Source: an uncultured Bacteroidota bacterium
GTDB lineage: Bacteria > Bacteroidota > Bacteroidia > Bacteroidales > UBA12481
Length of the DNA stretch: 64,000 bases
Assembly: GCA_903851365.1 (NCBI GenBank)
Contig: CAINOB010000018.1
Span: 41,252-105,251, forward strand
Direction of reading: 5' to 3'
The stretch's first letter is position 1. Each line of letters begins with the position of its first letter. Under the pieces are notes generated by a model, which saw nothing but the letters and a program-made list of their open reading frames with translations, ran no database searches and had not been told where the DNA came from. Made by a program: the position numbers and the translations under genes. Shown here piece after piece: positions 1-64,000 of the stretch.

Positions 1-573
1 CCCTACAACCCGGAGCGCGTACATTCGGTTTTCCGCGGTTACTGGGATTACGATGGCGGCGGTTTGGGCGATATGGGACAGCATTATCTTGATCCGGTTC
101 AGTACATGCTGGGTAAGGATAATACGAGCCCGATCATGGTGGAAGTTGATGCACCTCAGCAGCATCCTGATGCCGTAGGCTCATGGAGAAGGATCGAATA
201 TACCTATGCAGATGGCTGCAAAATCATTCTTGATGGCGAGAACCGCGATAAGAATGCCGCATATATTGAAGGTCCGCTGGGTAAGATCTATAAGGGATTC
301 AAGTCTGATATTCCTAATCTTCAGAGTTTTATTGAAACCCTGCCTGATCCGGAACCTCAGATCATGACTTTTAGTGAATCCGTGAAAACCCGGACCAAAT
401 TTGCACTCAACGAGATGAACGGACATCGTTCCGCTACCATCGTCAATATGGGAATTGTTGCTGTTCGACTGGGCCGTACGCTTAAGTATGATCCTGTTAA
501 ACAGGAATTTATTGATGATGAAGGTGCCAACCGGATGATCAATCAACCGATGCGCTCACCATGGTCAATGTAA
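1..573 (+). CDS. Gfo/Idh/MocA family oxidoreductase, C-terminal part (runs off left edge)
   Basis: Frame is open from base 1 (PYNPERVHSVFRGYWDYDGGGLGDMGQHYLDPVQYMLG...), typical C-terminal region of Bacteroidota MocA-like dehydrogenases. Confidence 0.8.
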   Translation, partial: PYNPERVHSVFRGYWDYDGGGLGDMGQHYLDPVQYMLGKDNTSPIMVEVDAPQQHPDAVGSWRRIEYTYADGCKIILDGENRDKNAAYIEGPLGKIYKGFKSDIPNLQSFIETLPDPEPQIMTFSESVKTRTKFALNEMNGHRSATIVNMGIVAVRLGRTLKYDPVKQEFIDDEGANRMINQPMRSPWSM

Positions 574-576
574 CCC

Positions 577-613
577 AATGTGCTTAATGTGCTAATTTGC
601 TAATGTGATAATG
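577..613 (+). repeat. Octamer repeat AATGTGCT family
   Basis: aatgtgcttaatgtgctaatttgctaatgtgataatg. Confidence 0.8.
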
Positions 614-617
614 AAAA

Positions 618-3600
618 ATGAAAACAATTAAGACTATAATATTAAGTGTAATAGCCTCAGCGCTGATGGGCTTTTCAGTCCAGGCGCAAGATGTCCGGCT
701 GTTATCGACCAAAGTGGCCGATATTCTGGCCCAGATGCCGGCCAATGATCTGGTTCAGAGGGATAAGGCTGTTCAGAACCTGATCCAGCTGGGAGATCAG
801 GGAATCGCAGAAATCAACAAACTCATCGTTCCGGCAGGTACCGGAGATGATACCAATGCCCGCTTTGCCATCAGTGCTCTATCGATGGTGCTGGGTCAGG
901 ATGGAACGGTTCAAGAGGCCGACCGACTGATGATATCCAAGGCTTTCATTAAGGCAATGGATCAGGCTACCGACAAGGGAATTAAGTCGTTCTACATGTA
1001 CCACCTTAAGTTTTTTGCCAATGGAGAGGCTGCAGAACCGGTGGCAAAATATTTGTCGGACGAATATCTGGTTGAACCAGCCGCAGCTGTTTTGGTTGGA
1101 ATGAAAAACCATCCGGGTATGAAAGCTTTAAAGATGGCTCTGCCCGAAATGAAAGGAAAGTGCCAGATGGTTGTAGTGAAAGGATTAGGCGATTATGGTG
1201 CTGCCTGTGCCGATTCTGCCATCCGTTCATTGGCCAATACCACTGATCCGAAATTGAAGAAAATAGTACTTTATGCTCTGTCACAGATAGGAGCAAAAGA
1301 ATCAGCCGAAGTTATGGTGAATGCTGCCAAGCAGGTGAAATTTGCCTACGAACCAACCGAGGCCACACGCTCACTGGTCAGATTTACCGATAACCTGGCA
1401 AAATCGGGCGAAGCCGTCATGACAAAAAGGATCTGCAACATATTGGTTAAGGAATGCCAGAGTGTTGATAATAACTCCAATGCATTGGCTGCTATGGAAG
1501 TCATGACCAAAAACTATGGTTTTGAAGCCCTGGATATGCTGATAGCCGCCGTTGACAATTCCGACATGAAATACCGTGCCGGGGCTCTGCGGCAGGCAGC
1601 AAATATTAAAGATATCGCAGCTGTTAGAAAATGGATTGACAAAGCGAATACTGCTCAGCCTGAAGTTGCCGCTGAGATCACCGCCATGCTGAGCCAGATT
1701 GGTGACCCCGTTGCGCTGCCATTCTTCCGCAAGGCTGCCGTATCGGACAGTCCTGTTATGAGAAGCGCTGCTCTGCTTGCACTGGTTAAGATGCAGGGTA
1801 AAGAAGTTTTGCCGATGGTTCTTGCTGACCTTAAAAAAGCAACAGGCGCTGAGCTAGATGTATGTGCATCGACGCTGAATACTATTGTTGGACTGAAACA
1901 AATCGATCAGGTAGCTGCCGCTTTGGATGAGGTTCCTGTGATTGCGAAACCGGTTCTGATCAACCTGATCGGAGCTCGCAAGGCAACTGCCCAGTTTGAT
2001 AAAATTTTAAAGCTTACTGCTGATGCTGATCCGGCTGTTTCGGCTGCTGCATACAAAGTGCTTCCATTGGTTTCCACCGCTGCAAATACAGCTGCTCTTA
2101 TCAGTCTGCTTGAAACGACCAAGAACCCGGCCTCGGTTACCAATGTTCAGGATGCATTGGTGTCGACTGCCCTGACTGTTAGTAATCAAAATGATAGAAC
2201 CAAAGCGCTCATCGAAGCTTATAAAACAAAAAAGGCGCTAAAAGAAAAACTGCTGGGAGTGCTGCCACGAATCGGTGGTGATGAAGCCCTGAAGCTTATC
2301 AGTGCTGAATTCACAGCACAAAAAGGTGCATCAAAAGATCAGGCCTTTGCAGCTCTGACCAAGTGGAAAGATACCAAGGCTTGCGATCAGCTTTTTGCTA
2401 TTGCATCAGCGGGACCTGAAAAATATAAAGCAGAAGCGTTTACTGCCTATGTTGGTAAAATATCGAAATCCAAAATTAATGCAGATCAGAAATTGCTTCT
2501 CCTCCGCAAGGTGATGGTTTTGGCCGGCACCCCTGATCAGAAAAAGCTGGTGATCCAGGGACTCGATGGCAACCGTACCTTCTTAACACTCGTATACGTT
2601 TCTAAATATCTGGATGATAAAGATATCCAGAACGTTGCCGCTCATGTTGCCATGGGTATTGCCATGCCGCCTTCGGGAACGAAAGAAGGCATGTACGGAG
2701 AAACGGTTAAAGGAATTCTGACAAAGTGTATTGCTGTGATCAGTGGCGAAGAGAGTGATTATGCAAAGGAAAATATGCGTAACTGGCTTGCCGCCATGCC
2801 AAAAGATGCTGGTTTTGTGCCGATGTTCAACGGTAAGGATCTTTCCGGATGGCAGGGCCTGGTCGAAAACCCCATTGCCCGTGCAAAAATGTCGAAAGAT
2901 GAGCTAGCCCAGAAACAGAAAGCCGTGGATGCAACTATTGGTGAAAGCTGGTCGGTTAAAGACGGAATGATCGTTTTCAATGGCAAGGGAAATAATCTCT
3001 GCTCAACAAAAGATTACGGCGATTTTGAAATGTGGGTCGACTGGAGAATCACCAAAGATGGCGACAGTGGCATCTATCTGCGTGGTTCGCCACAGGTTCA
3101 GATCTGGGATACTACCCGTCATGATGTCGGAGCGCAGGTTGGATCAGGCGGTTTGTACAACAACCAGAAAAATCCATCAAAACCCACCCAGGTAGCGGAT
3201 AATCTTGTTAATGACTGGAATACTTTCTATATCAAGATGGTAGGCGAAAAGGTTACGGTAAAACTTAACGGTATTACGGTGGTGGACAATGTAACTCTTG
3301 AGAATTACTGGGATCGCAGCATCCCAATTTTCCCGAAAGGCGCTATTGAGCTGCAGGCCCATGGTACCAATCTTGGATTCCGCGATATTTATGTAAGGGA
3401 AATCAAGAGCGAAGATTACGGTCTGACAGTCGCAGAACAGGCAGATGGGTTTGTTGCTTTGTTTAACGGCAAAAATCTGGATGGCTGGGTTGGGAACAAG
3501 ACAGATTATACGGTCGACAACAATGAGATAGCGGTTGCGCCTGCAGCAGGTGGCGGATCAGGCAACATGTACACGGAAAAGGAATATTCTGATTTTATTT

Positions 3601-4022
3601 TCCGGTTTGAATATCAGCTCACTCCTGGTGCCAATAATGGTATCGGCATACGTGCTCCTTTGGAGGGTGATGCTGCCTATGTTGGAATGGAAATTCAGGT
3701 GCTCGACAATACGGCGCCGGTATATGCCAACCTGCAGAAATATCAGTATCACGGTTCGGTTTACGGGGTGATTCCCGCACGCCGCGAGTTTGCGAAACCT
3801 CTGGGTGAATGGAACGAAGAGGAGATCTGGATTCAGGGAACGCATATCAAGGTGACACTGAACGGAACAGTTATCGTTGATGGAGACATTGCTGAAGCCA
3901 GCAAGAACGGCACTATCGACCATAACCAGCATCCGGGTTTGAAAAACGCTAAAGGACACATCGGATTTCTGGGGCACGGGTCGGTCCTGCGGTTCAGGAA
4001 TGTGCGGATTAAGACGTTATAG
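618..4022 (+). CDS. HEAT-repeat protein with two C-terminal DUF1080 (3-keto-disaccharide hydrolase-like) domains, secreted
   Basis: Signal peptide MKTIKTIILSVIASALMGFSVQAQ; alpha-repeat region; two copies of the 'F.PMFNGKDLSGW... / FVALFNGKNLDGW...GDSGIYLRG / NNGIGIRAP...FRDIYVREI' pattern. Confidence 0.85.
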   Translation: MKTIKTIILSVIASALMGFSVQAQDVRLLSTKVADILAQMPANDLVQRDKAVQNLIQLGDQGIAEINKLIVPAGTGDDTNARFAISALSMVLGQDGTVQEADRLMISKAFIKAMDQATDKGIKSFYMYHLKFFANGEAAEPVAKYLSDEYLVEPAAAVLVGMKNHPGMKALKMALPEMKGKCQMVVVKGLGDYGAACADSAIRSLANTTDPKLKKIVLYALSQIGAKESAEVMVNAAKQVKFAYEPTEATRSLVRFTDNLAKSGEAVMTKRICNILVKECQSVDNNSNALAAMEVMTKNYGFEALDMLIAAVDNSDMKYRAGALRQAANIKDIAAVRKWIDKANTAQPEVAAEITAMLSQIGDPVALPFFRKAAVSDSPVMRSAALLALVKMQGKEVLPMVLADLKKATGAELDVCASTLNTIVGLKQIDQVAAALDEVPVIAKPVLINLIGARKATAQFDKILKLTADADPAVSAAAYKVLPLVSTAANTAALISLLETTKNPASVTNVQDALVSTALTVSNQNDRTKALIEAYKTKKALKEKLLGVLPRIGGDEALKLISAEFTAQKGASKDQAFAALTKWKDTKACDQLFAIASAGPEKYKAEAFTAYVGKISKSKINADQKLLLLRKVMVLAGTPDQKKLVIQGLDGNRTFLTLVYVSKYLDDKDIQNVAAHVAMGIAMPPSGTKEGMYGETVKGILTKCIAVISGEESDYAKENMRNWLAAMPKDAGFVPMFNGKDLSGWQGLVENPIARAKMSKDELAQKQKAVDATIGESWSVKDGMIVFNGKGNNLCSTKDYGDFEMWVDWRITKDGDSGIYLRGSPQVQIWDTTRHDVGAQVGSGGLYNNQKNPSKPTQVADNLVNDWNTFYIKMVGEKVTVKLNGITVVDNVTLENYWDRSIPIFPKGAIELQAHGTNLGFRDIYVREIKSEDYGLTVAEQADGFVALFNGKNLDGWVGNKTDYTVDNNEIAVAPAAGGGSGNMYTEKEYSDFIFRFEYQLTPGANNGIGIRAPLEGDAAYVGMEIQVLDNTAPVYANLQKYQYHGSVYGVIPARREFAKPLGEWNEEEIWIQGTHIKVTLNGTVIVDGDIAEASKNGTIDHNQHPGLKNAKGHIGFLGHGSVLRFRNVRIKTL

Positions 4023-4031
4023 CGCAGAAAT

Positions 4032-4167
4032 GGCAGAGGGCAAAAGGCAGAAGGCATAAATTAGTAAAAAGAAATAGGTTTTAAGAAATAATTAATAATC
4101 AGATTAATAGCGCCTTATAGCTTAATTCTTATTACTAATTTATGCCTTTTGCCTTTTGCCCTCTGCC
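4032..4167. repeat. Inverted repeat pair, 36-nt arms (4032-4067 and 4132-4167), one mismatch, 64-nt spacer
   Basis: ggcagagggcaaaaggcagaaggcataaattagtaa versus reverse complement of ttactaatttatgccttttgccttttgccctctgcc. Confidence 0.9.
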
Positions 4168-4183
4168 TTATTCCTGTTACACG

Positions 4184-4672
4184 ATGAATGATTCGCCTGC
4201 CATCCGCACCCGCCTGAATCCCTCTGATATCAGCGAAATCGTGCGTTATCATGATGAGTATTATGCGGCTAATTATGGGTTTAACCATGATTTCGGCAGG
4301 TACGTGCTGGGACCGCTGACTGAGTTTTTTGAGCGGAACTCTCCCGATGAAAGAATCTGGCTGCTGGAAAATCAATCGGGTTTAAAGGGTTGTGTGGCAT
4401 TGGTCAGGAATTCGGATGAGGAGTCTCAGCTGAGGTGGTTTTATGTTGATGAATCGCTCCGCGGGCAAGGATATGGGCAGCAGTTAATAAACCTTTTGAT
4501 CACCTTTGCCGTTGAAAAGAATTATCAGCGGATCATCCTTTGGACAGTCAGCCTGTTGGATGAGGCCCGGAGGGTTTATGAACGGAACGGATTTAAGCTC
4601 GAAGAAGAACACCTTTCTCAGGTTTGGGGAAAGGAGTTGTTAGAGCAGAAATTTGTGAAGACAATTTGCTAA
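4184..4672 (+). CDS. GNAT family N-acetyltransferase
   Basis: LRWFYVDESLRGQGYGQQLINLLI...RVYERNGFKLEEE; the upstream ATG at 4142 lies inside the inverted repeat, so the start at 4184 is preferred. Confidence 0.85.
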   Translation: MNDSPAIRTRLNPSDISEIVRYHDEYYAANYGFNHDFGRYVLGPLTEFFERNSPDERIWLLENQSGLKGCVALVRNSDEESQLRWFYVDESLRGQGYGQQLINLLITFAVEKNYQRIILWTVSLLDEARRVYERNGFKLEEEHLSQVWGKELLEQKFVKTIC

Positions 4673-4719
4673 TTTGACAATTTGCTAATTTGCTAATTCG
4701 ACAATTTGACAATTTGTTG
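4662..4719 (+). repeat. Octamer repeat AATTTGCT/AATTTGAC family
   Basis: AATTTGCT AATTTGAC AATTTGCT AATTTGCT AATTCGAC AATTTGAC AATTTGTT. Confidence 0.9.
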
Positions 4720-4741
4720 GTGTATTGATTGGGAATGAATT

Positions 4742-5173
4742 ATGGATCTAAAAGATTTTATCATCAGATTGCTGGTGGCAATGCTTTCCGGAATCCTGAT
4801 CGGGCTGGAGAGGCAGATTCACCACAAGAGTGCCGGAATGCGGACTAATGCGCTTGTGGCAATGGGTTCCGCTATTTTTGTCATGATATCCTTTCAGATA
4901 ACTGCGGAGAAAGGTGGCGATTCAACCAGGATAATCGGTCAGATAGTTACAGGCATCGGCTTCCTTGGAGCAGGCGTCATTCTCCATCAGGGAATGAATA
5001 TCCAGGGCCTGACCACGGCTGCTACCATCTGGTGCAGCTCAGGTATCGGGTGCCTTGCTGCAACAGGTTATTTTGCGGAGGTTGCAGTTGCCGTGGTTGC
5101 TGTTATATTTGTCAACGTTTTCGTTCGCCTTTTAGATGATTGGATACGAAAACCGGAAAGCCACGAAACATGA
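4742..5173 (+). CDS. MgtC/SapB family protein
   Basis: LLVAMLSGILIGLERQIHHKSAGMRTNALVAMGSAIFVM...GFLGAGVIL. Confidence 0.9.
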   Translation: MDLKDFIIRLLVAMLSGILIGLERQIHHKSAGMRTNALVAMGSAIFVMISFQITAEKGGDSTRIIGQIVTGIGFLGAGVILHQGMNIQGLTTAATIWCSSGIGCLAATGYFAEVAVAVVAVIFVNVFVRLLDDWIRKPESHET

Positions 5174-5958
5174 TAGAGACGGATTTACCTGTAAAGCAAA
5201 ATATTGGTTTCAAACCCGGAACAGGCATTCTTTGGCTTCTCATAACATTGGCTCTGTCGTTACCGCTGGTATCCACTGCCCAGAATTCGCGATTCAAACC
5301 TTTTAATCCGGATGATTCGGTTTATCTGGTAACCGGCAAAAAGTTGATTATCCCAACAGTCCTGATGGCTTATGGCTTTGGCCAATTTATGGTTGAGCCC
5401 ATCAGGAGCCTAAACCTGAATATCAGGAATCAGATTGTCAGCAAAGTTTCACAACCCTTTCATTTAGATAATTATTCGCAGTATGCGCCTGCAGTGGCTG
5501 TTTATGGGTTGAATTTTCTGGGAGTTAAGGGGAAGCATAATTTTATTGATCGCTCGGTGATCATTGCAACAGCAGCAGTCATCATGGGGGTATCGGTTGA
5601 GGGGATGAAAACCATTACCCATGTTGCGCGGCCTGACGGATCAGGCTTTGATGCTTTCCCATCGGGTCATACCGCAACGGCCTTTACCTGTGCGGAATTT
5701 TTATATCAGGAATATAAGGATGTATCTATCTGGTATGGTATTGCAGGTTATACAGTGGCTGCCGGAACGGGTTTTCTAAGGATGTACAACAACCGTCATT
5801 GGCTCACCGACGTTGTGGCCGGAGCAGGATTCGGCATCCTGAGCACAAAATTGGCTTACTGGGTTTTTCCAAAAATCAGGAAACTTTATTCCAAGGATAT
5901 TAAAATCAGTTTCTCCTTGATCCCTCCTATAGATTTCAGTCATGGCCCGGTTCGATAA
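5170..5958 (+). CDS. PAP2-family phosphatase
   Basis: Motifs K..THVARPDGSG, FPSGHTATAF, RMYNNRHWLTDVVAG; ORF opens at 5140, ATG at 5170 overlaps the mgtC stop. Confidence 0.88.
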   Translation: MIETDLPVKQNIGFKPGTGILWLLITLALSLPLVSTAQNSRFKPFNPDDSVYLVTGKKLIIPTVLMAYGFGQFMVEPIRSLNLNIRNQIVSKVSQPFHLDNYSQYAPAVAVYGLNFLGVKGKHNFIDRSVIIATAAVIMGVSVEGMKTITHVARPDGSGFDAFPSGHTATAFTCAEFLYQEYKDVSIWYGIAGYTVAAGTGFLRMYNNRHWLTDVVAGAGFGILSTKLAYWVFPKIRKLYSKDIKISFSLIPPIDFSHGPVR

Positions 5959-8593
5959 ATTATTGAGCCCATTTAGTGCCCTGCGTGAGAAACTATTTGC
6001 ACGATTATATGTAGCCCAGGCTGTCAGTCTGTTGGGCGATGCAGTCACCTGGCTGGGTATTGCCCTACTGGCCTTTGAATTCGGGGGCGACCATTCGGCC
6101 CGTATCCTTTCTATAGCCCTGACGCTAAGGGTAACAGCCTACATTATTTTTGGTCCGTATGCGGGTGTGCTGGCTGATCGTATCGACCGGAAAAAGATAT
6201 TGTATACCACCCATTTTATCAGGATGGCCATAGTCGCGACATTGCCATTTGTTCATTCTCTTTGGCAATTGTATGTGCTGATATTCCTGTTGAATATTTT
6301 CCACGCCTTTTTTACCCCTGCATTTAAATCAGCTATACCACAGGTGATTGCCAACAGGGAAAATTATTCCAATGCCATTATTTTATCAAACGGAACCTGG
6401 CAGCTGTTAGGCATGCTCGGACCGGGACTGGCTGGCGGTTTGGCTGCCTTTTTGGGAGCCCGGCAAATATTCTTTTTTGATGCGGTAACATTCGTAGTTG
6501 CTGCTTTTCTGATTCTGGCTATACCTGGAAAACTGATTGCCGGAAAAGTTCCGGCTACTACTCAGCTGCGGGTAAGCGTTTGGAAGGATATCACCATCGG
6601 TACCAGACTGCTATTCAAGAGCCGGCCACTGCGGTTTGCGGTGATGATTGAAATGATCATCGCAATTGCCGGTGCCCAGATTTTTGTCAATACCGTAGGA
6701 TTAGTGAAAGGAGGGATGGGATATAACGATCAGTATTATGGCTATGTGATGATGGCCTTTGGAATCGGGGCAACACTGGCCGCGTTCTTTTCCAATACCA
6801 TCGACAGAAGTAAGAATAAGCGGTTCTTGCTTTTATTGGCGGCAACTCTCATAATATCTGCCATTTCGTTTGCCAATTTTGTGCCATATCCAGTTCTTTT
6901 ATTCTTATGGATATTTGCTGGACTGGGGCAGGGCTTCACTTATCTTCCTTCACAAATCATGGTTGCCGAGACTATACCGATTCACGAGCAGGGAAGAGTT
7001 TATGGAGCCCATTTTGCATGGATACACTTGTTCTGGGGGTTTGGATACATACTTGCGGGAATTACCGGAAGTTATTTTAATTCACGCGAATTCCTGGCCG
7101 GGGGAGCCATTTCTCTTATTCTTTTTCTGATAGCTGTCGCAACATCTCTCGGGAAATCAAAAAGCTTACTGATCCTTTTCGCTCTAGGTTTGGTATTTTC
7201 AGCTTGCGACAAAAACCATGCACCGGTAATTTCTGGCGTGGTGTGCACACCGGAGACCCGAAGTGCTGGTACACTTTTTACCTTAAGAGCCACCGCTTCC
7301 GACGAGGACTTCGATATTCTCACCTATCACTGGAGTGCGGGGGGAGGGGTTTTTACTGATTCGGCTAACCAGTGGCAGACCAAGTGGAAATCGCCGGTTG
7401 ATGGGAATGGCAAAACTTACACCCCGAGAATTACAGCATCTGATGGAAAGGCGGAGACTTCCTTCGACTATCCGATCCAGCTTTCGGAACCCGTCTTTGG
7501 TGATGTATCAGGATTTGCCTACTTCAATAATTGCACGATTCCGGTGGCTGGCGCTTTAATCTCGTTAGATGATAAAACGTCGCTTACTGATTCCACGGGA
7601 TATTTTGAATTGACGGATATCCCGGTCGGCAACTGTTCCATCAAGGCAACCAAGGCAGATTTTTCTCCGGCTCAGATCAGCGTGACAATCATGAAATCAG
7701 TCAATCTGAAAGTCAGGATTCCGATGATCTCAGTTCTTTATACCAGTAAATTGTCGGGCATTGTAAAGGGACAGGATAGTTTGCCCATTGGCGGAGCTAC
7801 TGTGACCATGCTGAATCCTGATAAAACAGAGAGTAAATTAACAGCAGTAACCAATGCTGCAGGATTTTACAGGATCTGGTATGTGCCACTCGGCCAAAGG
7901 AATATTGTTGCCCGTAAAGCCCAGACTGAAGAATTTGGATTTGCTGAGGTATCGCTGAATCTGGCGATTAACCTTCCCGACTATCTGCTCGACATTGAAA
8001 TGAGAAAATATAATCTCATGGGTACCTTCTCCGACAACCGCGACCAGCATCAATACGGATATAAAATTTATGGTGGGCAAACCTGGATGACCGAGAATCT
8101 TTCGTATCTGCCAACGGTTAATCCGGCAAAGGATGCCTCTGATAATATCGCGTATTATTATGTATACGGTTACGAAGGCAAGAATGTGGATGAAGCAAAA
8201 GCAACCTCAAATTTTACCAGCTATGGTGTATTATATAATTGGGCTGCCTCGCAGAAGGCCTGTCCGCTCGGCTGGCACCTGCCCAGTGATGTGGAATGGA
8301 AGATCCTGGAAAATTATCTGGGTTCCGATGCCGGTGTCCGAATGAAGTCAGCTTCAGGCTGGTATAATCACGGTAACGGTTCGAATCTGAGTGGATTTAA
8401 TGCATATCCTGCCGGCTCACGCGATGATGCTAACGGATTTAATGGACTGGAACATCTGACAGTATTCTGGTCGAATACAATCGTTATTGGCCGGGGTGCC
8501 TGGAGCCGCTCGTTTTATAACGATGATAATGTCGTCCATCATTTTACCAATGCCCTGAAATCCGGCTCGTCGATCAGGTGCATGAAAGATTAG
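5942..8593 (+). CDS. MFS transporter (aa ~1-400) in frame with a lipoprotein carrying Ig/carboxypeptidase-regulatory-like repeats and a FISUMP domain
   Basis: N-terminal MFS (GDAVTWLGIALLAFEF...GVLADRIDRKKILY); then KSKSLLILFALGLVFSAC lipobox; C-terminal TWMTENLSYL...ACPLGWHLPSDVEW...SIRCMKD. Confidence 0.8.
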   Translation: MARFDKLLSPFSALREKLFARLYVAQAVSLLGDAVTWLGIALLAFEFGGDHSARILSIALTLRVTAYIIFGPYAGVLADRIDRKKILYTTHFIRMAIVATLPFVHSLWQLYVLIFLLNIFHAFFTPAFKSAIPQVIANRENYSNAIILSNGTWQLLGMLGPGLAGGLAAFLGARQIFFFDAVTFVVAAFLILAIPGKLIAGKVPATTQLRVSVWKDITIGTRLLFKSRPLRFAVMIEMIIAIAGAQIFVNTVGLVKGGMGYNDQYYGYVMMAFGIGATLAAFFSNTIDRSKNKRFLLLLAATLIISAISFANFVPYPVLLFLWIFAGLGQGFTYLPSQIMVAETIPIHEQGRVYGAHFAWIHLFWGFGYILAGITGSYFNSREFLAGGAISLILFLIAVATSLGKSKSLLILFALGLVFSACDKNHAPVISGVVCTPETRSAGTLFTLRATASDEDFDILTYHWSAGGGVFTDSANQWQTKWKSPVDGNGKTYTPRITASDGKAETSFDYPIQLSEPVFGDVSGFAYFNNCTIPVAGALISLDDKTSLTDSTGYFELTDIPVGNCSIKATKADFSPAQISVTIMKSVNLKVRIPMISVLYTSKLSGIVKGQDSLPIGGATVTMLNPDKTESKLTAVTNAAGFYRIWYVPLGQRNIVARKAQTEEFGFAEVSLNLAINLPDYLLDIEMRKYNLMGTFSDNRDQHQYGYKIYGGQTWMTENLSYLPTVNPAKDASDNIAYYYVYGYEGKNVDEAKATSNFTSYGVLYNWAASQKACPLGWHLPSDVEWKILENYLGSDAGVRMKSASGWYNHGNGSNLSGFNAYPAGSRDDANGFNGLEHLTVFWSNTIVIGRGAWSRSFYNDDNVVHHFTNALKSGSSIRCMKD

Positions 8594-10849
8594 CTAAAGC
8601 GAGCCGATCATCAATTTACCTGTGACAGATTTATTTCCGGCAACCAAACGGTAGAAGTAAATCCCCGGTGTCAGGTTGCCTCTGGAGAATTCGATTTCAT
8701 GATGACCCAGTGTCATCTCCTCCTTGATAAGCGTGGCCTGGCATCTGCCGTTCAGGTCGTAAACCGATAAGTTTACATTGCTGCTCGACGGCAAATCGAA
8801 CCAGATAGTGGCATCAGTGGTAAATGGATTAGGGTAACAGCCCGAATCGAAAGCATTTATAGCAGGGGAATCATCGATACCGGTGGGATTGCAGGTTCTG
8901 AACTGCACACCATCGAGCCAGATAGTAAATCCGGAATCCCAGGTGTCGGCATGGAATTCGACATAATTTGTTTGAGCAAGATCCATGTTTCCGACGGTAC
9001 TCCTGACATATGAAGTATTGCCTTTCAGAGGGATCCTGTACTTTTTCCAGCTGTTTTTAGCATTATTAAGGAGCGATGTTGAGGCTGTGTACTTATAATA
9101 TCCACCGGTAAAATTGCCGACCCTGATGGTGAAGTTTTGAAATCCATATGCCGATTTATTGACCGTTTTCACCCAAAAGGTCAGCGTGTCGGAAGCCGAC
9201 AGGTTCCAGATGGCCAGTGAATCTTCACCAGGACGGTAGTTCATGGCAATATCGAATCCCAGTGGAGTATACAGCTTGACAGAGGAAGCGCCCACTTTTT
9301 TATCGGTATAATCAAACTCGAGAACTTCTGGCAAAAACAATCCGTAACCCTGATCACGATAAACGGTCCATACCGATGGACGCTCGGCCATGTCGCACGG
9401 GGGATCATAGGAGACTGCCGGTTCCGATCCGCGAACATAAGGCTGATAGTTTACATTGCCCGCTATCTTATTGTGAATCAGACTGTCAACATTCGGTATA
9501 AATGTATTATTAATGGCATTAACCGGATCGGTGGAGGTGTTCTGTATGAACCAGAAAGTCGGCGACTTGAATGTATTGCCGGTGAGGGTATCATTAAAGG
9601 ATTGCCCTTCGAGATAAATATCATTGTATTGATTGTAGTTGAACTGGTTTTCCTTGACAACCAGGTGCTCGGTATTTATTGCGCTGATCGCTTTTTCGTT
9701 ACCTTCCAGCACATTGCCTGTAATATTGTAGTCGTGTGAGAACTGTTGTCCGTAAGGCTCAATGACGCCGCCTTCCCAAAGTTCGAATCCCAGGGGGTTA
9801 CTCTTGATGCTATTGCTGACAAATTTGTTATTGTAACCGCGGTCAACGGCGATACCTGATTTAAAATTTCCGATAATCTGATTGTCGGCCACCAGTGAGT
9901 TAAAGCTATACCCGAGCCAGAACCCATAATCGCTGTAGTTGCAGCGGTTTCCGCGGTAAACGTTTCCGTCGGCAAAGGTGGCCTCAATCGCGTTGTGGGG
10001 CGAATAGGAGCAGTCGTTATATCCGAAATAATTATGGTTGGGCGTGCCCGAATATTCGTACTGCCCGAGAAATACACCGTCGCCGGAATAGGTGAGATCA
10101 TTATTGGTCACCACATTATCGTTTGATACGATCAGGAGGATGGCAGCACAGTCACTGGGATCAGTCTTGCGGTTTACGTGAGAACAATTATTGTGCGTTA
10201 TCGTGCAATTATTGGTGAAATTCATGCGGATTCCGAACCCGCAGTTCCAGTTCAGCAAGTTGTCGTGAATGGTCATGCTGTCGCATTCATACATGGCAAT
10301 TCCATCGTTTTGCTGAACCATTTGGTTTCCGAATAATTCAGAACCTGCACACCTCTGCATGAGCACGCCACCGCCAAGGGCCGCCGTGTAATCGGTCCAG
10401 ATGGAGATCCAGCCGAGTGTGTCTTTTTTGTTATAGGAGAAATTATTGTCATTAATTACCAGGTTGGATGACTGTCTGGCGGTCACAGCGTAATAGAAAT
10501 TTTTTACCGACGAAAAGTTCTTTATGGTGATATTCCGCGAGTTTTGGATATAAATCAGGTACCCTTCAAAACCGGTGCCGGTGACATTCACACTATCGCC
10601 ATCGATGGTAATATTTTCCTTGTCGACGATGCGGATAACGCCATCTTTAGCCATATCAGCGAAGGAATAGGTTCCGCTTTTTATCCTGATATTCGAATTC
10701 GATGCGATGTCCATGTTGTCGGTAAGAGAAACAACAGACTGGGATAATAGGGCAGAAGGGCAAAAGGGCAAGAGGGCAAAAAGGAAAGTAAAAAGGCTCA
10801 AGGCGCGAGGCGCAAGGCTCGGGCGAAGGTGAAAGCGGAGAAATTTCAT
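8594..10849 (-). CDS. Right-handed parallel beta-helix repeat protein with T9SS C-terminal sorting domain
   Basis: NITIKNFSS/NLVINDNNFS/GNRCNYSDYGFWL repeats; CTD YPNPFTTDATIWFDLP...GIYFYRLVAGNKSVTGKLMI; start at MKFLRFHLRPSLAPRALSLF (10849) preferred over 11017. Confidence 0.85.
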   Translation of the reverse strand: MKFLRFHLRPSLAPRALSLFTFLFALLPFCPSALLSQSVVSLTDNMDIASNSNIRIKSGTYSFADMAKDGVIRIVDKENITIDGDSVNVTGTGFEGYLIYIQNSRNITIKNFSSVKNFYYAVTARQSSNLVINDNNFSYNKKDTLGWISIWTDYTAALGGGVLMQRCAGSELFGNQMVQQNDGIAMYECDSMTIHDNLLNWNCGFGIRMNFTNNCTITHNNCSHVNRKTDPSDCAAILLIVSNDNVVTNNDLTYSGDGVFLGQYEYSGTPNHNYFGYNDCSYSPHNAIEATFADGNVYRGNRCNYSDYGFWLGYSFNSLVADNQIIGNFKSGIAVDRGYNNKFVSNSIKSNPLGFELWEGGVIEPYGQQFSHDYNITGNVLEGNEKAISAINTEHLVVKENQFNYNQYNDIYLEGQSFNDTLTGNTFKSPTFWFIQNTSTDPVNAINNTFIPNVDSLIHNKIAGNVNYQPYVRGSEPAVSYDPPCDMAERPSVWTVYRDQGYGLFLPEVLEFDYTDKKVGASSVKLYTPLGFDIAMNYRPGEDSLAIWNLSASDTLTFWVKTVNKSAYGFQNFTIRVGNFTGGYYKYTASTSLLNNAKNSWKKYRIPLKGNTSYVRSTVGNMDLAQTNYVEFHADTWDSGFTIWLDGVQFRTCNPTGIDDSPAINAFDSGCYPNPFTTDATIWFDLPSSSNVNLSVYDLNGRCQATLIKEEMTLGHHEIEFSRGNLTPGIYFYRLVAGNKSVTGKLMIGSL
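10750..10832. repeat. Purine-rich AAGGCNC heptamer tract overlapping the signal-peptide codons of the minus-strand beta-helix gene
   Basis: gggcagaagggcaaaagggcaagagggcaaaaaggaaagtaaaaaggctcaaggcgcgaggcgcaaggctcgggcgaagg. Confidence 0.85.
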
Positions 10850-10921
10850 AAGTCGGTAGTTTGACCCAAAGGTAGCAATTGAGGCCGAAAATGAAGTACT
10901 AGATTCCATTTCAGAATCTTC

Positions 10922-10965
10922 GACCCGACACCCGACACCCGATACCCGGCACCCGGTACCTGTTA
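10922..10965. repeat. CCCGACA heptamer repeat
   Basis: CCCGACA CCCGACA CCCGATA CCCGGCA CCCGGTA CCTGTTA. Confidence 0.92.
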
Positions 10966-10974
10966 TTCTATTAT

Positions 10975-10982
10975 TATCTTTG
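10975..10982 (+). promoter_or_regulatory. Candidate Bacteroidota -7 box (TATCTTTG) upstream of the AI-2E transporter
   Basis: Matches TAnnTTTG 17 nt before the ATG at 11000; no convincing -33 element. Confidence 0.4.
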
Positions 10983-10999
10983 TATAAAATCGAAGTAAA

Positions 11000-12052
11000 A
11001 TGAATAACACCATTCATCCATCAAAAATATACCAGTTCATACTGATTGGGGTGATTCTGCTGCTGGCATGGGTTCTATGGAAGCAGCTCAGCTTTCTTTT
11101 TCCATCGCTGCTTGGTGCTATTGCCCTATATATATTGCTTAAGGATCCGATGTTCTGGCTGATAAAGAAGAAAAACATGAAGGATTGGATTGCGGCGTTG
11201 CTGCTTATGGTAGCGACTATGGTAATCATTATTGTCCCGATGTGGTTTGTGATCAAGTTACTGATCCTAAAGATTGAGCCACTGCTGACCACTCCGGATT
11301 ATTTCACTGATATTTTTAAGCAGATCAATGTTTACCTGAATGATGAGATTGGTATAGATTTGATTACCCAGGATACCCTCATGAAAATTAGCGGCAGGCT
11401 CACGGAATTCGCCAGGCAGATTTTAAGTGGAACCCTGCGCCAGGTTGCCATTATTCTTTTCATGTATGTACTTCTTTTTTTCATCATGATCAACGGCCGC
11501 AGACTGGAGGTTTTCCTTCGTCGCAACCTGCCTTTCAGCCATGAAAACAGGGGTAAAGTGCTGAATGAAGTTACCCGGATGGTCAGGAGCAATGCCATCA
11601 CGATCCCGTTGGTAGCTATTTTGCAGGGAACCATTGCAATGATCGGATATTTCATTTTCGGTTTGCATGAGGCTCTGCTGCTGGGGGTGTTAACCATGAT
11701 TGCATCAATGGTCCCCGTGATTGGCGCGCTGATGGTGTATCTTCCGATCATCATTTATACACTAGCTACCGGACCGCTTATGCTGGGTATCGGATTGGCC
11801 CTGTGGTGTTTTATTCTCGTTGGGGCGGCTGATAATGTGGCGAGGTTCATGTTGCAGCGGAAATTGGCTGATGTGCATCCTATCATTACCATTCTTGGGG
11901 TAATTGTCGGGACTAAGTTGTTTGGGCTTATCGGATTGATATTCGGACCATTAATGATTACATTGTTTGTTGTATTGGTTAAGGTTTATTTTAATGAATT
12001 CGGTCATTTATCGACTCCGCGCAAACCCGTATCAGAAAAGAAAACAACCTAA
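11000..12052 (+). CDS. AI-2E family transporter
   Basis: Multi-TM protein with GTIAMIGYFIFGLHEALLLGVLTMIASMVPVIGALMVYLP...IIGTKLFGLIGLIFGPLM pattern. Confidence 0.88.
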   Translation: MNNTIHPSKIYQFILIGVILLLAWVLWKQLSFLFPSLLGAIALYILLKDPMFWLIKKKNMKDWIAALLLMVATMVIIIVPMWFVIKLLILKIEPLLTTPDYFTDIFKQINVYLNDEIGIDLITQDTLMKISGRLTEFARQILSGTLRQVAIILFMYVLLFFIMINGRRLEVFLRRNLPFSHENRGKVLNEVTRMVRSNAITIPLVAILQGTIAMIGYFIFGLHEALLLGVLTMIASMVPVIGALMVYLPIIIYTLATGPLMLGIGLALWCFILVGAADNVARFMLQRKLADVHPIITILGVIVGTKLFGLIGLIFGPLMITLFVVLVKVYFNEFGHLSTPRKPVSEKKTT

Positions 12053-12063
12053 AATATTCTATT

Positions 12064-12402
12064 ATGGCCTACGATGAATTTCTGGCAGAGAGAATCCAGC
12101 GGGTTTACGAAGAAAAACGAATGCCATACATCGCCAAAAGGATGTTTGGCGGAATCTGTTTTCTTGTCGATGATAAAATGTGCGCTGGCGTGCTGAAGCA
12201 GGACCTGATGGTTCGTATCGACCCTCAGATCAATGAGGAACAGCTCAGCAAGCCGGGTGCACGTCCAATGGATTTTACCGGCAAATCGATGAAGGGATTT
12301 ATCCTGGTTGATCCGGTAAATATCGATATGGATGAGGATCTGGAGTATTGGCTAAATCTCGCACTCGAGTTTAATCCAAGAGCAAAAGCAAGTAAAAAGT
12401 AA
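12064..12402 (+). CDS. TfoX/Sxy N-terminal domain family protein
   Basis: KRMFGGICFLVDDKMCAGVLKQDLMVRIDP...GKSMKGFILVDP. Confidence 0.85.
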   Translation: MAYDEFLAERIQRVYEEKRMPYIAKRMFGGICFLVDDKMCAGVLKQDLMVRIDPQINEEQLSKPGARPMDFTGKSMKGFILVDPVNIDMDEDLEYWLNLALEFNPRAKASKK

Positions 12403-12404
12403 TT

Positions 12405-13640
12405 ATGAAATTTACAATTTCCAATACCTGTATGGGCTTGCTTTTTGTGGCAGCCCTGCTGCCGGCTATCCTGGTGCAACCTGTTTTCAGTCAGCAACCG
12501 GTATATCCTTATAAAAGTTTCCATGATTTCCGCTCAGCTTTGGATCGAATCACTAATATTTCAGATAATGCCGACCGGAATAAGCAAGTGGATGAGCTGT
12601 GGAATAAGCTTAAGTCGGATAATCAGATTCCTTTCCGTCTAGGCGATTCAGTGGCTTTCCTCTATTGGGGTGATGCTAAAAAAGTTTCCTGGTCGGGCGA
12701 TTTCAGCGGATGGAATCCGGATCAGCCCGAATATACAGGCATACGATCCGGTCAGTCGGATATCTGGATAGCCACACAAAAGTTTCCTCCGGATGCACGG
12801 CTCGACTATAAAATTGTGGTCGATGGAAATTGGATTCTCGATCCCGACAATCCTTCCCGTCAGATGAGCGGCATGGGCCCGAATTCAGAGCTGCATATGC
12901 CCGGGTGGAAATTCCCTGACGACACGGAATTGGGCAAAGATGTAATCCGGGGCAGCCTGTCGGATAATATCCTGATAAAAAGTGAGAAACTGGGTTATAG
13001 TATTAATTATAAGATTTATACACCATATAATTATGTCAAATGCGAAAATCTGCCGGTTGTTTACGTGACGGATGGACATGAGTATGCCGATGATGAAAAA
13101 GGGGCATTGCTGACCATATTGGACAACCTGATATATGCCGGGGAGATAAAGCCGGTAATGGCAGTTTTCATTGATCCAAGGGAGCCGGGAAATGATAAAA
13201 ATAACCGGAGGATGCAGGAATATGTTTGCAACCAGAAATTCGCTGATTTCGTAGGCGATGAGTTGATTCCGCTGATCGATCATTCTTATAAAACGCATGC
13301 CTGTCCTGATGACCGGATGATCCTCGGGACTTCTTTGGGAGGCATGAACTCAGCCTGGTTCGGAGCTGTCAGGTTAAAGGATTTTCATTTACTGGGGATC
13401 AATTCACCGGCTTTCAATCCACAGGTGCTGGCGAAATTCGGCAGTGTGGATTGGTTCCCATTTCGGGTTTACATGACTACCGGAGTGATTCATGATACAC
13501 AGAAACAGGCCCTGGAAATGAAGGAAATTCTCGAGAAAAATAAGGTTGATTTTGTTTATAAAGAGGTGAACGAGGGCCATTCATGGGGGAACTGGCGCGC
13601 GCTGCTGGCCGATATGCTGAGGTGGTTTTTTCCGATGTAA
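12405..13640 (+). CDS. Esterase / alpha-beta hydrolase (enterochelin esterase-like) with E-set/CBM48-like N-terminal domain
   Basis: Signal peptide; VSWSGDFSGWNPD; LPVVYVTDGHEYAD; ILGTSLGGMNSAW; NEGHSWGNWRALL. Confidence 0.85.
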   Translation: MKFTISNTCMGLLFVAALLPAILVQPVFSQQPVYPYKSFHDFRSALDRITNISDNADRNKQVDELWNKLKSDNQIPFRLGDSVAFLYWGDAKKVSWSGDFSGWNPDQPEYTGIRSGQSDIWIATQKFPPDARLDYKIVVDGNWILDPDNPSRQMSGMGPNSELHMPGWKFPDDTELGKDVIRGSLSDNILIKSEKLGYSINYKIYTPYNYVKCENLPVVYVTDGHEYADDEKGALLTILDNLIYAGEIKPVMAVFIDPREPGNDKNNRRMQEYVCNQKFADFVGDELIPLIDHSYKTHACPDDRMILGTSLGGMNSAWFGAVRLKDFHLLGINSPAFNPQVLAKFGSVDWFPFRVYMTTGVIHDTQKQALEMKEILEKNKVDFVYKEVNEGHSWGNWRALLADMLRWFFPM

Positions 13641-14144
13641 TCAGAACGCCCAGAAATTATTATCCATCCAAACTTTTTCCCTGAGCTCCTGATCGAGCTG
13701 AAAAAGAATTTTGTGGTGACCGCGTTCCCACTCAGCCAGCCATTGATAAAACTCTTTCTCATCAGGGTCAGTTGCATTTTTTGCACGTTCTGAATAAACA
13801 TTAATTGCCCGGTTTTCCATGTCAATGGCCAGAGAGATAGCCGCAGCCTCATAGCTGACTGCCGAAACCCTGTCGGAAATTGTTTTAGTGATTACTTTCT
13901 CCGTTACCGAATAAGTGCCCTGGTCAATGCCCGGTACAAAATTGAATTTTCCCTTTTTCTCGAAGTGGACATATTGCTCCTCCAGAAATTTTATATGTTC
14001 ATTTTCCTCGTTGGTCATGATCTGAAAAATACTTTTCACATCAGGATCCTTGGAGTTTTCGGCAGCGTTTGCATAAAAGACTTTGCCCCGTTTTTCCAAT
14101 AAAATGCCTTGCTTGAGGATTTCGAGGGTGGTATTTTGATTCAT
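13641..14144 (-). CDS. Ferritin-like / rubrerythrin-family protein
   Basis: FYANAAENSKDPDVKSIFQIMTNEENEHIKFLEEQY and second EWERGHHKILFQLDQE helix. Confidence 0.75.
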   Translation of the reverse strand: MNQNTTLEILKQGILLEKRGKVFYANAAENSKDPDVKSIFQIMTNEENEHIKFLEEQYVHFEKKGKFNFVPGIDQGTYSVTEKVITKTISDRVSAVSYEAAAISLAIDMENRAINVYSERAKNATDPDEKEFYQWLAEWERGHHKILFQLDQELREKVWMDNNFWAF

Positions 14145-14215
14145 GGTAATCCTTATAAATGTTGATCTAAATTAATCAATTTTTGGATATATTTTTAGGC
14201 TCAAATCCTTGAGGA

Positions 14216-15532
14216 ATGAGAAAGACCAAATTGCTTTTCTTGCTTTTAACAATGACCTGCACATCACTGTTTTCGCAATCGGCAGCTGTGCAGGAAGTGC
14301 CCGTTCCATCGCCGGCTCAACTGAGATATCAGCAATATGAACAAATTATGTTCCTGTGCCTCGATCCCTGCACCTGGCAGGGCCGGGAGTATGATGACCA
14401 TTCCATGCCTCTTAACAAGATCAACCCGTCCAAACTTAATACCGATCAGTGGTGCGTGGTTGCAAGGCTTTGGGGTGCCCGGCTGATCCTATTTGTTGCC
14501 AAGCATACCGGAGGATTTTGTTGGTGGAATACCCAAACATCGGATTACGGGGTGCGGAATATCCCCTGGAGAAATGGCAAAGGCGATGTGCTCGCTGACT
14601 TGTCGGCGTCGTGTAAGAAATACGGTCTGGGCTTAGGAATCTATGTTTCTCCAAGCGACGATAAATGGGGCTCAGGAATGGGCAGCGGAGGCAAAACCAC
14701 CGATTCTGCAAAACAGGAAGGATATAGCAAGGTTTTCAGGCAGCAGATGACAGAAGTGCTCAGCAATTATGGCCCGATACAGGAAGTTTGGTTTGATGGC
14801 AGCTGCGTGATTGAGGTATCTGATATCCTGATAAAATATGCATCCGATGCCGTAATATTGCAGGGGCCGATGGCGAACATCCGCTGGGTGGGAAATGAGG
14901 ATGGCATTGCCCCGTATCCCAACTGGTATACAGTTAAGAAATCTGATTTGATCACCGGTGTCTCAACTTCAGCACATTCCGATCCTGATGGTGATGCCTA
15001 CGCCCCCGTTGAAATGGATGTACCTCTGCTTAAAGTCAACGGACATAAATGGTTCTGGGCTCCGGGCACTGACAGCATGCTCCCGAAAACTGCGGATCTT
15101 ATGGCTTTGTACAACCAATCGGTTGGAAGGGGAGGGGTGCTTCTGTTGAATGCAACACCTGATGTAACCGGACTGATTCCGGATTCGCATGTAAAGATAT
15201 ACCGGGATTTTGGACACGCGATCCGCGAGCGTTTCGGCAATCCGGTAATCGCAAAGAGATTTATGACCGGCAGTTTGTTGACCCTCACTTTTGATGCCCC
15301 GACAACGATCAGGGAGGTGGTAATTAAGGAAAATATCGCAAAAGGACAGAGAATCAGAAAATTTGTATTAGAAGGCCTGGTTGGCGAAAATTGGGAGAAG
15401 ATCAGGGAAGGAAGCTCTGTGGGAGAAAAACGGATCGAATCGTTCGATAATTTAACGATCAGCGGTTTGCGGCTCACCATCGCCGAATCCATTGGCGCAG
15501 CTGGGATTGCGGGGTTTACCGCATATAAATAA
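14216..15532 (+). CDS. Alpha-L-fucosidase (GH29)
   Basis: GARLILFVAKHTGGFCWWNTQTSDYGVRNIPWRNGKGDVLADLSASCKKYGLGLGIYVSP; EVWFDGSC; GVLLLNATPDVTGLIPD. Confidence 0.92.
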   Translation: MRKTKLLFLLLTMTCTSLFSQSAAVQEVPVPSPAQLRYQQYEQIMFLCLDPCTWQGREYDDHSMPLNKINPSKLNTDQWCVVARLWGARLILFVAKHTGGFCWWNTQTSDYGVRNIPWRNGKGDVLADLSASCKKYGLGLGIYVSPSDDKWGSGMGSGGKTTDSAKQEGYSKVFRQQMTEVLSNYGPIQEVWFDGSCVIEVSDILIKYASDAVILQGPMANIRWVGNEDGIAPYPNWYTVKKSDLITGVSTSAHSDPDGDAYAPVEMDVPLLKVNGHKWFWAPGTDSMLPKTADLMALYNQSVGRGGVLLLNATPDVTGLIPDSHVKIYRDFGHAIRERFGNPVIAKRFMTGSLLTLTFDAPTTIREVVIKENIAKGQRIRKFVLEGLVGENWEKIREGSSVGEKRIESFDNLTISGLRLTIAESIGAAGIAGFTAYK

Positions 15533-15537
15533 CGCCC

Positions 15538-15574
15538 CAATGTGCTAATGTGCTAATTTGCTAATGTGCAAATG
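15538..15574 (+). repeat. Octamer repeat AATGTGCT family
   Basis: AATGTGCT AATGTGCT AATTTGCT AATGTGCA AATG. Confidence 0.9.
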
Positions 15575-15590
15575 AAATAACTCAAGCTCA

Positions 15591-15719
15591 ATGAGATTTT
15601 ATAGAATTGCCTCTTTTCTTTTGATTTTTTCGATTCTTTCCTTCAATGCATTCCCACAGAGTTTGGTGAAGCCTTTGGAGGTGATTTCGGAGATTGGGGT
15701 GTATGATGAAAGATAAAGC
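15591..15719 (+). pseudogene. Short signal-peptide-bearing ORF fragment (42 aa), likely remnant N-terminus
   Basis: MRFYRIASFLLIFSILSFNAFPQSLVKPLEVISEIGVYDER* preceded by an octamer repeat and followed by non-coding sequence. Confidence 0.3.
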
Positions 15720-15785
15720 CCCAAGGCCAGTGTTGAGTTTTGAAATTACAAAATCAAGTTTGCCTCGATTCATCTGCTTAGTTTC

Positions 15786-15826
15786 GTGGTTAGGGACGGG
15801 GTTCCCGCTTTCGCGGGAATGACAAC
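15786..15826. repeat. Palindromic GGGGTTCCCGCTTTCGCGGGAATGAC repeat
   Basis: gtggttagggacggggttcccgctttcgcgggaatgacaac, reverse orientation of the 41212/63085 family. Confidence 0.9.
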
Positions 15827-15896
15827 ACTATCGAGGGTTACCTGGTTTCGGACTTTCAGAATTCAAAACTGGCCTTCGAATCTCATCATTTCGCCC

Positions 15897-17774
15897 TCAA
15901 TTAAAAGAATTGTTAGCGGGGTAAGTCTCCATCATACCTTTATTTAGAGTGATTTCCCGGATGTCACCTTTTGGTAGAACGATGCTGATAGTTTTGTTGC
16001 CTGATTTCCAGACATCCATCGGTTTTCTGATAGTTTTTTCGCTGCCGTCTTTGTAAGCAACTTTTAGTACGATTGGAACAGGGTAGCCCCCTTTATTTTC
16101 TATGGTAACCGTTGTTTCCGGTTTACCGGTTTCTACCCGCCCGATGGCAAGATCGACATATCCGAAGTCGAACATCCAGGGTTTCCAAAACCATCCCAGA
16201 TCTTCGCCGGCAACTTCATTGAATGTGAAAAACAGGTCGTAGGGTATTGGATGTTTTCCTTCCCAATTATCGGAGAATTTCTTAACCGCAAGCATGAACT
16301 TTTCTTTACCCAGATAATCATATAATAAGCCGAAAACAGCAGTCGGCCTGAGGTAGGTAACAAATCCATAGGTCATATCCGGAAGGCTATAAGAGACTAA
16401 CATGGTTGGAACATCCACACCTTCGGTGGCTGCCTCTTCGTTGTATTTTGCTGCCAGGAGACTCTTGAACATCATGCTGGTATCCCCTAAAATGTCGGAA
16501 AATGCCAGGAACCCGATAAAGGTCATCAGCCCTTCGTCCATCCAGCCATATTTTTGTTCGTTAATGCCCACATTAAAAGGGAAGTAGGCATGACCGATTT
16601 CGTGCGAGGTCACCATGGTCATTTCCTCAGGACTGCTGTAATCCTCCTGGTTGATGATTCCCGGGAACTCCATGCCGTTCGGGCCCCCCTCGAATACGTT
16701 GACCTGCCTGCCCGGAAAGGGGATGCCCGGAGCATTCTTTGTAAATGACTCAACAGATTGACGACTGACTTCAGCCACTTTACTGAAGGTTTTTGAGGTG
16801 GTGCTGTACGCCGAATTTATTGGGATCCTACTGTTTCCGAGCTGAACACTGGTGGCATCCCAGACATACTGGTTGCTTACACCAAACGCAAAATCTGTCT
16901 GGTTTTCTGTTTTATATTTCCAGATATGCTTAGCTCCCGGTTTTGTGATCTGGTTTTCGATTCTGTCTTTTTCACTAATTATATGGATCACTGAATCTGA
17001 CAAAGAGGCTTTTTTAATCCTGGCAAGATATTTATCGGTAAAAATTTCCTCTGCATTCAGTAAAGCTCCCGATGACCAGATGGTATATTCGGCCGGAACT
17101 GTTACCTGAACATCGAAATTTCCATAATCGCCGTAGAATTCGGCATTGCCCTGATGGCCTACCGAATTCCAGCCCTCAATATCATCAAATACGCAAATTT
17201 TGGGATACCAGTAAGCGATAAAGAAATTGGTTTTATTATAGGTGCCTTGACGGCGAGCCAATGTTTCCGGCATTTTCTCTTTCCATCCAATCTCGATTTT
17301 GGTTTCCGAGCCCGGAGCTAATTTTCCGGGAACGGTAACCGACATAATCGTGGAATAGAATTGAAGAAGCTTTAAATCAATTGGAGAACCATTGACTTTT
17401 ATATTAAGGATTTCGACCCCGTCGTGGATGTTTTCAGGTTTCGTGTCAGCATCCCTGGCTGCCCCTTTTTTATATAGATTCTGATATAGGTTGAACCGCA
17501 GCCTGGCTAACGAATCCTTGCTGTTGTTTTTGTAAGTGATAGTTTCCGTACCGGTAAGAATTTTGTTATCAGGAAAGAACTCTGCCCGGATGGAATAATC
17601 GGTGCGATTCTGGAAATAATTTTTGCCCGGAGTCCCGTTTCCATTGCGGGTTTCATTCGCATAAGCTCTCTTGATTTCCAGAGGTATATATAGATCAGTG
17701 GTCTTCTGTGCTTTAATCTCTCCTGCGACAAAAAGTACTGGCAGGATAATCCAGGTAAGGATCGACTTCTTCAT
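15897..17774 (-). CDS. M1 family metallopeptidase
   Basis: Signal peptide; PNGMEFPGIIN; VTSHEIGHAYFPFNVGINEQKYGWMDEGL (HExxH-18-E). Confidence 0.92.
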   Translation of the reverse strand: MKKSILTWIILPVLFVAGEIKAQKTTDLYIPLEIKRAYANETRNGNGTPGKNYFQNRTDYSIRAEFFPDNKILTGTETITYKNNSKDSLARLRFNLYQNLYKKGAARDADTKPENIHDGVEILNIKVNGSPIDLKLLQFYSTIMSVTVPGKLAPGSETKIEIGWKEKMPETLARRQGTYNKTNFFIAYWYPKICVFDDIEGWNSVGHQGNAEFYGDYGNFDVQVTVPAEYTIWSSGALLNAEEIFTDKYLARIKKASLSDSVIHIISEKDRIENQITKPGAKHIWKYKTENQTDFAFGVSNQYVWDATSVQLGNSRIPINSAYSTTSKTFSKVAEVSRQSVESFTKNAPGIPFPGRQVNVFEGGPNGMEFPGIINQEDYSSPEEMTMVTSHEIGHAYFPFNVGINEQKYGWMDEGLMTFIGFLAFSDILGDTSMMFKSLLAAKYNEEAATEGVDVPTMLVSYSLPDMTYGFVTYLRPTAVFGLLYDYLGKEKFMLAVKKFSDNWEGKHPIPYDLFFTFNEVAGEDLGWFWKPWMFDFGYVDLAIGRVETGKPETTVTIENKGGYPVPIVLKVAYKDGSEKTIRKPMDVWKSGNKTISIVLPKGDIREITLNKGMMETYPANNSFN

Positions 17775-17888
17775 GGGTTTTATTTTTCAGGTTATCGGGT
17801 TTACTAACATAAGACCAGAAAAATATTGAAACGCTGCAAAATGCAGGTAATCTGGCTATATTTATAGGATGTTTACTCCCAAACAAAT

Positions 17889-17931
17889 GTCACCTGTCAC
17901 CTGTCATCGGTCACCGTTCACCTGTCACAAT
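17889..17931 (+). repeat. GTCACCT heptamer repeat
   Basis: GTCACCT GTCACCT GTCATCG GTCACCG TTCACCT GTCACAA. Confidence 0.92.
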
Positions 17932-17954
17932 ATTAACCTCTAATCTTCACCGAA

Positions 17955-20057
17955 ATGCTCTTCGGCCTCCACATTATCGACCTTGCCATTATCCTGGTGT
18001 TCATCGTTATTATGCTTTTCATCGGCATGAAAGCTGAAAAGAAAAATAAGGATACGAACGATTTTTTTCTGGCCGGCAGAAAGCTCGGTAAGGCATATCA
18101 GTTCTTTCTGAATTTCGGGACCTCAACCCATGCGGATCAGGCGGTTGCAGTATCCAGGGAAGTTTACCGGCAGGGGATCGGCGGAATGTGGATCCAGTTT
18201 CTGGTACTGTTTCTGACCCCATTTTACTGGTTTTCGACCTTCTTTTTCCGTCGGGTGAGGTTAACGACTATCGGGGACTACTTTACCGAACGTTTCAACA
18301 GTAAATTCCTGGGTGGAAGCTATGCTGTTTTTACCCTGCTGATGGCATTGCTTGGTGGCGGGGTGGGGTATATGGTGGCTGCCAAAACCATGGTGGCGAT
18401 GACACCTAAACCGATCGAAGCATGCACCCCTGCTGAACAGCGAAGCATATCTGAATTCAAAGAGTTCAGGGCGCTGCGTACACAATTGGCAGCTGGTTTA
18501 TCTGCCGATCAGAAAATTCGATATGATCAGCTCAGCGATAAAGACAAAAAGCATGAGCTTCATTCCTTCTTTTCCTACACCAATGAATTGTGGTTTTACC
18601 TGATATTCGTACTGGTGGTTGGATTATACACCATGATGGGCGGATTCCGTGCTGCGGCAATCACCGATGCCATCCAGGGAATTCTCATCCTGATATTCTC
18701 ACTGATACTGATACCTGCCGGCTTGAGCAGGGTCGGTGGATTTTCTGGTTTGCACGCCAATGTCCCGGATTATGTATTTCAACTTTTTGGATCGTCCACA
18801 ACGAGCGAATATGCCTGGTACACCATTCTCGCTATGGCGATGGCAAACCTGGTTTCGATTGTCGCGGTGGTCACCGGTATGCAGACTGCCGGATCGGCAA
18901 AAAATGAGAATACGGCCCGCATTGGCATGATAGGCGGAATGTTTACCAAGCGCGTGATTATGGTTTTCTGGGCGCTGGCTGGTCTGCTGGCTATTGCCAT
19001 TTACGGGGGCACCCTCAGCGATCCCGATCTGATCTGGGGTGTCATGACCAACGATTTGCTGCTGCCGGGCGCCATCGGCCTGATGCTGGCTGGGATTCTT
19101 GCAGCCAATATGTCGAGTCTCGGCGCTACCTCAATCTCCTATGCTGCGCTGTTTATCCGGAATTTATACAAGCCGTTTTATCCTGATAAATCTGAGAAGC
19201 ACTATCTGACTGTCGGAAGGATTGTCATTGGTTTTACACTCGTCGGGGGCATCGGCATTGCTTTAAAGGTTGATAATCTGCTTACCCTTTTTCAGTATAT
19301 TATCTCGATACCGGCAATTTTCGGAGCCTCGGTTTGGCTTGGATTTATGTGGCGCCGTGTAACAAAATGGGCCGTTATTATCCAGGTGGTGGCCTGCCTG
19401 ACCATTTATGCCATTATCCCGAATATTTTCCCCTCTATTCCTTCCATTTCCCACAATCCTGCTATGATTGTGCAAACTGAGCCACGAGAAACAACCATTA
19501 CCACCAAGGCTCTGCAATCAGATGTTGATGCCGGGAAGGCAGTCAAGGTTGGTGAAAAGATCTCTAAAACGGTGACGAGTCCTCCGGTTGGCATCTTTTT
19601 CGATAAGGTTGCCCGAGAAAATCCGGATGATCTTAATTCACCGAAGGTTGGGGTCGACCGGTTTCATGCCGAAATTTGGGTGATCAGCTGGTTCGGGTTC
19701 GACCTTACCCATTTAAAGAAAGCTCAACTGGTAGCGATGCGTTTCTTTTTTGATGCGCTTTTCCCGTTCCTGCTGCTCTTTTTGCTTTCCCTGATAACCA
19801 AACCGATATCCAAAATATCTCTCGATAATTTCTTTGCCAAGATGCATACGCCGGTTCAACCAACTCCCGAAGAGGATGAAGCTGCATTGGTCAAGGCCCG
19901 TGCCAATTTTGCCCAATTTGAGAAAGAGAAAATGTTCCCGAAAAGCAATTGGGAATTCCGCAAATGGAAGCGTCTGGATTACATCGGATTTTTCGGCAGC
20001 TGGGCGCTGGTGGGGTGCGTGATTTTGTTCCTTTGGTTTATTGTTTCCGTGAAGTGA
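17955..20057 (+). CDS. Sodium:solute symporter family protein
   Basis: DFFLAGRKLGKAYQFFLNFGTSTHADQAVAVSREVYRQGIGGMW...GGFRAAAITDAIQGILIL...ANMSSLGATSISYAALF. Confidence 0.9.
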   Translation: MLFGLHIIDLAIILVFIVIMLFIGMKAEKKNKDTNDFFLAGRKLGKAYQFFLNFGTSTHADQAVAVSREVYRQGIGGMWIQFLVLFLTPFYWFSTFFFRRVRLTTIGDYFTERFNSKFLGGSYAVFTLLMALLGGGVGYMVAAKTMVAMTPKPIEACTPAEQRSISEFKEFRALRTQLAAGLSADQKIRYDQLSDKDKKHELHSFFSYTNELWFYLIFVLVVGLYTMMGGFRAAAITDAIQGILILIFSLILIPAGLSRVGGFSGLHANVPDYVFQLFGSSTTSEYAWYTILAMAMANLVSIVAVVTGMQTAGSAKNENTARIGMIGGMFTKRVIMVFWALAGLLAIAIYGGTLSDPDLIWGVMTNDLLLPGAIGLMLAGILAANMSSLGATSISYAALFIRNLYKPFYPDKSEKHYLTVGRIVIGFTLVGGIGIALKVDNLLTLFQYIISIPAIFGASVWLGFMWRRVTKWAVIIQVVACLTIYAIIPNIFPSIPSISHNPAMIVQTEPRETTITTKALQSDVDAGKAVKVGEKISKTVTSPPVGIFFDKVARENPDDLNSPKVGVDRFHAEIWVISWFGFDLTHLKKAQLVAMRFFFDALFPFLLLFLLSLITKPISKISLDNFFAKMHTPVQPTPEEDEAALVKARANFAQFEKEKMFPKSNWEFRKWKRLDYIGFFGSWALVGCVILFLWFIVSVK

Positions 20058-20112
20058 CGTGACACGTGACGCGAAACGCGTGACCGTAGGGGAGGACCCG
20101 TGAGTCCTCCTT
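20053..20112. repeat. GTGACGC-type heptamers followed by perfect palindrome GGAGGAC-ccgtga-GTCCTCC (20091-20110)
   Basis: gtgacgtgacacgtgacgcgaaacgcgtgaccgtaggggaggacccgtgagtcctcc. Confidence 0.85.
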
Positions 20113-20193
20113 CGAAACGCGAAACACCGAAGAAGAAGATCGGAAGAAGGAAAATTTTGTATATTTAGCAGTATCAAATTGAGATTTAGGCGA

Positions 20194-20481
20194 ATGCGTA
20201 TTAAGGAGCCAGTTCGGAGATTTTTCGTGGAGGAGGTCGGTAAGATTGATCCCAGGGCGGAGGTATATCTTTTCGGCTCGAGGACCGATGATGAGGCACG
20301 CGGCGGTGATATTGATATCTTGATTTTATCGGAGGAGCGGTTGCCGATTTCTTCCGTGAGGGTGTTGCGGAGGGAGTTTTTCAAATCCTTCGGATGGCAG
20401 AAACTGGATCTGGTAAACTTTTTGTTTAATGAGGAGGATCCGTTCAAAAATTTAATTTCTAATCAGCTAATAAGATTATGA
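20194..20481 (+). CDS. MNT-domain nucleotidyltransferase (antitoxin-type)
   Basis: VYLFGSRTDDEARGGDIDILIL (GS...DxD); overlaps the next ORF by ATGA. Confidence 0.82.
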   Translation: MRIKEPVRRFFVEEVGKIDPRAEVYLFGSRTDDEARGGDIDILILSEERLPISSVRVLRREFFKSFGWQKLDLVNFLFNEEDPFKNLISNQLIRL

Positions 20482-20951
20482 CTTCCCGGGATAAAGAATT
20501 AGCTGCATTGTTGGAAAAGGAATGGATGCTGTTACAGCAATCCTCTGACACATTGAAGCTTTCATTAAGCAAATGCCAGTCTATTGGAATAAAAGAGCTA
20601 TATACATTTGAAGAGCAGGAATCGTTTGATTCGCTGACCTCCAAATTTGCGCGAACTTCTGACATTTATATACAAAAGGTACTCCGCACAGTTTGGTCTC
20701 TGCTTCATGAGCCGACCGTACCATTTATTGACCTGGTTAACCGGTTCGAAAAGGAGAGTTTAATCCCATCTGCTGATAAGTTGATTGAAATCCGGGATCT
20801 TCGTAACCAGATTGCGCATGAATATCTTCCCGAAGTATTGAAAGCTATGGTACCTGAAATCTTCACCAGAACCACTGATCTGATAAGCGCAATAGCTATT
20901 ACCGAAAGCTTCCTTCACCAGCGCGGTTGGATTCATCCGGTTCTTTCCTGA
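20478..20951 (+). CDS. HEPN-domain (HepT-like) protein, toxin-type partner
   Basis: IEIRDLRNQIAHEYLPE contains the RX4HXY motif (RNQIAHEY); adjacent to MNT. Confidence 0.75.
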   Translation: MTSRDKELAALLEKEWMLLQQSSDTLKLSLSKCQSIGIKELYTFEEQESFDSLTSKFARTSDIYIQKVLRTVWSLLHEPTVPFIDLVNRFEKESLIPSADKLIEIRDLRNQIAHEYLPEVLKAMVPEIFTRTTDLISAIAITESFLHQRGWIHPVLS

Positions 20952-21027
20952 TTCTTCATCAAAATAAATTTCTTTTTCTGATCTGAATTCCGTATATTAC
21001 GTCTGGATAACAACAGATTGTAACATT

Positions 21028-22953
21028 ATGAAACACACCTGTTTTGCATTGGTGCTGGTTTTACTTTTTTGCTCCCTACAGGTATTAGCCCAGGAAAAGA
21101 GCCTGAAAACTAACCCAACCGTCTTTTACCGTGAAACCTTCAATTGGGGAAATCCTGCCGATGCAAAAGGCTGGACGGCACCTCCGGGATTTGTCTTTGA
21201 AGATCCGGATGACAATGGTTTAAACTGGCATTGGTGGCCCAATGACAGTCTGAAATCCAGTTGGAATGCCGATCCGCCATTCCAATCCACCTCAAAAACA
21301 GACGGGCAACTTTGTTTGTTTGCTGCCTTTTACAATAGCTTCAAGAATCTTTCAGAATGTAAGGCTGTCAATAATTCAATTGTGTTTCCTGCGATAGATT
21401 GCAGCAAGCATACTTCTGTCATCCTTCAATTCCAGACCAGCTTCTTGAATTTGGGATTCGAAGGTTATTTGACAGGCAGCTGGAGAAATTTTATTGAAGT
21501 TTCACCAGATAACGGAGTTCATTGGACTCAGTTTAATGCAGGGTTTAGTGCTTCAAATAAGGTCAGGCCCAATGATGTGGCTCCGGGCCAGCCAGCCATA
21601 TTCAGGGAGAATATTACTGAGGTTGCTGCTGGATCTCCAGCGGTCAAAATCCGAATAGGCTGGGTTAATTTTTTTGGTTTGTATTATTGGATTATTGATG
21701 ATTTTCAACTTTCTGAAGCTCTTCCTAATGACCTGCGACTTGATAAGTACGATTTACAATGGAACGATCTCGACGGAACAATTGACGAGAGCGTGAGTTA
21801 TATGTTTCCATTTTCCCAACTTACTAAAGGTCATGCATTAGATGTATTTAAATCATCGGTTACTAACATGGGGTCAACTGAGGCGACTAATCTGACCTTT
21901 GAAGTTAACATCCGGCACGATAATGTTACGGTTTTCCATGATGCTAGATCGCTCCAGTCTTTAATGCCCGGTTATAAGGACAGCCTTACTTTAACCGGTA
22001 AATATGAACCCAAGGAAAAGGGCAGCTATTCGGTGCAGTTCAAATGGAGACAAGACCAGGCAGATGATTTTATTGATGATAATGAGAAGACCTTTACTTT
22101 CAATATTTCTGATTCTGTTTATAATCGCGCAGGTGACAGCCCTGACTATGTATATACAGGTGGAAGCGGCAATTCAACGAGAGATGATTGGGCATTGTAT
22201 GCCAATGTCAACCATTTTGTTGGTTCAGTGTTTCCCATTTATAAAGATTGTGAAATTGAGGGTGTTTCCGCTTATATCATGGGTGGACTGGCTGACGGAT
22301 TAATAGATTTCGGTGGTTCAGCCTGGTCTGCTGATTGGAGTTCCGGAGTTCTTTCTACCCAATTACTGCTGAAGTCAGAGAGGCAAAACCTTGATTCTTC
22401 GATGTTTAATAAGTGGATATATATACCCTTCACAAAAGATGGCGAATCAGAATTTGTAAAGGCAGGCAGCCGGATATGGGCCGGATTGGAATACAGTAAT
22501 TGGCATGCTAATGACACCGTCCGGCGGGATAAAGGCATTAGCCTCGGAGTAAGCCGACAATCTCCTTATCATGAATTTATGGCAGTGGGAAGGGCGCGAA
22601 GTAGCTGGTCACGGCTCTGGCAGAGAAACCTGATGATTCGTCTCCATTTGAAAAATAGTTCAGGAACCTTTATCGACGACGGATCACTAACGGATGCTTT
22701 TTCTGTCTCGCAGAACTATCCGAACCCGTTCAGCGATCATACCGGAATCAATTACTCACTTAATCAGGAAGCAAGGGTCAGGCTGGAGATTACCGACCTC
22801 ACCGGTCGTGTGGTATTAATGAAGGATGAAGGGCTGCAGCCAGTTGGCAACCACCGGCTGACGATTCAAAATCCGGGATTATCGCAGGGGATATACTTCT
22901 ACACATTGTTTGCCGGAGAAAACAGGCAGACGAGGAAGATGATGGTAAATTAA
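21028..22953 (+). CDS. T9SS type A sorting domain protein, paralog 1 of 3
   Basis: Signal peptide ...QVLAQ; C-terminal NYPNPFSDHTGINYSL...GIYFYTLFAGENRQTRKMMVN. Confidence 0.88.
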   Translation: MKHTCFALVLVLLFCSLQVLAQEKSLKTNPTVFYRETFNWGNPADAKGWTAPPGFVFEDPDDNGLNWHWWPNDSLKSSWNADPPFQSTSKTDGQLCLFAAFYNSFKNLSECKAVNNSIVFPAIDCSKHTSVILQFQTSFLNLGFEGYLTGSWRNFIEVSPDNGVHWTQFNAGFSASNKVRPNDVAPGQPAIFRENITEVAAGSPAVKIRIGWVNFFGLYYWIIDDFQLSEALPNDLRLDKYDLQWNDLDGTIDESVSYMFPFSQLTKGHALDVFKSSVTNMGSTEATNLTFEVNIRHDNVTVFHDARSLQSLMPGYKDSLTLTGKYEPKEKGSYSVQFKWRQDQADDFIDDNEKTFTFNISDSVYNRAGDSPDYVYTGGSGNSTRDDWALYANVNHFVGSVFPIYKDCEIEGVSAYIMGGLADGLIDFGGSAWSADWSSGVLSTQLLLKSERQNLDSSMFNKWIYIPFTKDGESEFVKAGSRIWAGLEYSNWHANDTVRRDKGISLGVSRQSPYHEFMAVGRARSSWSRLWQRNLMIRLHLKNSSGTFIDDGSLTDAFSVSQNYPNPFSDHTGINYSLNQEARVRLEITDLTGRVVLMKDEGLQPVGNHRLTIQNPGLSQGIYFYTLFAGENRQTRKMMVN

Positions 22954-23027
22954 GGCAGAGGACAGAGGGCAGAAGGCAAAAGGAAAGGCAAAAGGCTCAA
23001 GGCACAAGGAAAGGCAAAAGTAAAAAG
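22954..23027 (+). repeat. Purine-rich heptamer-like repeat tract (AAGGCAN family) after paralog 1
   Basis: ggcagaggacagagggcagaaggcaaaaggaaaggcaaaaggctcaaggcacaaggaaaggcaaaag. Confidence 0.8.
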
Positions 23028-25001
23028 ATGAAAAAGGGAATTTGGTACATATTGGAAATAGGGATTGTGGGGTTATTGCTGATTTTTGCAATTCCACCGG
23101 TTAGTGCGCAGGAAAAGAGCCTGAAAACTAACCCAAACGTCTTTTACCGTGAAACCTTCAATTGGGGAAATCCAGCTGATGCAAAGGGCTGGACGGCACC
23201 TCCGGGATTTATCTTTGAAGATCCTGATGACAAGGGCATGAATTGGCACTGGTGGCCCAATGACAGTCTGAATTCGCCATTGACCGATGAGCCACCGATG
23301 CAATCCACTTCCCGTGTTGACGGTCATCTCTGTTTATTTGGTTCCCTTTATAATAAGGATATCAATCCATATTACACACCATACCAGCGTGCAAATAATT
23401 CGATTGTGTTTCCGGCTATCGATTGCAGCCAGCATTCATCTGTCATTCTTCAATTCGAAACTAATTTCAAGAATAGTGGCTTTCAGAGATATATTCATGT
23501 GAATGGCGGATGGAAAATGATGGTGGAAGTATCACCGGACAACGGAATTCACTGGAATCAATGGGATGCCAGTTTCGGAGTGCCTGGAGATCAAAGGCCG
23601 GGTGATATTGATCCGGGCCAGGTGGTCCTTTTTCGTGAAAATCTATCGGAAGTTGCTGCCGGCCAGTCGCTGGTGAAAATTAAGATCACCTGGTACAATT
23701 ATTTCGGGCTCCATTTCTGGAATATTGATGATCTGCAATTGATGGAGGCTCCGCAATATGATCTGCGCATGGATAGTGTTGATATACATTGGGATAGTAA
23801 AATTCCTTTTCGCGACGAAACCATCAGTTACATGATGCCTATCTCGCAAGTGGGCCAGGGGCGTGCCTTTTATGGATTCGGTTCTAAAATTACCAACATG
23901 GGAAAAGACGAACTAACTAATCCATTATTCACGGTGACCATCAGACATGATGATGTGATGGTTTTCGAAGAATCCAAAACAATACAATCTATTCTGCCAG
24001 GATATAAGGATAGCATTGACCTCGATGGCCGTTATGAACCCAGGGAGAAAGGAACTTATGCCATAAAATATCAATGGAAGCTCGACCAGCCGGATGGGAA
24101 TCCTAACGACAATGAGAAAACAATTATTTATAAAGTCTCCGATTCTGTTTATAACCGTGCCGGTGATAAACCTGATTATTCCTTTATCGCTCCCTATTAT
24201 GCTCCCGATTTGTGGGATCAGAATTACAACATGAATCATTTCATGGGTACCATTTTTCCCATTTACGGGGATTGTGAGCTCGATGGGATTTCGGCCTATA
24301 TCACGGGTGGCCTGGCCGATAGCCTGATCGATTTCGACTTTACTGTTTGGGAAGCAAAATATGACTGGTCAATCATTGATCCACTTTGGCTGATGCGGAC
24401 AGAAAGACTGGTTTTAGATTCATCGATGTTAAATACCTGGGTATATCTGCCTTTTACCAAGGATGGGGAGTCGGAATTCGTCAAAGCTGGAAGCCTGCTT
24501 TGGGCTGGCCTGGAACATAGTGATTATCACACCAATGAAAAAGTCAGGAAGCATCAGGGACTGGCGGTCGGCGGCACCAATCAAGCCCCTTACCATGCGC
24601 CGGTTGTGTTGGCAGCGATGCCAAGATTCTTCTCGTCGTCCTACCCAATTACCTGGACACAATTTGAAAACAAGAACCTGATGATCCGCCTCTACCTTCA
24701 CAATACGGCGAATGCAACCGATCCTTTACCATCTGGGAGATTCTCCGTCGCTCAGAACTATCCAAACCCATTCAAGGATCATACGACAATCAATTATTCG
24801 GTTGATGCGGAAGCCAATGTCAGTCTTGAAATTGCCGACATCACTGGCCGGATGGTATTTTTTAAGGATGAAGGGCTGCAACCGAATGGAAGCCATCGGA
24901 TGGTAATTCAAAACCCGGGACTGTCGCCGGGGATTTATTTCTACACTTTGTATGCCGGGGAGAATAGGCAGACGAGGAAGATGATCGTAGCTGATCAATA
25001 G
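23028..25001 (+). CDS. T9SS type A sorting domain protein, paralog 2 of 3
   Basis: MKKGIWYILEIGIVGLLL...; near-identical N-terminal block to paralogs 1 and 3; CTD NYPNPFKDHTTINYSV. Confidence 0.88.
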   Translation: MKKGIWYILEIGIVGLLLIFAIPPVSAQEKSLKTNPNVFYRETFNWGNPADAKGWTAPPGFIFEDPDDKGMNWHWWPNDSLNSPLTDEPPMQSTSRVDGHLCLFGSLYNKDINPYYTPYQRANNSIVFPAIDCSQHSSVILQFETNFKNSGFQRYIHVNGGWKMMVEVSPDNGIHWNQWDASFGVPGDQRPGDIDPGQVVLFRENLSEVAAGQSLVKIKITWYNYFGLHFWNIDDLQLMEAPQYDLRMDSVDIHWDSKIPFRDETISYMMPISQVGQGRAFYGFGSKITNMGKDELTNPLFTVTIRHDDVMVFEESKTIQSILPGYKDSIDLDGRYEPREKGTYAIKYQWKLDQPDGNPNDNEKTIIYKVSDSVYNRAGDKPDYSFIAPYYAPDLWDQNYNMNHFMGTIFPIYGDCELDGISAYITGGLADSLIDFDFTVWEAKYDWSIIDPLWLMRTERLVLDSSMLNTWVYLPFTKDGESEFVKAGSLLWAGLEHSDYHTNEKVRKHQGLAVGGTNQAPYHAPVVLAAMPRFFSSSYPITWTQFENKNLMIRLYLHNTANATDPLPSGRFSVAQNYPNPFKDHTTINYSVDAEANVSLEIADITGRMVFFKDEGLQPNGSHRMVIQNPGLSPGIYFYTLYAGENRQTRKMIVADQ

Positions 25002-25018
25002 TGAAAAATGAGCCTGTT

Positions 25019-25456
25019 ATGAGGCATCTGATTCAATATTGTTTGATTGTTATGGCGGAATTAACGTTTAGCTGTCAGCCGGATATTCCGGAAATTCCTC
25101 CGGATAATACAAAGGATACCCTGACCGGTCTGGTCGAATTCGACTTTCAGGTGCCGCACCGGAATGTTCCGGCTTCAGGGGTCCACCGGATCGACCTGAG
25201 CATATCAAAAACAGCCTATGACCTTTACAGGGGACAATTCCTGATTACTGCAAATACTTATGATAGCAAGCAAATATATACCTTCCGACTTCTTCCCGGA
25301 GATTATTATTACCAGGCTGGCATCATCTGCACCTGCCTTGGCGATACTTGCCTGTGGGATGGGTTTCCCGGCGGAAGGTTAGGCACCAAATGGGCGGTCG
25401 ACCGGATAACAATTGTCAAGGGGGAGAAGCTGAGCAAGCCGATACAATTTAACTAA
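25019..25456 (+). CDS. Small lipoprotein of unknown function
   Basis: MRHLIQYCLIVMAELTFSCQPDIPEIPPD: signal sequence with lipobox-like Cys; ORF opens at a GTG at 25001. Confidence 0.55.
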   Translation: MRHLIQYCLIVMAELTFSCQPDIPEIPPDNTKDTLTGLVEFDFQVPHRNVPASGVHRIDLSISKTAYDLYRGQFLITANTYDSKQIYTFRLLPGDYYYQAGIICTCLGDTCLWDGFPGGRLGTKWAVDRITIVKGEKLSKPIQFN

Positions 25457-25504
25457 GGCACAAGGCTCAAGGCACAAGGCAAAAGGAAAGTAAAAAGGAA
25501 AAAG
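25457..25504 (+). repeat. Heptamer repeat tract (AAGGCAC AAGGCTC AAGGCAC AAGGCAA AAGGAAA)
   Basis: Read directly; 7-bp periodic units before paralog 3. Confidence 0.85.
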
Positions 25505-27469
25505 ATGAAAAAGGGAATTTGGTACATTTTGGAAATTGGGATATTGGGGTTGCTGCTGATTTTGGCAAACCCGCAGGTTAGTGCCCAGGAAAAGAGCCTG
25601 AAAACTAACCCAACCGTCTTTTACCGTGAAACCTTTAATTGGGGAAATCCGGCCGATGCAAAAGGCTGGACGGCACCTCCGGGATTTATCTTTGAAGATC
25701 CGGATGATAAGGGCATGAACTGGCACTGGTGGCCCAATGACAGTCTTAATTCCCCTTTAACTGATGAGCCTCCGATGCAATCCACTTCCCGTGAGGACGG
25801 TCATCTATGTTTATTCGGCGCCCTGTATAACAAGGATATCATTCCATATTACACTCCGTACACGCGAGTGAACAATTCGGTTGTGTTCCCGGCAATCGAT
25901 TGCAGCCAGCATTCGTCTGTCATCCTTCAATTCGAAACTAATTTCAGGAATAATGGCTTCCAAATATCCCCGATGGACGCGGGAGGATGGAAAATGCTGG
26001 TGGAAGTATCACCTGACAATGGAATTCACTGGAACCAGTGGGATGCAGGTTTTGGTGTGCCTGGCAACCAAAGGCCGGGTGATATTGATCCGGGCCAGGT
26101 GGTGCTTTTTCGTGAAAACCTGTCGGAAGTTGCTGCAGGTCAGTCGTTGGTGAAAATTAAGATTACCTGGTACAACTATTTCGGACTTTATTACTGGAAC
26201 ATTGATGATCTGCAGCTGATGGAGGCTCCACAATATGATCTGCGTATGGATAGTGTGGATATTCACTGGGACAGCAAAATTCCTTTTGTCGACGAAACCA
26301 TCAGCTACATGATGCCTATCTCGCAAGTTGGTCAGGGACGTGCCTTTTACGGTTTCGGTTCCAGAATTACGAACATGGGAAAAGAGGAACTGACAAATCC
26401 GATGTTCACGGTAACGATCAAACATGATGAGGTAATGGTATTCGAAGAATCCAAAACTTTGCTGTCAATTCTGCCAGGGTTTAAGGATAGCATTGACCTT
26501 AATGGCCGCTATGAACCCAGGGAGAAGGGAACCTATGAAATAAAATTCCAATGGAAGCTCGACCAGCCGGACGGAAATCTGAACGACAATGAGAAGACAA
26601 TCATTTATAAAATCTCTGATTCTGTTTACAACCGTGCCGGCGATAAAGCTGATTATTCACTTATTGCCCCCTATTATTCTCCCGATTTGTGGGATCAGAA
26701 TTACAATATGAACCATTTCATGGGATCTATTTTCCCCATTTACGGGGATTGCGAGCTCGATGGGATTTCGGCTTATATCACAGGTGGCCGGGCCGACAGC
26801 CTGATCGATTTCGATTTTACCGTTTGGGAGGCAAAATACGACTGGACGATCATTGATCCGCAGTGGCTGATGCGTACAGAAAGGCTGGTTTTGGATTCAT
26901 CGATGTTAAATACCTGGGTATATCTGCCATTCACCAAGGATGGTGAATCTGAATTCATTAAGGCTGGCAGTCTGCTTTGGGCTGGCCTCGAACACAGTGA
27001 CTATCATACCAATGAAAAGGTTCGGAAACATCAGGGACTCGCGGTCGGAGGAACCCATCAGGCGCCTTACCATAATTCGGTTGCCAAGGTGGCGCGGGCA
27101 AGTTTCCGCTCGTCGTATCCGATAGCCTGGTCCGATTGGAGTAACAAAAACCTGATGATCCGCCTTTACCTTCATAGTACGGCGAACTCGACTGATCCGG
27201 ATGGAGTAACGTCTTTCGCTGTCTCCCAGAACTATCCGAACCCATTCAGTGATCACACGATAATCAATTATTCGGTCGCTCAGGATGCCAAGGTCAGATT
27301 GGAGATCACCGACCTAACCGGCCGGGTGGTTTTAATGAAGGACGAAGGGCAGCAACCGATTGGCAACCATAGGATGGTAATTCAAAGTCCGGGTTTATCG
27401 CCGGGGATCTACTTCTACACTTTGTATGCCGGAGACGAACGGCAGACGAGGAAGATGTTGGTAAACTAA
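25505..27469 (+). CDS. T9SS type A sorting domain protein, paralog 3 of 3
   Basis: MKKGIWYILEIGILGLLL... body like paralog 2; CTD NYPNPFSDHTIINYSVAQDAKVRLEITDLTGRVVLMKDEG like paralog 1. Confidence 0.88.
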   Translation: MKKGIWYILEIGILGLLLILANPQVSAQEKSLKTNPTVFYRETFNWGNPADAKGWTAPPGFIFEDPDDKGMNWHWWPNDSLNSPLTDEPPMQSTSREDGHLCLFGALYNKDIIPYYTPYTRVNNSVVFPAIDCSQHSSVILQFETNFRNNGFQISPMDAGGWKMLVEVSPDNGIHWNQWDAGFGVPGNQRPGDIDPGQVVLFRENLSEVAAGQSLVKIKITWYNYFGLYYWNIDDLQLMEAPQYDLRMDSVDIHWDSKIPFVDETISYMMPISQVGQGRAFYGFGSRITNMGKEELTNPMFTVTIKHDEVMVFEESKTLLSILPGFKDSIDLNGRYEPREKGTYEIKFQWKLDQPDGNLNDNEKTIIYKISDSVYNRAGDKADYSLIAPYYSPDLWDQNYNMNHFMGSIFPIYGDCELDGISAYITGGRADSLIDFDFTVWEAKYDWTIIDPQWLMRTERLVLDSSMLNTWVYLPFTKDGESEFIKAGSLLWAGLEHSDYHTNEKVRKHQGLAVGGTHQAPYHNSVAKVARASFRSSYPIAWSDWSNKNLMIRLYLHSTANSTDPDGVTSFAVSQNYPNPFSDHTIINYSVAQDAKVRLEITDLTGRVVLMKDEGQQPIGNHRMVIQSPGLSPGIYFYTLYAGDERQTRKMLVN

Positions 27470-27617
27470 GGCAGAAGGGCAAGAGGGCAAAAAGGCAAGA
27501 AGGAAAGGCAAAAGGCGCAAGGCACAAGTGGGCTGCGTGCTGCTGGCTGCAAAAAAAGGGAGGACGCGCGGGTCCTCACCTACAGTTGTCACCCGTCACC
27601 TGTCACTTGTCACAATA
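27470..27617. repeat. Composite repeat island: AAGGCAN tract, GAGGAC..GTCCTC palindrome (27560-27577), GTCACCN heptamers
   Basis: ggcagaagggcaagagggcaaaaaggcaag...; gaggacgcgcgggtcctc; gtcacccgtcacctgtcacttgtcacaa. Confidence 0.85.
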
Positions 27618-27688
27618 AAATAATTGTATAACTTCCGGCGTTCGTTCCCCACAGTTTTATACATTTATATATCTATTAATCTACCTAT

Positions 27689-29023
27689 ATGGATTACGAA
27701 AGTAAGCTGGAAAGGGTCGCCGTTCTTGGAGCCGCAGGCAAGATGGGCAGCGGGATTCTGCTGCTCACAGCGATCGAAATGGCCGACCTGAGCCTGTTGC
27801 CGGAAAACCGGGGCCGCACATTTGCCATTCAGGCTATCGATATGTCATTTGAGGGTCTGGCTGGCCTGATGAACTATCTCCGTGCCCAGGTGCTTCGCGC
27901 AGCCGAGAAAAAAATGGTGTGGTTACGCTCCGTTTATGCCGACCGGGCGGACCTGGTCGAGAACGGACAAATTCTCCAGCAGTATGTTTTTGATGTGCTC
28001 AATATCGTCAGGCCAACCATCCGACTCGAAGCCGCTTTCGATTGCTATATCATTTTTGAGGCCATCAAGGAAGATCCTGCGCTAAAAAAAGAGATATATA
28101 AAAAGATTGATGCAGCCAATCCGCATAAACCCTGGTATTTTACCAATACCTCCTCTATCCCGATATCGGAACTCGATACCGATGCCGGTCTGGATGGCCG
28201 GATCATCGGATTCCATTTCTATAATCCACCGGCAGTTCAGAAACTCGTTGAGCTGATCAGCTCTGGAAAAACAGCTCCTGAACTGGAGTCGTTCGCGCTG
28301 CAATATGCTGTTAAACTGGGCAAACTGTTGGTCCGGTCGAACGATAAGGCCGGCTTTATCGGGAACGGACATTTCATGCGCGATGCCCTCCATGGCATCA
28401 GTGAGGCTGAACAACTGGCAGCGGATATGCCTTTGTATGAGGCTATTTACATGGTGAATAAGGTGACTCAGGATTATCTGGTCAGACCGATGGGGATCTT
28501 TCAACTGATAGATTATGTGGGTGTTGATGTGGTGAGCTATATCATGCAGGTGATGAATCCGCACTTCCCGGGCGAAGAACTCCACAGCAGCCGTCTGGAT
28601 AGCTACCTGAAACTGGGTGTGAGGGGCGGCCAAAACTCGGATGGCTCGCAAAAGGATGGTATCCTCAAATATGAAAAAGGTAAGCTTGTTGCCGTATATG
28701 ATGATGTCTCAAAACAATATATCCCGATAGATGGATTTCGCGAGTCGGCTGACAAACAGCTCGGACCGCTTCCCGTATCTTATCAGCCCTGGAAACAGGT
28801 GGTGAACAGCAGAACGAAGGAGGTGATTTTCGCGGCTTTATTTGCAGAGATAAATTCAATGGATACTCTGGGTTCAAAACTTGCAATCAATTATGCCAGG
28901 CGGTCGAAGGAAATTGGACTGCAACTGGTTTCCGATGGCATTGCCCAGGCTGATGAGGATGTGAATACCGTTCTGCTCACCGGATTTTTTCATGCCCTCG
29001 GGCCCATCACCAATCATGTTTAA
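27689..29023 (+). CDS. 3-hydroxyacyl-CoA dehydrogenase family protein
   Basis: VAVLGAAGKMGSGI (NAD-binding), FTNTSSIPISEL, IIGFHFYNPPAVQKLVELI, NDKAGFIGNG. Confidence 0.88.
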   Translation: MDYESKLERVAVLGAAGKMGSGILLLTAIEMADLSLLPENRGRTFAIQAIDMSFEGLAGLMNYLRAQVLRAAEKKMVWLRSVYADRADLVENGQILQQYVFDVLNIVRPTIRLEAAFDCYIIFEAIKEDPALKKEIYKKIDAANPHKPWYFTNTSSIPISELDTDAGLDGRIIGFHFYNPPAVQKLVELISSGKTAPELESFALQYAVKLGKLLVRSNDKAGFIGNGHFMRDALHGISEAEQLAADMPLYEAIYMVNKVTQDYLVRPMGIFQLIDYVGVDVVSYIMQVMNPHFPGEELHSSRLDSYLKLGVRGGQNSDGSQKDGILKYEKGKLVAVYDDVSKQYIPIDGFRESADKQLGPLPVSYQPWKQVVNSRTKEVIFAALFAEINSMDTLGSKLAINYARRSKEIGLQLVSDGIAQADEDVNTVLLTGFFHALGPITNHV

Positions 29024-29041
29024 TTAACAGGCAGGATACCC

Positions 29042-30277
29042 ATGGAAAAGAAAATATACATGACGGCGGGCTACAATACCATCTCACTGGGAACCGGCCG
29101 CAAGGAGTTTAATCCTTCGAAACCCCGGCCGGGTCTGGAACATTATATCAAAGAGGCCGGTTCGCAAGTGCTTGCAAAAATCGGCGGCGCTGAAACGGTT
29201 GATGAAATTGTGATTGGCAACTTCATGGCCGGCCGGTTTAACGGACAGGCACACCTGGGAGCGTTCGCACCTTTTATCGATGAGGGGTTGGCCGGAAAGC
29301 CATCTACCCGCGTGGAGGGGGCATGCGCATCGGGTGGACTGGCCCTGCTCACCGGAATAAAATCGGTGCTTTCGGGTTCATCCGAGGTGGTGATGGCACT
29401 GGGAGTGGAAGTTCAGAATAGCGTGAAAGCTATTTATGGCGCCGATATTTTAGCTGCCGCGGGGTGGGCTGCCGACCGGAAAAACGGTCATGCCTTTTTC
29501 TTCCCCGGACAGTTCAGCGATCGTGCCGGAGTTTATTTTGAAAGATATGGCCGCGAAAAAACCCGCAAAGCATTTGCCCGCTGGTACCGCAATGCCATTG
29601 AAAATGCACGACTTTGCCCGACCGCTCAGGAATATCAGAATTTAGTGGTTGATTTGGAAGCAATGGGCATGACCGAACCCAATGGAAAGTACTTTGTGGA
29701 GCATCTCAACCTATACGATTGTTCTAAAGTCTCAGATGGCGCTTCAGTTATTATTATCGCTTCGCGTGATGGGCTCAGGCGTATCGGGATATCCCCGGAA
29801 GATGCTGTGGAAATCACTGGTTTCGGACATGCCGTTGCAGATATTACCAAAAAACCAACTGATCCGGCGGAACTCAGCACCGGAAAGCTCGCCACTGCTA
29901 AAGCTTTGGCTATGGCGGAGATCGGGATCGGGCAGGTGGGTACCGTTGAAACTCATGATTGTTTTACCATAGCAGGTATTCTCGGAGTTGAAGCGCTTGG
30001 ATTGGCTAAGAAGGGCGAAGGTCCGGATTATGTGCTGGCGGGTGAAACATCCCGTACCGGTGAAATGCCATTTAATACAACCGGCGGACTCATAGGCTGG
30101 GGACATCCAACCGGCGCTACAGGTGTGCACATGGCTGTGACTCTGTGGGAACAGCTCACTGAAAAAGCTGGCGATGCCCAGATCAGTCTGAGGCAGGCCA
30201 GGCCATACGGACTCTCCCTGAATATGGGTGGAGATGATAAAACACAAGTCTCAATAGTTTATAAGCGTGGGGAATAG
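29042..30277 (+). CDS. Thiolase / acetyl-CoA acyltransferase family protein
   Basis: VEGACASGGLALLTGIKSVLSGSSEVVMALGVE; ETHDCFTIAGILG; GGLIGWGHPTGATGVHM. Confidence 0.88.
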   Translation: MEKKIYMTAGYNTISLGTGRKEFNPSKPRPGLEHYIKEAGSQVLAKIGGAETVDEIVIGNFMAGRFNGQAHLGAFAPFIDEGLAGKPSTRVEGACASGGLALLTGIKSVLSGSSEVVMALGVEVQNSVKAIYGADILAAAGWAADRKNGHAFFFPGQFSDRAGVYFERYGREKTRKAFARWYRNAIENARLCPTAQEYQNLVVDLEAMGMTEPNGKYFVEHLNLYDCSKVSDGASVIIIASRDGLRRIGISPEDAVEITGFGHAVADITKKPTDPAELSTGKLATAKALAMAEIGIGQVGTVETHDCFTIAGILGVEALGLAKKGEGPDYVLAGETSRTGEMPFNTTGGLIGWGHPTGATGVHMAVTLWEQLTEKAGDAQISLRQARPYGLSLNMGGDDKTQVSIVYKRGE

Positions 30278-31214
30278 GGTAACCCAATTATTCGGAATCC
30301 GCTACCCTGTGATTCAGGGTGGAATGGTTTGGTGCAGCGGCTGGCGGCTTGCTTCGGCAGTCAGCAATGCAGGTGGTCTGGGGCTGATTGGCTCCGGATC
30401 CATGCATCCCGACGTTCTTCGCGATCATATCCGAAAATGCCGGAAAGCCACTGAAAAGCCTTTCGGCGTGAATATTCCGTTGCTCTATCCGCAGATTGAT
30501 GAAATTGTTGGAATTGTTATTGAAGAGAAGGTTCCGGTCATTTTCACTTCGGCGGGAAGTCCATCGAAATATACCAGCCGTTTAAAGGATAAAGGCATAC
30601 TGGTGGCGCACGTCGTATCGAACCTTAAATTTGCACTGAAATCTCAGGACGCCGGGGTGGATGCCATCGTTGCTGAAGGATTTGAGGCTGGCGGACATAA
30701 CGGTCGCGAAGAAACCACCACACTAACACTCATTCCGCTCATCAGAAAGTGTATCGATCTGCCATTGATCGCTGCCGGAGGCATTGCCGGCGGTGAATCC
30801 ATGCTCGCTGCATTTGCGCTGGGGGCTGAAGGTGTTCAGTTGGGAACCCGATTTGCCGTATCTGAAGAGTCGTCGGCCCATCTGGCATTCAAACAATATA
30901 TCCTCAGCGCTGGTGATGGGAATACCGCACTGTCACTGAAAAAACTGGCTCCGGTACGTTTGATGAAGAACCATTTTTGGGAGCAGATTCAAGCACTCGA
31001 AGAACGGGGTGCATCGGCTGAAGAGCTGAATGCTTTACTGGGCAAGGGCCGGGCAAAAATGGGAATGTTCGAGGGTGACCTTATCGAGGGCGAACTGGAG
31101 ATTGGCCAGGCGGCTGCGCTCATCAAGGAAATTCAGCCGGTATCCACTATAATAAATGAAATCATAGAAGAGTTTAATCTAGCAGCAGCTGGCCTGTCAA
31201 AACTAAAATTCTGA
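30267..31214 (+). CDS. Nitronate monooxygenase / FabK-like flavoprotein
   Basis: [34 protein letters not shown]...[13 protein letters not shown]...[30 protein letters not shown]. Confidence 0.85.
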
Positions 31215-31219
31215 TCCTG

Positions 31220-34200
31220 ATGACAATAAATGTTCCGTTATATCACCCAGTAAATCATGTCAGAATTCTGACGGCCACCTCCCTGTTTGATGGTCATGAT
31301 GCTACTATAAATATAATGCGGCGCATCATCCAGGCATCAGGTGCCGAAGTGATCCATATTGGTCACAACCATTCTGCAAAGGAGATCGTGCAGGCTGCCA
31401 TACAGGAAGATGTTCATGCCATAGCCGTGACTTCCTATCAGGGTGGTCACATGGAATTTTTCAGATATCTCCAGGACCAGTTGCGCGAACGTAATGCTTT
31501 TCATATCAGGATATTCGGCGGTGGTGGCGGTGTAATTCTGCCTGATGAAATTGCTGAACTTCATCGATATGGAATTGCCCGCATTTTTTCTCCCGATGAT
31601 GGTCGAGAGCTGGGTTTGCAAGGAATGATCAACTACCTGCTGAAGGAATCGGATTTTCCTTTGAGTGGAGGAGTTGAATCTGATTCTGTTACTTTGGATC
31701 TATTGAAAAAGCATGATCACCGGGTGATAGCCAAATTGATCACGCTGGCTGAAAATGAAGCAGAAAAGTATGCCGCATGCTTTGGAATAATCAGCGAATT
31801 AGCTGAAAAATCAACCACTCCGGTCATCGGAATTACCGGTACCGGGGGATCTGGAAAATCATCGACTGTAGATGAGATTGTACTTCGGTTTCGGGAACAA
31901 TTTCCGGATAAAACGCTGGCAATCATATCGGTCGACCCCTCGCGCCGTAAGACTGGCGGAGCCCTGCTGGCCGACCGTATCCGGATGAATGCGATCGGTC
32001 ATTCATCGATATATATGCGGTCGATGGCCACCCGCCAATCGAACCTGGCCCTGTCAAAATATGTCCGCGATGCTCTGAATATTGTCAAGGCCGCCGGCTT
32101 CGATCTGATCATTCTGGAGACCAGCGGAATCGGCCAGTCTGATACGGAAATTATCGATCACAGCAACTTTTCGGTTTATGTGATGACCCCGGATTATGGA
32201 GCCGCTACTCAGTTGGAAAAGATTGATATGCTGGACTACGCTGATCTGGTGGTGATGAATAAATTTGATCGTACCGGTGCCCGTGATGCTTTGCGCGATG
32301 TGAAAAAGCAATATCAGCGAAACCATGGACTTTTCGAAAAGGACCCTGCCACCATGCCTGTTTACGGGACCATGGCTGCTCATTATAATGATGCCGGGAT
32401 CAACTATTTTTTCCAGGCACTGATTAAAAAAATAGGATTTGGGGTATCTGAAGATTCGGCAACAAAAGGCCAGGCAGCAACCGCATCAACTTTAATTGAT
32501 CCTGTTTTGGATTCGCTTTATGGGTCTTATACGGTTCTGCCTCCGGCTCGCAAAAGATATCTTTCGGAGATCTCTGAAACAGTCAGAACCTACAATAAAA
32601 AGGCGGAAAGTCAGGCTGAAATCGCGCGAAAATTGCAGGCCCTGGGTACGGTTTCTGAGATGGATCCCGATTTGCCGACATCGGAATTAATAAAGAATTT
32701 CGAAAAGCAGCTTGAGCAGGAGAGCAGGGATATATTGGCCAACTGGGATCAGAAAAAGGCCAATTATGGAGCAGAACAATTCATTTACAGTGTTCGAGGC
32801 CGCGAAATTTGTATCGAGAACCGTTTTGAAACCCTGTCACATATCAGGGTCCCGAAAATAGCTGTACCGCGATATACCGATAAAGGTGATATTCTGCGAT
32901 GGGTGCTGAAGGAAAATTTTCCGGGTGAATTTCCATTTGCTGCTGGAGTATATCCGTTCAAGCGCAAGGAGGAAGACCCGCTCCGGATGTTTGCCGGGGA
33001 GGGAAGTCCGGAGCGCACCAACAGCCGGTTCCATTATGTTTCACACGGACAGCCGGTGAAAAGGCTATCCACCGCATACGATTCGGTGACGCTTTATGGC
33101 GAGGATCCCGACAGGCAGCCGGATATTTACGGCAAGATTGGTAATGCCGGAGTATCGGTCTGCTGTCTCGACGATTGCAAGAAATTATACTCCGGATTCG
33201 ATTTGTGCGATCCGGCAACTTCGGTCTCCATGACGATCAACGGCCCGGCACCGGCGATGGTAGCCTTTTTCCTGAATACGGCCATCGATCAGGAGTGCGA
33301 AAAATGTATCCGGAGTGTGGGATTAGAAGTTCAGGTTGAGCAGAAATTGAAAGCGCTTTATGATAACAGGGGCCTGAAACGGCCGGCTTATCACGGTAAA
33401 ATGCCAGCCGGGAATAATGGTCTGGGTTTACTGCTGCTGGGAATAACGGGCGATCAGATTTTAACTCCCGAGATCTATCTGAAAATAAAAGAGGACACTC
33501 TTTCCAGGATACGTGGGACCATCCAGGCGGATATTCTTAAAGAGGACCAGGCGCAGAATACCTGCATATTCTCTACCTCCTTTGCGCTAAGGATGATGAG
33601 TGATGTTCAGGAATATTTCATTGCCAATCATGTCCGGAATTTTTATTCTGTATCGATATCCGGATATCATATTGCGGAAGCCGGGGCCAACCCGATAACC
33701 CAGCTGGCCTTTACGCTGGCTAACGGATTTACCTATGTCGAGTATTTTCTGGCAAGGGGAATGAACATTAAGGACTTTGCTCAAAATCTGTCATTTTTCT
33801 TCTCAAACGGTTTAGACCCTGAATATTCAGTCATCGGCAGAGTGGCGCGCACTATCTGGGCAAAAGCCATGAAATACCGATATGGCGCTGATACCCGGTC
33901 GCAGATGCTGAAATATCATATCATATCCAGACTTCCGGTCGCTCCTTGCATGCCCAGGAGGTTGATTTTAATGATATCCGTACCACTTTACAGGCGCTGA
34001 ATGCCGTTTACGACAATTGCAATTCTCTGCATACCAATGCTTATGATGAGGCAATCACCACACCTACCGAGGAATCTGTGCGCCGTGCAATTGCTATCCA
34101 GATGATCATCAATCATGAGTTTGGCATGGCGAAAAACCAGAATCCACTTCAGGGATCCTTTATTATTGATGAGCTTACCGACCTCACCGAGGAGGCAGTA

Positions 34201-34617
34201 CTGATGGAGTTCGACCGGATTACCGAACGGGGTGGGGTGCTGGGCGCCATGGAAACCGGTTACCAGCGCGGAAAGATTCAGGAGGAATCCCTGTGGTATG
34301 AAAAGCTGAAAAATTCCGGGGAACTGCCGATCATTGGGGTGAACACGTTTCTCTCGTCAACTGGCTCGCCAACAGTGGTGAGGCCAGAGGTGATCAGGGC
34401 TACGGAAGGGGAAAAGAAAAATCAGCTGAATACACTTGAAAACCTTCACACTGCGTGGAAATCGGAAGCTGAGTTGGCTCTCGGCGAGCTGAAAAATGCT
34501 GCCGCCGAAGGCACCAATACATTCGAAATCCTGATGGAGACCGCCAAAGTTTGCTCCATCGGTCAGATAACCAATAGCTTATACCGGATCGGCGGCCGCT
34601 ACCGACGCAATATGTAG
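31220..34617 (+). pseudogene. icmF: Fused isobutyryl-CoA mutase / methylmalonyl-CoA mutase family (IcmF-type: B12 domain + MeaI-like GTPase + mutase); interrupted by frameshift at ~33913-33927
   Basis: ORFs 31220..34000 ([31 protein letters not shown], mutase domain) and 33946..34617 ([51 protein letters not shown]...) join if one ATATC unit is removed. Confidence 0.88.
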
Positions 34618-34640
34618 AAGACACCTAATACCTATTCACC

Positions 34641-35783
34641 ATGAATTTTGAATTAACAGAGGAACAAAAAATGATTCAGCAGGCTGCCCGCGATTATGCC
34701 AACCGCGAGCTGATACTGGATGTGCTTGAGCGCGATGCCAACAGTATTTACCCTGCCAAACATGTGAAAGCCCTGGCCGACTTAGGTTTTATGGGCATGA
34801 TGGTGGACCCGAAATATAATGGCAGCGGAATGGATACTATTTCCTATGTGCTTGCCATGGAGGAACTATCCAAAGTTGATTCCTCTGTTTCTGTTATCGT
34901 TTCGGTAAATAATTCACTGGTTTGTTATGGTCTGGAGGAATTCGGAACTGAGGAACAGAAGGAAAAATATCTAAAGCCACTGGCACGCGGAGAGATCATT
35001 GGTGCATTTCTTTTGTCAGAGCCGGAAGCCGGATCAGATGCGACTTCACAGCATACGCTTGCTGAAGATAAAGGGGATTATTATCTGGTTAACGGAACGA
35101 AAAACTGGATCACCAATGGTAATTCAGCCTCTGTTTATATATTGATGGCCCAAACGCATCCAGAGTTAAAATCAAAAGGTATAAATGCGCTGATTGTCGA
35201 CCGCCATTCGCCGGGAATAACGTTGGGACCGCACGAGGACAAAATGGGCATGCGCAGTTCCGATACTCATTCGGTGATGTTTACCGATGTTAAGGTGCCC
35301 AAGGAAAATCGCATTGGTCCGGATGGATTTGGTTTTAAGCTAGCTATGAAAACGCTTGAGGGCGGTCGTCTCGGAATCGCGTCGCAGGCTTTGGGAATTG
35401 CCTCGGGGGCCTATGAAAGGGCACTGAAATATTCAAAAGAAAGAAAAGCTTTTGGTACCGAGATATTTCATCACCAGTCAGTGGCGTTCAAGCTCGCTGA
35501 AATGTACACACGCATCGAATGCGGCCGGTTGCTCTGTTTCCATGCCGCGTGGCTGAAAGATAATCACCAGCCTTACGGTGTTGCCAGTGCTATGGCCAAA
35601 TATCATTGTGCCGAAACAGCCATGTGGGTGACAACGGAGGCAGTTCAGATTCACGGAGGGTACGGATATGTCAAGGAATATCATGTGGAACGGCTGATGC
35701 GTGAAGCCAAGCTGACCCAGATCTATGAGGGAACTTCTGAAATTCAGAAATTAATAATTTCAAGAGATATTTTTAGCCATTAA
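34641..35783 (+). CDS. Acyl-CoA dehydrogenase
   Basis: MNFELTEEQKMIQQAARDYANREL; FLLSEPEAGSDATSQ; NGTKNWITNG; RLMREAKLTQIYEGTSEIQKLIISRDI. Confidence 0.95.
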   Translation: MNFELTEEQKMIQQAARDYANRELILDVLERDANSIYPAKHVKALADLGFMGMMVDPKYNGSGMDTISYVLAMEELSKVDSSVSVIVSVNNSLVCYGLEEFGTEEQKEKYLKPLARGEIIGAFLLSEPEAGSDATSQHTLAEDKGDYYLVNGTKNWITNGNSASVYILMAQTHPELKSKGINALIVDRHSPGITLGPHEDKMGMRSSDTHSVMFTDVKVPKENRIGPDGFGFKLAMKTLEGGRLGIASQALGIASGAYERALKYSKERKAFGTEIFHHQSVAFKLAEMYTRIECGRLLCFHAAWLKDNHQPYGVASAMAKYHCAETAMWVTTEAVQIHGGYGYVKEYHVERLMREAKLTQIYEGTSEIQKLIISRDIFSH

Positions 35784-35786
35784 GCG

Positions 35787-36533
35787 ATGAAGATACTTGT
35801 TTGCATGAGTGTGGTTCCTGATACCACCACACAGATCCGGTTTAAACCAGATATGAATTCGCTGGAAACATCAGGCATTCAATGGATCATCAATCCCTGG
35901 GATGAGCTGGCTCTGACCCGGGCACTGGAAATCCGGGAACAGCCCGATAGCGGGGTTACCCAGGTTTCAGTGATTCATATTGGTTTAAAGGACGCGGATC
36001 CGGTGATTCAAAAGGCACTGGCCGTTGGGGCCGATTCTGCCTATCGGGTCAACGTTGCAGCTGCCGGTGCTATGGAGGTGGCATGTCAGCTATCGGAGGT
36101 CGTGAAAAAAGAGCATTTTGATCTGGTGATTGCCGGGCATGATTCCGCAGATTACAATGGATCGGCTGTCGGAGAAATGCTGGCGGAATTACTCGACTGG
36201 ATCTCCTTCTCTTCGATATGCTCACTCGCCGCAGCTAAGGATTCCATTACGATTGAGCGTGAAATGGACACTCGAACAGAAACGATTATTGCTCACCCAC
36301 CTTGCGTGATTACCATACAAAAAGGCATCGCCAAAGATCCACGAATTCCTTCACTCAGGGGTATCATGGGTGCCCGGAGTAAGCCTCTGTTGCAGCTGGA
36401 ACCTATTCCGTGTGCGGGATCCGCTGCTTTTGTAAAATTTGAGAATCCGGCTCAGCGGTCGAAATGCAGAATGATTGATCCTGCTAAACCTGAGGAATTG
36501 GTTGAATTATTGAGAAACGAAGCTAACGTATAG
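35787..36533 (+). CDS. etfB: Electron transfer flavoprotein beta subunit
   Basis: MKILVCMSVVPDTTTQIRF...WIINPWDELALTRALEI...DLVIAGHDSADYNGSAVGEMLAELL. Confidence 0.92.
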   Translation: MKILVCMSVVPDTTTQIRFKPDMNSLETSGIQWIINPWDELALTRALEIREQPDSGVTQVSVIHIGLKDADPVIQKALAVGADSAYRVNVAAAGAMEVACQLSEVVKKEHFDLVIAGHDSADYNGSAVGEMLAELLDWISFSSICSLAAAKDSITIEREMDTRTETIIAHPPCVITIQKGIAKDPRIPSLRGIMGARSKPLLQLEPIPCAGSAAFVKFENPAQRSKCRMIDPAKPEELVELLRNEANV

Positions 36534-36541
36534 TAAGGAGG

Positions 36542-37519
36542 ATGATTATGTCAGTTTTGATCTATGCCAGTCATGATGGTGGAAAATTCCCGAAATCTGT
36601 TCTTGAATTAGCTTCCTATGCCTTTGCCCTTGCAAATAAGACCGGTGGCCAGGTTACAGCCTTGGTCACCGGAAATCCTGTTGGGCCGGAGCTTGATAAA
36701 CTCGGAAAATCTGGTGTTTCAAAAATATTGCTGACCCCCGAACCAATGGGGCCGGCATTCGATAATCGCGCTTATGCTGCACTGCTGGCCTCAGCGGCAC
36801 AAGCATCCGGCGCTTCCTGCGTATTGTTTTCCGATGGTGCAATTTCCCGGGCAGTAGCTCCTCGTGTCGCCGTGAGGTTGCAGGCCGGATATGCTGCCGG
36901 AGTCATGGGCCTGCCGGAAAGTATTGAGCCATTCAGAATCAGGAGGTCGGTTTTTACTGGAAAAGCTTATGGATTTGTCGAGATTACTTCCCCGGTAAAA
37001 GTGATGATCCTGGCTAGAAATTCCTGGCAAATTGCAGAAACCCCTGTGGCTTGTACAATCGAAAATTTTATACCCGGAATCACAGCTCCTGAGGCCGGAT
37101 TCGAAGTGGTAAAAGTGGAGGAACAAACCGGTGCCATCCGACTTCAGGATGCCGAGGTGGTAGTTTCAGGCGGCCGGGGACTGAAAAGTGGCGACAACTG
37201 GAAAATACTCGAAGACCTGGCCGGTTCCTTAGGTGCGGCAATGGCCTGCTCGCGACCGGTGGCCGACGAAGGCTGGCGACCGCATCAGGAGCATGTGGGG
37301 CAAACAGGTAAGGTAATTGCTCCAAACCTCTACTTCGCGTGCGGAATCTCTGGCGCCATACAGCATATTGGTGGCATCAGCTCATCCAGGGTAATTGTTG
37401 CCATCAACAAGGATCCGGAAGCTCCGATATTCCAATTTGCCCGTTTCGGTATTGTCGGCGACCTTTTTCAAGTGCTTCCAGCGCTGACCCAGGCGATTAA
37501 AAAGCTCAAATCGGAATAA
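36542..37519 (+). CDS. etfA: Electron transfer flavoprotein alpha subunit
   Basis: VVVSGGRGLKSGDNWKILEDLAGSLGAAMACSRPVADEGWRPHQEHVGQTGKVIAPNLYFACGISGAIQHIGGISSSRVIVAINKDPEAPIFQFARFGIVGD. Confidence 0.95.
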   Translation: MIMSVLIYASHDGGKFPKSVLELASYAFALANKTGGQVTALVTGNPVGPELDKLGKSGVSKILLTPEPMGPAFDNRAYAALLASAAQASGASCVLFSDGAISRAVAPRVAVRLQAGYAAGVMGLPESIEPFRIRRSVFTGKAYGFVEITSPVKVMILARNSWQIAETPVACTIENFIPGITAPEAGFEVVKVEEQTGAIRLQDAEVVVSGGRGLKSGDNWKILEDLAGSLGAAMACSRPVADEGWRPHQEHVGQTGKVIAPNLYFACGISGAIQHIGGISSSRVIVAINKDPEAPIFQFARFGIVGDLFQVLPALTQAIKKLKSE

Positions 37520-37522
37520 ATA

Positions 37523-39598
37523 ATGACAGCGCAGCTGATATTTGCGGGATTGTTGATGCTAACGCTGGCGGTGTTTTCCTGGACAGTCTTGACCTATGTT
37601 TACCGATTTAGCCTGACGGGGCCCTATAAGATCACTCATTGGGGCAAACGTATCGGAATCATGTTACGGGTGGCTATCGGCCAGTCGAGGATCTTTCGCC
37701 GGCCAGTGATCGGTTTTTTTCATGCACTTACTTTCTGGGGTTTTTGCGTGATCACCCTGGGTTCCCTTGAAATGGTTGTTGACGGATTAACCGGATCTGA
37801 GCGCTCTTTCGCCGGTCTGGGTGTTATATATGATGTCATTACCAGCTCCGGCGATGTTTTTGCTCTTATCGTCCTGTTTTCGATAATCATATTTCTGATC
37901 CGACGCCTGTTTCTGAATATCAAGCGGTTCCAAGGTGTTGAGATGAAAGAAAAGTCTCATATCGATGCGCTGATAGCTTTAAGCATGATATTCCTTCTTA
38001 TGGTCAGTCTTCTTGGCTACAACGTGTCTACTGTCTTATCGTCTCCAGTGTCTATTGCCGGTACTTACCCCGTGAGCTCTTTTCTGGCTTCCCTATTCAG
38101 CTCCTCACCTCCTCACCAATTAACCTCCTCACCTCCTCACCTCCCTGGCTTCTTCTGGTGGTCACACATTACCCTGATATTCATCTTTGCCAATATTCTC
38201 CCTTACTCCAAGCATTTTCACGTGTTCCTGTCTATCCCGAATGTGCTGCTCAGCCGACTTGAGCCACTGGGCAAAGCGGAGACCATGGAGAATGTGATGA
38301 AAGAGGTTAAGGCGATGCTGTATCCTGATCAGGCAGAGGCGCCAACCGGAGAACCCGCACGGTTCGGATTCCTCGATGCCGGGGATGTAACCTGGAAGAA
38401 TTATCTCGATTCACTCACCTGTACCCAGTGTGGCCGTTGCACCGATGTTTGTCCCGCCAATAAAACAGGAAAGCTGTTATCGCCACGCAAACTGATGATC
38501 GATCTTCGTGAAAGGATGAAAGAGATGGCGGCGGATAAAATAAAGAACGGTAAGAATCATGTGGATGGCAAAAACTACCTGGGCGACTATATTACATCCG
38601 AGGAAATCTGGGCTTGCACGCTATGTAACGCATGTGCCAGGGAGTGCCCGGTTAATATAAATCAGCCCTCATTAATTCTCGATATGCGCCGGTACCTCGT
38701 GATGGAAAAATCAGCAGCGCCGGCAGCTATCAACATGATGTTCTCCAATATCGAAAACAATGGAGCACCCTGGCAATATGGAAGTCACGACCGTTTGAAC
38801 TGGACGGCAGGTCTTGATTTTCCGGTTCCGGTAATGGCTGATCTGAAAACTCAGGGTAAGAAACCTGAATACCTTTTATGGATCGGGTGTGCGGGTGCTT
38901 TCGACGACCGCTATCAGAAGGTAGCCAGGGCCATGGTAAAATTGCTCAATCATCTGAAAATTGATTATGCTGTTCTGGGCACTGAAGAAACCTGTACCGG
39001 CGATCCTGCCCGACGGGCAGGTAATGAGATGCTCTACCTTATGCAGGCTTTTACCCTCATCGAAACATTTAAAACCTATGAGGTCAGCAAGATTATTACG
39101 CTCTGCCCGCATTGCTTCAATACTTTTTTGAATGAATATCCCGACCTTGGTTATAGTGCAGAAATAGAGCATTATACCAGTTTCCTCGACCGGCATTTTA
39201 AGTTGGCAAGATCTGATGTAAAATCGGGTGCCTTTAAGAATGACAAAATTGTATTTCACGATCCCTGTTATCTGGGTCGTGCCAATGACGTTTATCAGGC
39301 GCCCAGGTCATTGCTTGGTACGGTTGATTCCAGCAAGGCTGAAATGGATCACCACAAAAGCTTTTCGCTCTGCTGTGGTGCCGGTGGATCTCAATATTTC
39401 AAGGAAGCTGAAAAGGGTACGGGAGAAGTTTTCGCCGCCAGAACTGCTGAGGCAGTAGCTTGTGGTGCAACTGTCATAGCCTCGTCTTGTCCGTTCTGTC
39501 TGACCATGCTTACCGATGGCGTGAAATATCTGAATAAGGAGAGTGAGATACGGAATCTTGATGTAGCCGAAATCATTTCCATGGAAATCGGGCTTTGA
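37523..39598 (+). CDS. Membrane (Fe-S)-binding protein, HdrD/DUF224-like, probable ETF:(methyl)menaquinone oxidoreductase
   Basis: N-terminal TM domain; CTQCGRCTDVCPANKTGK and CTLCNACARECPVNIN clusters; two CCG-type motifs (ITLCPHCFNTFLNEYPDLG, HDPCYLGRAN...SLCCGAGGSQYF); adjacent to etfBA. Confidence 0.88.
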   Translation: MTAQLIFAGLLMLTLAVFSWTVLTYVYRFSLTGPYKITHWGKRIGIMLRVAIGQSRIFRRPVIGFFHALTFWGFCVITLGSLEMVVDGLTGSERSFAGLGVIYDVITSSGDVFALIVLFSIIIFLIRRLFLNIKRFQGVEMKEKSHIDALIALSMIFLLMVSLLGYNVSTVLSSPVSIAGTYPVSSFLASLFSSSPPHQLTSSPPHLPGFFWWSHITLIFIFANILPYSKHFHVFLSIPNVLLSRLEPLGKAETMENVMKEVKAMLYPDQAEAPTGEPARFGFLDAGDVTWKNYLDSLTCTQCGRCTDVCPANKTGKLLSPRKLMIDLRERMKEMAADKIKNGKNHVDGKNYLGDYITSEEIWACTLCNACARECPVNINQPSLILDMRRYLVMEKSAAPAAINMMFSNIENNGAPWQYGSHDRLNWTAGLDFPVPVMADLKTQGKKPEYLLWIGCAGAFDDRYQKVARAMVKLLNHLKIDYAVLGTEETCTGDPARRAGNEMLYLMQAFTLIETFKTYEVSKIITLCPHCFNTFLNEYPDLGYSAEIEHYTSFLDRHFKLARSDVKSGAFKNDKIVFHDPCYLGRANDVYQAPRSLLGTVDSSKAEMDHHKSFSLCCGAGGSQYFKEAEKGTGEVFAARTAEAVACGATVIASSCPFCLTMLTDGVKYLNKESEIRNLDVAEIISMEIGL
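38101..38147 (+). repeat. Octamer repeat inside CDS (CTCCTCAC CTCCTCAC CAATTAAC CTCCTCAC CTCCTCAC)
   Basis: ctcctcacctcctcaccaattaacctcctcacctcctcacctccctgg, translated in frame as SSPPHQLTSSPPHLPG. Confidence 0.9.
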
Positions 39599-39604
39599 TG
39601 AAGA

Positions 39605-39634
39605 GGTGACAGGTGACGAGTGACGGGTGACAAA
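39605..39634 (-). repeat. GTCACCN heptamer repeat (here GGTGACN)
   Basis: ggtgacaggtgacgagtgacgggtgaca. Confidence 0.85.
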
Positions 39635-39713
39635 TTGCTGTTATCAATAGCCTCCATCTTCAGATGGGGGTTGGATGAAATTGATTATGGAATTAAATCG
39701 AAAAATTCAGGCA

Positions 39714-41129
39714 ATGAAAAACAGAATATTAATTTTCCTCCTGGTTGTTGCTTTTTGTCCATTAATAGCTCAAAATAGGATTCATAATCAGCTTTCCGAT
39801 CAGCAGAAAACCTGGCTATCGAAGGCTAACCGCCATGAAAAGGCCGGCTGGATTTATCTGCATATTGAAGGTGAGCCAAAGGAGCGTGGTTTTCAGCACG
39901 GATACCTGCTTGCCCCTGAAATTAAGGAATCCTTGCGGATATTAGGCGAAGTGTGGCATTACCAAAGTGCCATGGAGTGGAAATGGCTGGTCAGCCAGTC
40001 GGATAAAATTATCAAGCCTAAAGTAGATGCTGAAAATTTACTGGAAATGGAAGGTATCGTCGAAGGGTTGAAAGCTGCCGGAGTGAACTCGAGTCTTGAT
40101 GAAATGATTGCATACAACGCCTCAATCGAGCTTACAGAATATTGGTGGCCAACAGTAAAAGACAAGATTTCTCCTAATTCGCCCGATCCAAAGCAGGAGT
40201 CATGCAGTTCTTTCATAGCCACTGGAAGCATGACAACTGATGGGAAGATAGTCCTTGGACACAATACAATGAGCGGTTTATGCAATCCACTTTGCAATGT
40301 TGTCATGGATATTGTTCCTCAAAAGGGTAAAAGGATACTCATGCAAACCCAGCCTGGCTTTATCCATAGTGGAACTGATTTCTTTGTCACCAGTGCTGGT
40401 CTGGTGGGATCTGAAACAACTATCGGAGCCTTCTTTCCTTTCGATGAAAAGGGGATTCCCGAATTTGCCCGGATGCGCACCGCAACCCAGTATGCATCCA
40501 ATATTGATGAATGGTGCGGGATTATGAAAAAGGGCAATAATGGAGGATATGCAAATGCTTGGCTGATAGGTGATATCAATACCAATGAGATTGCCCGACT
40601 CGAACTTGGACTAAAATATATCGGATTTGAGAAAAAGAAGGACGGTTTCTTTATCGGGTCAAATGTTGCGGAGGACCTGCGGATCCTGCGTTTCGAGACA
40701 AAAAAGGAAGAAACAAACATTGAATTCTCTGCCATTGCCCGTCGCGTCCGCTGGAAACAATTGATGAAGGAGAATAAGGGCAAGATTGATGCTGATCTTG
40801 CGATGAAGTTTGAGGCTGATCATTTTGATACCTATCTGAATAAGGAAATTCCAGGTGGAAGATCACTGTGCGGCCATTTTTATCTGGAGGCTCACAATCA
40901 GCCAGGAACCCCTCCTTTTGAAGCAGAAGCCTCCGTGGATGGAAAAGTAGTTGATGCAAAAATGGCCAGACAAATGTCATTTCTCGGTCGATGGGGCTCA
41001 TCCTGCGGTATGCCCTTCGATGCAAAAGTCTACCTGGAAGAACATCCTCAGTTTGATTGGATGACGGGTTTGATCAAGGACCGGCCGACCCAGCCCTGGA
41101 CGGTTTTTACTGCAGGGGAAATGAAGTGA
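39714..41129 (+). CDS. C45-type peptidase / phospholipase B-like (Ntn-hydrolase fold) secreted protein
   Basis: Signal peptide MKNRILIFLLVVAFCPLIAQ; ERGFQHGYLLAPEI; ESCSSFIATGSMTTDGKIVLGHNTM. Confidence 0.75.
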   Translation: MKNRILIFLLVVAFCPLIAQNRIHNQLSDQQKTWLSKANRHEKAGWIYLHIEGEPKERGFQHGYLLAPEIKESLRILGEVWHYQSAMEWKWLVSQSDKIIKPKVDAENLLEMEGIVEGLKAAGVNSSLDEMIAYNASIELTEYWWPTVKDKISPNSPDPKQESCSSFIATGSMTTDGKIVLGHNTMSGLCNPLCNVVMDIVPQKGKRILMQTQPGFIHSGTDFFVTSAGLVGSETTIGAFFPFDEKGIPEFARMRTATQYASNIDEWCGIMKKGNNGGYANAWLIGDINTNEIARLELGLKYIGFEKKKDGFFIGSNVAEDLRILRFETKKEETNIEFSAIARRVRWKQLMKENKGKIDADLAMKFEADHFDTYLNKEIPGGRSLCGHFYLEAHNQPGTPPFEAEASVDGKVVDAKMARQMSFLGRWGSSCGMPFDAKVYLEEHPQFDWMTGLIKDRPTQPWTVFTAGEMK

Positions 41130-41156
41130 AGATCGGGTTTCGAAGAAGAAGATCGA

Positions 41157-41414
41157 TAGACGGAAGACGGAAGACGGAAGACAGAAGACCTGGAGAGATT
41201 GCCCTCGGAGAGTTGTCATCCCCGCGAAGGCGGGGACCCCGTCCCTATACACGGCATTTCGAAGGCGGGAACCCCGTTCCTTACCACAGAATTTATCAGT
41301 AGTACGTTCGCCCTGAGTAGGACAATTCTTGAAATCATAGTAACTTTCGCCATCATATTTTTTTCTTCCGCGTTACGCGTCACGCGTCCCGTGTCACGAT
41401 TAAACCGACCACCT
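41157..41414. repeat. Composite repeat island: GGAAGAC heptamers, two GTCATCCCCGCGAAGGCGGGGACCCCG palindromic units, CGCGTCN heptamers
   Basis: ggaagacggaagacggaagacagaagac; gttgtcatccccgcgaaggcggggaccccgtccct; cgcgttacgcgtcacgcgtcccgtgtcacg. Confidence 0.9.
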
Positions 41415-43058
41415 ATGCTCGAAAACGCAACTTTTGTTAAGACCGGCCTCCAGGCCTTCGACGACCTTATTCCCAGAGTTAAGCATTTTCTTTCACAGGA
41501 TATTCTGGAGTTGAATATCGATGGTGAGAAAGTAAAAGGCTACCGTTCGCCGGATGCAAAATCACTGTGGATACGCGACCATTCGGACATGATGCGTGCA
41601 GCTAAGTATTTTGAGACGGATCTGAAAAGTGCAGTCGATCATTTTGCTGCTACCCAGTCGGCCAATGGACGGATTTTCGATTATGTTACTACTTACCCGG
41701 AAAAGCTTCCATGTGAGAAAGAAAACTGGACCAAATATGTGCGCGTTCCGGTGGAGGCGGATGTGGAATATAGGTTTATTAAAGCAGCATGGATAGCCTG
41801 GCAGGTGACTGGAGATGATGAATGGATTTTTGGCCTCCTACCAACGATGGAAAGGGCACTGGACTATATCTTTACGAATAGGCAAAGAGTGGATTCAGCA
41901 ACCGGACTGGTTAAGCGCGCCTATACAATTGATACCTGGGATTTCGCTTATACTGCCGGAAAATATCACTGGCTGCAGTTTCAGATCGATGAAAATACTT
42001 TCTGGGGAATATCTCATGGGGATAATTCGGGGTATTACGAAGCGCTCAATATTATGACTTTGTTGTATGATTATTTCGAAACTCCTTCTCCCCTCCCTGG
42101 GATCAGGGAGGGGTCGGGGGAGGGTACTTTAAAGGCTCAAGTGACCAGGAATAAGGCGCAAGTGTTGCGGAACAAGGCCAATGAGGTGTGCTGGAACGGG
42201 CGGTTTTATACTCATTTTGTAAAGATCACTCCGGTAGTGATTGAGGGTGTGGATGAAGCGGAGCAGCTCAGTCTGAGCAACCCGATGGCGATTAACCGGG
42301 GACTGGCATCGCATGAGCAGGCCGTGAGCATCATCAGGGAATATAAATCGAGGGAAGAAAAAACCAGGGCTTTTGCTCCATGGTTTTCAATCGAGCCACC
42401 TTTTCCCGATGGGATTTTTGGCGATGAAAAACTTATTGGCGGCGCCTATATCAATGGCGGAATTTTTCCGCTTGTGGGCGGCGAACTCGCCATGGCAGCC
42501 TTTAATCATGGATACGAAACTTATGGAGTAGAGATCCTCAAAAAATATTACTCGCTGATTTCTGAAGATAATGAAACCTTTCTCTGGTATTCTCCTGATG
42601 GCACCCCCTGCAGCGAGGAAAACAGCACCAGTCCCGAGGCCATGCCAACGGATGGCTGGGGTTCATCGGCAATGGCCTGGGCGCTGATGGAAGGACTCGC
42701 CGGCATTGAGGATAAATTGAAACAGTTCCAAAAAATCAGATTGTCGCCTCGTTGGCTGGCGGCTGGAATAGCGGAGGCTGAAGTTGGAGTAGGGTACCAG
42801 GTTCAGGGTCTCGGGTATCGGGTGTCAGGTGTCGGCTATAAGTACAAGTATTCAAATATTGCGGTCAACATGAATCTTGAGTGTAGGGCAGATGCTGACT
42901 TTCATGTATTAATCGGACCTGAAGATGAGGTTAGAAGTGTAGAAGTTAATGGGTTATTGGCCGAGTATGAAATGGAAATGGTGGAGCTGAGCCAATATGT
43001 TAATTTTTCAGCCAGAATAGATGATCGGGCGGAGATACGGATTACCTTTAAGGGATGA
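41415..43058 (+). CDS. Six-hairpin glycosidase-like protein
   Basis: SLWIRDHSDMMRAAKYFETDLKSAVDHFAATQSANGRIFDYVTTYPE; alpha/alpha-barrel type; start at MLENATF (41415) because upstream sequence is repeat-derived. Confidence 0.65.
   Translation: MLENATFVKTGLQAFDDLIPRVKHFLSQDILELNIDGEKVKGYRSPDAKSLWIRDHSDMMRAAKYFETDLKSAVDHFAATQSANGRIFDYVTTYPEKLPCEKENWTKYVRVPVEADVEYRFIKAAWIAWQVTGDDEWIFGLLPTMERALDYIFTNRQRVDSATGLVKRAYTIDTWDFAYTAGKYHWLQFQIDENTFWGISHGDNSGYYEALNIMTLLYDYFETPSPLPGIREGSGEGTLKAQVTRNKAQVLRNKANEVCWNGRFYTHFVKITPVVIEGVDEAEQLSLSNPMAINRGLASHEQAVSIIREYKSREEKTRAFAPWFSIEPPFPDGIFGDEKLIGGAYINGGIFPLVGGELAMAAFNHGYETYGVEILKKYYSLISEDNETFLWYSPDGTPCSEENSTSPEAMPTDGWGSSAMAWALMEGLAGIEDKLKQFQKIRLSPRWLAAGIAEAEVGVGYQVQGLGYRVSGVGYKYKYSNIAVNMNLECRADADFHVLIGPEDEVRSVEVNGLLAEYEMEMVELSQYVNFSARIDDRAEIRITFKG
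42084..42178 (+). repeat. Repeat-derived segment inside CDS with perfect hairpin CCCCTCCCTG-ggat-CAGGGAGGGG (42090-42113) plus AAGGCNC-like units
   Basis: ctcccctccctgggatcagggaggggtcgggggagggtactttaaaggctcaagtgaccaggaataaggcgcaag; translates PSPLPGIREGSGEGTLKAQVTRNKAQVLRNKA. Confidence 0.8.
42791..42840 (+). repeat. CGGGTNT heptamer-like tract inside CDS
   Basis: agggtaccaggttcagggtctcgggtatcgggtgtcaggtgtcggctata, translates VGYQVQGLGYRVSGVGYKY. Confidence 0.85.
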
Positions 43059-44338
43059 ACCGAAATCGATTTTTACAGTCGCTCGGACTGGTTTCCGGGG
43101 GACTGGTACTAAAGCCTTCTGTAAGCTCTTTTGCCTCACCAGCTGAATTTTCCGCATCCCTGACAGGTATCGGTAAGGATGATTTCTGGACAAAAGTCAG
43201 GGAGCAATTTACCTATCCGCAGGATTATATTTATTTCAATACCGGAGGGATTGGTGCCGCTCCAAAAGCCGTTCTCAATATGGTGGAAACTACCATGCTG
43301 GAGCTGGAGAAATCGCCCCGTCCCGGTCATGATGAAAAGGAATGGGTGGAGATCAAAAAGAGCTGTGCACCATTTTTTGGGTCAGGATGCGAGACGGATG
43401 AACTTGCTCTAACCAATACCGCTACCGAGGGGATCAATATCATTCTTAATGGGTTACAGCTGAAGCCAGGCGATGAGATCATCACCACCTCTCATGAACA
43501 TGTCGCACTAAATGTCCCTTTGCTCAATCATCAAAAGCTTAATGGCGTAGTCATCAAAGTATTTGAACCTGATCTTAAGAATGGGTCAAATAATGTCAAA
43601 CTGATCGAAAAGCTGATTACAAACAGGACCCGGCTGATTTTTCATTCCCATATCACTTGTACTACAGGGCAAATATTGCCAGTCTCAGAGATTGGCCGTC
43701 TTGCCTTAGAAAAAAATGTCCTTTATGCTGTGGATGGTGCCCAGTCGGCAGGAACCATGCCAATCGACCTGAAATCGATGAACGTCGATTTCTATGCCTG
43801 CTGTGGTCATAAGTGGTTGCTGGGTCCGAAGAGAACGGGCCTTCTATATGTGACAAAGGAAAAGCTTCCATTGCTTCATCCAGTAACAGTCGGGGCCTAT
43901 TCTGATATGAGTCATGATATACTTACTGGTGAACTTACCCTTCGCGAAAATGCGGGAAAATTCGAATATGGCACCCAGAATGAGTCGCTTTTCCGTGGAT
44001 TGAAAACAGCCGCTGAATTTCTGTTGGCCATTGGTATCGATAAGATTCATGAGCACAACCGGAGCCTGGCGGAGCAATTTTACAAAGGCCTGTCAAAAAT
44101 GCCGGATGTGGAGATCCTTTCACCCCGGGAGGAGCAATACCGTTCTTCGATGATCACCTTCCGGTTAAAAAGCAAGGGATATCAGGAAACAGCAAATTAC
44201 CTGACAGGTGAAAAACGTATCCGGGTGAGAGTGGTTCCCGAAGCCGGCTTGAATGCCATCAGGGCAAGCTTCCACGTTTACAACCAGGATTTTGAAGTGG
44301 AGCGGATATTAGAAGAAATTAAGAAATATTCCGAATAA
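43055..44338 (+). CDS. Aminotransferase class V family protein, Tat/Sec signal-like N-terminus
   Basis: YFNTGGIGAAPKAVLNMVE; VDGAQSAGTMPIDLKSMNVDFYACCGHKWLLGPKRTGLLYV (PLP Lys region). Confidence 0.88.
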   Translation: MNRNRFLQSLGLVSGGLVLKPSVSSFASPAEFSASLTGIGKDDFWTKVREQFTYPQDYIYFNTGGIGAAPKAVLNMVETTMLELEKSPRPGHDEKEWVEIKKSCAPFFGSGCETDELALTNTATEGINIILNGLQLKPGDEIITTSHEHVALNVPLLNHQKLNGVVIKVFEPDLKNGSNNVKLIEKLITNRTRLIFHSHITCTTGQILPVSEIGRLALEKNVLYAVDGAQSAGTMPIDLKSMNVDFYACCGHKWLLGPKRTGLLYVTKEKLPLLHPVTVGAYSDMSHDILTGELTLRENAGKFEYGTQNESLFRGLKTAAEFLLAIGIDKIHEHNRSLAEQFYKGLSKMPDVEILSPREEQYRSSMITFRLKSKGYQETANYLTGEKRIRVRVVPEAGLNAIRASFHVYNQDFEVERILEEIKKYSE

Positions 44339-44360
44339 TCACTTAGTTAAATTTTTTAGC

Positions 44361-46667
44361 ATGACTTTATATCAGGCTTTAAATGAAGTAGCTACGTTAA
44401 GTGGAGATCAAACTTCCTCTTTACTGGCTTCAGTTGCTTCAGAATTTTATAGGTTATTCCCGAAAATCAGCATTGCCCAAACGAAAAAAACATCTTATAC
44501 CCCTCATCAGATTTGCGTTGCCCTAACCAAACAATTATCTGATCAGGAAAAGGTAGCACTACTGCCAGCGGGACTTCCGGAATCTTACATCTACCTGAAA
44601 ATAAATGAATCAGGCATCGGTTGCCTGATTGCATCACAACCCTATTACCTCCATGGATTTGTTCAGTACCTGCTTTCGGACCTGCTCACCGAGGAGATCG
44701 GGAGTTTTATCAATGGCCGGGTATTTGAACCAGCTTTTAAAACTCATCGGGTGGCCTACGATTATTTCCTGACACAGGAAGGCCGTATCACCCAGGGACT
44801 TGATCGGGATACCTATATGAGAGAGTTGGCTCGCAATGGATTTACACATGTCGAGGTAAATGGCCTCGGTTCACCGATGGCTATCGAAACCGGGCCAAAA
44901 GGTGAGGTATATCCCATGTTTTATACCTATTGCCCGGCCCTCGACCAATTTGTTTACAGTTCTCTGAATAAGGGAATTTATCCATATTATTATCTCTCGG
45001 CAAACCTTAATTATCTGAAAGAAAATGCCGCACTGGCGCGCAAGTACGGACTAATTCCGGGCTTGCTGAGCTTTGAGCCGCGTGCTGTTCCGGAGGAGTT
45101 TTTCAATAAATACCCTATGCTCCGCGGTGCCCGCATCGATCACCCGTTCCGTAGTTTTAAGCCCCGGTATAACATGACAATCACGCATCCGAAAGTGCTG
45201 GCGCATTATGCCGAGATGATTCAAAAACTAATGAAGGAAGTGCCCGACCTGGGTTTTATGAATATCTGGACCAACGACAGTGGCGCCGGATTTGAACATA
45301 CAAAATCACTTTATGTGGGACGGAACGGAGGTGCCTACCTTGTTCGAGAGTGGAAGGATGATGCTGAAATCGCAAAACTGGCGGGTGACAATGCCCTTCG
45401 TTTTTTTGGCGTCCTGAAAGATGCCGCAACTGAGATCAATCCCGATTTCCGCATTATCACCCGGATGGAATCATTTTATGGAGAACACGACATTATCATG
45501 GGCGGCTTAAAAGGCAAGCTCGACATTGAGACAGCCTCCCTCATTCAGCGCGGCTGGGATATGCCTTATAGCCATCCGATGTATTCCGACCGAAAAGATA
45601 TCAATGCCGGCTGTGTTTTTCAGCAGGACTTCGATGAACGGGAAAATCCGATTTTCAAGGCTATTGAGGAAACCGGTTCGCAGGTTTCATTCTACTATGC
45701 TTACGGTCCCCAAACGATGTTCGCACCACTCATGGGCATCCCTTACCCGAGGCTTACCCGCAAGCGTCTGGAAACTTTGCATAAGAACGGCGTGAACTAT
45801 CTGGCTCATATGGGTGGTACATTCCCGCCCGAAAAGGTTCCGTACAATATCAATCATGAAGTGCTTAGGAATTATCAGATCAATAAGGATAAATCGATCG
45901 ATGAAGTGCTTGAATCTTATGCTCTTAAACATATGAATGTTCGGGATTCCAAAGTGTTGCTGAAAGCTTGGGATACTGCTGAAGATGGAATCCTCGGATA
46001 TCCGAATATCTCATCGCTCTATTCAACAATAGGATTTACCTGGTATCGTCTTTGGGTCAGGCCTTTTGTGCCCGACATCGAAAAAATCCCGCAGGCGGAA
46101 CGAAATTTTTACGAAGATTTTATGTGCACCATTCCGCACAATCCTAATAATGTCGATCTGAGCAAGGATGTTCTATTTACTCTGACAACACCCGAAAGGA
46201 GTCATGAAGACGCCTTGAGAATCGATAATAATGTTTTGCCCAAGCTCGATGAGGCCATCAGGATACTGGAACAAGTAAATAGCCATGCTCCCATTCTCGC
46301 CGATCAGACAGTCAGGCTGAAAGCCCTTCGCAGCTGGATTGTAACGCAAAGGAATATCGCCGTTTGGGTGGATTCAGTATATGGATTCATGAATGCGACA
46401 AATCATTCTGATAAAAAGAGATATAAATTGGCCATGCAGGACATGATTAAGAATGAAATCTCCAACTGCGAGGACCTGATTCTCCTGTTTAAATCCGGAT
46501 TGGAATTTATTGCTCTCACCGATAAAGGAGAGACCCCGCTGATGTATGGAGTAAATCTTCCGGAATTGCTGGTAAAACGTATCGGACTCATGAAGGCTCA
46601 CATTAATGACGATCCGTTTATCGATCATAATTATATTGAGCGGATGGCAGGGATGCCGATTTATTAA
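44361..46667 (+). CDS. Glycoside hydrolase-like TIM-barrel protein, family not assigned
   Basis: Long ORF, YDYFLTQEGRITQGLDRDTYMRELARNGFTHVEVNGLG...LGFMNIWTNDSGAGFEHT; hexosaminidase/glucuronidase-like layout. Confidence 0.5.
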   Translation: MTLYQALNEVATLSGDQTSSLLASVASEFYRLFPKISIAQTKKTSYTPHQICVALTKQLSDQEKVALLPAGLPESYIYLKINESGIGCLIASQPYYLHGFVQYLLSDLLTEEIGSFINGRVFEPAFKTHRVAYDYFLTQEGRITQGLDRDTYMRELARNGFTHVEVNGLGSPMAIETGPKGEVYPMFYTYCPALDQFVYSSLNKGIYPYYYLSANLNYLKENAALARKYGLIPGLLSFEPRAVPEEFFNKYPMLRGARIDHPFRSFKPRYNMTITHPKVLAHYAEMIQKLMKEVPDLGFMNIWTNDSGAGFEHTKSLYVGRNGGAYLVREWKDDAEIAKLAGDNALRFFGVLKDAATEINPDFRIITRMESFYGEHDIIMGGLKGKLDIETASLIQRGWDMPYSHPMYSDRKDINAGCVFQQDFDERENPIFKAIEETGSQVSFYYAYGPQTMFAPLMGIPYPRLTRKRLETLHKNGVNYLAHMGGTFPPEKVPYNINHEVLRNYQINKDKSIDEVLESYALKHMNVRDSKVLLKAWDTAEDGILGYPNISSLYSTIGFTWYRLWVRPFVPDIEKIPQAERNFYEDFMCTIPHNPNNVDLSKDVLFTLTTPERSHEDALRIDNNVLPKLDEAIRILEQVNSHAPILADQTVRLKALRSWIVTQRNIAVWVDSVYGFMNATNHSDKKRYKLAMQDMIKNEISNCEDLILLFKSGLEFIALTDKGETPLMYGVNLPELLVKRIGLMKAHINDDPFIDHNYIERMAGMPIY

Positions 46668-46671
46668 TGTG

Positions 46672-47655
46672 ATGTTTAAGATTGGAATCGATAATTACGG
46701 ACTGTTTCCATTACATCTGGATCCGATGGGGACCTTGCAATGGGCGCTGGATCATGGGGCTGAAGGTGTTGCATTTTCAGGGCTGGATGAAGTGCAACGG
46801 ATTGGCTTTGATAATCGCCAGCTGGTTAAATTGAAGGATTTTGCTGATGCAAATAATCTTTATATCGAGTGGGGCGGGGGACAGCATGTTCCTCGCGACC
46901 TGACCACCTGGGAGCCAAAAAATCTATTCAATCATAACCGTGCCATGGCCAGAGAGGCCACAAGGTTGGGTACCCGGATTATCCGCTCCTGCTCAGGAGG
47001 CCTTATGCGGTGGAAAACCGAGTCTCCTCCTACCTCCCAATTAATCAATGAGATGGCTGAATCTTTATCAACCCAAAAGCAAATGCTTTTGGATCACAAC
47101 GTTATTCTTGCCATCGAAACGCATTTTGAATTTACAACATTCGAATTGATCAGAGTTTTTGAGGAAATCGGCGCAAAACCTGGGGGATGCTTTGGAATTT
47201 ATCTGGATACCATGAATTTGCTAACCATGCTGGAAGATCCTGTTATGGCCACAAAACGCATTCTTCCCTGGGTGGTTTCAACACATATTAAGGATGGAGG
47301 TTTTCGGGTTTCAGGTGTCGGGTTCAATGCATTCACGGCGCCATTTGGATTGGGAATTATAGACTTCGAAACCATATTTAAGTTATTGGCCACGCTTCCT
47401 TGTCCGGTAACACTGAATATTGAGGACCATGGCGGGGATTTTGATATTCCGATATTGGATCCGGAATTCTGCAGGAAGTTCCCCGACCTAAACGATGATG
47501 AACTGGCGCAGCTCACCCTGCTGGCTGAAAAGACTAAACAAAAAATGGAAGCAGAAACGCTGGCTATTCTCGATCGGAAAGATTGGGCAGGGGTTTGTGA
47601 AAAGAGATTAGCTACTGACTTACTCGATTTAAAGAATAAAATATTGCATTACTAA
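46672..47655 (+). CDS. Sugar phosphate isomerase/epimerase family (xylose isomerase-like TIM barrel)
   Basis: MFKIGIDNYGLFPLHLDPMGTLQWALDHGAEGVAFSGLDEV...GCFGIYLDTMNLLTMLEDP...VVSTHIKDGGF. Confidence 0.82.
   Translation: MFKIGIDNYGLFPLHLDPMGTLQWALDHGAEGVAFSGLDEVQRIGFDNRQLVKLKDFADANNLYIEWGGGQHVPRDLTTWEPKNLFNHNRAMAREATRLGTRIIRSCSGGLMRWKTESPPTSQLINEMAESLSTQKQMLLDHNVILAIETHFEFTTFELIRVFEEIGAKPGGCFGIYLDTMNLLTMLEDPVMATKRILPWVVSTHIKDGGFRVSGVGFNAFTAPFGLGIIDFETIFKLLATLPCPVTLNIEDHGGDFDIPILDPEFCRKFPDLNDDELAQLTLLAEKTKQKMEAETLAILDRKDWAGVCEKRLATDLLDLKNKILHY
47299..47326 (+). repeat. Short CGGGTTT/CAGGTGT/CGGGTTC heptamer tract inside CDS
   Basis: ttttcgggtttcaggtgtcgggttcaat, translates FRVSGVGFN. Confidence 0.7.
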
Positions 47656-47677
47656 TAATATATAACGATTTATATAT

Positions 47678-47685
47678 TACATTTG
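47678..47685 (+). promoter_or_regulatory. Candidate Bacteroidota -7 box (TACATTTG)
   Basis: Matches TAnnTTTG 18 nt upstream of the ATG at 47704. Confidence 0.4.
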
Positions 47686-47703
47686 TAATGAAATATATTG
47701 ATA

Positions 47704-49041
47704 ATGGACAAATTGCTTCTTCAATCACTTATAGTATCCCACCGGGAGAGATTTCTGGCTGACAGGGGTTTGGTTACCAGGGAGATAGTGGCTGAAATTG
47801 AGCCATTTCTCAAGCAGAAGGAGATCCTTTTCTTAAGTGGTATCCGGAGGAGCGGTAAATCCAGCATTCTTTCTCTTGTTGCCCGTAACCTGATCAGCAA
47901 AGGTCTCATTAAGCAGAACCAGGTGCTATCCATCAATTTTGAAGATGAAAGGCTTATCCGTTTCGGTGTGGAGGATTTTGAATCCCTCTACCAGGCATTC
48001 ATTGAGCTGGATAACCCGGAGGGTAAGAAATGGTTATTCCTCGACGAATTGCAAGTGATACCCGGTTGGGAGCGTTGGGTTCATCGGATGTATGAATTTG
48101 AGGACGTAAAAATGTTCATCACCGGATCAAACAGCTCGCTCAGCAACTCAGTCCTAAGCTCGGCACTAACCGGACGAAACCGCGAGCTCCGGATTTATCC
48201 ATTTTCGTTCCGCGAATACCTTGGCATGAATGGGGCAACCGAAGTTACCGAACATGACTTGCTTTCAACCGAAAAAGTTGCACGGCTTAAGCGGGAATTC
48301 ACTGCCTTCAGCAGATTAGGAGGGTTTCCTGAAGTTCTTAAAAGCTACGACGTCAGCATTGTTGACTCCTATTTTAAAGATATCATGCACAGGGATGTGA
48401 TCACCCTGCATCAGATTCGCAATGCCCGGGAAATCCGTGAGCTGTGTCTCTATCTGATCACCAATAGCGGCAATCTTTTAAGTTATGAAGCTTTAAGGAG
48501 AATGTTGCAGGTGAAAAGCGTTTCAACCATCCGCAATTACTTGGAAATACTGAAAGAAGTATTCCTGATTCAGTCACTCCCGAGGTATGATTTTTCAATT
48601 AAAAAGCAGATATTCAATCCGGATAAATATTACGTTACAGATATTGGCTTTTACCAGTCGCTGGGGTTCCGGTTTTCAGAGAATATGGGTCAGATATTGG
48701 AAAACATTGTTCTGCACCAGTTGATCAGGGATCATGATGATTTGTATTACTGGAGCTCAGCCAGCGGCAAGGAGGTGGACTTTTTGGTGAGGGAAAAAAC
48801 CGTACTGACGGAGGCCATTCAGGTTACCTATGATTTGAATCCGGAAAACCGTGACCGAGAATTATCTGGATTAATTTCAGCTGAAAAGGAATTGGGGATC
48901 TCAAAACTGACTATTCTAACTCACGATCAGGAAGAACAAATTCAGCTCGGTCAATATATTATCCAGGTTACTCCTGTATGGAAATGGCTTCTAAAAGGGA
49001 ATTATAGCTATAATGGCGAAACACGAAAAATTTCGGTTTAA
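47704..49041 (+). CDS. AAA ATPase with DUF4143
   Basis: ILFLSGIRRSGKSSIL (P-loop), KWLFLDELQVIPGWERWVHRMYE, FITGSNSSLSN..., YYWSSASGKEVDFLVRE. Confidence 0.92.
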   Translation: MDKLLLQSLIVSHRERFLADRGLVTREIVAEIEPFLKQKEILFLSGIRRSGKSSILSLVARNLISKGLIKQNQVLSINFEDERLIRFGVEDFESLYQAFIELDNPEGKKWLFLDELQVIPGWERWVHRMYEFEDVKMFITGSNSSLSNSVLSSALTGRNRELRIYPFSFREYLGMNGATEVTEHDLLSTEKVARLKREFTAFSRLGGFPEVLKSYDVSIVDSYFKDIMHRDVITLHQIRNAREIRELCLYLITNSGNLLSYEALRRMLQVKSVSTIRNYLEILKEVFLIQSLPRYDFSIKKQIFNPDKYYVTDIGFYQSLGFRFSENMGQILENIVLHQLIRDHDDLYYWSSASGKEVDFLVREKTVLTEAIQVTYDLNPENRDRELSGLISAEKELGISKLTILTHDQEEQIQLGQYIIQVTPVWKWLLKGNYSYNGETRKISV

Positions 49042-50353
49042 ATCAGCTGATGAGCTGAGAGCTAAATCGCGGGAACTTGGGATCGAACTACCTTGGTCCG
49101 ACTCGGTCGATCTATTGCTGCAACCAGCAGTGATTCAGGGTATCCGGGTACCAAACCGGTTGACTGTTCAACCCATGGAAGGGTTTGATTCGGATGAAAA
49201 CGGTATGCCGGGAGAATTGGCTTTCAGGCGCTATGGCCGTTATGCTGCCGGGGGGAGTGGAATGATCTGGTTTGAGGCAGCCAGCGTTTTGGCTGATGGC
49301 AGATCGAACCCACACCAGTTGATGATCACTGATGAGACCCTTGACCAGTTCAAAAAATTAACACAGCATATTCGCAATATAGCGGCTGAAAAATACGGCC
49401 CTGACCACAGGCCCTTTCTTGTTCTCCAGCTAACCCATTCAGGTCGTTACAGCAAACCGGGCGGCGACTTTCAGGCAAAGATTTTCTCGGATAATCCTAT
49501 CCTCGGTGTTCCTCATACCCGACAACCGATACCCGACACCCGACACCCGATACCCATTTTTTATTCTGATTCCGACATCGATGCCGTCAAAGCAGCATAT
49601 ATTCACGGTGTAGAGCTGGCTGAACTGGCCGGTTTTGATGCTGTAGATGTCAAGGCCTGTCATGGGTACCTCCTTCATGAAATGCTGTACGCCTTTGATC
49701 GTTCTGACAGTAGGTACGGCGGTTCGTTCGAAAACCGGACCAGCTTTCTCAGAGAGGTGCTGAATACGCCATCAAAAATTATTAAAGCAGTCCGGCTGAG
49801 TGGGTTCGATCTGATACCATATCCTAATGGATTTGGCATGAAAAACGATGGATCGGACGTAATTGATCCTTTAGAAGTTAAGAAGTTGATTTCGGAATTT
49901 GCACCGATAGTGCCCCTCTGGAATATCACTGCCGGAGTGCCCCGTTTGGCTGCTCATGTTGGACGTCCCTACGATCGGGGGGCTTTCAATGCCCCGCCAC
50001 CTGATGAACATCCCCTTATAGGAATCGAACGGCTGATCAGGATAACCGGCGAGTTGCAGCGTGCATTTCCCGGGCTCTCTTTTGTGGGTACTGGATATTC
50101 CTGGCTCCGGCAATATTTTCCTAATGTGGGTGCAGGAATTCTCGAAAAGAAAATGGCCACGTTTATCGGATTGGGAAGAAGCTCATTTGCTTATCCTGAT
50201 GCTCCTTTGGACCTGATGAACCATGGGAAACTCGATCCGAAAAAAAATTGTATCACCTGCTCAAAATGCACTGAGTTCATGAGGCTGAATGTGCCGGCGG
50301 GTTGCGGAGTGCGGGATGTGCAATACAAGGCAGGAGGGCAGAATGGCAGGTAA
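49013..50353 (+). CDS. NADH:flavin oxidoreductase (Old Yellow Enzyme family)
   Basis: RLTVQPMEGFDSDENGMPGELAFRRYGRYAAGGSGMIWFEAASV; FDAVDVKACHGYLLHEML; CITCSKCTEFMR. Confidence 0.88.
   Translation: MAKHEKFRFKSADELRAKSRELGIELPWSDSVDLLLQPAVIQGIRVPNRLTVQPMEGFDSDENGMPGELAFRRYGRYAAGGSGMIWFEAASVLADGRSNPHQLMITDETLDQFKKLTQHIRNIAAEKYGPDHRPFLVLQLTHSGRYSKPGGDFQAKIFSDNPILGVPHTRQPIPDTRHPIPIFYSDSDIDAVKAAYIHGVELAELAGFDAVDVKACHGYLLHEMLYAFDRSDSRYGGSFENRTSFLREVLNTPSKIIKAVRLSGFDLIPYPNGFGMKNDGSDVIDPLEVKKLISEFAPIVPLWNITAGVPRLAAHVGRPYDRGAFNAPPPDEHPLIGIERLIRITGELQRAFPGLSFVGTGYSWLRQYFPNVGAGILEKKMATFIGLGRSSFAYPDAPLDLMNHGKLDPKKNCITCSKCTEFMRLNVPAGCGVRDVQYKAGGQNGR
49512..49556 (-). repeat. CCCGACA heptamer tract inside CDS
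   Basis: ctcatacccgacaaccgatacccgacacccgacacccgatacccat, translates HTRQPIPDTRHPIPI. Confidence 0.88.
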
Positions 50354-50404
50354 GCAAAAGGAAAGAATTAATTTTTAATGAATAAGAATTATGTCAGGTA
50401 TCGA

Positions 50405-50438
50405 ATTTTGTCACTCGTCACTCCTCACTCGTCACCAT
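50405..50438 (+). repeat. GTCACTC heptamer repeat
   Basis: gtcactcgtcactcctcactcgtcacca. Confidence 0.85.
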
Positions 50439-50451
50439 AGGATTATGCAAA

Positions 50452-52356
50452 ATGGAAACCAGACCTAGCGCTACAATAAATACCCTCATCATCGGCAGCG
50501 GGGCAGCAGCATTGAATGCAGCCTTATGCCTGTGGGAATCAGGCGTGCACGATATCGTTATTGTGACTGAGAAGTGGGGTGGAGGTACGTCTAATAATGC
50601 TGGATCCGACAAGCAGACTTATTATAAGATGTCGCTTGATCCTTCAGTGCCCGATTCAGCTGGGGAAATGGCTGCCGATCTGTGCCGAGGCGGGGCCATG
50701 CATGGCGATATCGCTTTGTGCGAAGCTCAGTATTCATTACAGGCATTCTACAATCTGGTTCGCCTTGGTGTACCTTTTCCGCATAATAAGTATGGATCCT
50801 ATCCGGGTTATAAAACCGATCATGACCCCCGGGCCCGTGCCACCTCAGCCGGACCACTTACGTCGCACCTGATGTTTAAATGCCTTGCCGCTAAGGTGAA
50901 GGAATATGGAATACCGGTCCATGATCATGTCATTATTACTGAACTTTTAACACGCAATGAACCTGGAGGAAAAGCCATTGCCGGCGCCGTCGGGATCGAT
51001 TCCAAGAAAGTATTGGAAAACGGATATGGATTGGTTGTTTATAATGCAGTAAATGTGATCCTTGCCACTGGCGGACCAGCTGGTATTTATAAACACTCAG
51101 TGTATCCCGAAAGTCAAATCGGTTCAATCGGTATTGCCTTGAAAATAGGAGCAAAAGCACAGAATCTGAGCATATCCCAGTTTGGTATATCCTCGGTGAA
51201 ATTCCGTTGGAACCTATCGGGATCTTATCAGCAGGTGGTTCCCCGGTATTATTCAACAGACTCTGACGGCGGTGATGAGGTTGAATTTCTGAACCCTCAT
51301 TTTCATGATAGGGAAACCCTTTTTACCGCTATATTTCTAAAGGGCTATCAATGGCCGTATGATCCAAAGAAAGTTGCAGATTTTGGCTCCTCGCTGATAG
51401 ATTTGCTTGTGCAGGATGAAATTGGCCGGGGAAGAAAGGTATATATCGATTTTAACCGAAATCCCGATGGCTTCCACCTGGATAAGATAGGACCTGTCGC
51501 CCGGGAATACCTTGAACGATCGGGAGCATTGGCTGGGACTCCAATCGAAAGACTTAAACTAATGAATCAGCCAGCAATCGATTTATATTTAAGTCATGGT
51601 ATCGATATTACCCGGGAACCCTTGGAAATTGCAGTTTGTGCCCAGCACAATAATGGCGGGTTGGTAGGAGATATCTGGTGGGAATCAAATATAAGCGGTT
51701 TGTTTCCGATCGGCGAAGTCAATGGCACACACGGCATTACGCGGCCCGGTGGGGCGGCATTGAACTCCGGGCAGGTGGGTGGTATCCGGGCAGCAATGAA
51801 AATAGTTGGCAGCCGGCAGTCGGCAGTTGGCAGTGCGCAGTTGGCAGATGGCAATAGGCAGTTTGCAAGTGGCAGTCACCCGTCACCTGTCACCTGTCAC
51901 CTTCTTCTATCTAGCAAAGGCTCCCTGGATTACCGCGATGCCCTTGCCGAACTTCAGCAACGCATGTCGGAACATGGTGGCCCGGTGCGCGACCGGCAAG
52001 CAATAAAAACAGAAATTCAGTGTGCCTGGGACCTGTGGAAACGTCTTAATAATGAAGTAAAAGCCGTTGATCCGACCGAATTGGTGTCAGCTTTGCGAAC
52101 ATTCGATCTTTGCTTGACTCATGCTGTTTATTTGGAATCGATCGCTGAATATCTGGATAAATCAGACGATGAACTTTTTACTCAACAACACATTCTCGAA
52201 ATTCATCTGGATGATAATCTGAAAGTTCAGAAAACCTGGGTGCCGGTTCGACCAGTTCCAAAAGAAGAATTGTGGTTCGAGAAAGTATGGAAGGAGTACA
52301 GGCATAGCATTAACCCCGGACTTCAGTCTGGGGATAATGCCAGTGAATCAACCTAA
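50452..52356 (+). CDS. FAD-binding protein (fumarate reductase/succinate dehydrogenase flavoprotein-like)
   Basis: [67 protein letters not shown]. Confidence 0.88.
51808..51900 (+). repeat. Composite heptamer array inside CDS: ten GGCAGTN units then three ACCTGTC units in the same 7-bp register
   Basis: GGCAGCC GGCAGTC GGCAGTT GGCAGTG CGCAGTT GGCAGAT GGCAATA GGCAGTT TGCAAGT GGCAGTC ACCCGTC ACCTGTC ACCTGTC, translates [31 protein letters not shown]. Confidence 0.95.
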
Positions 52357-52373
52357 TGAATTGAATCTTAACT

Positions 52374-53108
52374 ATGAAAGTTGCAGTAGTCACAGGAGCC
52401 AGTCGCGGTATCGGTTATGCCATAGCCAATGGATTGGCCGCAAAAGGTTATCAGGTTGTTGGAATCTCACGGAATATTGAGCCTGGCGACCCTTTTGCCC
52501 TTGCAATAAAGGCAGATATTGCAGATGTTGACAGTCATGCAATGATTCTGAGTGAAATAGCTGCAAAGTTCGGCCGGATCGACCTACTGGTTAACAATGC
52601 CGGTGTGGCTCCGATAAAACGTATGGATATACTCGAAGTTGGAGCCGAGAGTTTCGACAGGCTCATGAATATCAACCTAAGAGGACCTTTCTTCTTCACA
52701 CAGTTGTTAGTGAATTTCATGTTGGAAACAAGGGGAGGTCAGGAGGATATTAACAAAGCTGTGATATTTATTACGTCGGTGTCAGCGGTTGCCTCATCAC
52801 CCGAACGGGCGGAATATTGTATCTCAAAGGCAGGCCTGAGTATGGCAGCTCAGGTTTACGCCGACAGGCTGGCTGCAACGGGGATATCTGTTTATGAAAT
52901 TCGTCCTGGAGTCATCTATACTGATATGACGGCTGGTGTCAAGGGAAAATACGACAAAAAGATTGCAGACGGTTTGATTCCGGAAGGACGGTGGGGACAA
53001 CCTGAAGATATCGCAAAAGCAGTGACAGCCCTTGCCGGCGATGAAATACCATACTCCACAGGCACGGTGATTGAAATTTCCGGAGGGATGAATATCAGGC
53101 ATTTGTAA
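52374..53108 (+). CDS. SDR family oxidoreductase (3-ketoacyl-ACP reductase-like)
   Basis: VVTGASRGIGYAIANGLAAKG; LVNNAGVAP; YCISKAGLSM; GTVIEISGGM. Confidence 0.93.
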   Translation: MKVAVVTGASRGIGYAIANGLAAKGYQVVGISRNIEPGDPFALAIKADIADVDSHAMILSEIAAKFGRIDLLVNNAGVAPIKRMDILEVGAESFDRLMNINLRGPFFFTQLLVNFMLETRGGQEDINKAVIFITSVSAVASSPERAEYCISKAGLSMAAQVYADRLAATGISVYEIRPGVIYTDMTAGVKGKYDKKIADGLIPEGRWGQPEDIAKAVTALAGDEIPYSTGTVIEISGGMNIRHL

Positions 53109-53129
53109 AGCCGGTTAATACAAATTTAC

Positions 53130-54737
53130 ATGGAAATAATTGGTACGCTTTTTTGTGGATTGGGCCTGTTTTTTATTGGCTTTAGGCTAATCAGTCAGAA
53201 TTTGAGGCTTATGGTCAGCGGCAGGTTCAAAAGGATGATTGAGCGTGCTACGCAAACACGAATGCTATCGGCTCTTACGGGTTTTTTATCTGGTATGATT
53301 ACACAGAGCGGGTCTGCGGCAGTTTTTATTACTACGGGATTTATTTCGGCGGGATTGCTTAGCCTGAAAAAATCCATGTCGCTGATGAACTGGGCCAATA
53401 TTGGTACTTCGGCCATGGTCTTTATAGTAATTCTGAATATCAAGGTTATAACACTGAATTTTGTGGGTCTTATAGGAATCGCCTTTTTCCTGCAATTGGA
53501 TAAAACCAACAAAATGCGGGTTGTCTTTCAGTTTTTGCTGGGGATTTCACTTCTTTTCCTTGGTGTCATGTTTATCAGGAACTCTGCCGGGCCAATGCAA
53601 TCCCTGCCCTGGTTCAGGGATATGCTTAAAATATCAGCACAATCTCTCGCTTTGCTTTTCCTTTCGGGAATTTTGCTCACAGTTGCTGCCCAATCGGGTA
53701 CCACCGTTTCTGTTGTTGCACTTTCATTATTGTCGGTTGGATTGCTTTCAATGATGCAGACCCTGGTTATCGTGATGGGTACTGGGATTGGCTCAGCCGT
53801 CAATATCATTTTGCTTTCATCCAGGCTTAAAGGTTCGGGAAAACAGGTGAGCTTTTATCAGGCCATATTTAAAACTACCGGAGTCATTGCCCTGGCCCTG
53901 CTGATCTTCCCGGATTACCTGTTATCCGGAGATCATTCGGTACATTTGTTTTCCATTTTGCCAAGCGATCCGGGCAAAATGGTGGCCTCACTGTTCCTTA
54001 TAATGCAGTTGCTTCCTGCACTTCTTCTCACTGTTCTAAAGAGTCCCGTTGCCAAATCCTTGCTAAAGATTGCACCGCCTTCGCATCACGAATCACTTTC
54101 GCAGCCAGAGTACCTAAATGTATTAGCCCTTGTCGATCCTGAAACCTCATTGTTGCTCGTAGGGCAGGAGCAATACCGAATCATGAAGTGGCTTCCGGAT
54201 TATTTATTGCCTGTTAGCCCCGACAGGGGAACCAAGGTGGTTCTTGAGCCACAGGTTTTAAAAGAAACTACCACGTTGTTAAGCCAGAATATCAGGCATT
54301 TTCTGGAAGAACTTGCAAAAAAGCCGGCAGCTGCTGAGATGCAGGAACAAATTGTTCAAGCACAGCAAATGTTGTCCCTCATGAGTGATCTGGATCAAAA
54401 TCTGGAAGAATTCATGGCCACAATTCAAAGTTCCTTCAATTCAGTTGTTGATCTTCCATTCACGGTTAACCTTGTTGAATCTTTGAGAACCCTGCTTGAA
54501 ACTGTCAACGAGAGCTTCCTTTCCCCGGATGTTGCCGGGTTGGATATGATAATTTCCCTTACTTCTGATAAGGGTGATACCCTCCAGCGGATCCGCCAGA
54601 ATTTTTTCGTTAATAATGCCGGATTAGAATTGCCTGTGCGTCAGTCACTATTTACACTGACGTTGCTGTTTGACCGGATATGCTGGCTCTTAAAATCAAT
54701 GTCTCTTATTAAGCTCAAAAGCCTTTCTGGTAATTGA
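53130..54737 (+). CDS. Na/Pi cotransporter family protein
   Basis: GLGLFFIGFRLISQNLR...GFLSGMITQSGSAAVFITTGFISAG and repeated LTVAAQSGTTVSVVALSLLSVG. Confidence 0.88.
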   Translation: MEIIGTLFCGLGLFFIGFRLISQNLRLMVSGRFKRMIERATQTRMLSALTGFLSGMITQSGSAAVFITTGFISAGLLSLKKSMSLMNWANIGTSAMVFIVILNIKVITLNFVGLIGIAFFLQLDKTNKMRVVFQFLLGISLLFLGVMFIRNSAGPMQSLPWFRDMLKISAQSLALLFLSGILLTVAAQSGTTVSVVALSLLSVGLLSMMQTLVIVMGTGIGSAVNIILLSSRLKGSGKQVSFYQAIFKTTGVIALALLIFPDYLLSGDHSVHLFSILPSDPGKMVASLFLIMQLLPALLLTVLKSPVAKSLLKIAPPSHHESLSQPEYLNVLALVDPETSLLLVGQEQYRIMKWLPDYLLPVSPDRGTKVVLEPQVLKETTTLLSQNIRHFLEELAKKPAAAEMQEQIVQAQQMLSLMSDLDQNLEEFMATIQSSFNSVVDLPFTVNLVESLRTLLETVNESFLSPDVAGLDMIISLTSDKGDTLQRIRQNFFVNNAGLELPVRQSLFTLTLLFDRICWLLKSMSLIKLKSLSGN

Positions 54738-54791
54738 ATGGAATAGTTATGTTTTCTTTGTACAGGCAAAAACCTTAATGGTCTGGCACAA

Positions 54792-57299
54792 ATGATACCT
54801 AAAATCCATCTTATATGTAATGCCCATATCGATCCGGTTTGGCTCTGGAATTGGGAAGAGGGCCTGGCTGAAACACTGTCGACTTTCCGCATTGCTGCGG
54901 ATTTCTGCTCAAAATTCGATGGATTTGTTTTCTGCCATAACGAGGCACTGCTCTACCAATGGGTGGAGGAATTTGAACCCGAACTGTTCCGTAAAATTCG
55001 TAAGTTGATCGCCGAAGGGAAATGGAAAATTGTCGGGGGTTGGTACGTGCAGCCGGATTGTAATATTCCATCCGGGGAATCATTTGTCAGGCAAATTCTG
55101 ATCGGGAAAAATTATTTCAAGGAAAAATTTGGGGTTGAACCCCGGACAGCCATCAATTTCGATCCTTTCGGTCATTCACGCGGGTTAGTTCAGATCCTGG
55201 CAAAATCAGGATATACCTCTTATCTGTTCTGCCGACCGGGCGAACCACACCTTCATGTTCCCGATGATTTTATCTGGAAAGGATTAGATGGATCGGAAAT
55301 CCTGGCTCACCGGTCGTTGGAGCACTACAATTCAGAAAAAGGCAAAGCGGCTGAAAAATTGGATACCTGGCTCGTGAAGCACCCTGATTTGGAGGAGGGA
55401 ATATTCCTCTGGGGGATTGGCAATCACGGGGGTGGACCTTCAAGGGAAGATCTTGCGAAGATCCAAATTAGAATTTCGAATGCTGAATTAAATAAAGATC
55501 AGGGAGGACTCGCAATTAAGCATTCGTGGCCGGAGGCTTATTTTGACAGTCTGGAGGCTCGTCGGGATCAGTTGCCGGTTGTTGATAAAGATTTAAATCC
55601 TTGGGCAGTTGGTTGTTATACTTCGATGGCAAGGGTGAAAAAATTGCACCGACAGTTGGAAACGACCTATTTTTTTACCGAAAAGATATTGTCCCATGCA
55701 GTGGTTGCCGGACTGATGAAGTATCCGCATAGTGAATTAAAGGAGGCTCTTGGTGATTTGCTTTTTTGTGAGTTTCATGATATTTTACCTGGGTCTGGAG
55801 TGCCGGAAGTGGAAGCTTATGCCTTGCAAAGGATGAGCCATGGTTTGGAGATTCTATCACGGCTCAAGGCAAAAGCCTTTTTTAAGTTGATTTCCGGACA
55901 GGCTCCGGCACAGAAGGATGAATTTCCTATCATGGTTTATAACCCTGAACCTTATGATATTGAGGAAACTATTGAAGTGGAGCTGCAGGCTGCAGAACCG
56001 AATTTTAATCCCGATATCTTTCTTTTGCCTGAATTAAAAGATGGAAATGGTAATCCCGTGACTTATCAGCTGGAGAAGGAATCAGCTAATATTGCCAATG
56101 ACCACCGCAAAAGAATTGTGTTCAGGGCAAATCTAAAGGCATCGTCGATGAACCGGTTTTCGTGTTACCTGCGTGAAGTCAGCATCTTTGATAAACCCAT
56201 GAATCCGGTGCAGGAAGAGTTGCATTTCATTAATGATTGCTGTGAGATCCTCATCAGCTCTGATACCGGCCTGATTGATCAATATAAAGTTAATGGTGTT
56301 AATTTTCTCAAACCCGATTCAGCTGAACTGCTTGTGATGAAGGATTATGCAGATCCCTGGGGCATGAAAGTGAATTCATTCCGCGAACTGGCCGGAAGGT
56401 TTCGCTTGATGAGTCCTTCAGAGACTGCCGGATTTGCAGGCACTCAGGGAGCGGTTCAGCCGGTAAGAATTATCGAAAATGGACCTGTCAGAACCGTTGT
56501 AGAAGGACTGTATCGGTATAATGGCTCCGCAGCTGCTATCAGATACTTCATTCCGAAACGGGGAGCAGAGGTTGAAATTGAAGTTCGGTTGATCTGGAAC
56601 GAAAAAGATAAATTGGTCAAGATGGCTTTCCCTGGCAGACTGGTAGATACAGAATGCCTTGGCCAAGTGGCTTATGGAGTTCAAACTTTCGATCGCGAAG
56701 GGGAAGAACTTGTTGCACAGCAATGGGTCGGACTTTTTTCAAAAGATCACGACCAGGCCCTAACCATCGCTAACCAAACGACTTATGGGTTCGACTATTC
56801 TGATGGAGAAATCAGGTTGTCCTTAATTCGGTCACCTGCTTATGCCGGTCACCCTGTGGATGATATCACTCCAATAGTTCGTCAGGACAGGTTTACCCCG
56901 CGTATGGATCAGGGGGAGCATGTTTTTCGTTTCAGACTTAATGCCGGGAGTTACGGTGAACGCATTGATTCGGTGGATCTCGAAAGCCTTCTCCTGAATT
57001 CCGGTTCGATGTCGCTCTGCTGTTATCCTGAAAAAAATGGAAAGAGTCCGGGTATTTGTGTGGTTGTGTCAGACAGGTCGGTCCGGCTCGGAGCATTAAA
57101 GCTTTCGGATGATGGTAATAGTATGGTAATCAGATTATTCGAAACAACAGGAACCCCACGGCAAGTGACTGTGACAGTTTCGGAGCTAAATCAAACTTTT
57201 AGACTCGAATTCATTGGGCACGAAATCAAAACCTTATCCGTAGCCCTAAATAGGAATAAAGTTGGCAACTTTATAGAGTTGCCAACTCTTTTGGTATAA
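54792..57299 (+). CDS. Alpha-mannosidase-like glycoside hydrolase family 38
   Basis: HLICNAHIDPVWLWNWEEGLAETLSTFR; WYVQPDCNIPSGESFVRQ; INFDPFGHSRGLVQILAKSGY; LFCEFHDILPGSGVPEVE. Confidence 0.93.
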   Translation: MIPKIHLICNAHIDPVWLWNWEEGLAETLSTFRIAADFCSKFDGFVFCHNEALLYQWVEEFEPELFRKIRKLIAEGKWKIVGGWYVQPDCNIPSGESFVRQILIGKNYFKEKFGVEPRTAINFDPFGHSRGLVQILAKSGYTSYLFCRPGEPHLHVPDDFIWKGLDGSEILAHRSLEHYNSEKGKAAEKLDTWLVKHPDLEEGIFLWGIGNHGGGPSREDLAKIQIRISNAELNKDQGGLAIKHSWPEAYFDSLEARRDQLPVVDKDLNPWAVGCYTSMARVKKLHRQLETTYFFTEKILSHAVVAGLMKYPHSELKEALGDLLFCEFHDILPGSGVPEVEAYALQRMSHGLEILSRLKAKAFFKLISGQAPAQKDEFPIMVYNPEPYDIEETIEVELQAAEPNFNPDIFLLPELKDGNGNPVTYQLEKESANIANDHRKRIVFRANLKASSMNRFSCYLREVSIFDKPMNPVQEELHFINDCCEILISSDTGLIDQYKVNGVNFLKPDSAELLVMKDYADPWGMKVNSFRELAGRFRLMSPSETAGFAGTQGAVQPVRIIENGPVRTVVEGLYRYNGSAAAIRYFIPKRGAEVEIEVRLIWNEKDKLVKMAFPGRLVDTECLGQVAYGVQTFDREGEELVAQQWVGLFSKDHDQALTIANQTTYGFDYSDGEIRLSLIRSPAYAGHPVDDITPIVRQDRFTPRMDQGEHVFRFRLNAGSYGERIDSVDLESLLLNSGSMSLCCYPEKNGKSPGICVVVSDRSVRLGALKLSDDGNSMVIRLFETTGTPRQVTVTVSELNQTFRLEFIGHEIKTLSVALNRNKVGNFIELPTLLV

Positions 57300-57575
57300 T
57301 CCTAATAGATTGATTTAATGATCTTTTGTAAAATTATTTTGACGAACTAAATTGAATATATTCTCAAAATCATTGGAATAGAGGCTCATAGAATCAATAG
57401 TTGGCAATTATATATTATTGACATGCCAACTATTTCTCCGACTCGGCATTAAATCAAGGTATTAGGTTTATTTTCTTTACGGAGATGAAGAGTTTATTCT
57501 TTTAACCTTTTCAAATCCTTACACATACGATTTGATTTTAGCAAATGCCAACTTTATAGAGTTGCCAACTCTACC
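57259..57575. repeat. Cluster of three hairpin-type repeats built on GTTGGCA...TGCCAAC
   Basis: AGTTGGCAAC-tttataga-GTTGCCAACT (57260-57287, overlapping the GH38 3' end); AATAGTTGGCA...TGCCAACTATT (57396-57434); CAACTTTATAGAGTTGCCAACTCT identical at 57266-57289 and 57549-57572. Confidence 0.88.
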
Positions 57576-57623
57576 TTAATTAAATATTAACTTTGGAATC
57601 TGTCACGTCTCTATCCTCAATTT

Positions 57624-58778
57624 ATGATTCCAACCCGAATTCTATTCTCCGCCATCTCCGGATACGGTTTTTATTATCTGAAAACACTTTTCGATGAGAT
57701 CCCTGAAGATCAGGCTATTATCTGCGGCGTAATCGACCCTCAACCTGAAATGTCCGGCTATTTCGCTGATATAGTTTCCCGGGGAGTACCCATTTATCCA
57801 GATATGGAATCGTTTTTTCTGGATGGTAACGAAGCGGACCTCACCGTGATCGCCTCTCCGCTGCAATATCATGTGCCGCAGTCGATTACAGCGATGAAAA
57901 ATGGTAGTAACGTGCTAGTCGATAAACCTGTGGGTGTTACTTCCGGGGAGCTGAAAAGACTGGTTGCCGTCCGAAATCAGACAGGTAAATGGGTGGAGGT
58001 AGGCTATCAGTGGTCTTTTTCTGAGGCTATCCAAAACCTGAAGAAAGATATTCTGAAAGGCATTTTCGGAAAGCCTGTGCGGATGAAAACGATCTGTCTC
58101 TGGCCAAGGCCATTCGCCTACTTCAACAGGAATAACTGGGCCGGCAAAATCTGGGCCGACGATGGGAACCTCGTTCTCGACAGTATAGCCAACAATGCCT
58201 GTGCACATTTTCTGCACAATATGTTCTTTCTTACCGGGCAGGAGATGGACCTGAGCTCTGTGCCAGTTACAGTCACCGGTGAACGTTGGAGAGGCTATGA
58301 CATTCAAAATTTCGATACGGTGGTTTGCAGGGCAATGACAGATAATGGGGTTGAAATCCTGTTTTATGCTTCCCATGTTACCGGGAATCTGGTGAATCCG
58401 GCTTTTCAGTTCGAATTTGAAAATGCAACTGTCATTTTGGATGAAAACTCCGATGGGATAGTTGCTACCATGAACGACGGAATCATTAAAAAATATGGAC
58501 ATCCCGATGCCGATCATCAGTTTAAAAAACTATTTAAAGCGATCGAAGCAGGTAAGGTATCAGCGCCTGTGATCTGTCCACCCGAAGCGGCTCTGTCGCA
58601 GACGTTGTGCATCAATGCATTGCATGAACTACCAAACGAAATCCAGACTTTCCCTGCACGATTCATGGTGATTGAAAAAGATCGTCGTTGGGTACGGGGG
58701 CTTGGGGAAGCGATGCAAGCCGCCTATGACCTATGGGGCGATAAGCTGGTGTTCGAAACGAAAAACACAGAAGGATGA
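57624..58778 (+). CDS. Gfo/Idh/MocA family oxidoreductase
   Basis: ADLTVIASPLQYHVPQSITAMKNGSNVLVDKPVGVT; VEVGYQWSFSEAIQNLKKDIL. Confidence 0.88.
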   Translation: MIPTRILFSAISGYGFYYLKTLFDEIPEDQAIICGVIDPQPEMSGYFADIVSRGVPIYPDMESFFLDGNEADLTVIASPLQYHVPQSITAMKNGSNVLVDKPVGVTSGELKRLVAVRNQTGKWVEVGYQWSFSEAIQNLKKDILKGIFGKPVRMKTICLWPRPFAYFNRNNWAGKIWADDGNLVLDSIANNACAHFLHNMFFLTGQEMDLSSVPVTVTGERWRGYDIQNFDTVVCRAMTDNGVEILFYASHVTGNLVNPAFQFEFENATVILDENSDGIVATMNDGIIKKYGHPDADHQFKKLFKAIEAGKVSAPVICPPEAALSQTLCINALHELPNEIQTFPARFMVIEKDRRWVRGLGEAMQAAYDLWGDKLVFETKNTEG

Positions 58779-58785
58779 TCGATAG

Positions 58786-58876
58786 AGTTGTCATCCCGTT
58801 GAAAAACGGGACCCCGTCCCAGACCGCGAAAATAATTAGCAAATTAGTCAATTAGCAAATTAACGAATTGTCACAT
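58786..58876. repeat. Composite repeat island: GTCATCCCGTTGAAAAACGGGACCCCG palindrome plus AATTAGCA octamers
   Basis: gagttgtcatcccgttgaaaaacgggaccccgtccc; aattagcaaattagtcaattagcaaattaacgaattgtca. Confidence 0.88.
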
Positions 58877-58883
58877 TGAGAAT

Positions 58884-59897
58884 ATGACCTCGAGAAACCT
58901 GGTAATCAAGACTCTTAATTTCGATCGGCCTAATAGGATGCCAAGGCAATTGTGGTTGTTACCATGGGCTGAGCGTCGGTATCCTGAATTTGTAAAAAAG
59001 ATCAGGGATCTGTATCCTGATGATATTGCCCAGGCTCCCGGAATATATAAGAATCCGTTAAACCTGACAGGTGGTAAATACGATTCCGGAATATATATTG
59101 ATGAGTGGGGATGTAAGTTTGTGAATATGGAAGATGGGCTGATGGGCATTGTTCATGAGCCGCTCATAAAAGTTTGGTCTGATCTGGATGATTTCAAAAC
59201 TCCGGATGCCGCACTCAATATCGACAAGGAGGAGATTAACCGGTTCTGCCGGTCGACCGATAAATTCGTTTATGCAGGGTCAATCGTACGTCCACTTGAG
59301 CGGTTCCAGTTTTTGCGCACCATGGAACAATCAATGACCGATGTGCTTTTTGAGGAGCCCGGATTCATTGAATTACTTCGCAGAATGCATGTCCATTTCT
59401 GCAAAGAAGTGGAGGTGTGGTCGAAAACCGAAGTCGATGCGATTTTTTTGATGGATGACTGGGGAACGCAGCATGCAATGATGCTTTCTCCTGACGTTTT
59501 TAGGAAATATTTTAAGCCTATGTATCGCGATTATTGCGAAATTGCCAGTCAGCATAACAAATACGTATTTATGCATTCCGACGGTAATATTGCCGAGATT
59601 CTGCCTGAGCTGGTTGAAGTTGGCGTTAACGCAATCAATAGCCAGCTTTTCTGCATGGATATGGATCGATTGAGCCGCGAAGTTGCGGGCAAAATCACTT
59701 TCTGGGGTGAGATCGACCGCCAAAACACCCTCCCAAATGGTTCCTCCGCCGACATTACTCAAGCGGTCGACCTGATCTACTCAAAACTGTATCGCAACGG
59801 TGGGGTAATTGCCCAGTGTGAATTTGGCCCCGCAGCTAATCCGCAGAATATTTTACACGTATTTGATAGCTGGAACCGGAAGACGGAAGACAGATAG
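58884..59897 (+). CDS. Uroporphyrinogen decarboxylase (URO-D)-like protein / methyltransferase fold
   Basis: RKYFKPMYRDYCEIASQHNKYVFMHSDGNIAEILPELVEVGVNAINSQL...ITFWGEIDRQNTLPNGS. Confidence 0.82.
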   Translation: MTSRNLVIKTLNFDRPNRMPRQLWLLPWAERRYPEFVKKIRDLYPDDIAQAPGIYKNPLNLTGGKYDSGIYIDEWGCKFVNMEDGLMGIVHEPLIKVWSDLDDFKTPDAALNIDKEEINRFCRSTDKFVYAGSIVRPLERFQFLRTMEQSMTDVLFEEPGFIELLRRMHVHFCKEVEVWSKTEVDAIFLMDDWGTQHAMMLSPDVFRKYFKPMYRDYCEIASQHNKYVFMHSDGNIAEILPELVEVGVNAINSQLFCMDMDRLSREVAGKITFWGEIDRQNTLPNGSSADITQAVDLIYSKLYRNGGVIAQCEFGPAANPQNILHVFDSWNRKTEDR

Positions 59898-60010
59898 ACG
59901 AAAGACGAGAGACGAAAGAGAAGATCGAAAGACAAAACGAAAAAACAGAACAATGATCGACAGAGTTGTCATCCTCGCGAAGGTGGGGACCTCGTCCCTT
60001 ACCACGGATT
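59876..60010. repeat. Composite repeat island: GGAAGAC heptamers plus GTCATCCTCGCGAAGGTGGGGACCTCG palindrome
   Basis: ggaagacggaagacagatagacgaaagacgagagacgaaagag...; gagttgtcatcctcgcgaaggtggggacctcgtcccttaccacgg. Confidence 0.88.
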
Positions 60011-60063
60011 TTAATTTAAAACGACATAATCAGCGAATCAACTAATCATCATATAATCTTATC

Positions 60064-62367
60064 ATGAAACGCTTCCTCCTTTTTCTGCTCCTCGCCTCCC
60101 TGGGGTTATCAGCAAATTCTCAGAATCAGATTCCTCTGAAGAAATATCTTGAATATGCCAGATCTTCAGCTGATTATGTGTACAACACCCGGGATTCCAT
60201 CGTGATAAAATGGCGCAAGACCATCAATCCTGAGGATATCTTCGGATATCGTGCCCCCGGAAGCCTGCTTGAAATGGCGGCTATCTATGCCACACTGTAC
60301 GATCTCGAAGGAAAAAAAGTATATGCCGAACGGGCAAAAGAAGTGCTCCTGACTTACGGACAGTACACCAAGGAGTTTCCGGTTGATATATCCCGGCGAA
60401 AAGCGGATTATGCAGATGGCGTTCCGGCATTGCCTGATTTTTTTACCACCATGCGATACCTCCAGGCTTATGATAAGCTGAAAAACAAAGGCTTTCTGAC
60501 CGCCACCGAATGCACAAAAATCGATGACCTCATCGCACATAGCCTCATGTTTATATTGCGTACCCAGGAATGGGGCGCCATGAACCGGTCGGCTCTTAGG
60601 GCTGAAACCCTCTCGTGGGCGGTAAAAGTTCTTCCCAATCATGCCGTTTCGCCGATGCTGAAGATGTATGAGCAGGCCCTGCGTTCAGATAACTGGGGTA
60701 AGTGGGAAATTGAGGACGCATCGTTGTATCATGGCGTATGGGTTTATGCCTTAATGGGTTCGGCCGATGCCAAGGGCCAGATGGCTGAGCTTTTCCGTAC
60801 CCCTGAAATGTATTTTTATGCCCAGTATTTTCTTAACCTGATATCCCCGCAGGGTATGCTTCCGGATTTCGGTGACGCAGCAAATTTTACTAACTGGAAC
60901 CGTTGGATAGTTTTCTTCGAAGCGGCCGCCAAACAATATAATAACCCCGAACTGAAATGGGCAGCAACAGTTATTTCCAACAAATTCCTCGACCTTTCAA
61001 CCCCTAATAATGTGGGGATGGGCTATATGCTGCTCGATTGCTATCGTTATGGTACCGATAATATTGCTCCTAAAGCACCGGTCACCCTGAGCGAAGAGGT
61101 GATGGAAGATTTGGTCGGGAAAAAAGTTGTTTTCCGAAACGGATGGGATGAAAAGTCATCTTACCTGCTCCTGAATTACCGGGATGAGGGTGATGGTGGA
61201 TTGCTGTACCGTGATTATCTGCGCAATACGATCCCGATTGAGGAAGAAAAAGTTACCCATGGACATGCCGATGAAAATAGTATCGCTCTGCTGATGTATA
61301 AAGGATCGACATTGCTGATCGACGGCGGTTACCGCGATTTCCTGCCCAGCGGTTATTTTGGCTCCTATCGGCAAGATTATTTTCATAATCGCCTGTGTGT
61401 AAGAAATGAAAAAATCTGGTTTGGCCAGAAAGAGGGTGAATCGCGATACAGCCAGTCGGACCATCCTGCCATCAAACCGCAGAATGTTATGGAATTCATG
61501 CAGAATGCAGGCTCCTATCGCAAAGTGCGCACTCAAAAGGTGGATTTTCTTACTTTCCCCGATCACGATTACAGCCGAACACGGGTGATTGATGAGGAGC
61601 TGGGTTATGAAAGCGATAGGGTGATCGTCTATATTAAGGACCCGGGCATGTACGTGGTTTTTGATATTTTCAAATCCAGATCGGAACAATTTTTTACCGC
61701 CACTAATCTCTGGCATACACAGAAGATCCTGAAACAGGGCGAACATTGGTACGATACGAAATACGAAAATATCCAAACCCGCAAAGTCGGTGGCGACCAG
61801 AATCTGCTGGTTTATTTCCCTAAGAACCATTATCATTTTGAACAAACACAGAAAGAGAACCGAAACTATCAGGAGGAGATTGCTATCGCTGATTATACTG
61901 CTCAGTTTTTCGAAATGGGTCAGCATACCGGTTTTGTGACTGTACTTATACCTCATTCTGATCAGGTGAACCCCGAACATCTGATCAAAGGAATTGAATA
62001 TGTTCCCTCATCAACCGATGAGAATGGTTTGTCGGTTAGTATACAGCTCGAGGGCAAAACAATACAGGTTGGTGTGAAGTGCGATCTGAAAATGGATCTG
62101 GTAAGGGATTATCAGAGACCAAAATACACCTGGGAAGCAGGAAAAGTCGGCTACGGAGATATTGAAACCAATGCCGATTTCTTCTACACCGAGAAAGTTG
62201 GAAATAAACTCAGTTTTACTGCAGTTAATCTTACAAAAGCTACCTTCAAGGGGCAATTAATGTACGAACAACCGTCATCCTATTTCGGACTGAATTTCGA
62301 TGGCCGTCCGGATAATCCGGATACCGGAAAAGCAAGGTTGTGGAGGGATACCATAACAATCCGATAA
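60064..62367 (+). CDS. Heparinase II/III-like polysaccharide lyase, secreted
   Basis: Signal peptide MKRFLLFLLLASLGLSANSQ; THGHADENSIALLMYKGSTLLIDGGYRDF; alpha/alpha toroid-like N-terminal region. Confidence 0.78.
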   Translation: MKRFLLFLLLASLGLSANSQNQIPLKKYLEYARSSADYVYNTRDSIVIKWRKTINPEDIFGYRAPGSLLEMAAIYATLYDLEGKKVYAERAKEVLLTYGQYTKEFPVDISRRKADYADGVPALPDFFTTMRYLQAYDKLKNKGFLTATECTKIDDLIAHSLMFILRTQEWGAMNRSALRAETLSWAVKVLPNHAVSPMLKMYEQALRSDNWGKWEIEDASLYHGVWVYALMGSADAKGQMAELFRTPEMYFYAQYFLNLISPQGMLPDFGDAANFTNWNRWIVFFEAAAKQYNNPELKWAATVISNKFLDLSTPNNVGMGYMLLDCYRYGTDNIAPKAPVTLSEEVMEDLVGKKVVFRNGWDEKSSYLLLNYRDEGDGGLLYRDYLRNTIPIEEEKVTHGHADENSIALLMYKGSTLLIDGGYRDFLPSGYFGSYRQDYFHNRLCVRNEKIWFGQKEGESRYSQSDHPAIKPQNVMEFMQNAGSYRKVRTQKVDFLTFPDHDYSRTRVIDEELGYESDRVIVYIKDPGMYVVFDIFKSRSEQFFTATNLWHTQKILKQGEHWYDTKYENIQTRKVGGDQNLLVYFPKNHYHFEQTQKENRNYQEEIAIADYTAQFFEMGQHTGFVTVLIPHSDQVNPEHLIKGIEYVPSSTDENGLSVSIQLEGKTIQVGVKCDLKMDLVRDYQRPKYTWEAGKVGYGDIETNADFFYTEKVGNKLSFTAVNLTKATFKGQLMYEQPSSYFGLNFDGRPDNPDTGKARLWRDTITIR

Positions 62368-62399
62368 TTCGACAATTTGCTAATTTGCTAATTAGAATT
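62366..62399 (+). repeat. Octamer repeat AATTCGAC/AATTTGCT family
   Basis: aattcgacaatttgctaatttgctaattag. Confidence 0.85.
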
Positions 62400-62406
62400 A
62401 TAAAGT

Positions 62407-63054
62407 ATGCAAAGGGTTAAGGAGATTATTTTAACCGGTGGAATGGTGCCGGTATTCAACCATAAGGATCCGGAGGTTGGCTGCCAGGTAGTCCAGGCTT
62501 GCTATGATGCCGGCCTTCGGGTATTTGAGTGGACAAATCGCGGCGCCGAAGCTGAAAGTCTGTTTAGTGTAATCAAGATATATATTGATAAGAATTGCCC
62601 GGGTATGTTGCTGGGCGCAGGATCCCTTTTTGATGGTGACACCTGTCGCCGGTTTCATCGTATGGGCGCTGCTTTTATCGTCAGCCCCGTTTTGGAACCC
62701 GATATGGCTCGCACCTGCAAGGAGTTGAAAATTATGTGGATACCCGGATGTGGTACGGCCACGGAAATTCATCAGGCTTATAAATGGGGTGCCGGCATTG
62801 TTAAAGTTTTTCCCGGTGATTCAGCCGGTGGTCCAGGTTTTGTTAAGGCAGTTTTGGGCCCTATGCCGTGGGCGGAAATCATGCCTACAGGAGGCGTTAG
62901 TCCGGATGCCGGTAACCTGAAAACCTGGTTCGATGCCGGTGTTTGCTGCGTAGGCATGGGATCAAAATTGTTTACCAAAGAGTTGATTACCGATCAGGTC
63001 AGACTGACTGAAGCTGTTAAAACCACCTTGGAACTTATTAGGAAAATCAGATGA
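62407..63054 (+). CDS. Bifunctional 4-hydroxy-2-oxoglutarate / 2-dehydro-3-deoxy-phosphogluconate aldolase family protein
   Basis: GLRVFEWTNRGAEAESLF; GAGSLFDGDTCRRFHRMGAAFIVSPVLEPDMA; IPGCGTATEIHQAYKWGAGIVKVFPGD; IMPTGGVSPD. Confidence 0.9.
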   Translation: MQRVKEIILTGGMVPVFNHKDPEVGCQVVQACYDAGLRVFEWTNRGAEAESLFSVIKIYIDKNCPGMLLGAGSLFDGDTCRRFHRMGAAFIVSPVLEPDMARTCKELKIMWIPGCGTATEIHQAYKWGAGIVKVFPGDSAGGPGFVKAVLGPMPWAEIMPTGGVSPDAGNLKTWFDAGVCCVGMGSKLFTKELITDQVRLTEAVKTTLELIRKIR

Positions 63055-63084
63055 TGAATGTGATTAGAATAGCTCAAAAAAGCG

Positions 63085-63128
63085 CTGTCATCCCCGCGAA
63101 AGCGGGGACCCCTTTCCTTAACACGAAT
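63085..63128. repeat. Palindromic GTCATCCCCGCGAAAGCGGGGACCCC repeat
   Basis: gctgtcatccccgcgaaagcggggacccctttccttaacacg. Confidence 0.9.
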
Positions 63129-63136
63129 TCTTGCAA

Positions 63137-63898
63137 ATGTCCTTGCTTCATCTCATAATCGCCCTGATTGCAACCATCGCTGCCGGATTCATCAACGCGG
63201 TGGCCGGGGGTGGTACGCTCATTACTTTTCCGGTGCTCATTGCACTCGGACTTCCTCCGGTGTCTGCCAATGTAACCAATACCATTGCTTTATGCCCGGG
63301 CTATTTTGGAGGGATCTTCGCCCAGCGTAAAGATTTCAGCTCTCAGAAAAAACGGCTGATTGCCATACTGCCACTGAGTATCATCGGAGGGATAGCTGGC
63401 GGTTTGATATTGTTGAACACCGGTGAAAAAGCCTTTAATGGCATTGTGCCGTACCTGATTTTCCTGGCGTGCTTTTTACTGGCTATCCAGGTGCCGGTGA
63501 AAAAATGGATGCAATCCAATAGCGGCCACAGGCACAGCACCATGATCAAGCGGTTGGGCGCCGGATTACTGCTTCTTCTGGCATCAGTTTACGGAGGCTA
63601 TTTCGGAGCCGGGGTGAGTGTTATCGTTATTGCTATTCTGGGTTTGATTTACGACGATTCCCTCACCAGCCTGAACGTGTTGAAACAGGCAATATCTTTC
63701 AGTATAAATGTATCAGCGGCCATCTATTTTGCTTTCTCTGGCAAGGTCGATTGGACCTTTGCTGGCGTGATGATGGCAGGTGCAATCATCGGTGGCCTGA
63801 TCGGTGGAAGGTTCGCCAGCAGCATTAAACCTGGCGTTTTACGGTGGATTGTTATAATAGTGGGCTGTACCGCAGCAGTATTATACTTACTGAAATGA
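63137..63898 (+). CDS. Sulfite exporter TauE/SafE family protein
   Basis: GFINAVAGGGTLITFPVLIALGLPPVSANVTNTIALCPGYFGG; multi-TM; second GGYFGAGVSVIVIAILGL motif. Confidence 0.92.
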   Translation: MSLLHLIIALIATIAAGFINAVAGGGTLITFPVLIALGLPPVSANVTNTIALCPGYFGGIFAQRKDFSSQKKRLIAILPLSIIGGIAGGLILLNTGEKAFNGIVPYLIFLACFLLAIQVPVKKWMQSNSGHRHSTMIKRLGAGLLLLLASVYGGYFGAGVSVIVIAILGLIYDDSLTSLNVLKQAISFSINVSAAIYFAFSGKVDWTFAGVMMAGAIIGGLIGGRFASSIKPGVLRWIVIIVGCTAAVLYLLK

Positions 63899-63899
63899 C

Positions 63900-64000
63900 C
63901 GAGTTGTTCGGCTCGGAGCACGACGCCGCGTTGGCCGGCAATCATCCGCAGGCCGGTCACTAGAAATTCACGCGCCACGATAATCAAGACCATCCATGCC
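63900..64000 (-). CDS. Fragment of CDP-diacylglycerol-glycerol-3-phosphate 3-phosphatidyltransferase-like gene, truncated at the tauE stop and running off the right edge
   Basis: Minus strand reads AWMVLIIVAREFLVTGLRMIAGQRGVVLRAEQLG, which resembles the central PgsA segment; similarity stops abruptly at ~63900. Confidence 0.5.

What the first reader, a model, noticed from the sequence alone, without database searches (positions are those of the whole stretch)
577..62399. Many unrelated short tandem repeat families share one 7-bp (or 8-bp) period across the window
The sequence shows at least six families with different consensus but the same unit length: CCCGACA (10922-10965, 49512-49556, 42791-42840), GTCACCT (17889-17931, 27587-27615, 39605-39634, 50405-50438, 51878-51900), GGCAGTT (51808-51877), GGAAGAC (41157-41190, 59876-59938), AAGGCAC (22954-23027, 25457-25504, 27470-27526, 10750-10832) and CGCGTCA (20053-20085, 41371-41400). 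Octamer families follow the same style: AATTTGCT (577, 4662, 15538, 58829, 62366) and CTCCTCAC (38101). Units vary inside a tract, but the period holds. Heptameric STRR sequences are known from cyanobacteria; I do not know of an equivalent multi-family system described for Bacteroidota. A shared period with unrelated consensus suggests one generating mechanism (a polymerase, reverse transcriptase or slippage process with a 7-nt step) rather than spread of one element. The mechanism is inference.
Basis: partly seen in the sequence, partly recalled or inferred. Interest (0 to 1): 0.82.

Follow-up and report, generated by a model that had tools for sequence, protein, structure and literature searches.

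The report
Species-specific seven-base repeat arrays, rewritten together
A group of uncultured Bacteroidales bacteria carries dozens of short, usually four-copy, seven-base tandem repeats at fixed places between and inside genes, and each species has changed the repeat word at many places together, which ordinary copying slippage alone does not explain.

Summary
Confirmed: the window holds about two dozen degenerate 7/8-bp arrays, and across 1.3 Mb from seven congeners intergenic tandem repeats peak sharply at 7 (52), 8 (22) and 14 (10), all other periods ≤6; 1.0 Mb of other phyla shows ~0.4 per 100 kb. The phenomenon is genus-wide but patchy; this window is a dense patch.

The shared period is real and known elsewhere (heptamer excess; 7-nt polymerase-footprint slippage already proposed). 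But the families are not independent births: few words recur within each genome, several 'families' share cores, and words are species dialects: CCCGAYA in G000/G001/G006, ACCGAYA in G004, AACYGGC in G007. Fixed slots keep an array while its word changes: one linker inside a flavoprotein gene carries heptamer arrays in all seven congeners that hold the gene, with different words. At one junction four consecutive units differ by one base each, 7-mers against 8-mers, between aligned flanks. Arrays favour four units, also in a family that cannot form a G-quadruplex.

Best explanation: slippage plus copying among dispersed arrays (concerted evolution); mechanism inferred. New variant of a known kind.

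The parts
51804..51902 (+). In-gene slot A: (GGCAGTY)8-10 followed by (GTCACCY)4, in frame inside ORF 50452-52356 after [12 protein letters not shown]
   Evidence: all seven congeners with the gene carry a heptamer array here, with different words
49512..49556 (+). In-gene slot B: CCCGAYA array inside ORF 49013-50353
   Evidence: G001 and G006 have CCCGAYA, G004 ACCGACA, G005 ACCGGCA at the same codons
38097..38144 (+). In-gene octamer array CTCCTCAC, present in G000 and absent in G001 and G006 (24 nt net) inside ORF 37523-39598
   Evidence: similar stretches elsewhere in the genome
42791..42840 (-). CCCGAYA array inside ORF 41199-43058
   Evidence: same family at the same place in G006
27470..27526 (+). 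Slot F: four 8-bp GGGCAAGA-type units, then AAGGCNC units ending NCAAGT, starting at the stop codon TAA
   Evidence: the orthologue in G001 has 7-bp units in the same four positions
27587..27615 (+). (GTCACNN)3GTCAC, four cores, after a GTAG-headed palindrome
22954..23027 (+). Two-block module GGCAGAG/GGCAGAA/GGCAAAA then AAGGCNC, between two paralogous genes of a T9SS-cargo type, starting at the stop codon
25457..25504 (+). AAGGCNC array starting at the stop codon of ORF 25001-25456
10749..10829 (+). 8-bp AGGGCAAA units followed by AAGGCNC units
10922..10965 (+). CCCGAYA array
17889..17931 (+). Slot D: GTCACNN array, six cores (four in G006 with the same right flank)
20046..20085 (+). Slot E: GTGACNC units (CGCGTCA family) before a GTAG-headed palindrome; G006 has GTGACNG units with the same right flank
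39604..39634 (-). Slot G: GTCACNN array, four cores
50405..50438 (+). Slot C: GTCACTC array, four cores; G006 has 33-bp blocks of AAGGCTC here
41157..41190 (+). GAAGACG array after the dispersed motif CGAAGAAGAAGATCG
41366..41400 (+). GTCACGC array
59876..59942 (+). GAAGACG-type degenerate array at a gene end
4028..4169 (.). Inverted pair of GGC arrays forming a long hairpin
577..613 (+). AATGTGCT octamer array, units in the same order as at 15538
4660..4716 (+). AATTTGCT/GACAATTT octamer array
15538..15574 (+). AATGTGCT octamer array
58834..58869 (+). AATTAGCA octamer array
62366..62393 (+). AATTTGCT octamer array

Best explanation
These are dispersed, mostly four-unit heptamer (and octamer) arrays that sit in tolerated slots (just after stop codons, spacers, protein linkers) and evolve concertedly within each species. 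Shown: period, restricted vocabulary, species dialects, slot conservation with changed words, several units differing together, four-unit mode. Inferred: array sequence is copied between dispersed arrays (RecA-independent template switching or short ectopic gene conversion, or re-seeding from a within-genome pool), and replication slippage in 7-8-nt steps then changes unit number locally.
For: Within-genome recurrence of words against composition-shuffled units: 33 pairs vs 7.7 in G000, 25 vs 3.2 in G004, 15 vs 1.9 in G007; octamers in G000 12 vs 0.5; no shuffle of 300 reached the observed value. Whole-genome counts of triple units: CCCGAYA 17/33/72 in G000/G001/G006 and 0 in G004; ACCGAYA 44 in G004 and 0-1 elsewhere; AACYGGC 40 in G007 only; AAGGCNC in 2 of 119 genomes of the order, both in this genus. 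The word at orthologous slot B follows each species' genome-wide word in G000, G001, G004 and G006. Slot F: four 7-mers against four 8-mers differing by one base per unit, between aligned flanks. Slot E: GTGAC cores kept, spacer G against C, right flank identical. CCCGANA: position 7 is A in 32 of 32 units while position 6 is C12/T16/A4, so variation is not uniform decay. Module order, e.g. GGCAGAG-GGCAGAA-GGCAAAA then AAGGC, recurs at several loci in two species. Slippage signature: unit difference rises 1.15, 1.49, 1.62, 1.74, 1.80 with distance.
Against: Permutation tests of unit order between loci were weak: only GGCAG reached P = 0.011 (left-anchored), the others P = 0.06-0.5, so copying of whole arrays with order kept is not shown for most families. 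No donor-recipient pair was caught. Arrays of 26-60 bp are short for RecA-dependent conversion. Selection by a trans-acting binding factor would give the same dialect pattern. Only one window's synteny was compared. In the unbiased between-species test G000 and G007 did not share words beyond chance (18 vs 13). A slot can also turn over by loss and regrowth of single units.
Confidence: 0.45

Rival explanations
1. Pure replication slippage: DNA polymerase favours 7-8-nt steps, so arrays arise independently and turn over by unit gain and loss (the idea cited for the heptamer excess in many bacteria).
For: Sharp 7/8 peak; neighbouring units most alike; unit numbers differ between orthologues at 27587 and 17889; the idea is reported in PMC4679880 and PMC4692102.
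Against: Recurrent words and species dialects over dozens of loci; peak at four units with few threes (GTCAC: two 3s, thirteen 4s); four units differing together.
Confidence: 0.15
2. Selected binding sites: each species has proteins (or an RNA) that bind pentamer cores spaced by seven, and arrays at many loci follow a drifting specificity, as DNA-uptake-sequence dialects do in Neisseriaceae.
For: Conserved cores with free spacer positions; four-unit mode; AAGGC arrays often begin at stop codons and run mostly in the sense direction in tandem gene pairs, 11 of 15. DUS dialects are a precedent (PMC3630211, listed; not read in full).
Against: Many different words per genome would need many binders; GTCAC and GGCAG arrays show no strand bias in tandem pairs (4 vs 5 and 4 vs 4); arrays inside protein linkers are hard to explain as regulatory sites.
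Confidence: 0.2
3. Dispersal by a mobile element: arrays are parts of REP-like or MITE-like modules moved by the RAYT-type Y1 transposase.
For: GTAG-headed palindromes sit next to many arrays; Y1_Tnp genes in every genus genome searched; ordered modules recur; some arrays are arms of hairpins.
Against: Most arrays have no inverted partner; only 1-3 Y1 matches per genome; no target duplication seen; words change while slots stay.
Confidence: 0.12
4. Selection for G-quadruplexes, considered for four-unit heptamer arrays of Xanthomonas and Nostoc.
For: Most AAGGC and all CCCGA arrays with four or more units match a four-G-tract pattern; [quoted passage not shown]
Against: All thirteen four-unit GTCAC arrays in the count fail the G4 pattern, yet this family has the clearest four-unit mode.
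Confidence: 0.05
5. RNA-templated synthesis by a reverse transcriptase that adds a 7-nt step, telomerase-like.
For: Would explain one period with species-specific words and in-place rewriting (inference).
Against: No RVT_1 match in array-rich G006 (94% complete) or G003 (67% complete); RVT_1 present in G008, which has few arrays. Several words per genome would need several templates.
Confidence: 0.04

Closest known systems
Heptanucleotide simple sequence repeats of prokaryotes (Mrazek 2007, as cited in PMC4679880 and PMC4692102)
   Same: Excess at period 7; slippage proposed, with a polymerase footprint of 7 nt.
   Different: Here units are degenerate, there is a second peak at 8, the vocabulary is restricted and species-specific, and some arrays sit inside genes at conserved linkers.
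TAACTGA heptamer arrays of Beggiatoaceae, Cyanobacteria and five Bacteroidetes (MacGregor 2015, PMC4679880)
   Same: Tandem heptamers in spacers, sporadic by species, some Bacteroidetes spacers with other heptamers too. A TAACTGA-like stretch occurs in congener G004 (L267).
   Different: There one word dominates and related heptamers are rare as repeats in the main genome; here many words and dialects.
G4-forming GGGAATC / GGGGAYT heptamers of Xanthomonas and Nostoc (Rehm 2015, PMC4692102)
   Same: Heptamers, preference for four units, arrays mostly kept between the same genes in two sister Xanthomonas with changed sequence and length.
   Different: The four-unit mode here includes a family that cannot form a G-quadruplex, and there are many words per genome.
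STRR heptamers of cyanobacteria (three heptamers in Calothrix, cited in PMC4692102)
   Same: Several different heptamer words in one genome.
   Different: No comparison of slots or dialects between species was available to me.
DNA uptake sequence dialects of Neisseriaceae (PMC3630211, found, not read in full)
   Same: A short word that differs species by species across the genome.
   Different: DUS are single short words, not tandem arrays (own knowledge); no link to uptake shown here.
REP elements and RAYT transposases
   Same: Dispersed spacer repeats, present beside these arrays with GTAG heads.
   Different: Arrays are not palindromes.

Membership tests
Heptanucleotide SSRs | Excess of period-7 tandem repeats over chance and over other periods | tested here: met
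Heptanucleotide SSRs | Growth by local slippage (neighbouring units most alike) | tested here: met
Heptanucleotide SSRs | Independent births, so no recurrent vocabulary (feature of the slippage-only model) | tested here: not met
TAACTGA heptamer arrays | Unit TAACTGA | tested here: not met
   Main words differ; only one TAACTGA-like stretch noted, in G004
G4 heptamer arrays | Four G-tracts per array | tested here: not met
   Met for most AAGGC and all CCCGA arrays of four or more units, not for GTCAC
G4 heptamer arrays | Preference for four units | tested here: met
   (GTCAC and AAGGC; not GGCAG)
REP/RAYT elements | Imperfect palindrome with a conserved tetranucleotide head | tested here: not met
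   Arrays themselves lack it; neighbouring palindromes have GTAG
REP/RAYT elements | Y1 transposase gene in the genome | tested here: met
Reverse-transcriptase-made repeats (DGR, telomerase-like) | Reverse transcriptase gene in every array-rich genome | tested here: not met
   None in G006 (draft, 94% complete)
DNA uptake sequences | Needed for species-specific DNA uptake | not testable with these tools
   experiment needed
Phase-variation contingency repeats | Unit-number change switching a gene between strains | not tested
   no strain-level genomes were compared

The most novel reading that the evidence does not exclude
An active, sequence-specific array-writing process in these Bacteroidales overwrites short arrays at fixed chromosomal slots with the species' current heptamer word, in blocks of about four units, so that dispersed arrays change dialect together; heptamer arrays in Xanthomonas and Nostoc, with the same four-unit preference, could be products of the same kind of process.
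Probability: 0.15. Interest if true: 0.88.

Novelty: new variant of a known kind. Interest (0 to 1): 0.6.

Why it matters
Why heptamers dominate tandem repeats in many bacteria has been left at 'polymerase footprint and slippage'. A genus in which heptamer words are species dialects, kept in fixed slots and differing several units at a time, suggests that something beyond local slippage acts, and gives concrete orthologous sites (slots A-G) where strains can be compared. The four-unit mode in a family that cannot form G-quadruplexes weakens the only structural explanation I found for that preference. Arrays inside protein linkers also show that the process reaches coding sequence.

Tried and rejected
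(1) One superfamily with a shared GAY core: not above shuffled units (P = 0.09 for GA[CT]). (2) Whole-array copying tested by unit order: weak for most families. (3) Contamination of the MAG or foreign origin of the window: tetranucleotide profile matches other contigs such as C2, C10 and C14. (4) Reverse transcriptase: no correlation. (5) Rfam families or tRNAs in the window: none. (6) A source for the array at 38097: similar stretches exist at other loci in G000 and congeners, but an octamer array would match in part anyway, so this was not taken as proof of copying. The second G000 batch was partly chosen at AAGGCAC hits; it was left out of the spectrum totals and of the recurrence tests quoted, but is included in the core-run counts. 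(8) The first pooled vocabulary test mixed in that batch and orthologous loci, so the cleaner tests are quoted instead.
Full report
What is there. In 1.3 Mb from seven genomes of the genus (G000, the window's own, and G001, G002, G004-G007) intergenic arrays by period are: 7, 52; 8, 22; 14, 10; every other period 6 or fewer. In 1.0 Mb of unrelated phyla, gathered around homologues of one window gene, periods 7 and 8 give 0.4 and 0.3 per 100 kb. A first-order shuffle of 758 kb of G000 gave none at 7 or 8. The organism is an uncultured Bacteroidales lineage; its nearest named relatives are MAGs that appear, from their isolate names, to come from a lake and an anaerobic digester (the sample types are inference). 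The window is a dense patch: 37.5 arrays of period 7/8/14 per 100 kb against 1.6 in 694 kb of G000 taken without regard to repeats, although tetranucleotide composition is the same.

Not only intergenic. Four tracts lie inside genes. Slot A, 51804-51902, lies in frame in an L-aspartate-oxidase/fumarate-reductase-like flavoprotein gene, just after the conserved [12 protein letters not shown]. All seven congeners that hold the gene have a heptamer array at this codon position, with different words: GGCAGTY plus GTCACCY (G000), GTCACCC (G006), GGCAG units and GTCACCY with palindromes between (G001), GTTRTCG (G004), GTCACTC after a palindrome (G005), CACCCCA-type (G002), GTCACGC (G003); three genomes of other genera have none. 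Solved L-aspartate oxidases align up to the slot but not across it, which suggests but does not prove a tolerant linker. Slot B, 49512-49556, holds CCCGAYA in G000, G001 and G006, ACCGACA in G004 and ACCGGCA in G005. At 38097 an octamer array is present in G000 and absent in G001 and G006, a 24-nt difference that keeps the frame.

Words are few and belong to species. Within a genome, arrays with words one mismatch apart or less are far commoner than for composition-shuffled words: 33 vs 7.7 pairs (G000), 25 vs 3.2 (G004), 15 vs 1.9 (G007), and 12 vs 0.5 for octamers in G000. Whole-genome searches give dialects: triple CCCGAYA 17, 33 and 72 in G000, G001 and G006, 4-5 in G003 and G007, none in G004, G005 and G002; triple ACCGAYA 44 in G004, at most 1 elsewhere; triple AACYGGC 40 in G007 only; four-core GTCAC 125, 78, 43, 28 and 27 windows in G001, G006, G000, G003 and G005, 4-5 in G004 and G007, and 12 in another genus, G009. 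AAGGCNC arrays occur in 2 of 119 genomes of the order, both in this genus, with 227 windows in G004. These counts are of overlapping windows, so long arrays count several times.

Rewriting in place. At slot F (27470) G000 has four 8-bp units where G001 has four 7-bp units; the alignment needs one extra base in each of four consecutive units, and the flanks on both sides align. G006 also begins with 7-bp units there, at a contig end; G001 and G006 are closer to each other than to G000, so the direction of change is open. The same kind of 8-bp module occurs at other loci of G000 (10749; L243). At slot E the GTGAC cores stay and the spacer differs, [AG]G in G006 against [AG]C in G000, up to an identical right flank. 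One-step replacement is the simplest reading, but repeated unit loss and gain cannot be excluded.

Anatomy. Cores are near invariant and spacers free: in CCCGANA, position 7, on which no filter acts, is A in 32 of 32 units while position 6 is C12/T16/A4. AAGGC arrays often end NCAAGT and often begin at a stop codon. The number of units peaks at four: GTCAC two 3s, thirteen 4s, seven longer; AAGGC five 3s, nineteen 4s, six 5s (these counts include the batch partly chosen at AAGGCAC hits). GGCAG arrays do not share this mode (ten 3s, four 4s). Rehm et al. found a four-unit preference in Xanthomonas and Nostoc and noted that it equals the minimum for a G-quadruplex (PMC4692102); none of the thirteen four-unit GTCAC arrays matches a quadruplex pattern. 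Some arrays form inverted pairs, one with a predicted hairpin of -79.7 kcal/mol (z -12.8), and in G004 and G007 the two arms of such pairs share the family.

How it probably works. Slippage acts: similarity between units falls with distance, and unit number differs between orthologues. It does not by itself give dialects or a four-unit mode. The simplest addition is copying of short array sequence between dispersed arrays (template switching, conversion, or re-seeding), which makes a species' arrays drift together; this step is inferred, and no donor was caught. Selection by a binding factor with drifting specificity is the main rival. Y1 transposases of the RAYT kind are present and fit the neighbouring palindromes, not the arrays. 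Reverse transcriptase is not needed.

What is known. The heptamer excess, the 7-nt footprint idea, TAACTGA arrays in Bacteroidetes, four-unit heptamers and slot conservation with sequence change in Xanthomonas are all published (PMC4679880, PMC4692102). In the papers searched I found no description of multi-word heptamer dialects with in-gene slots and joint change; most subscription papers could not be searched. So: a new variant of a known kind, with an open mechanism.

Noticed in passing
33913-33927: ATATC x3 in a B12-dependent mutase-like gene (ORFs 31220-34000 and 33946-34617); G006 has one ATATC copy fewer, and G004, G005 and G007 also lack extra bases there, so a 5-bp duplication appears to break the frame in G000. 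Real mutation or assembly error not settled.
   Followed up: partly
4026-4175: Near-perfect long hairpin with GGC-array arms, -79.7 kcal/mol, z -12.8.
   Followed up: partly
41199-41260, 58780-58820, 59960-60003: REP-like palindrome GTTGTCATCCCCGCGAAGGCGGGGACCCCGTCC with dozens of copies in congeners.
   Followed up: no
15770-15890: Another dispersed repeat of about 120 bp with many partial copies in G001, G004 and G006.
   Followed up: no
8594-11017 (minus strand): The array at 10749-10829, read in antisense, encodes a hydrophobic stretch (LAPRALSLFTFLFALLPFCPSALLSQ) that looks like the signal peptide of this ORF.
   Followed up: no
G056 (another family of the order): The backwards control pattern hit 16 windows, i.e. 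heptamer CGGAACN arrays: another Bacteroidales family with its own word.
   Followed up: no
L216 (G006) 14504-14666: AAGGCTC units grouped in tandem 33-bp blocks (four heptamers plus five bases).
   Followed up: partly
L215 (G001) 1-186: A 26-unit GAAGACR array at a contig end; such arrays may break assemblies.
   Followed up: no
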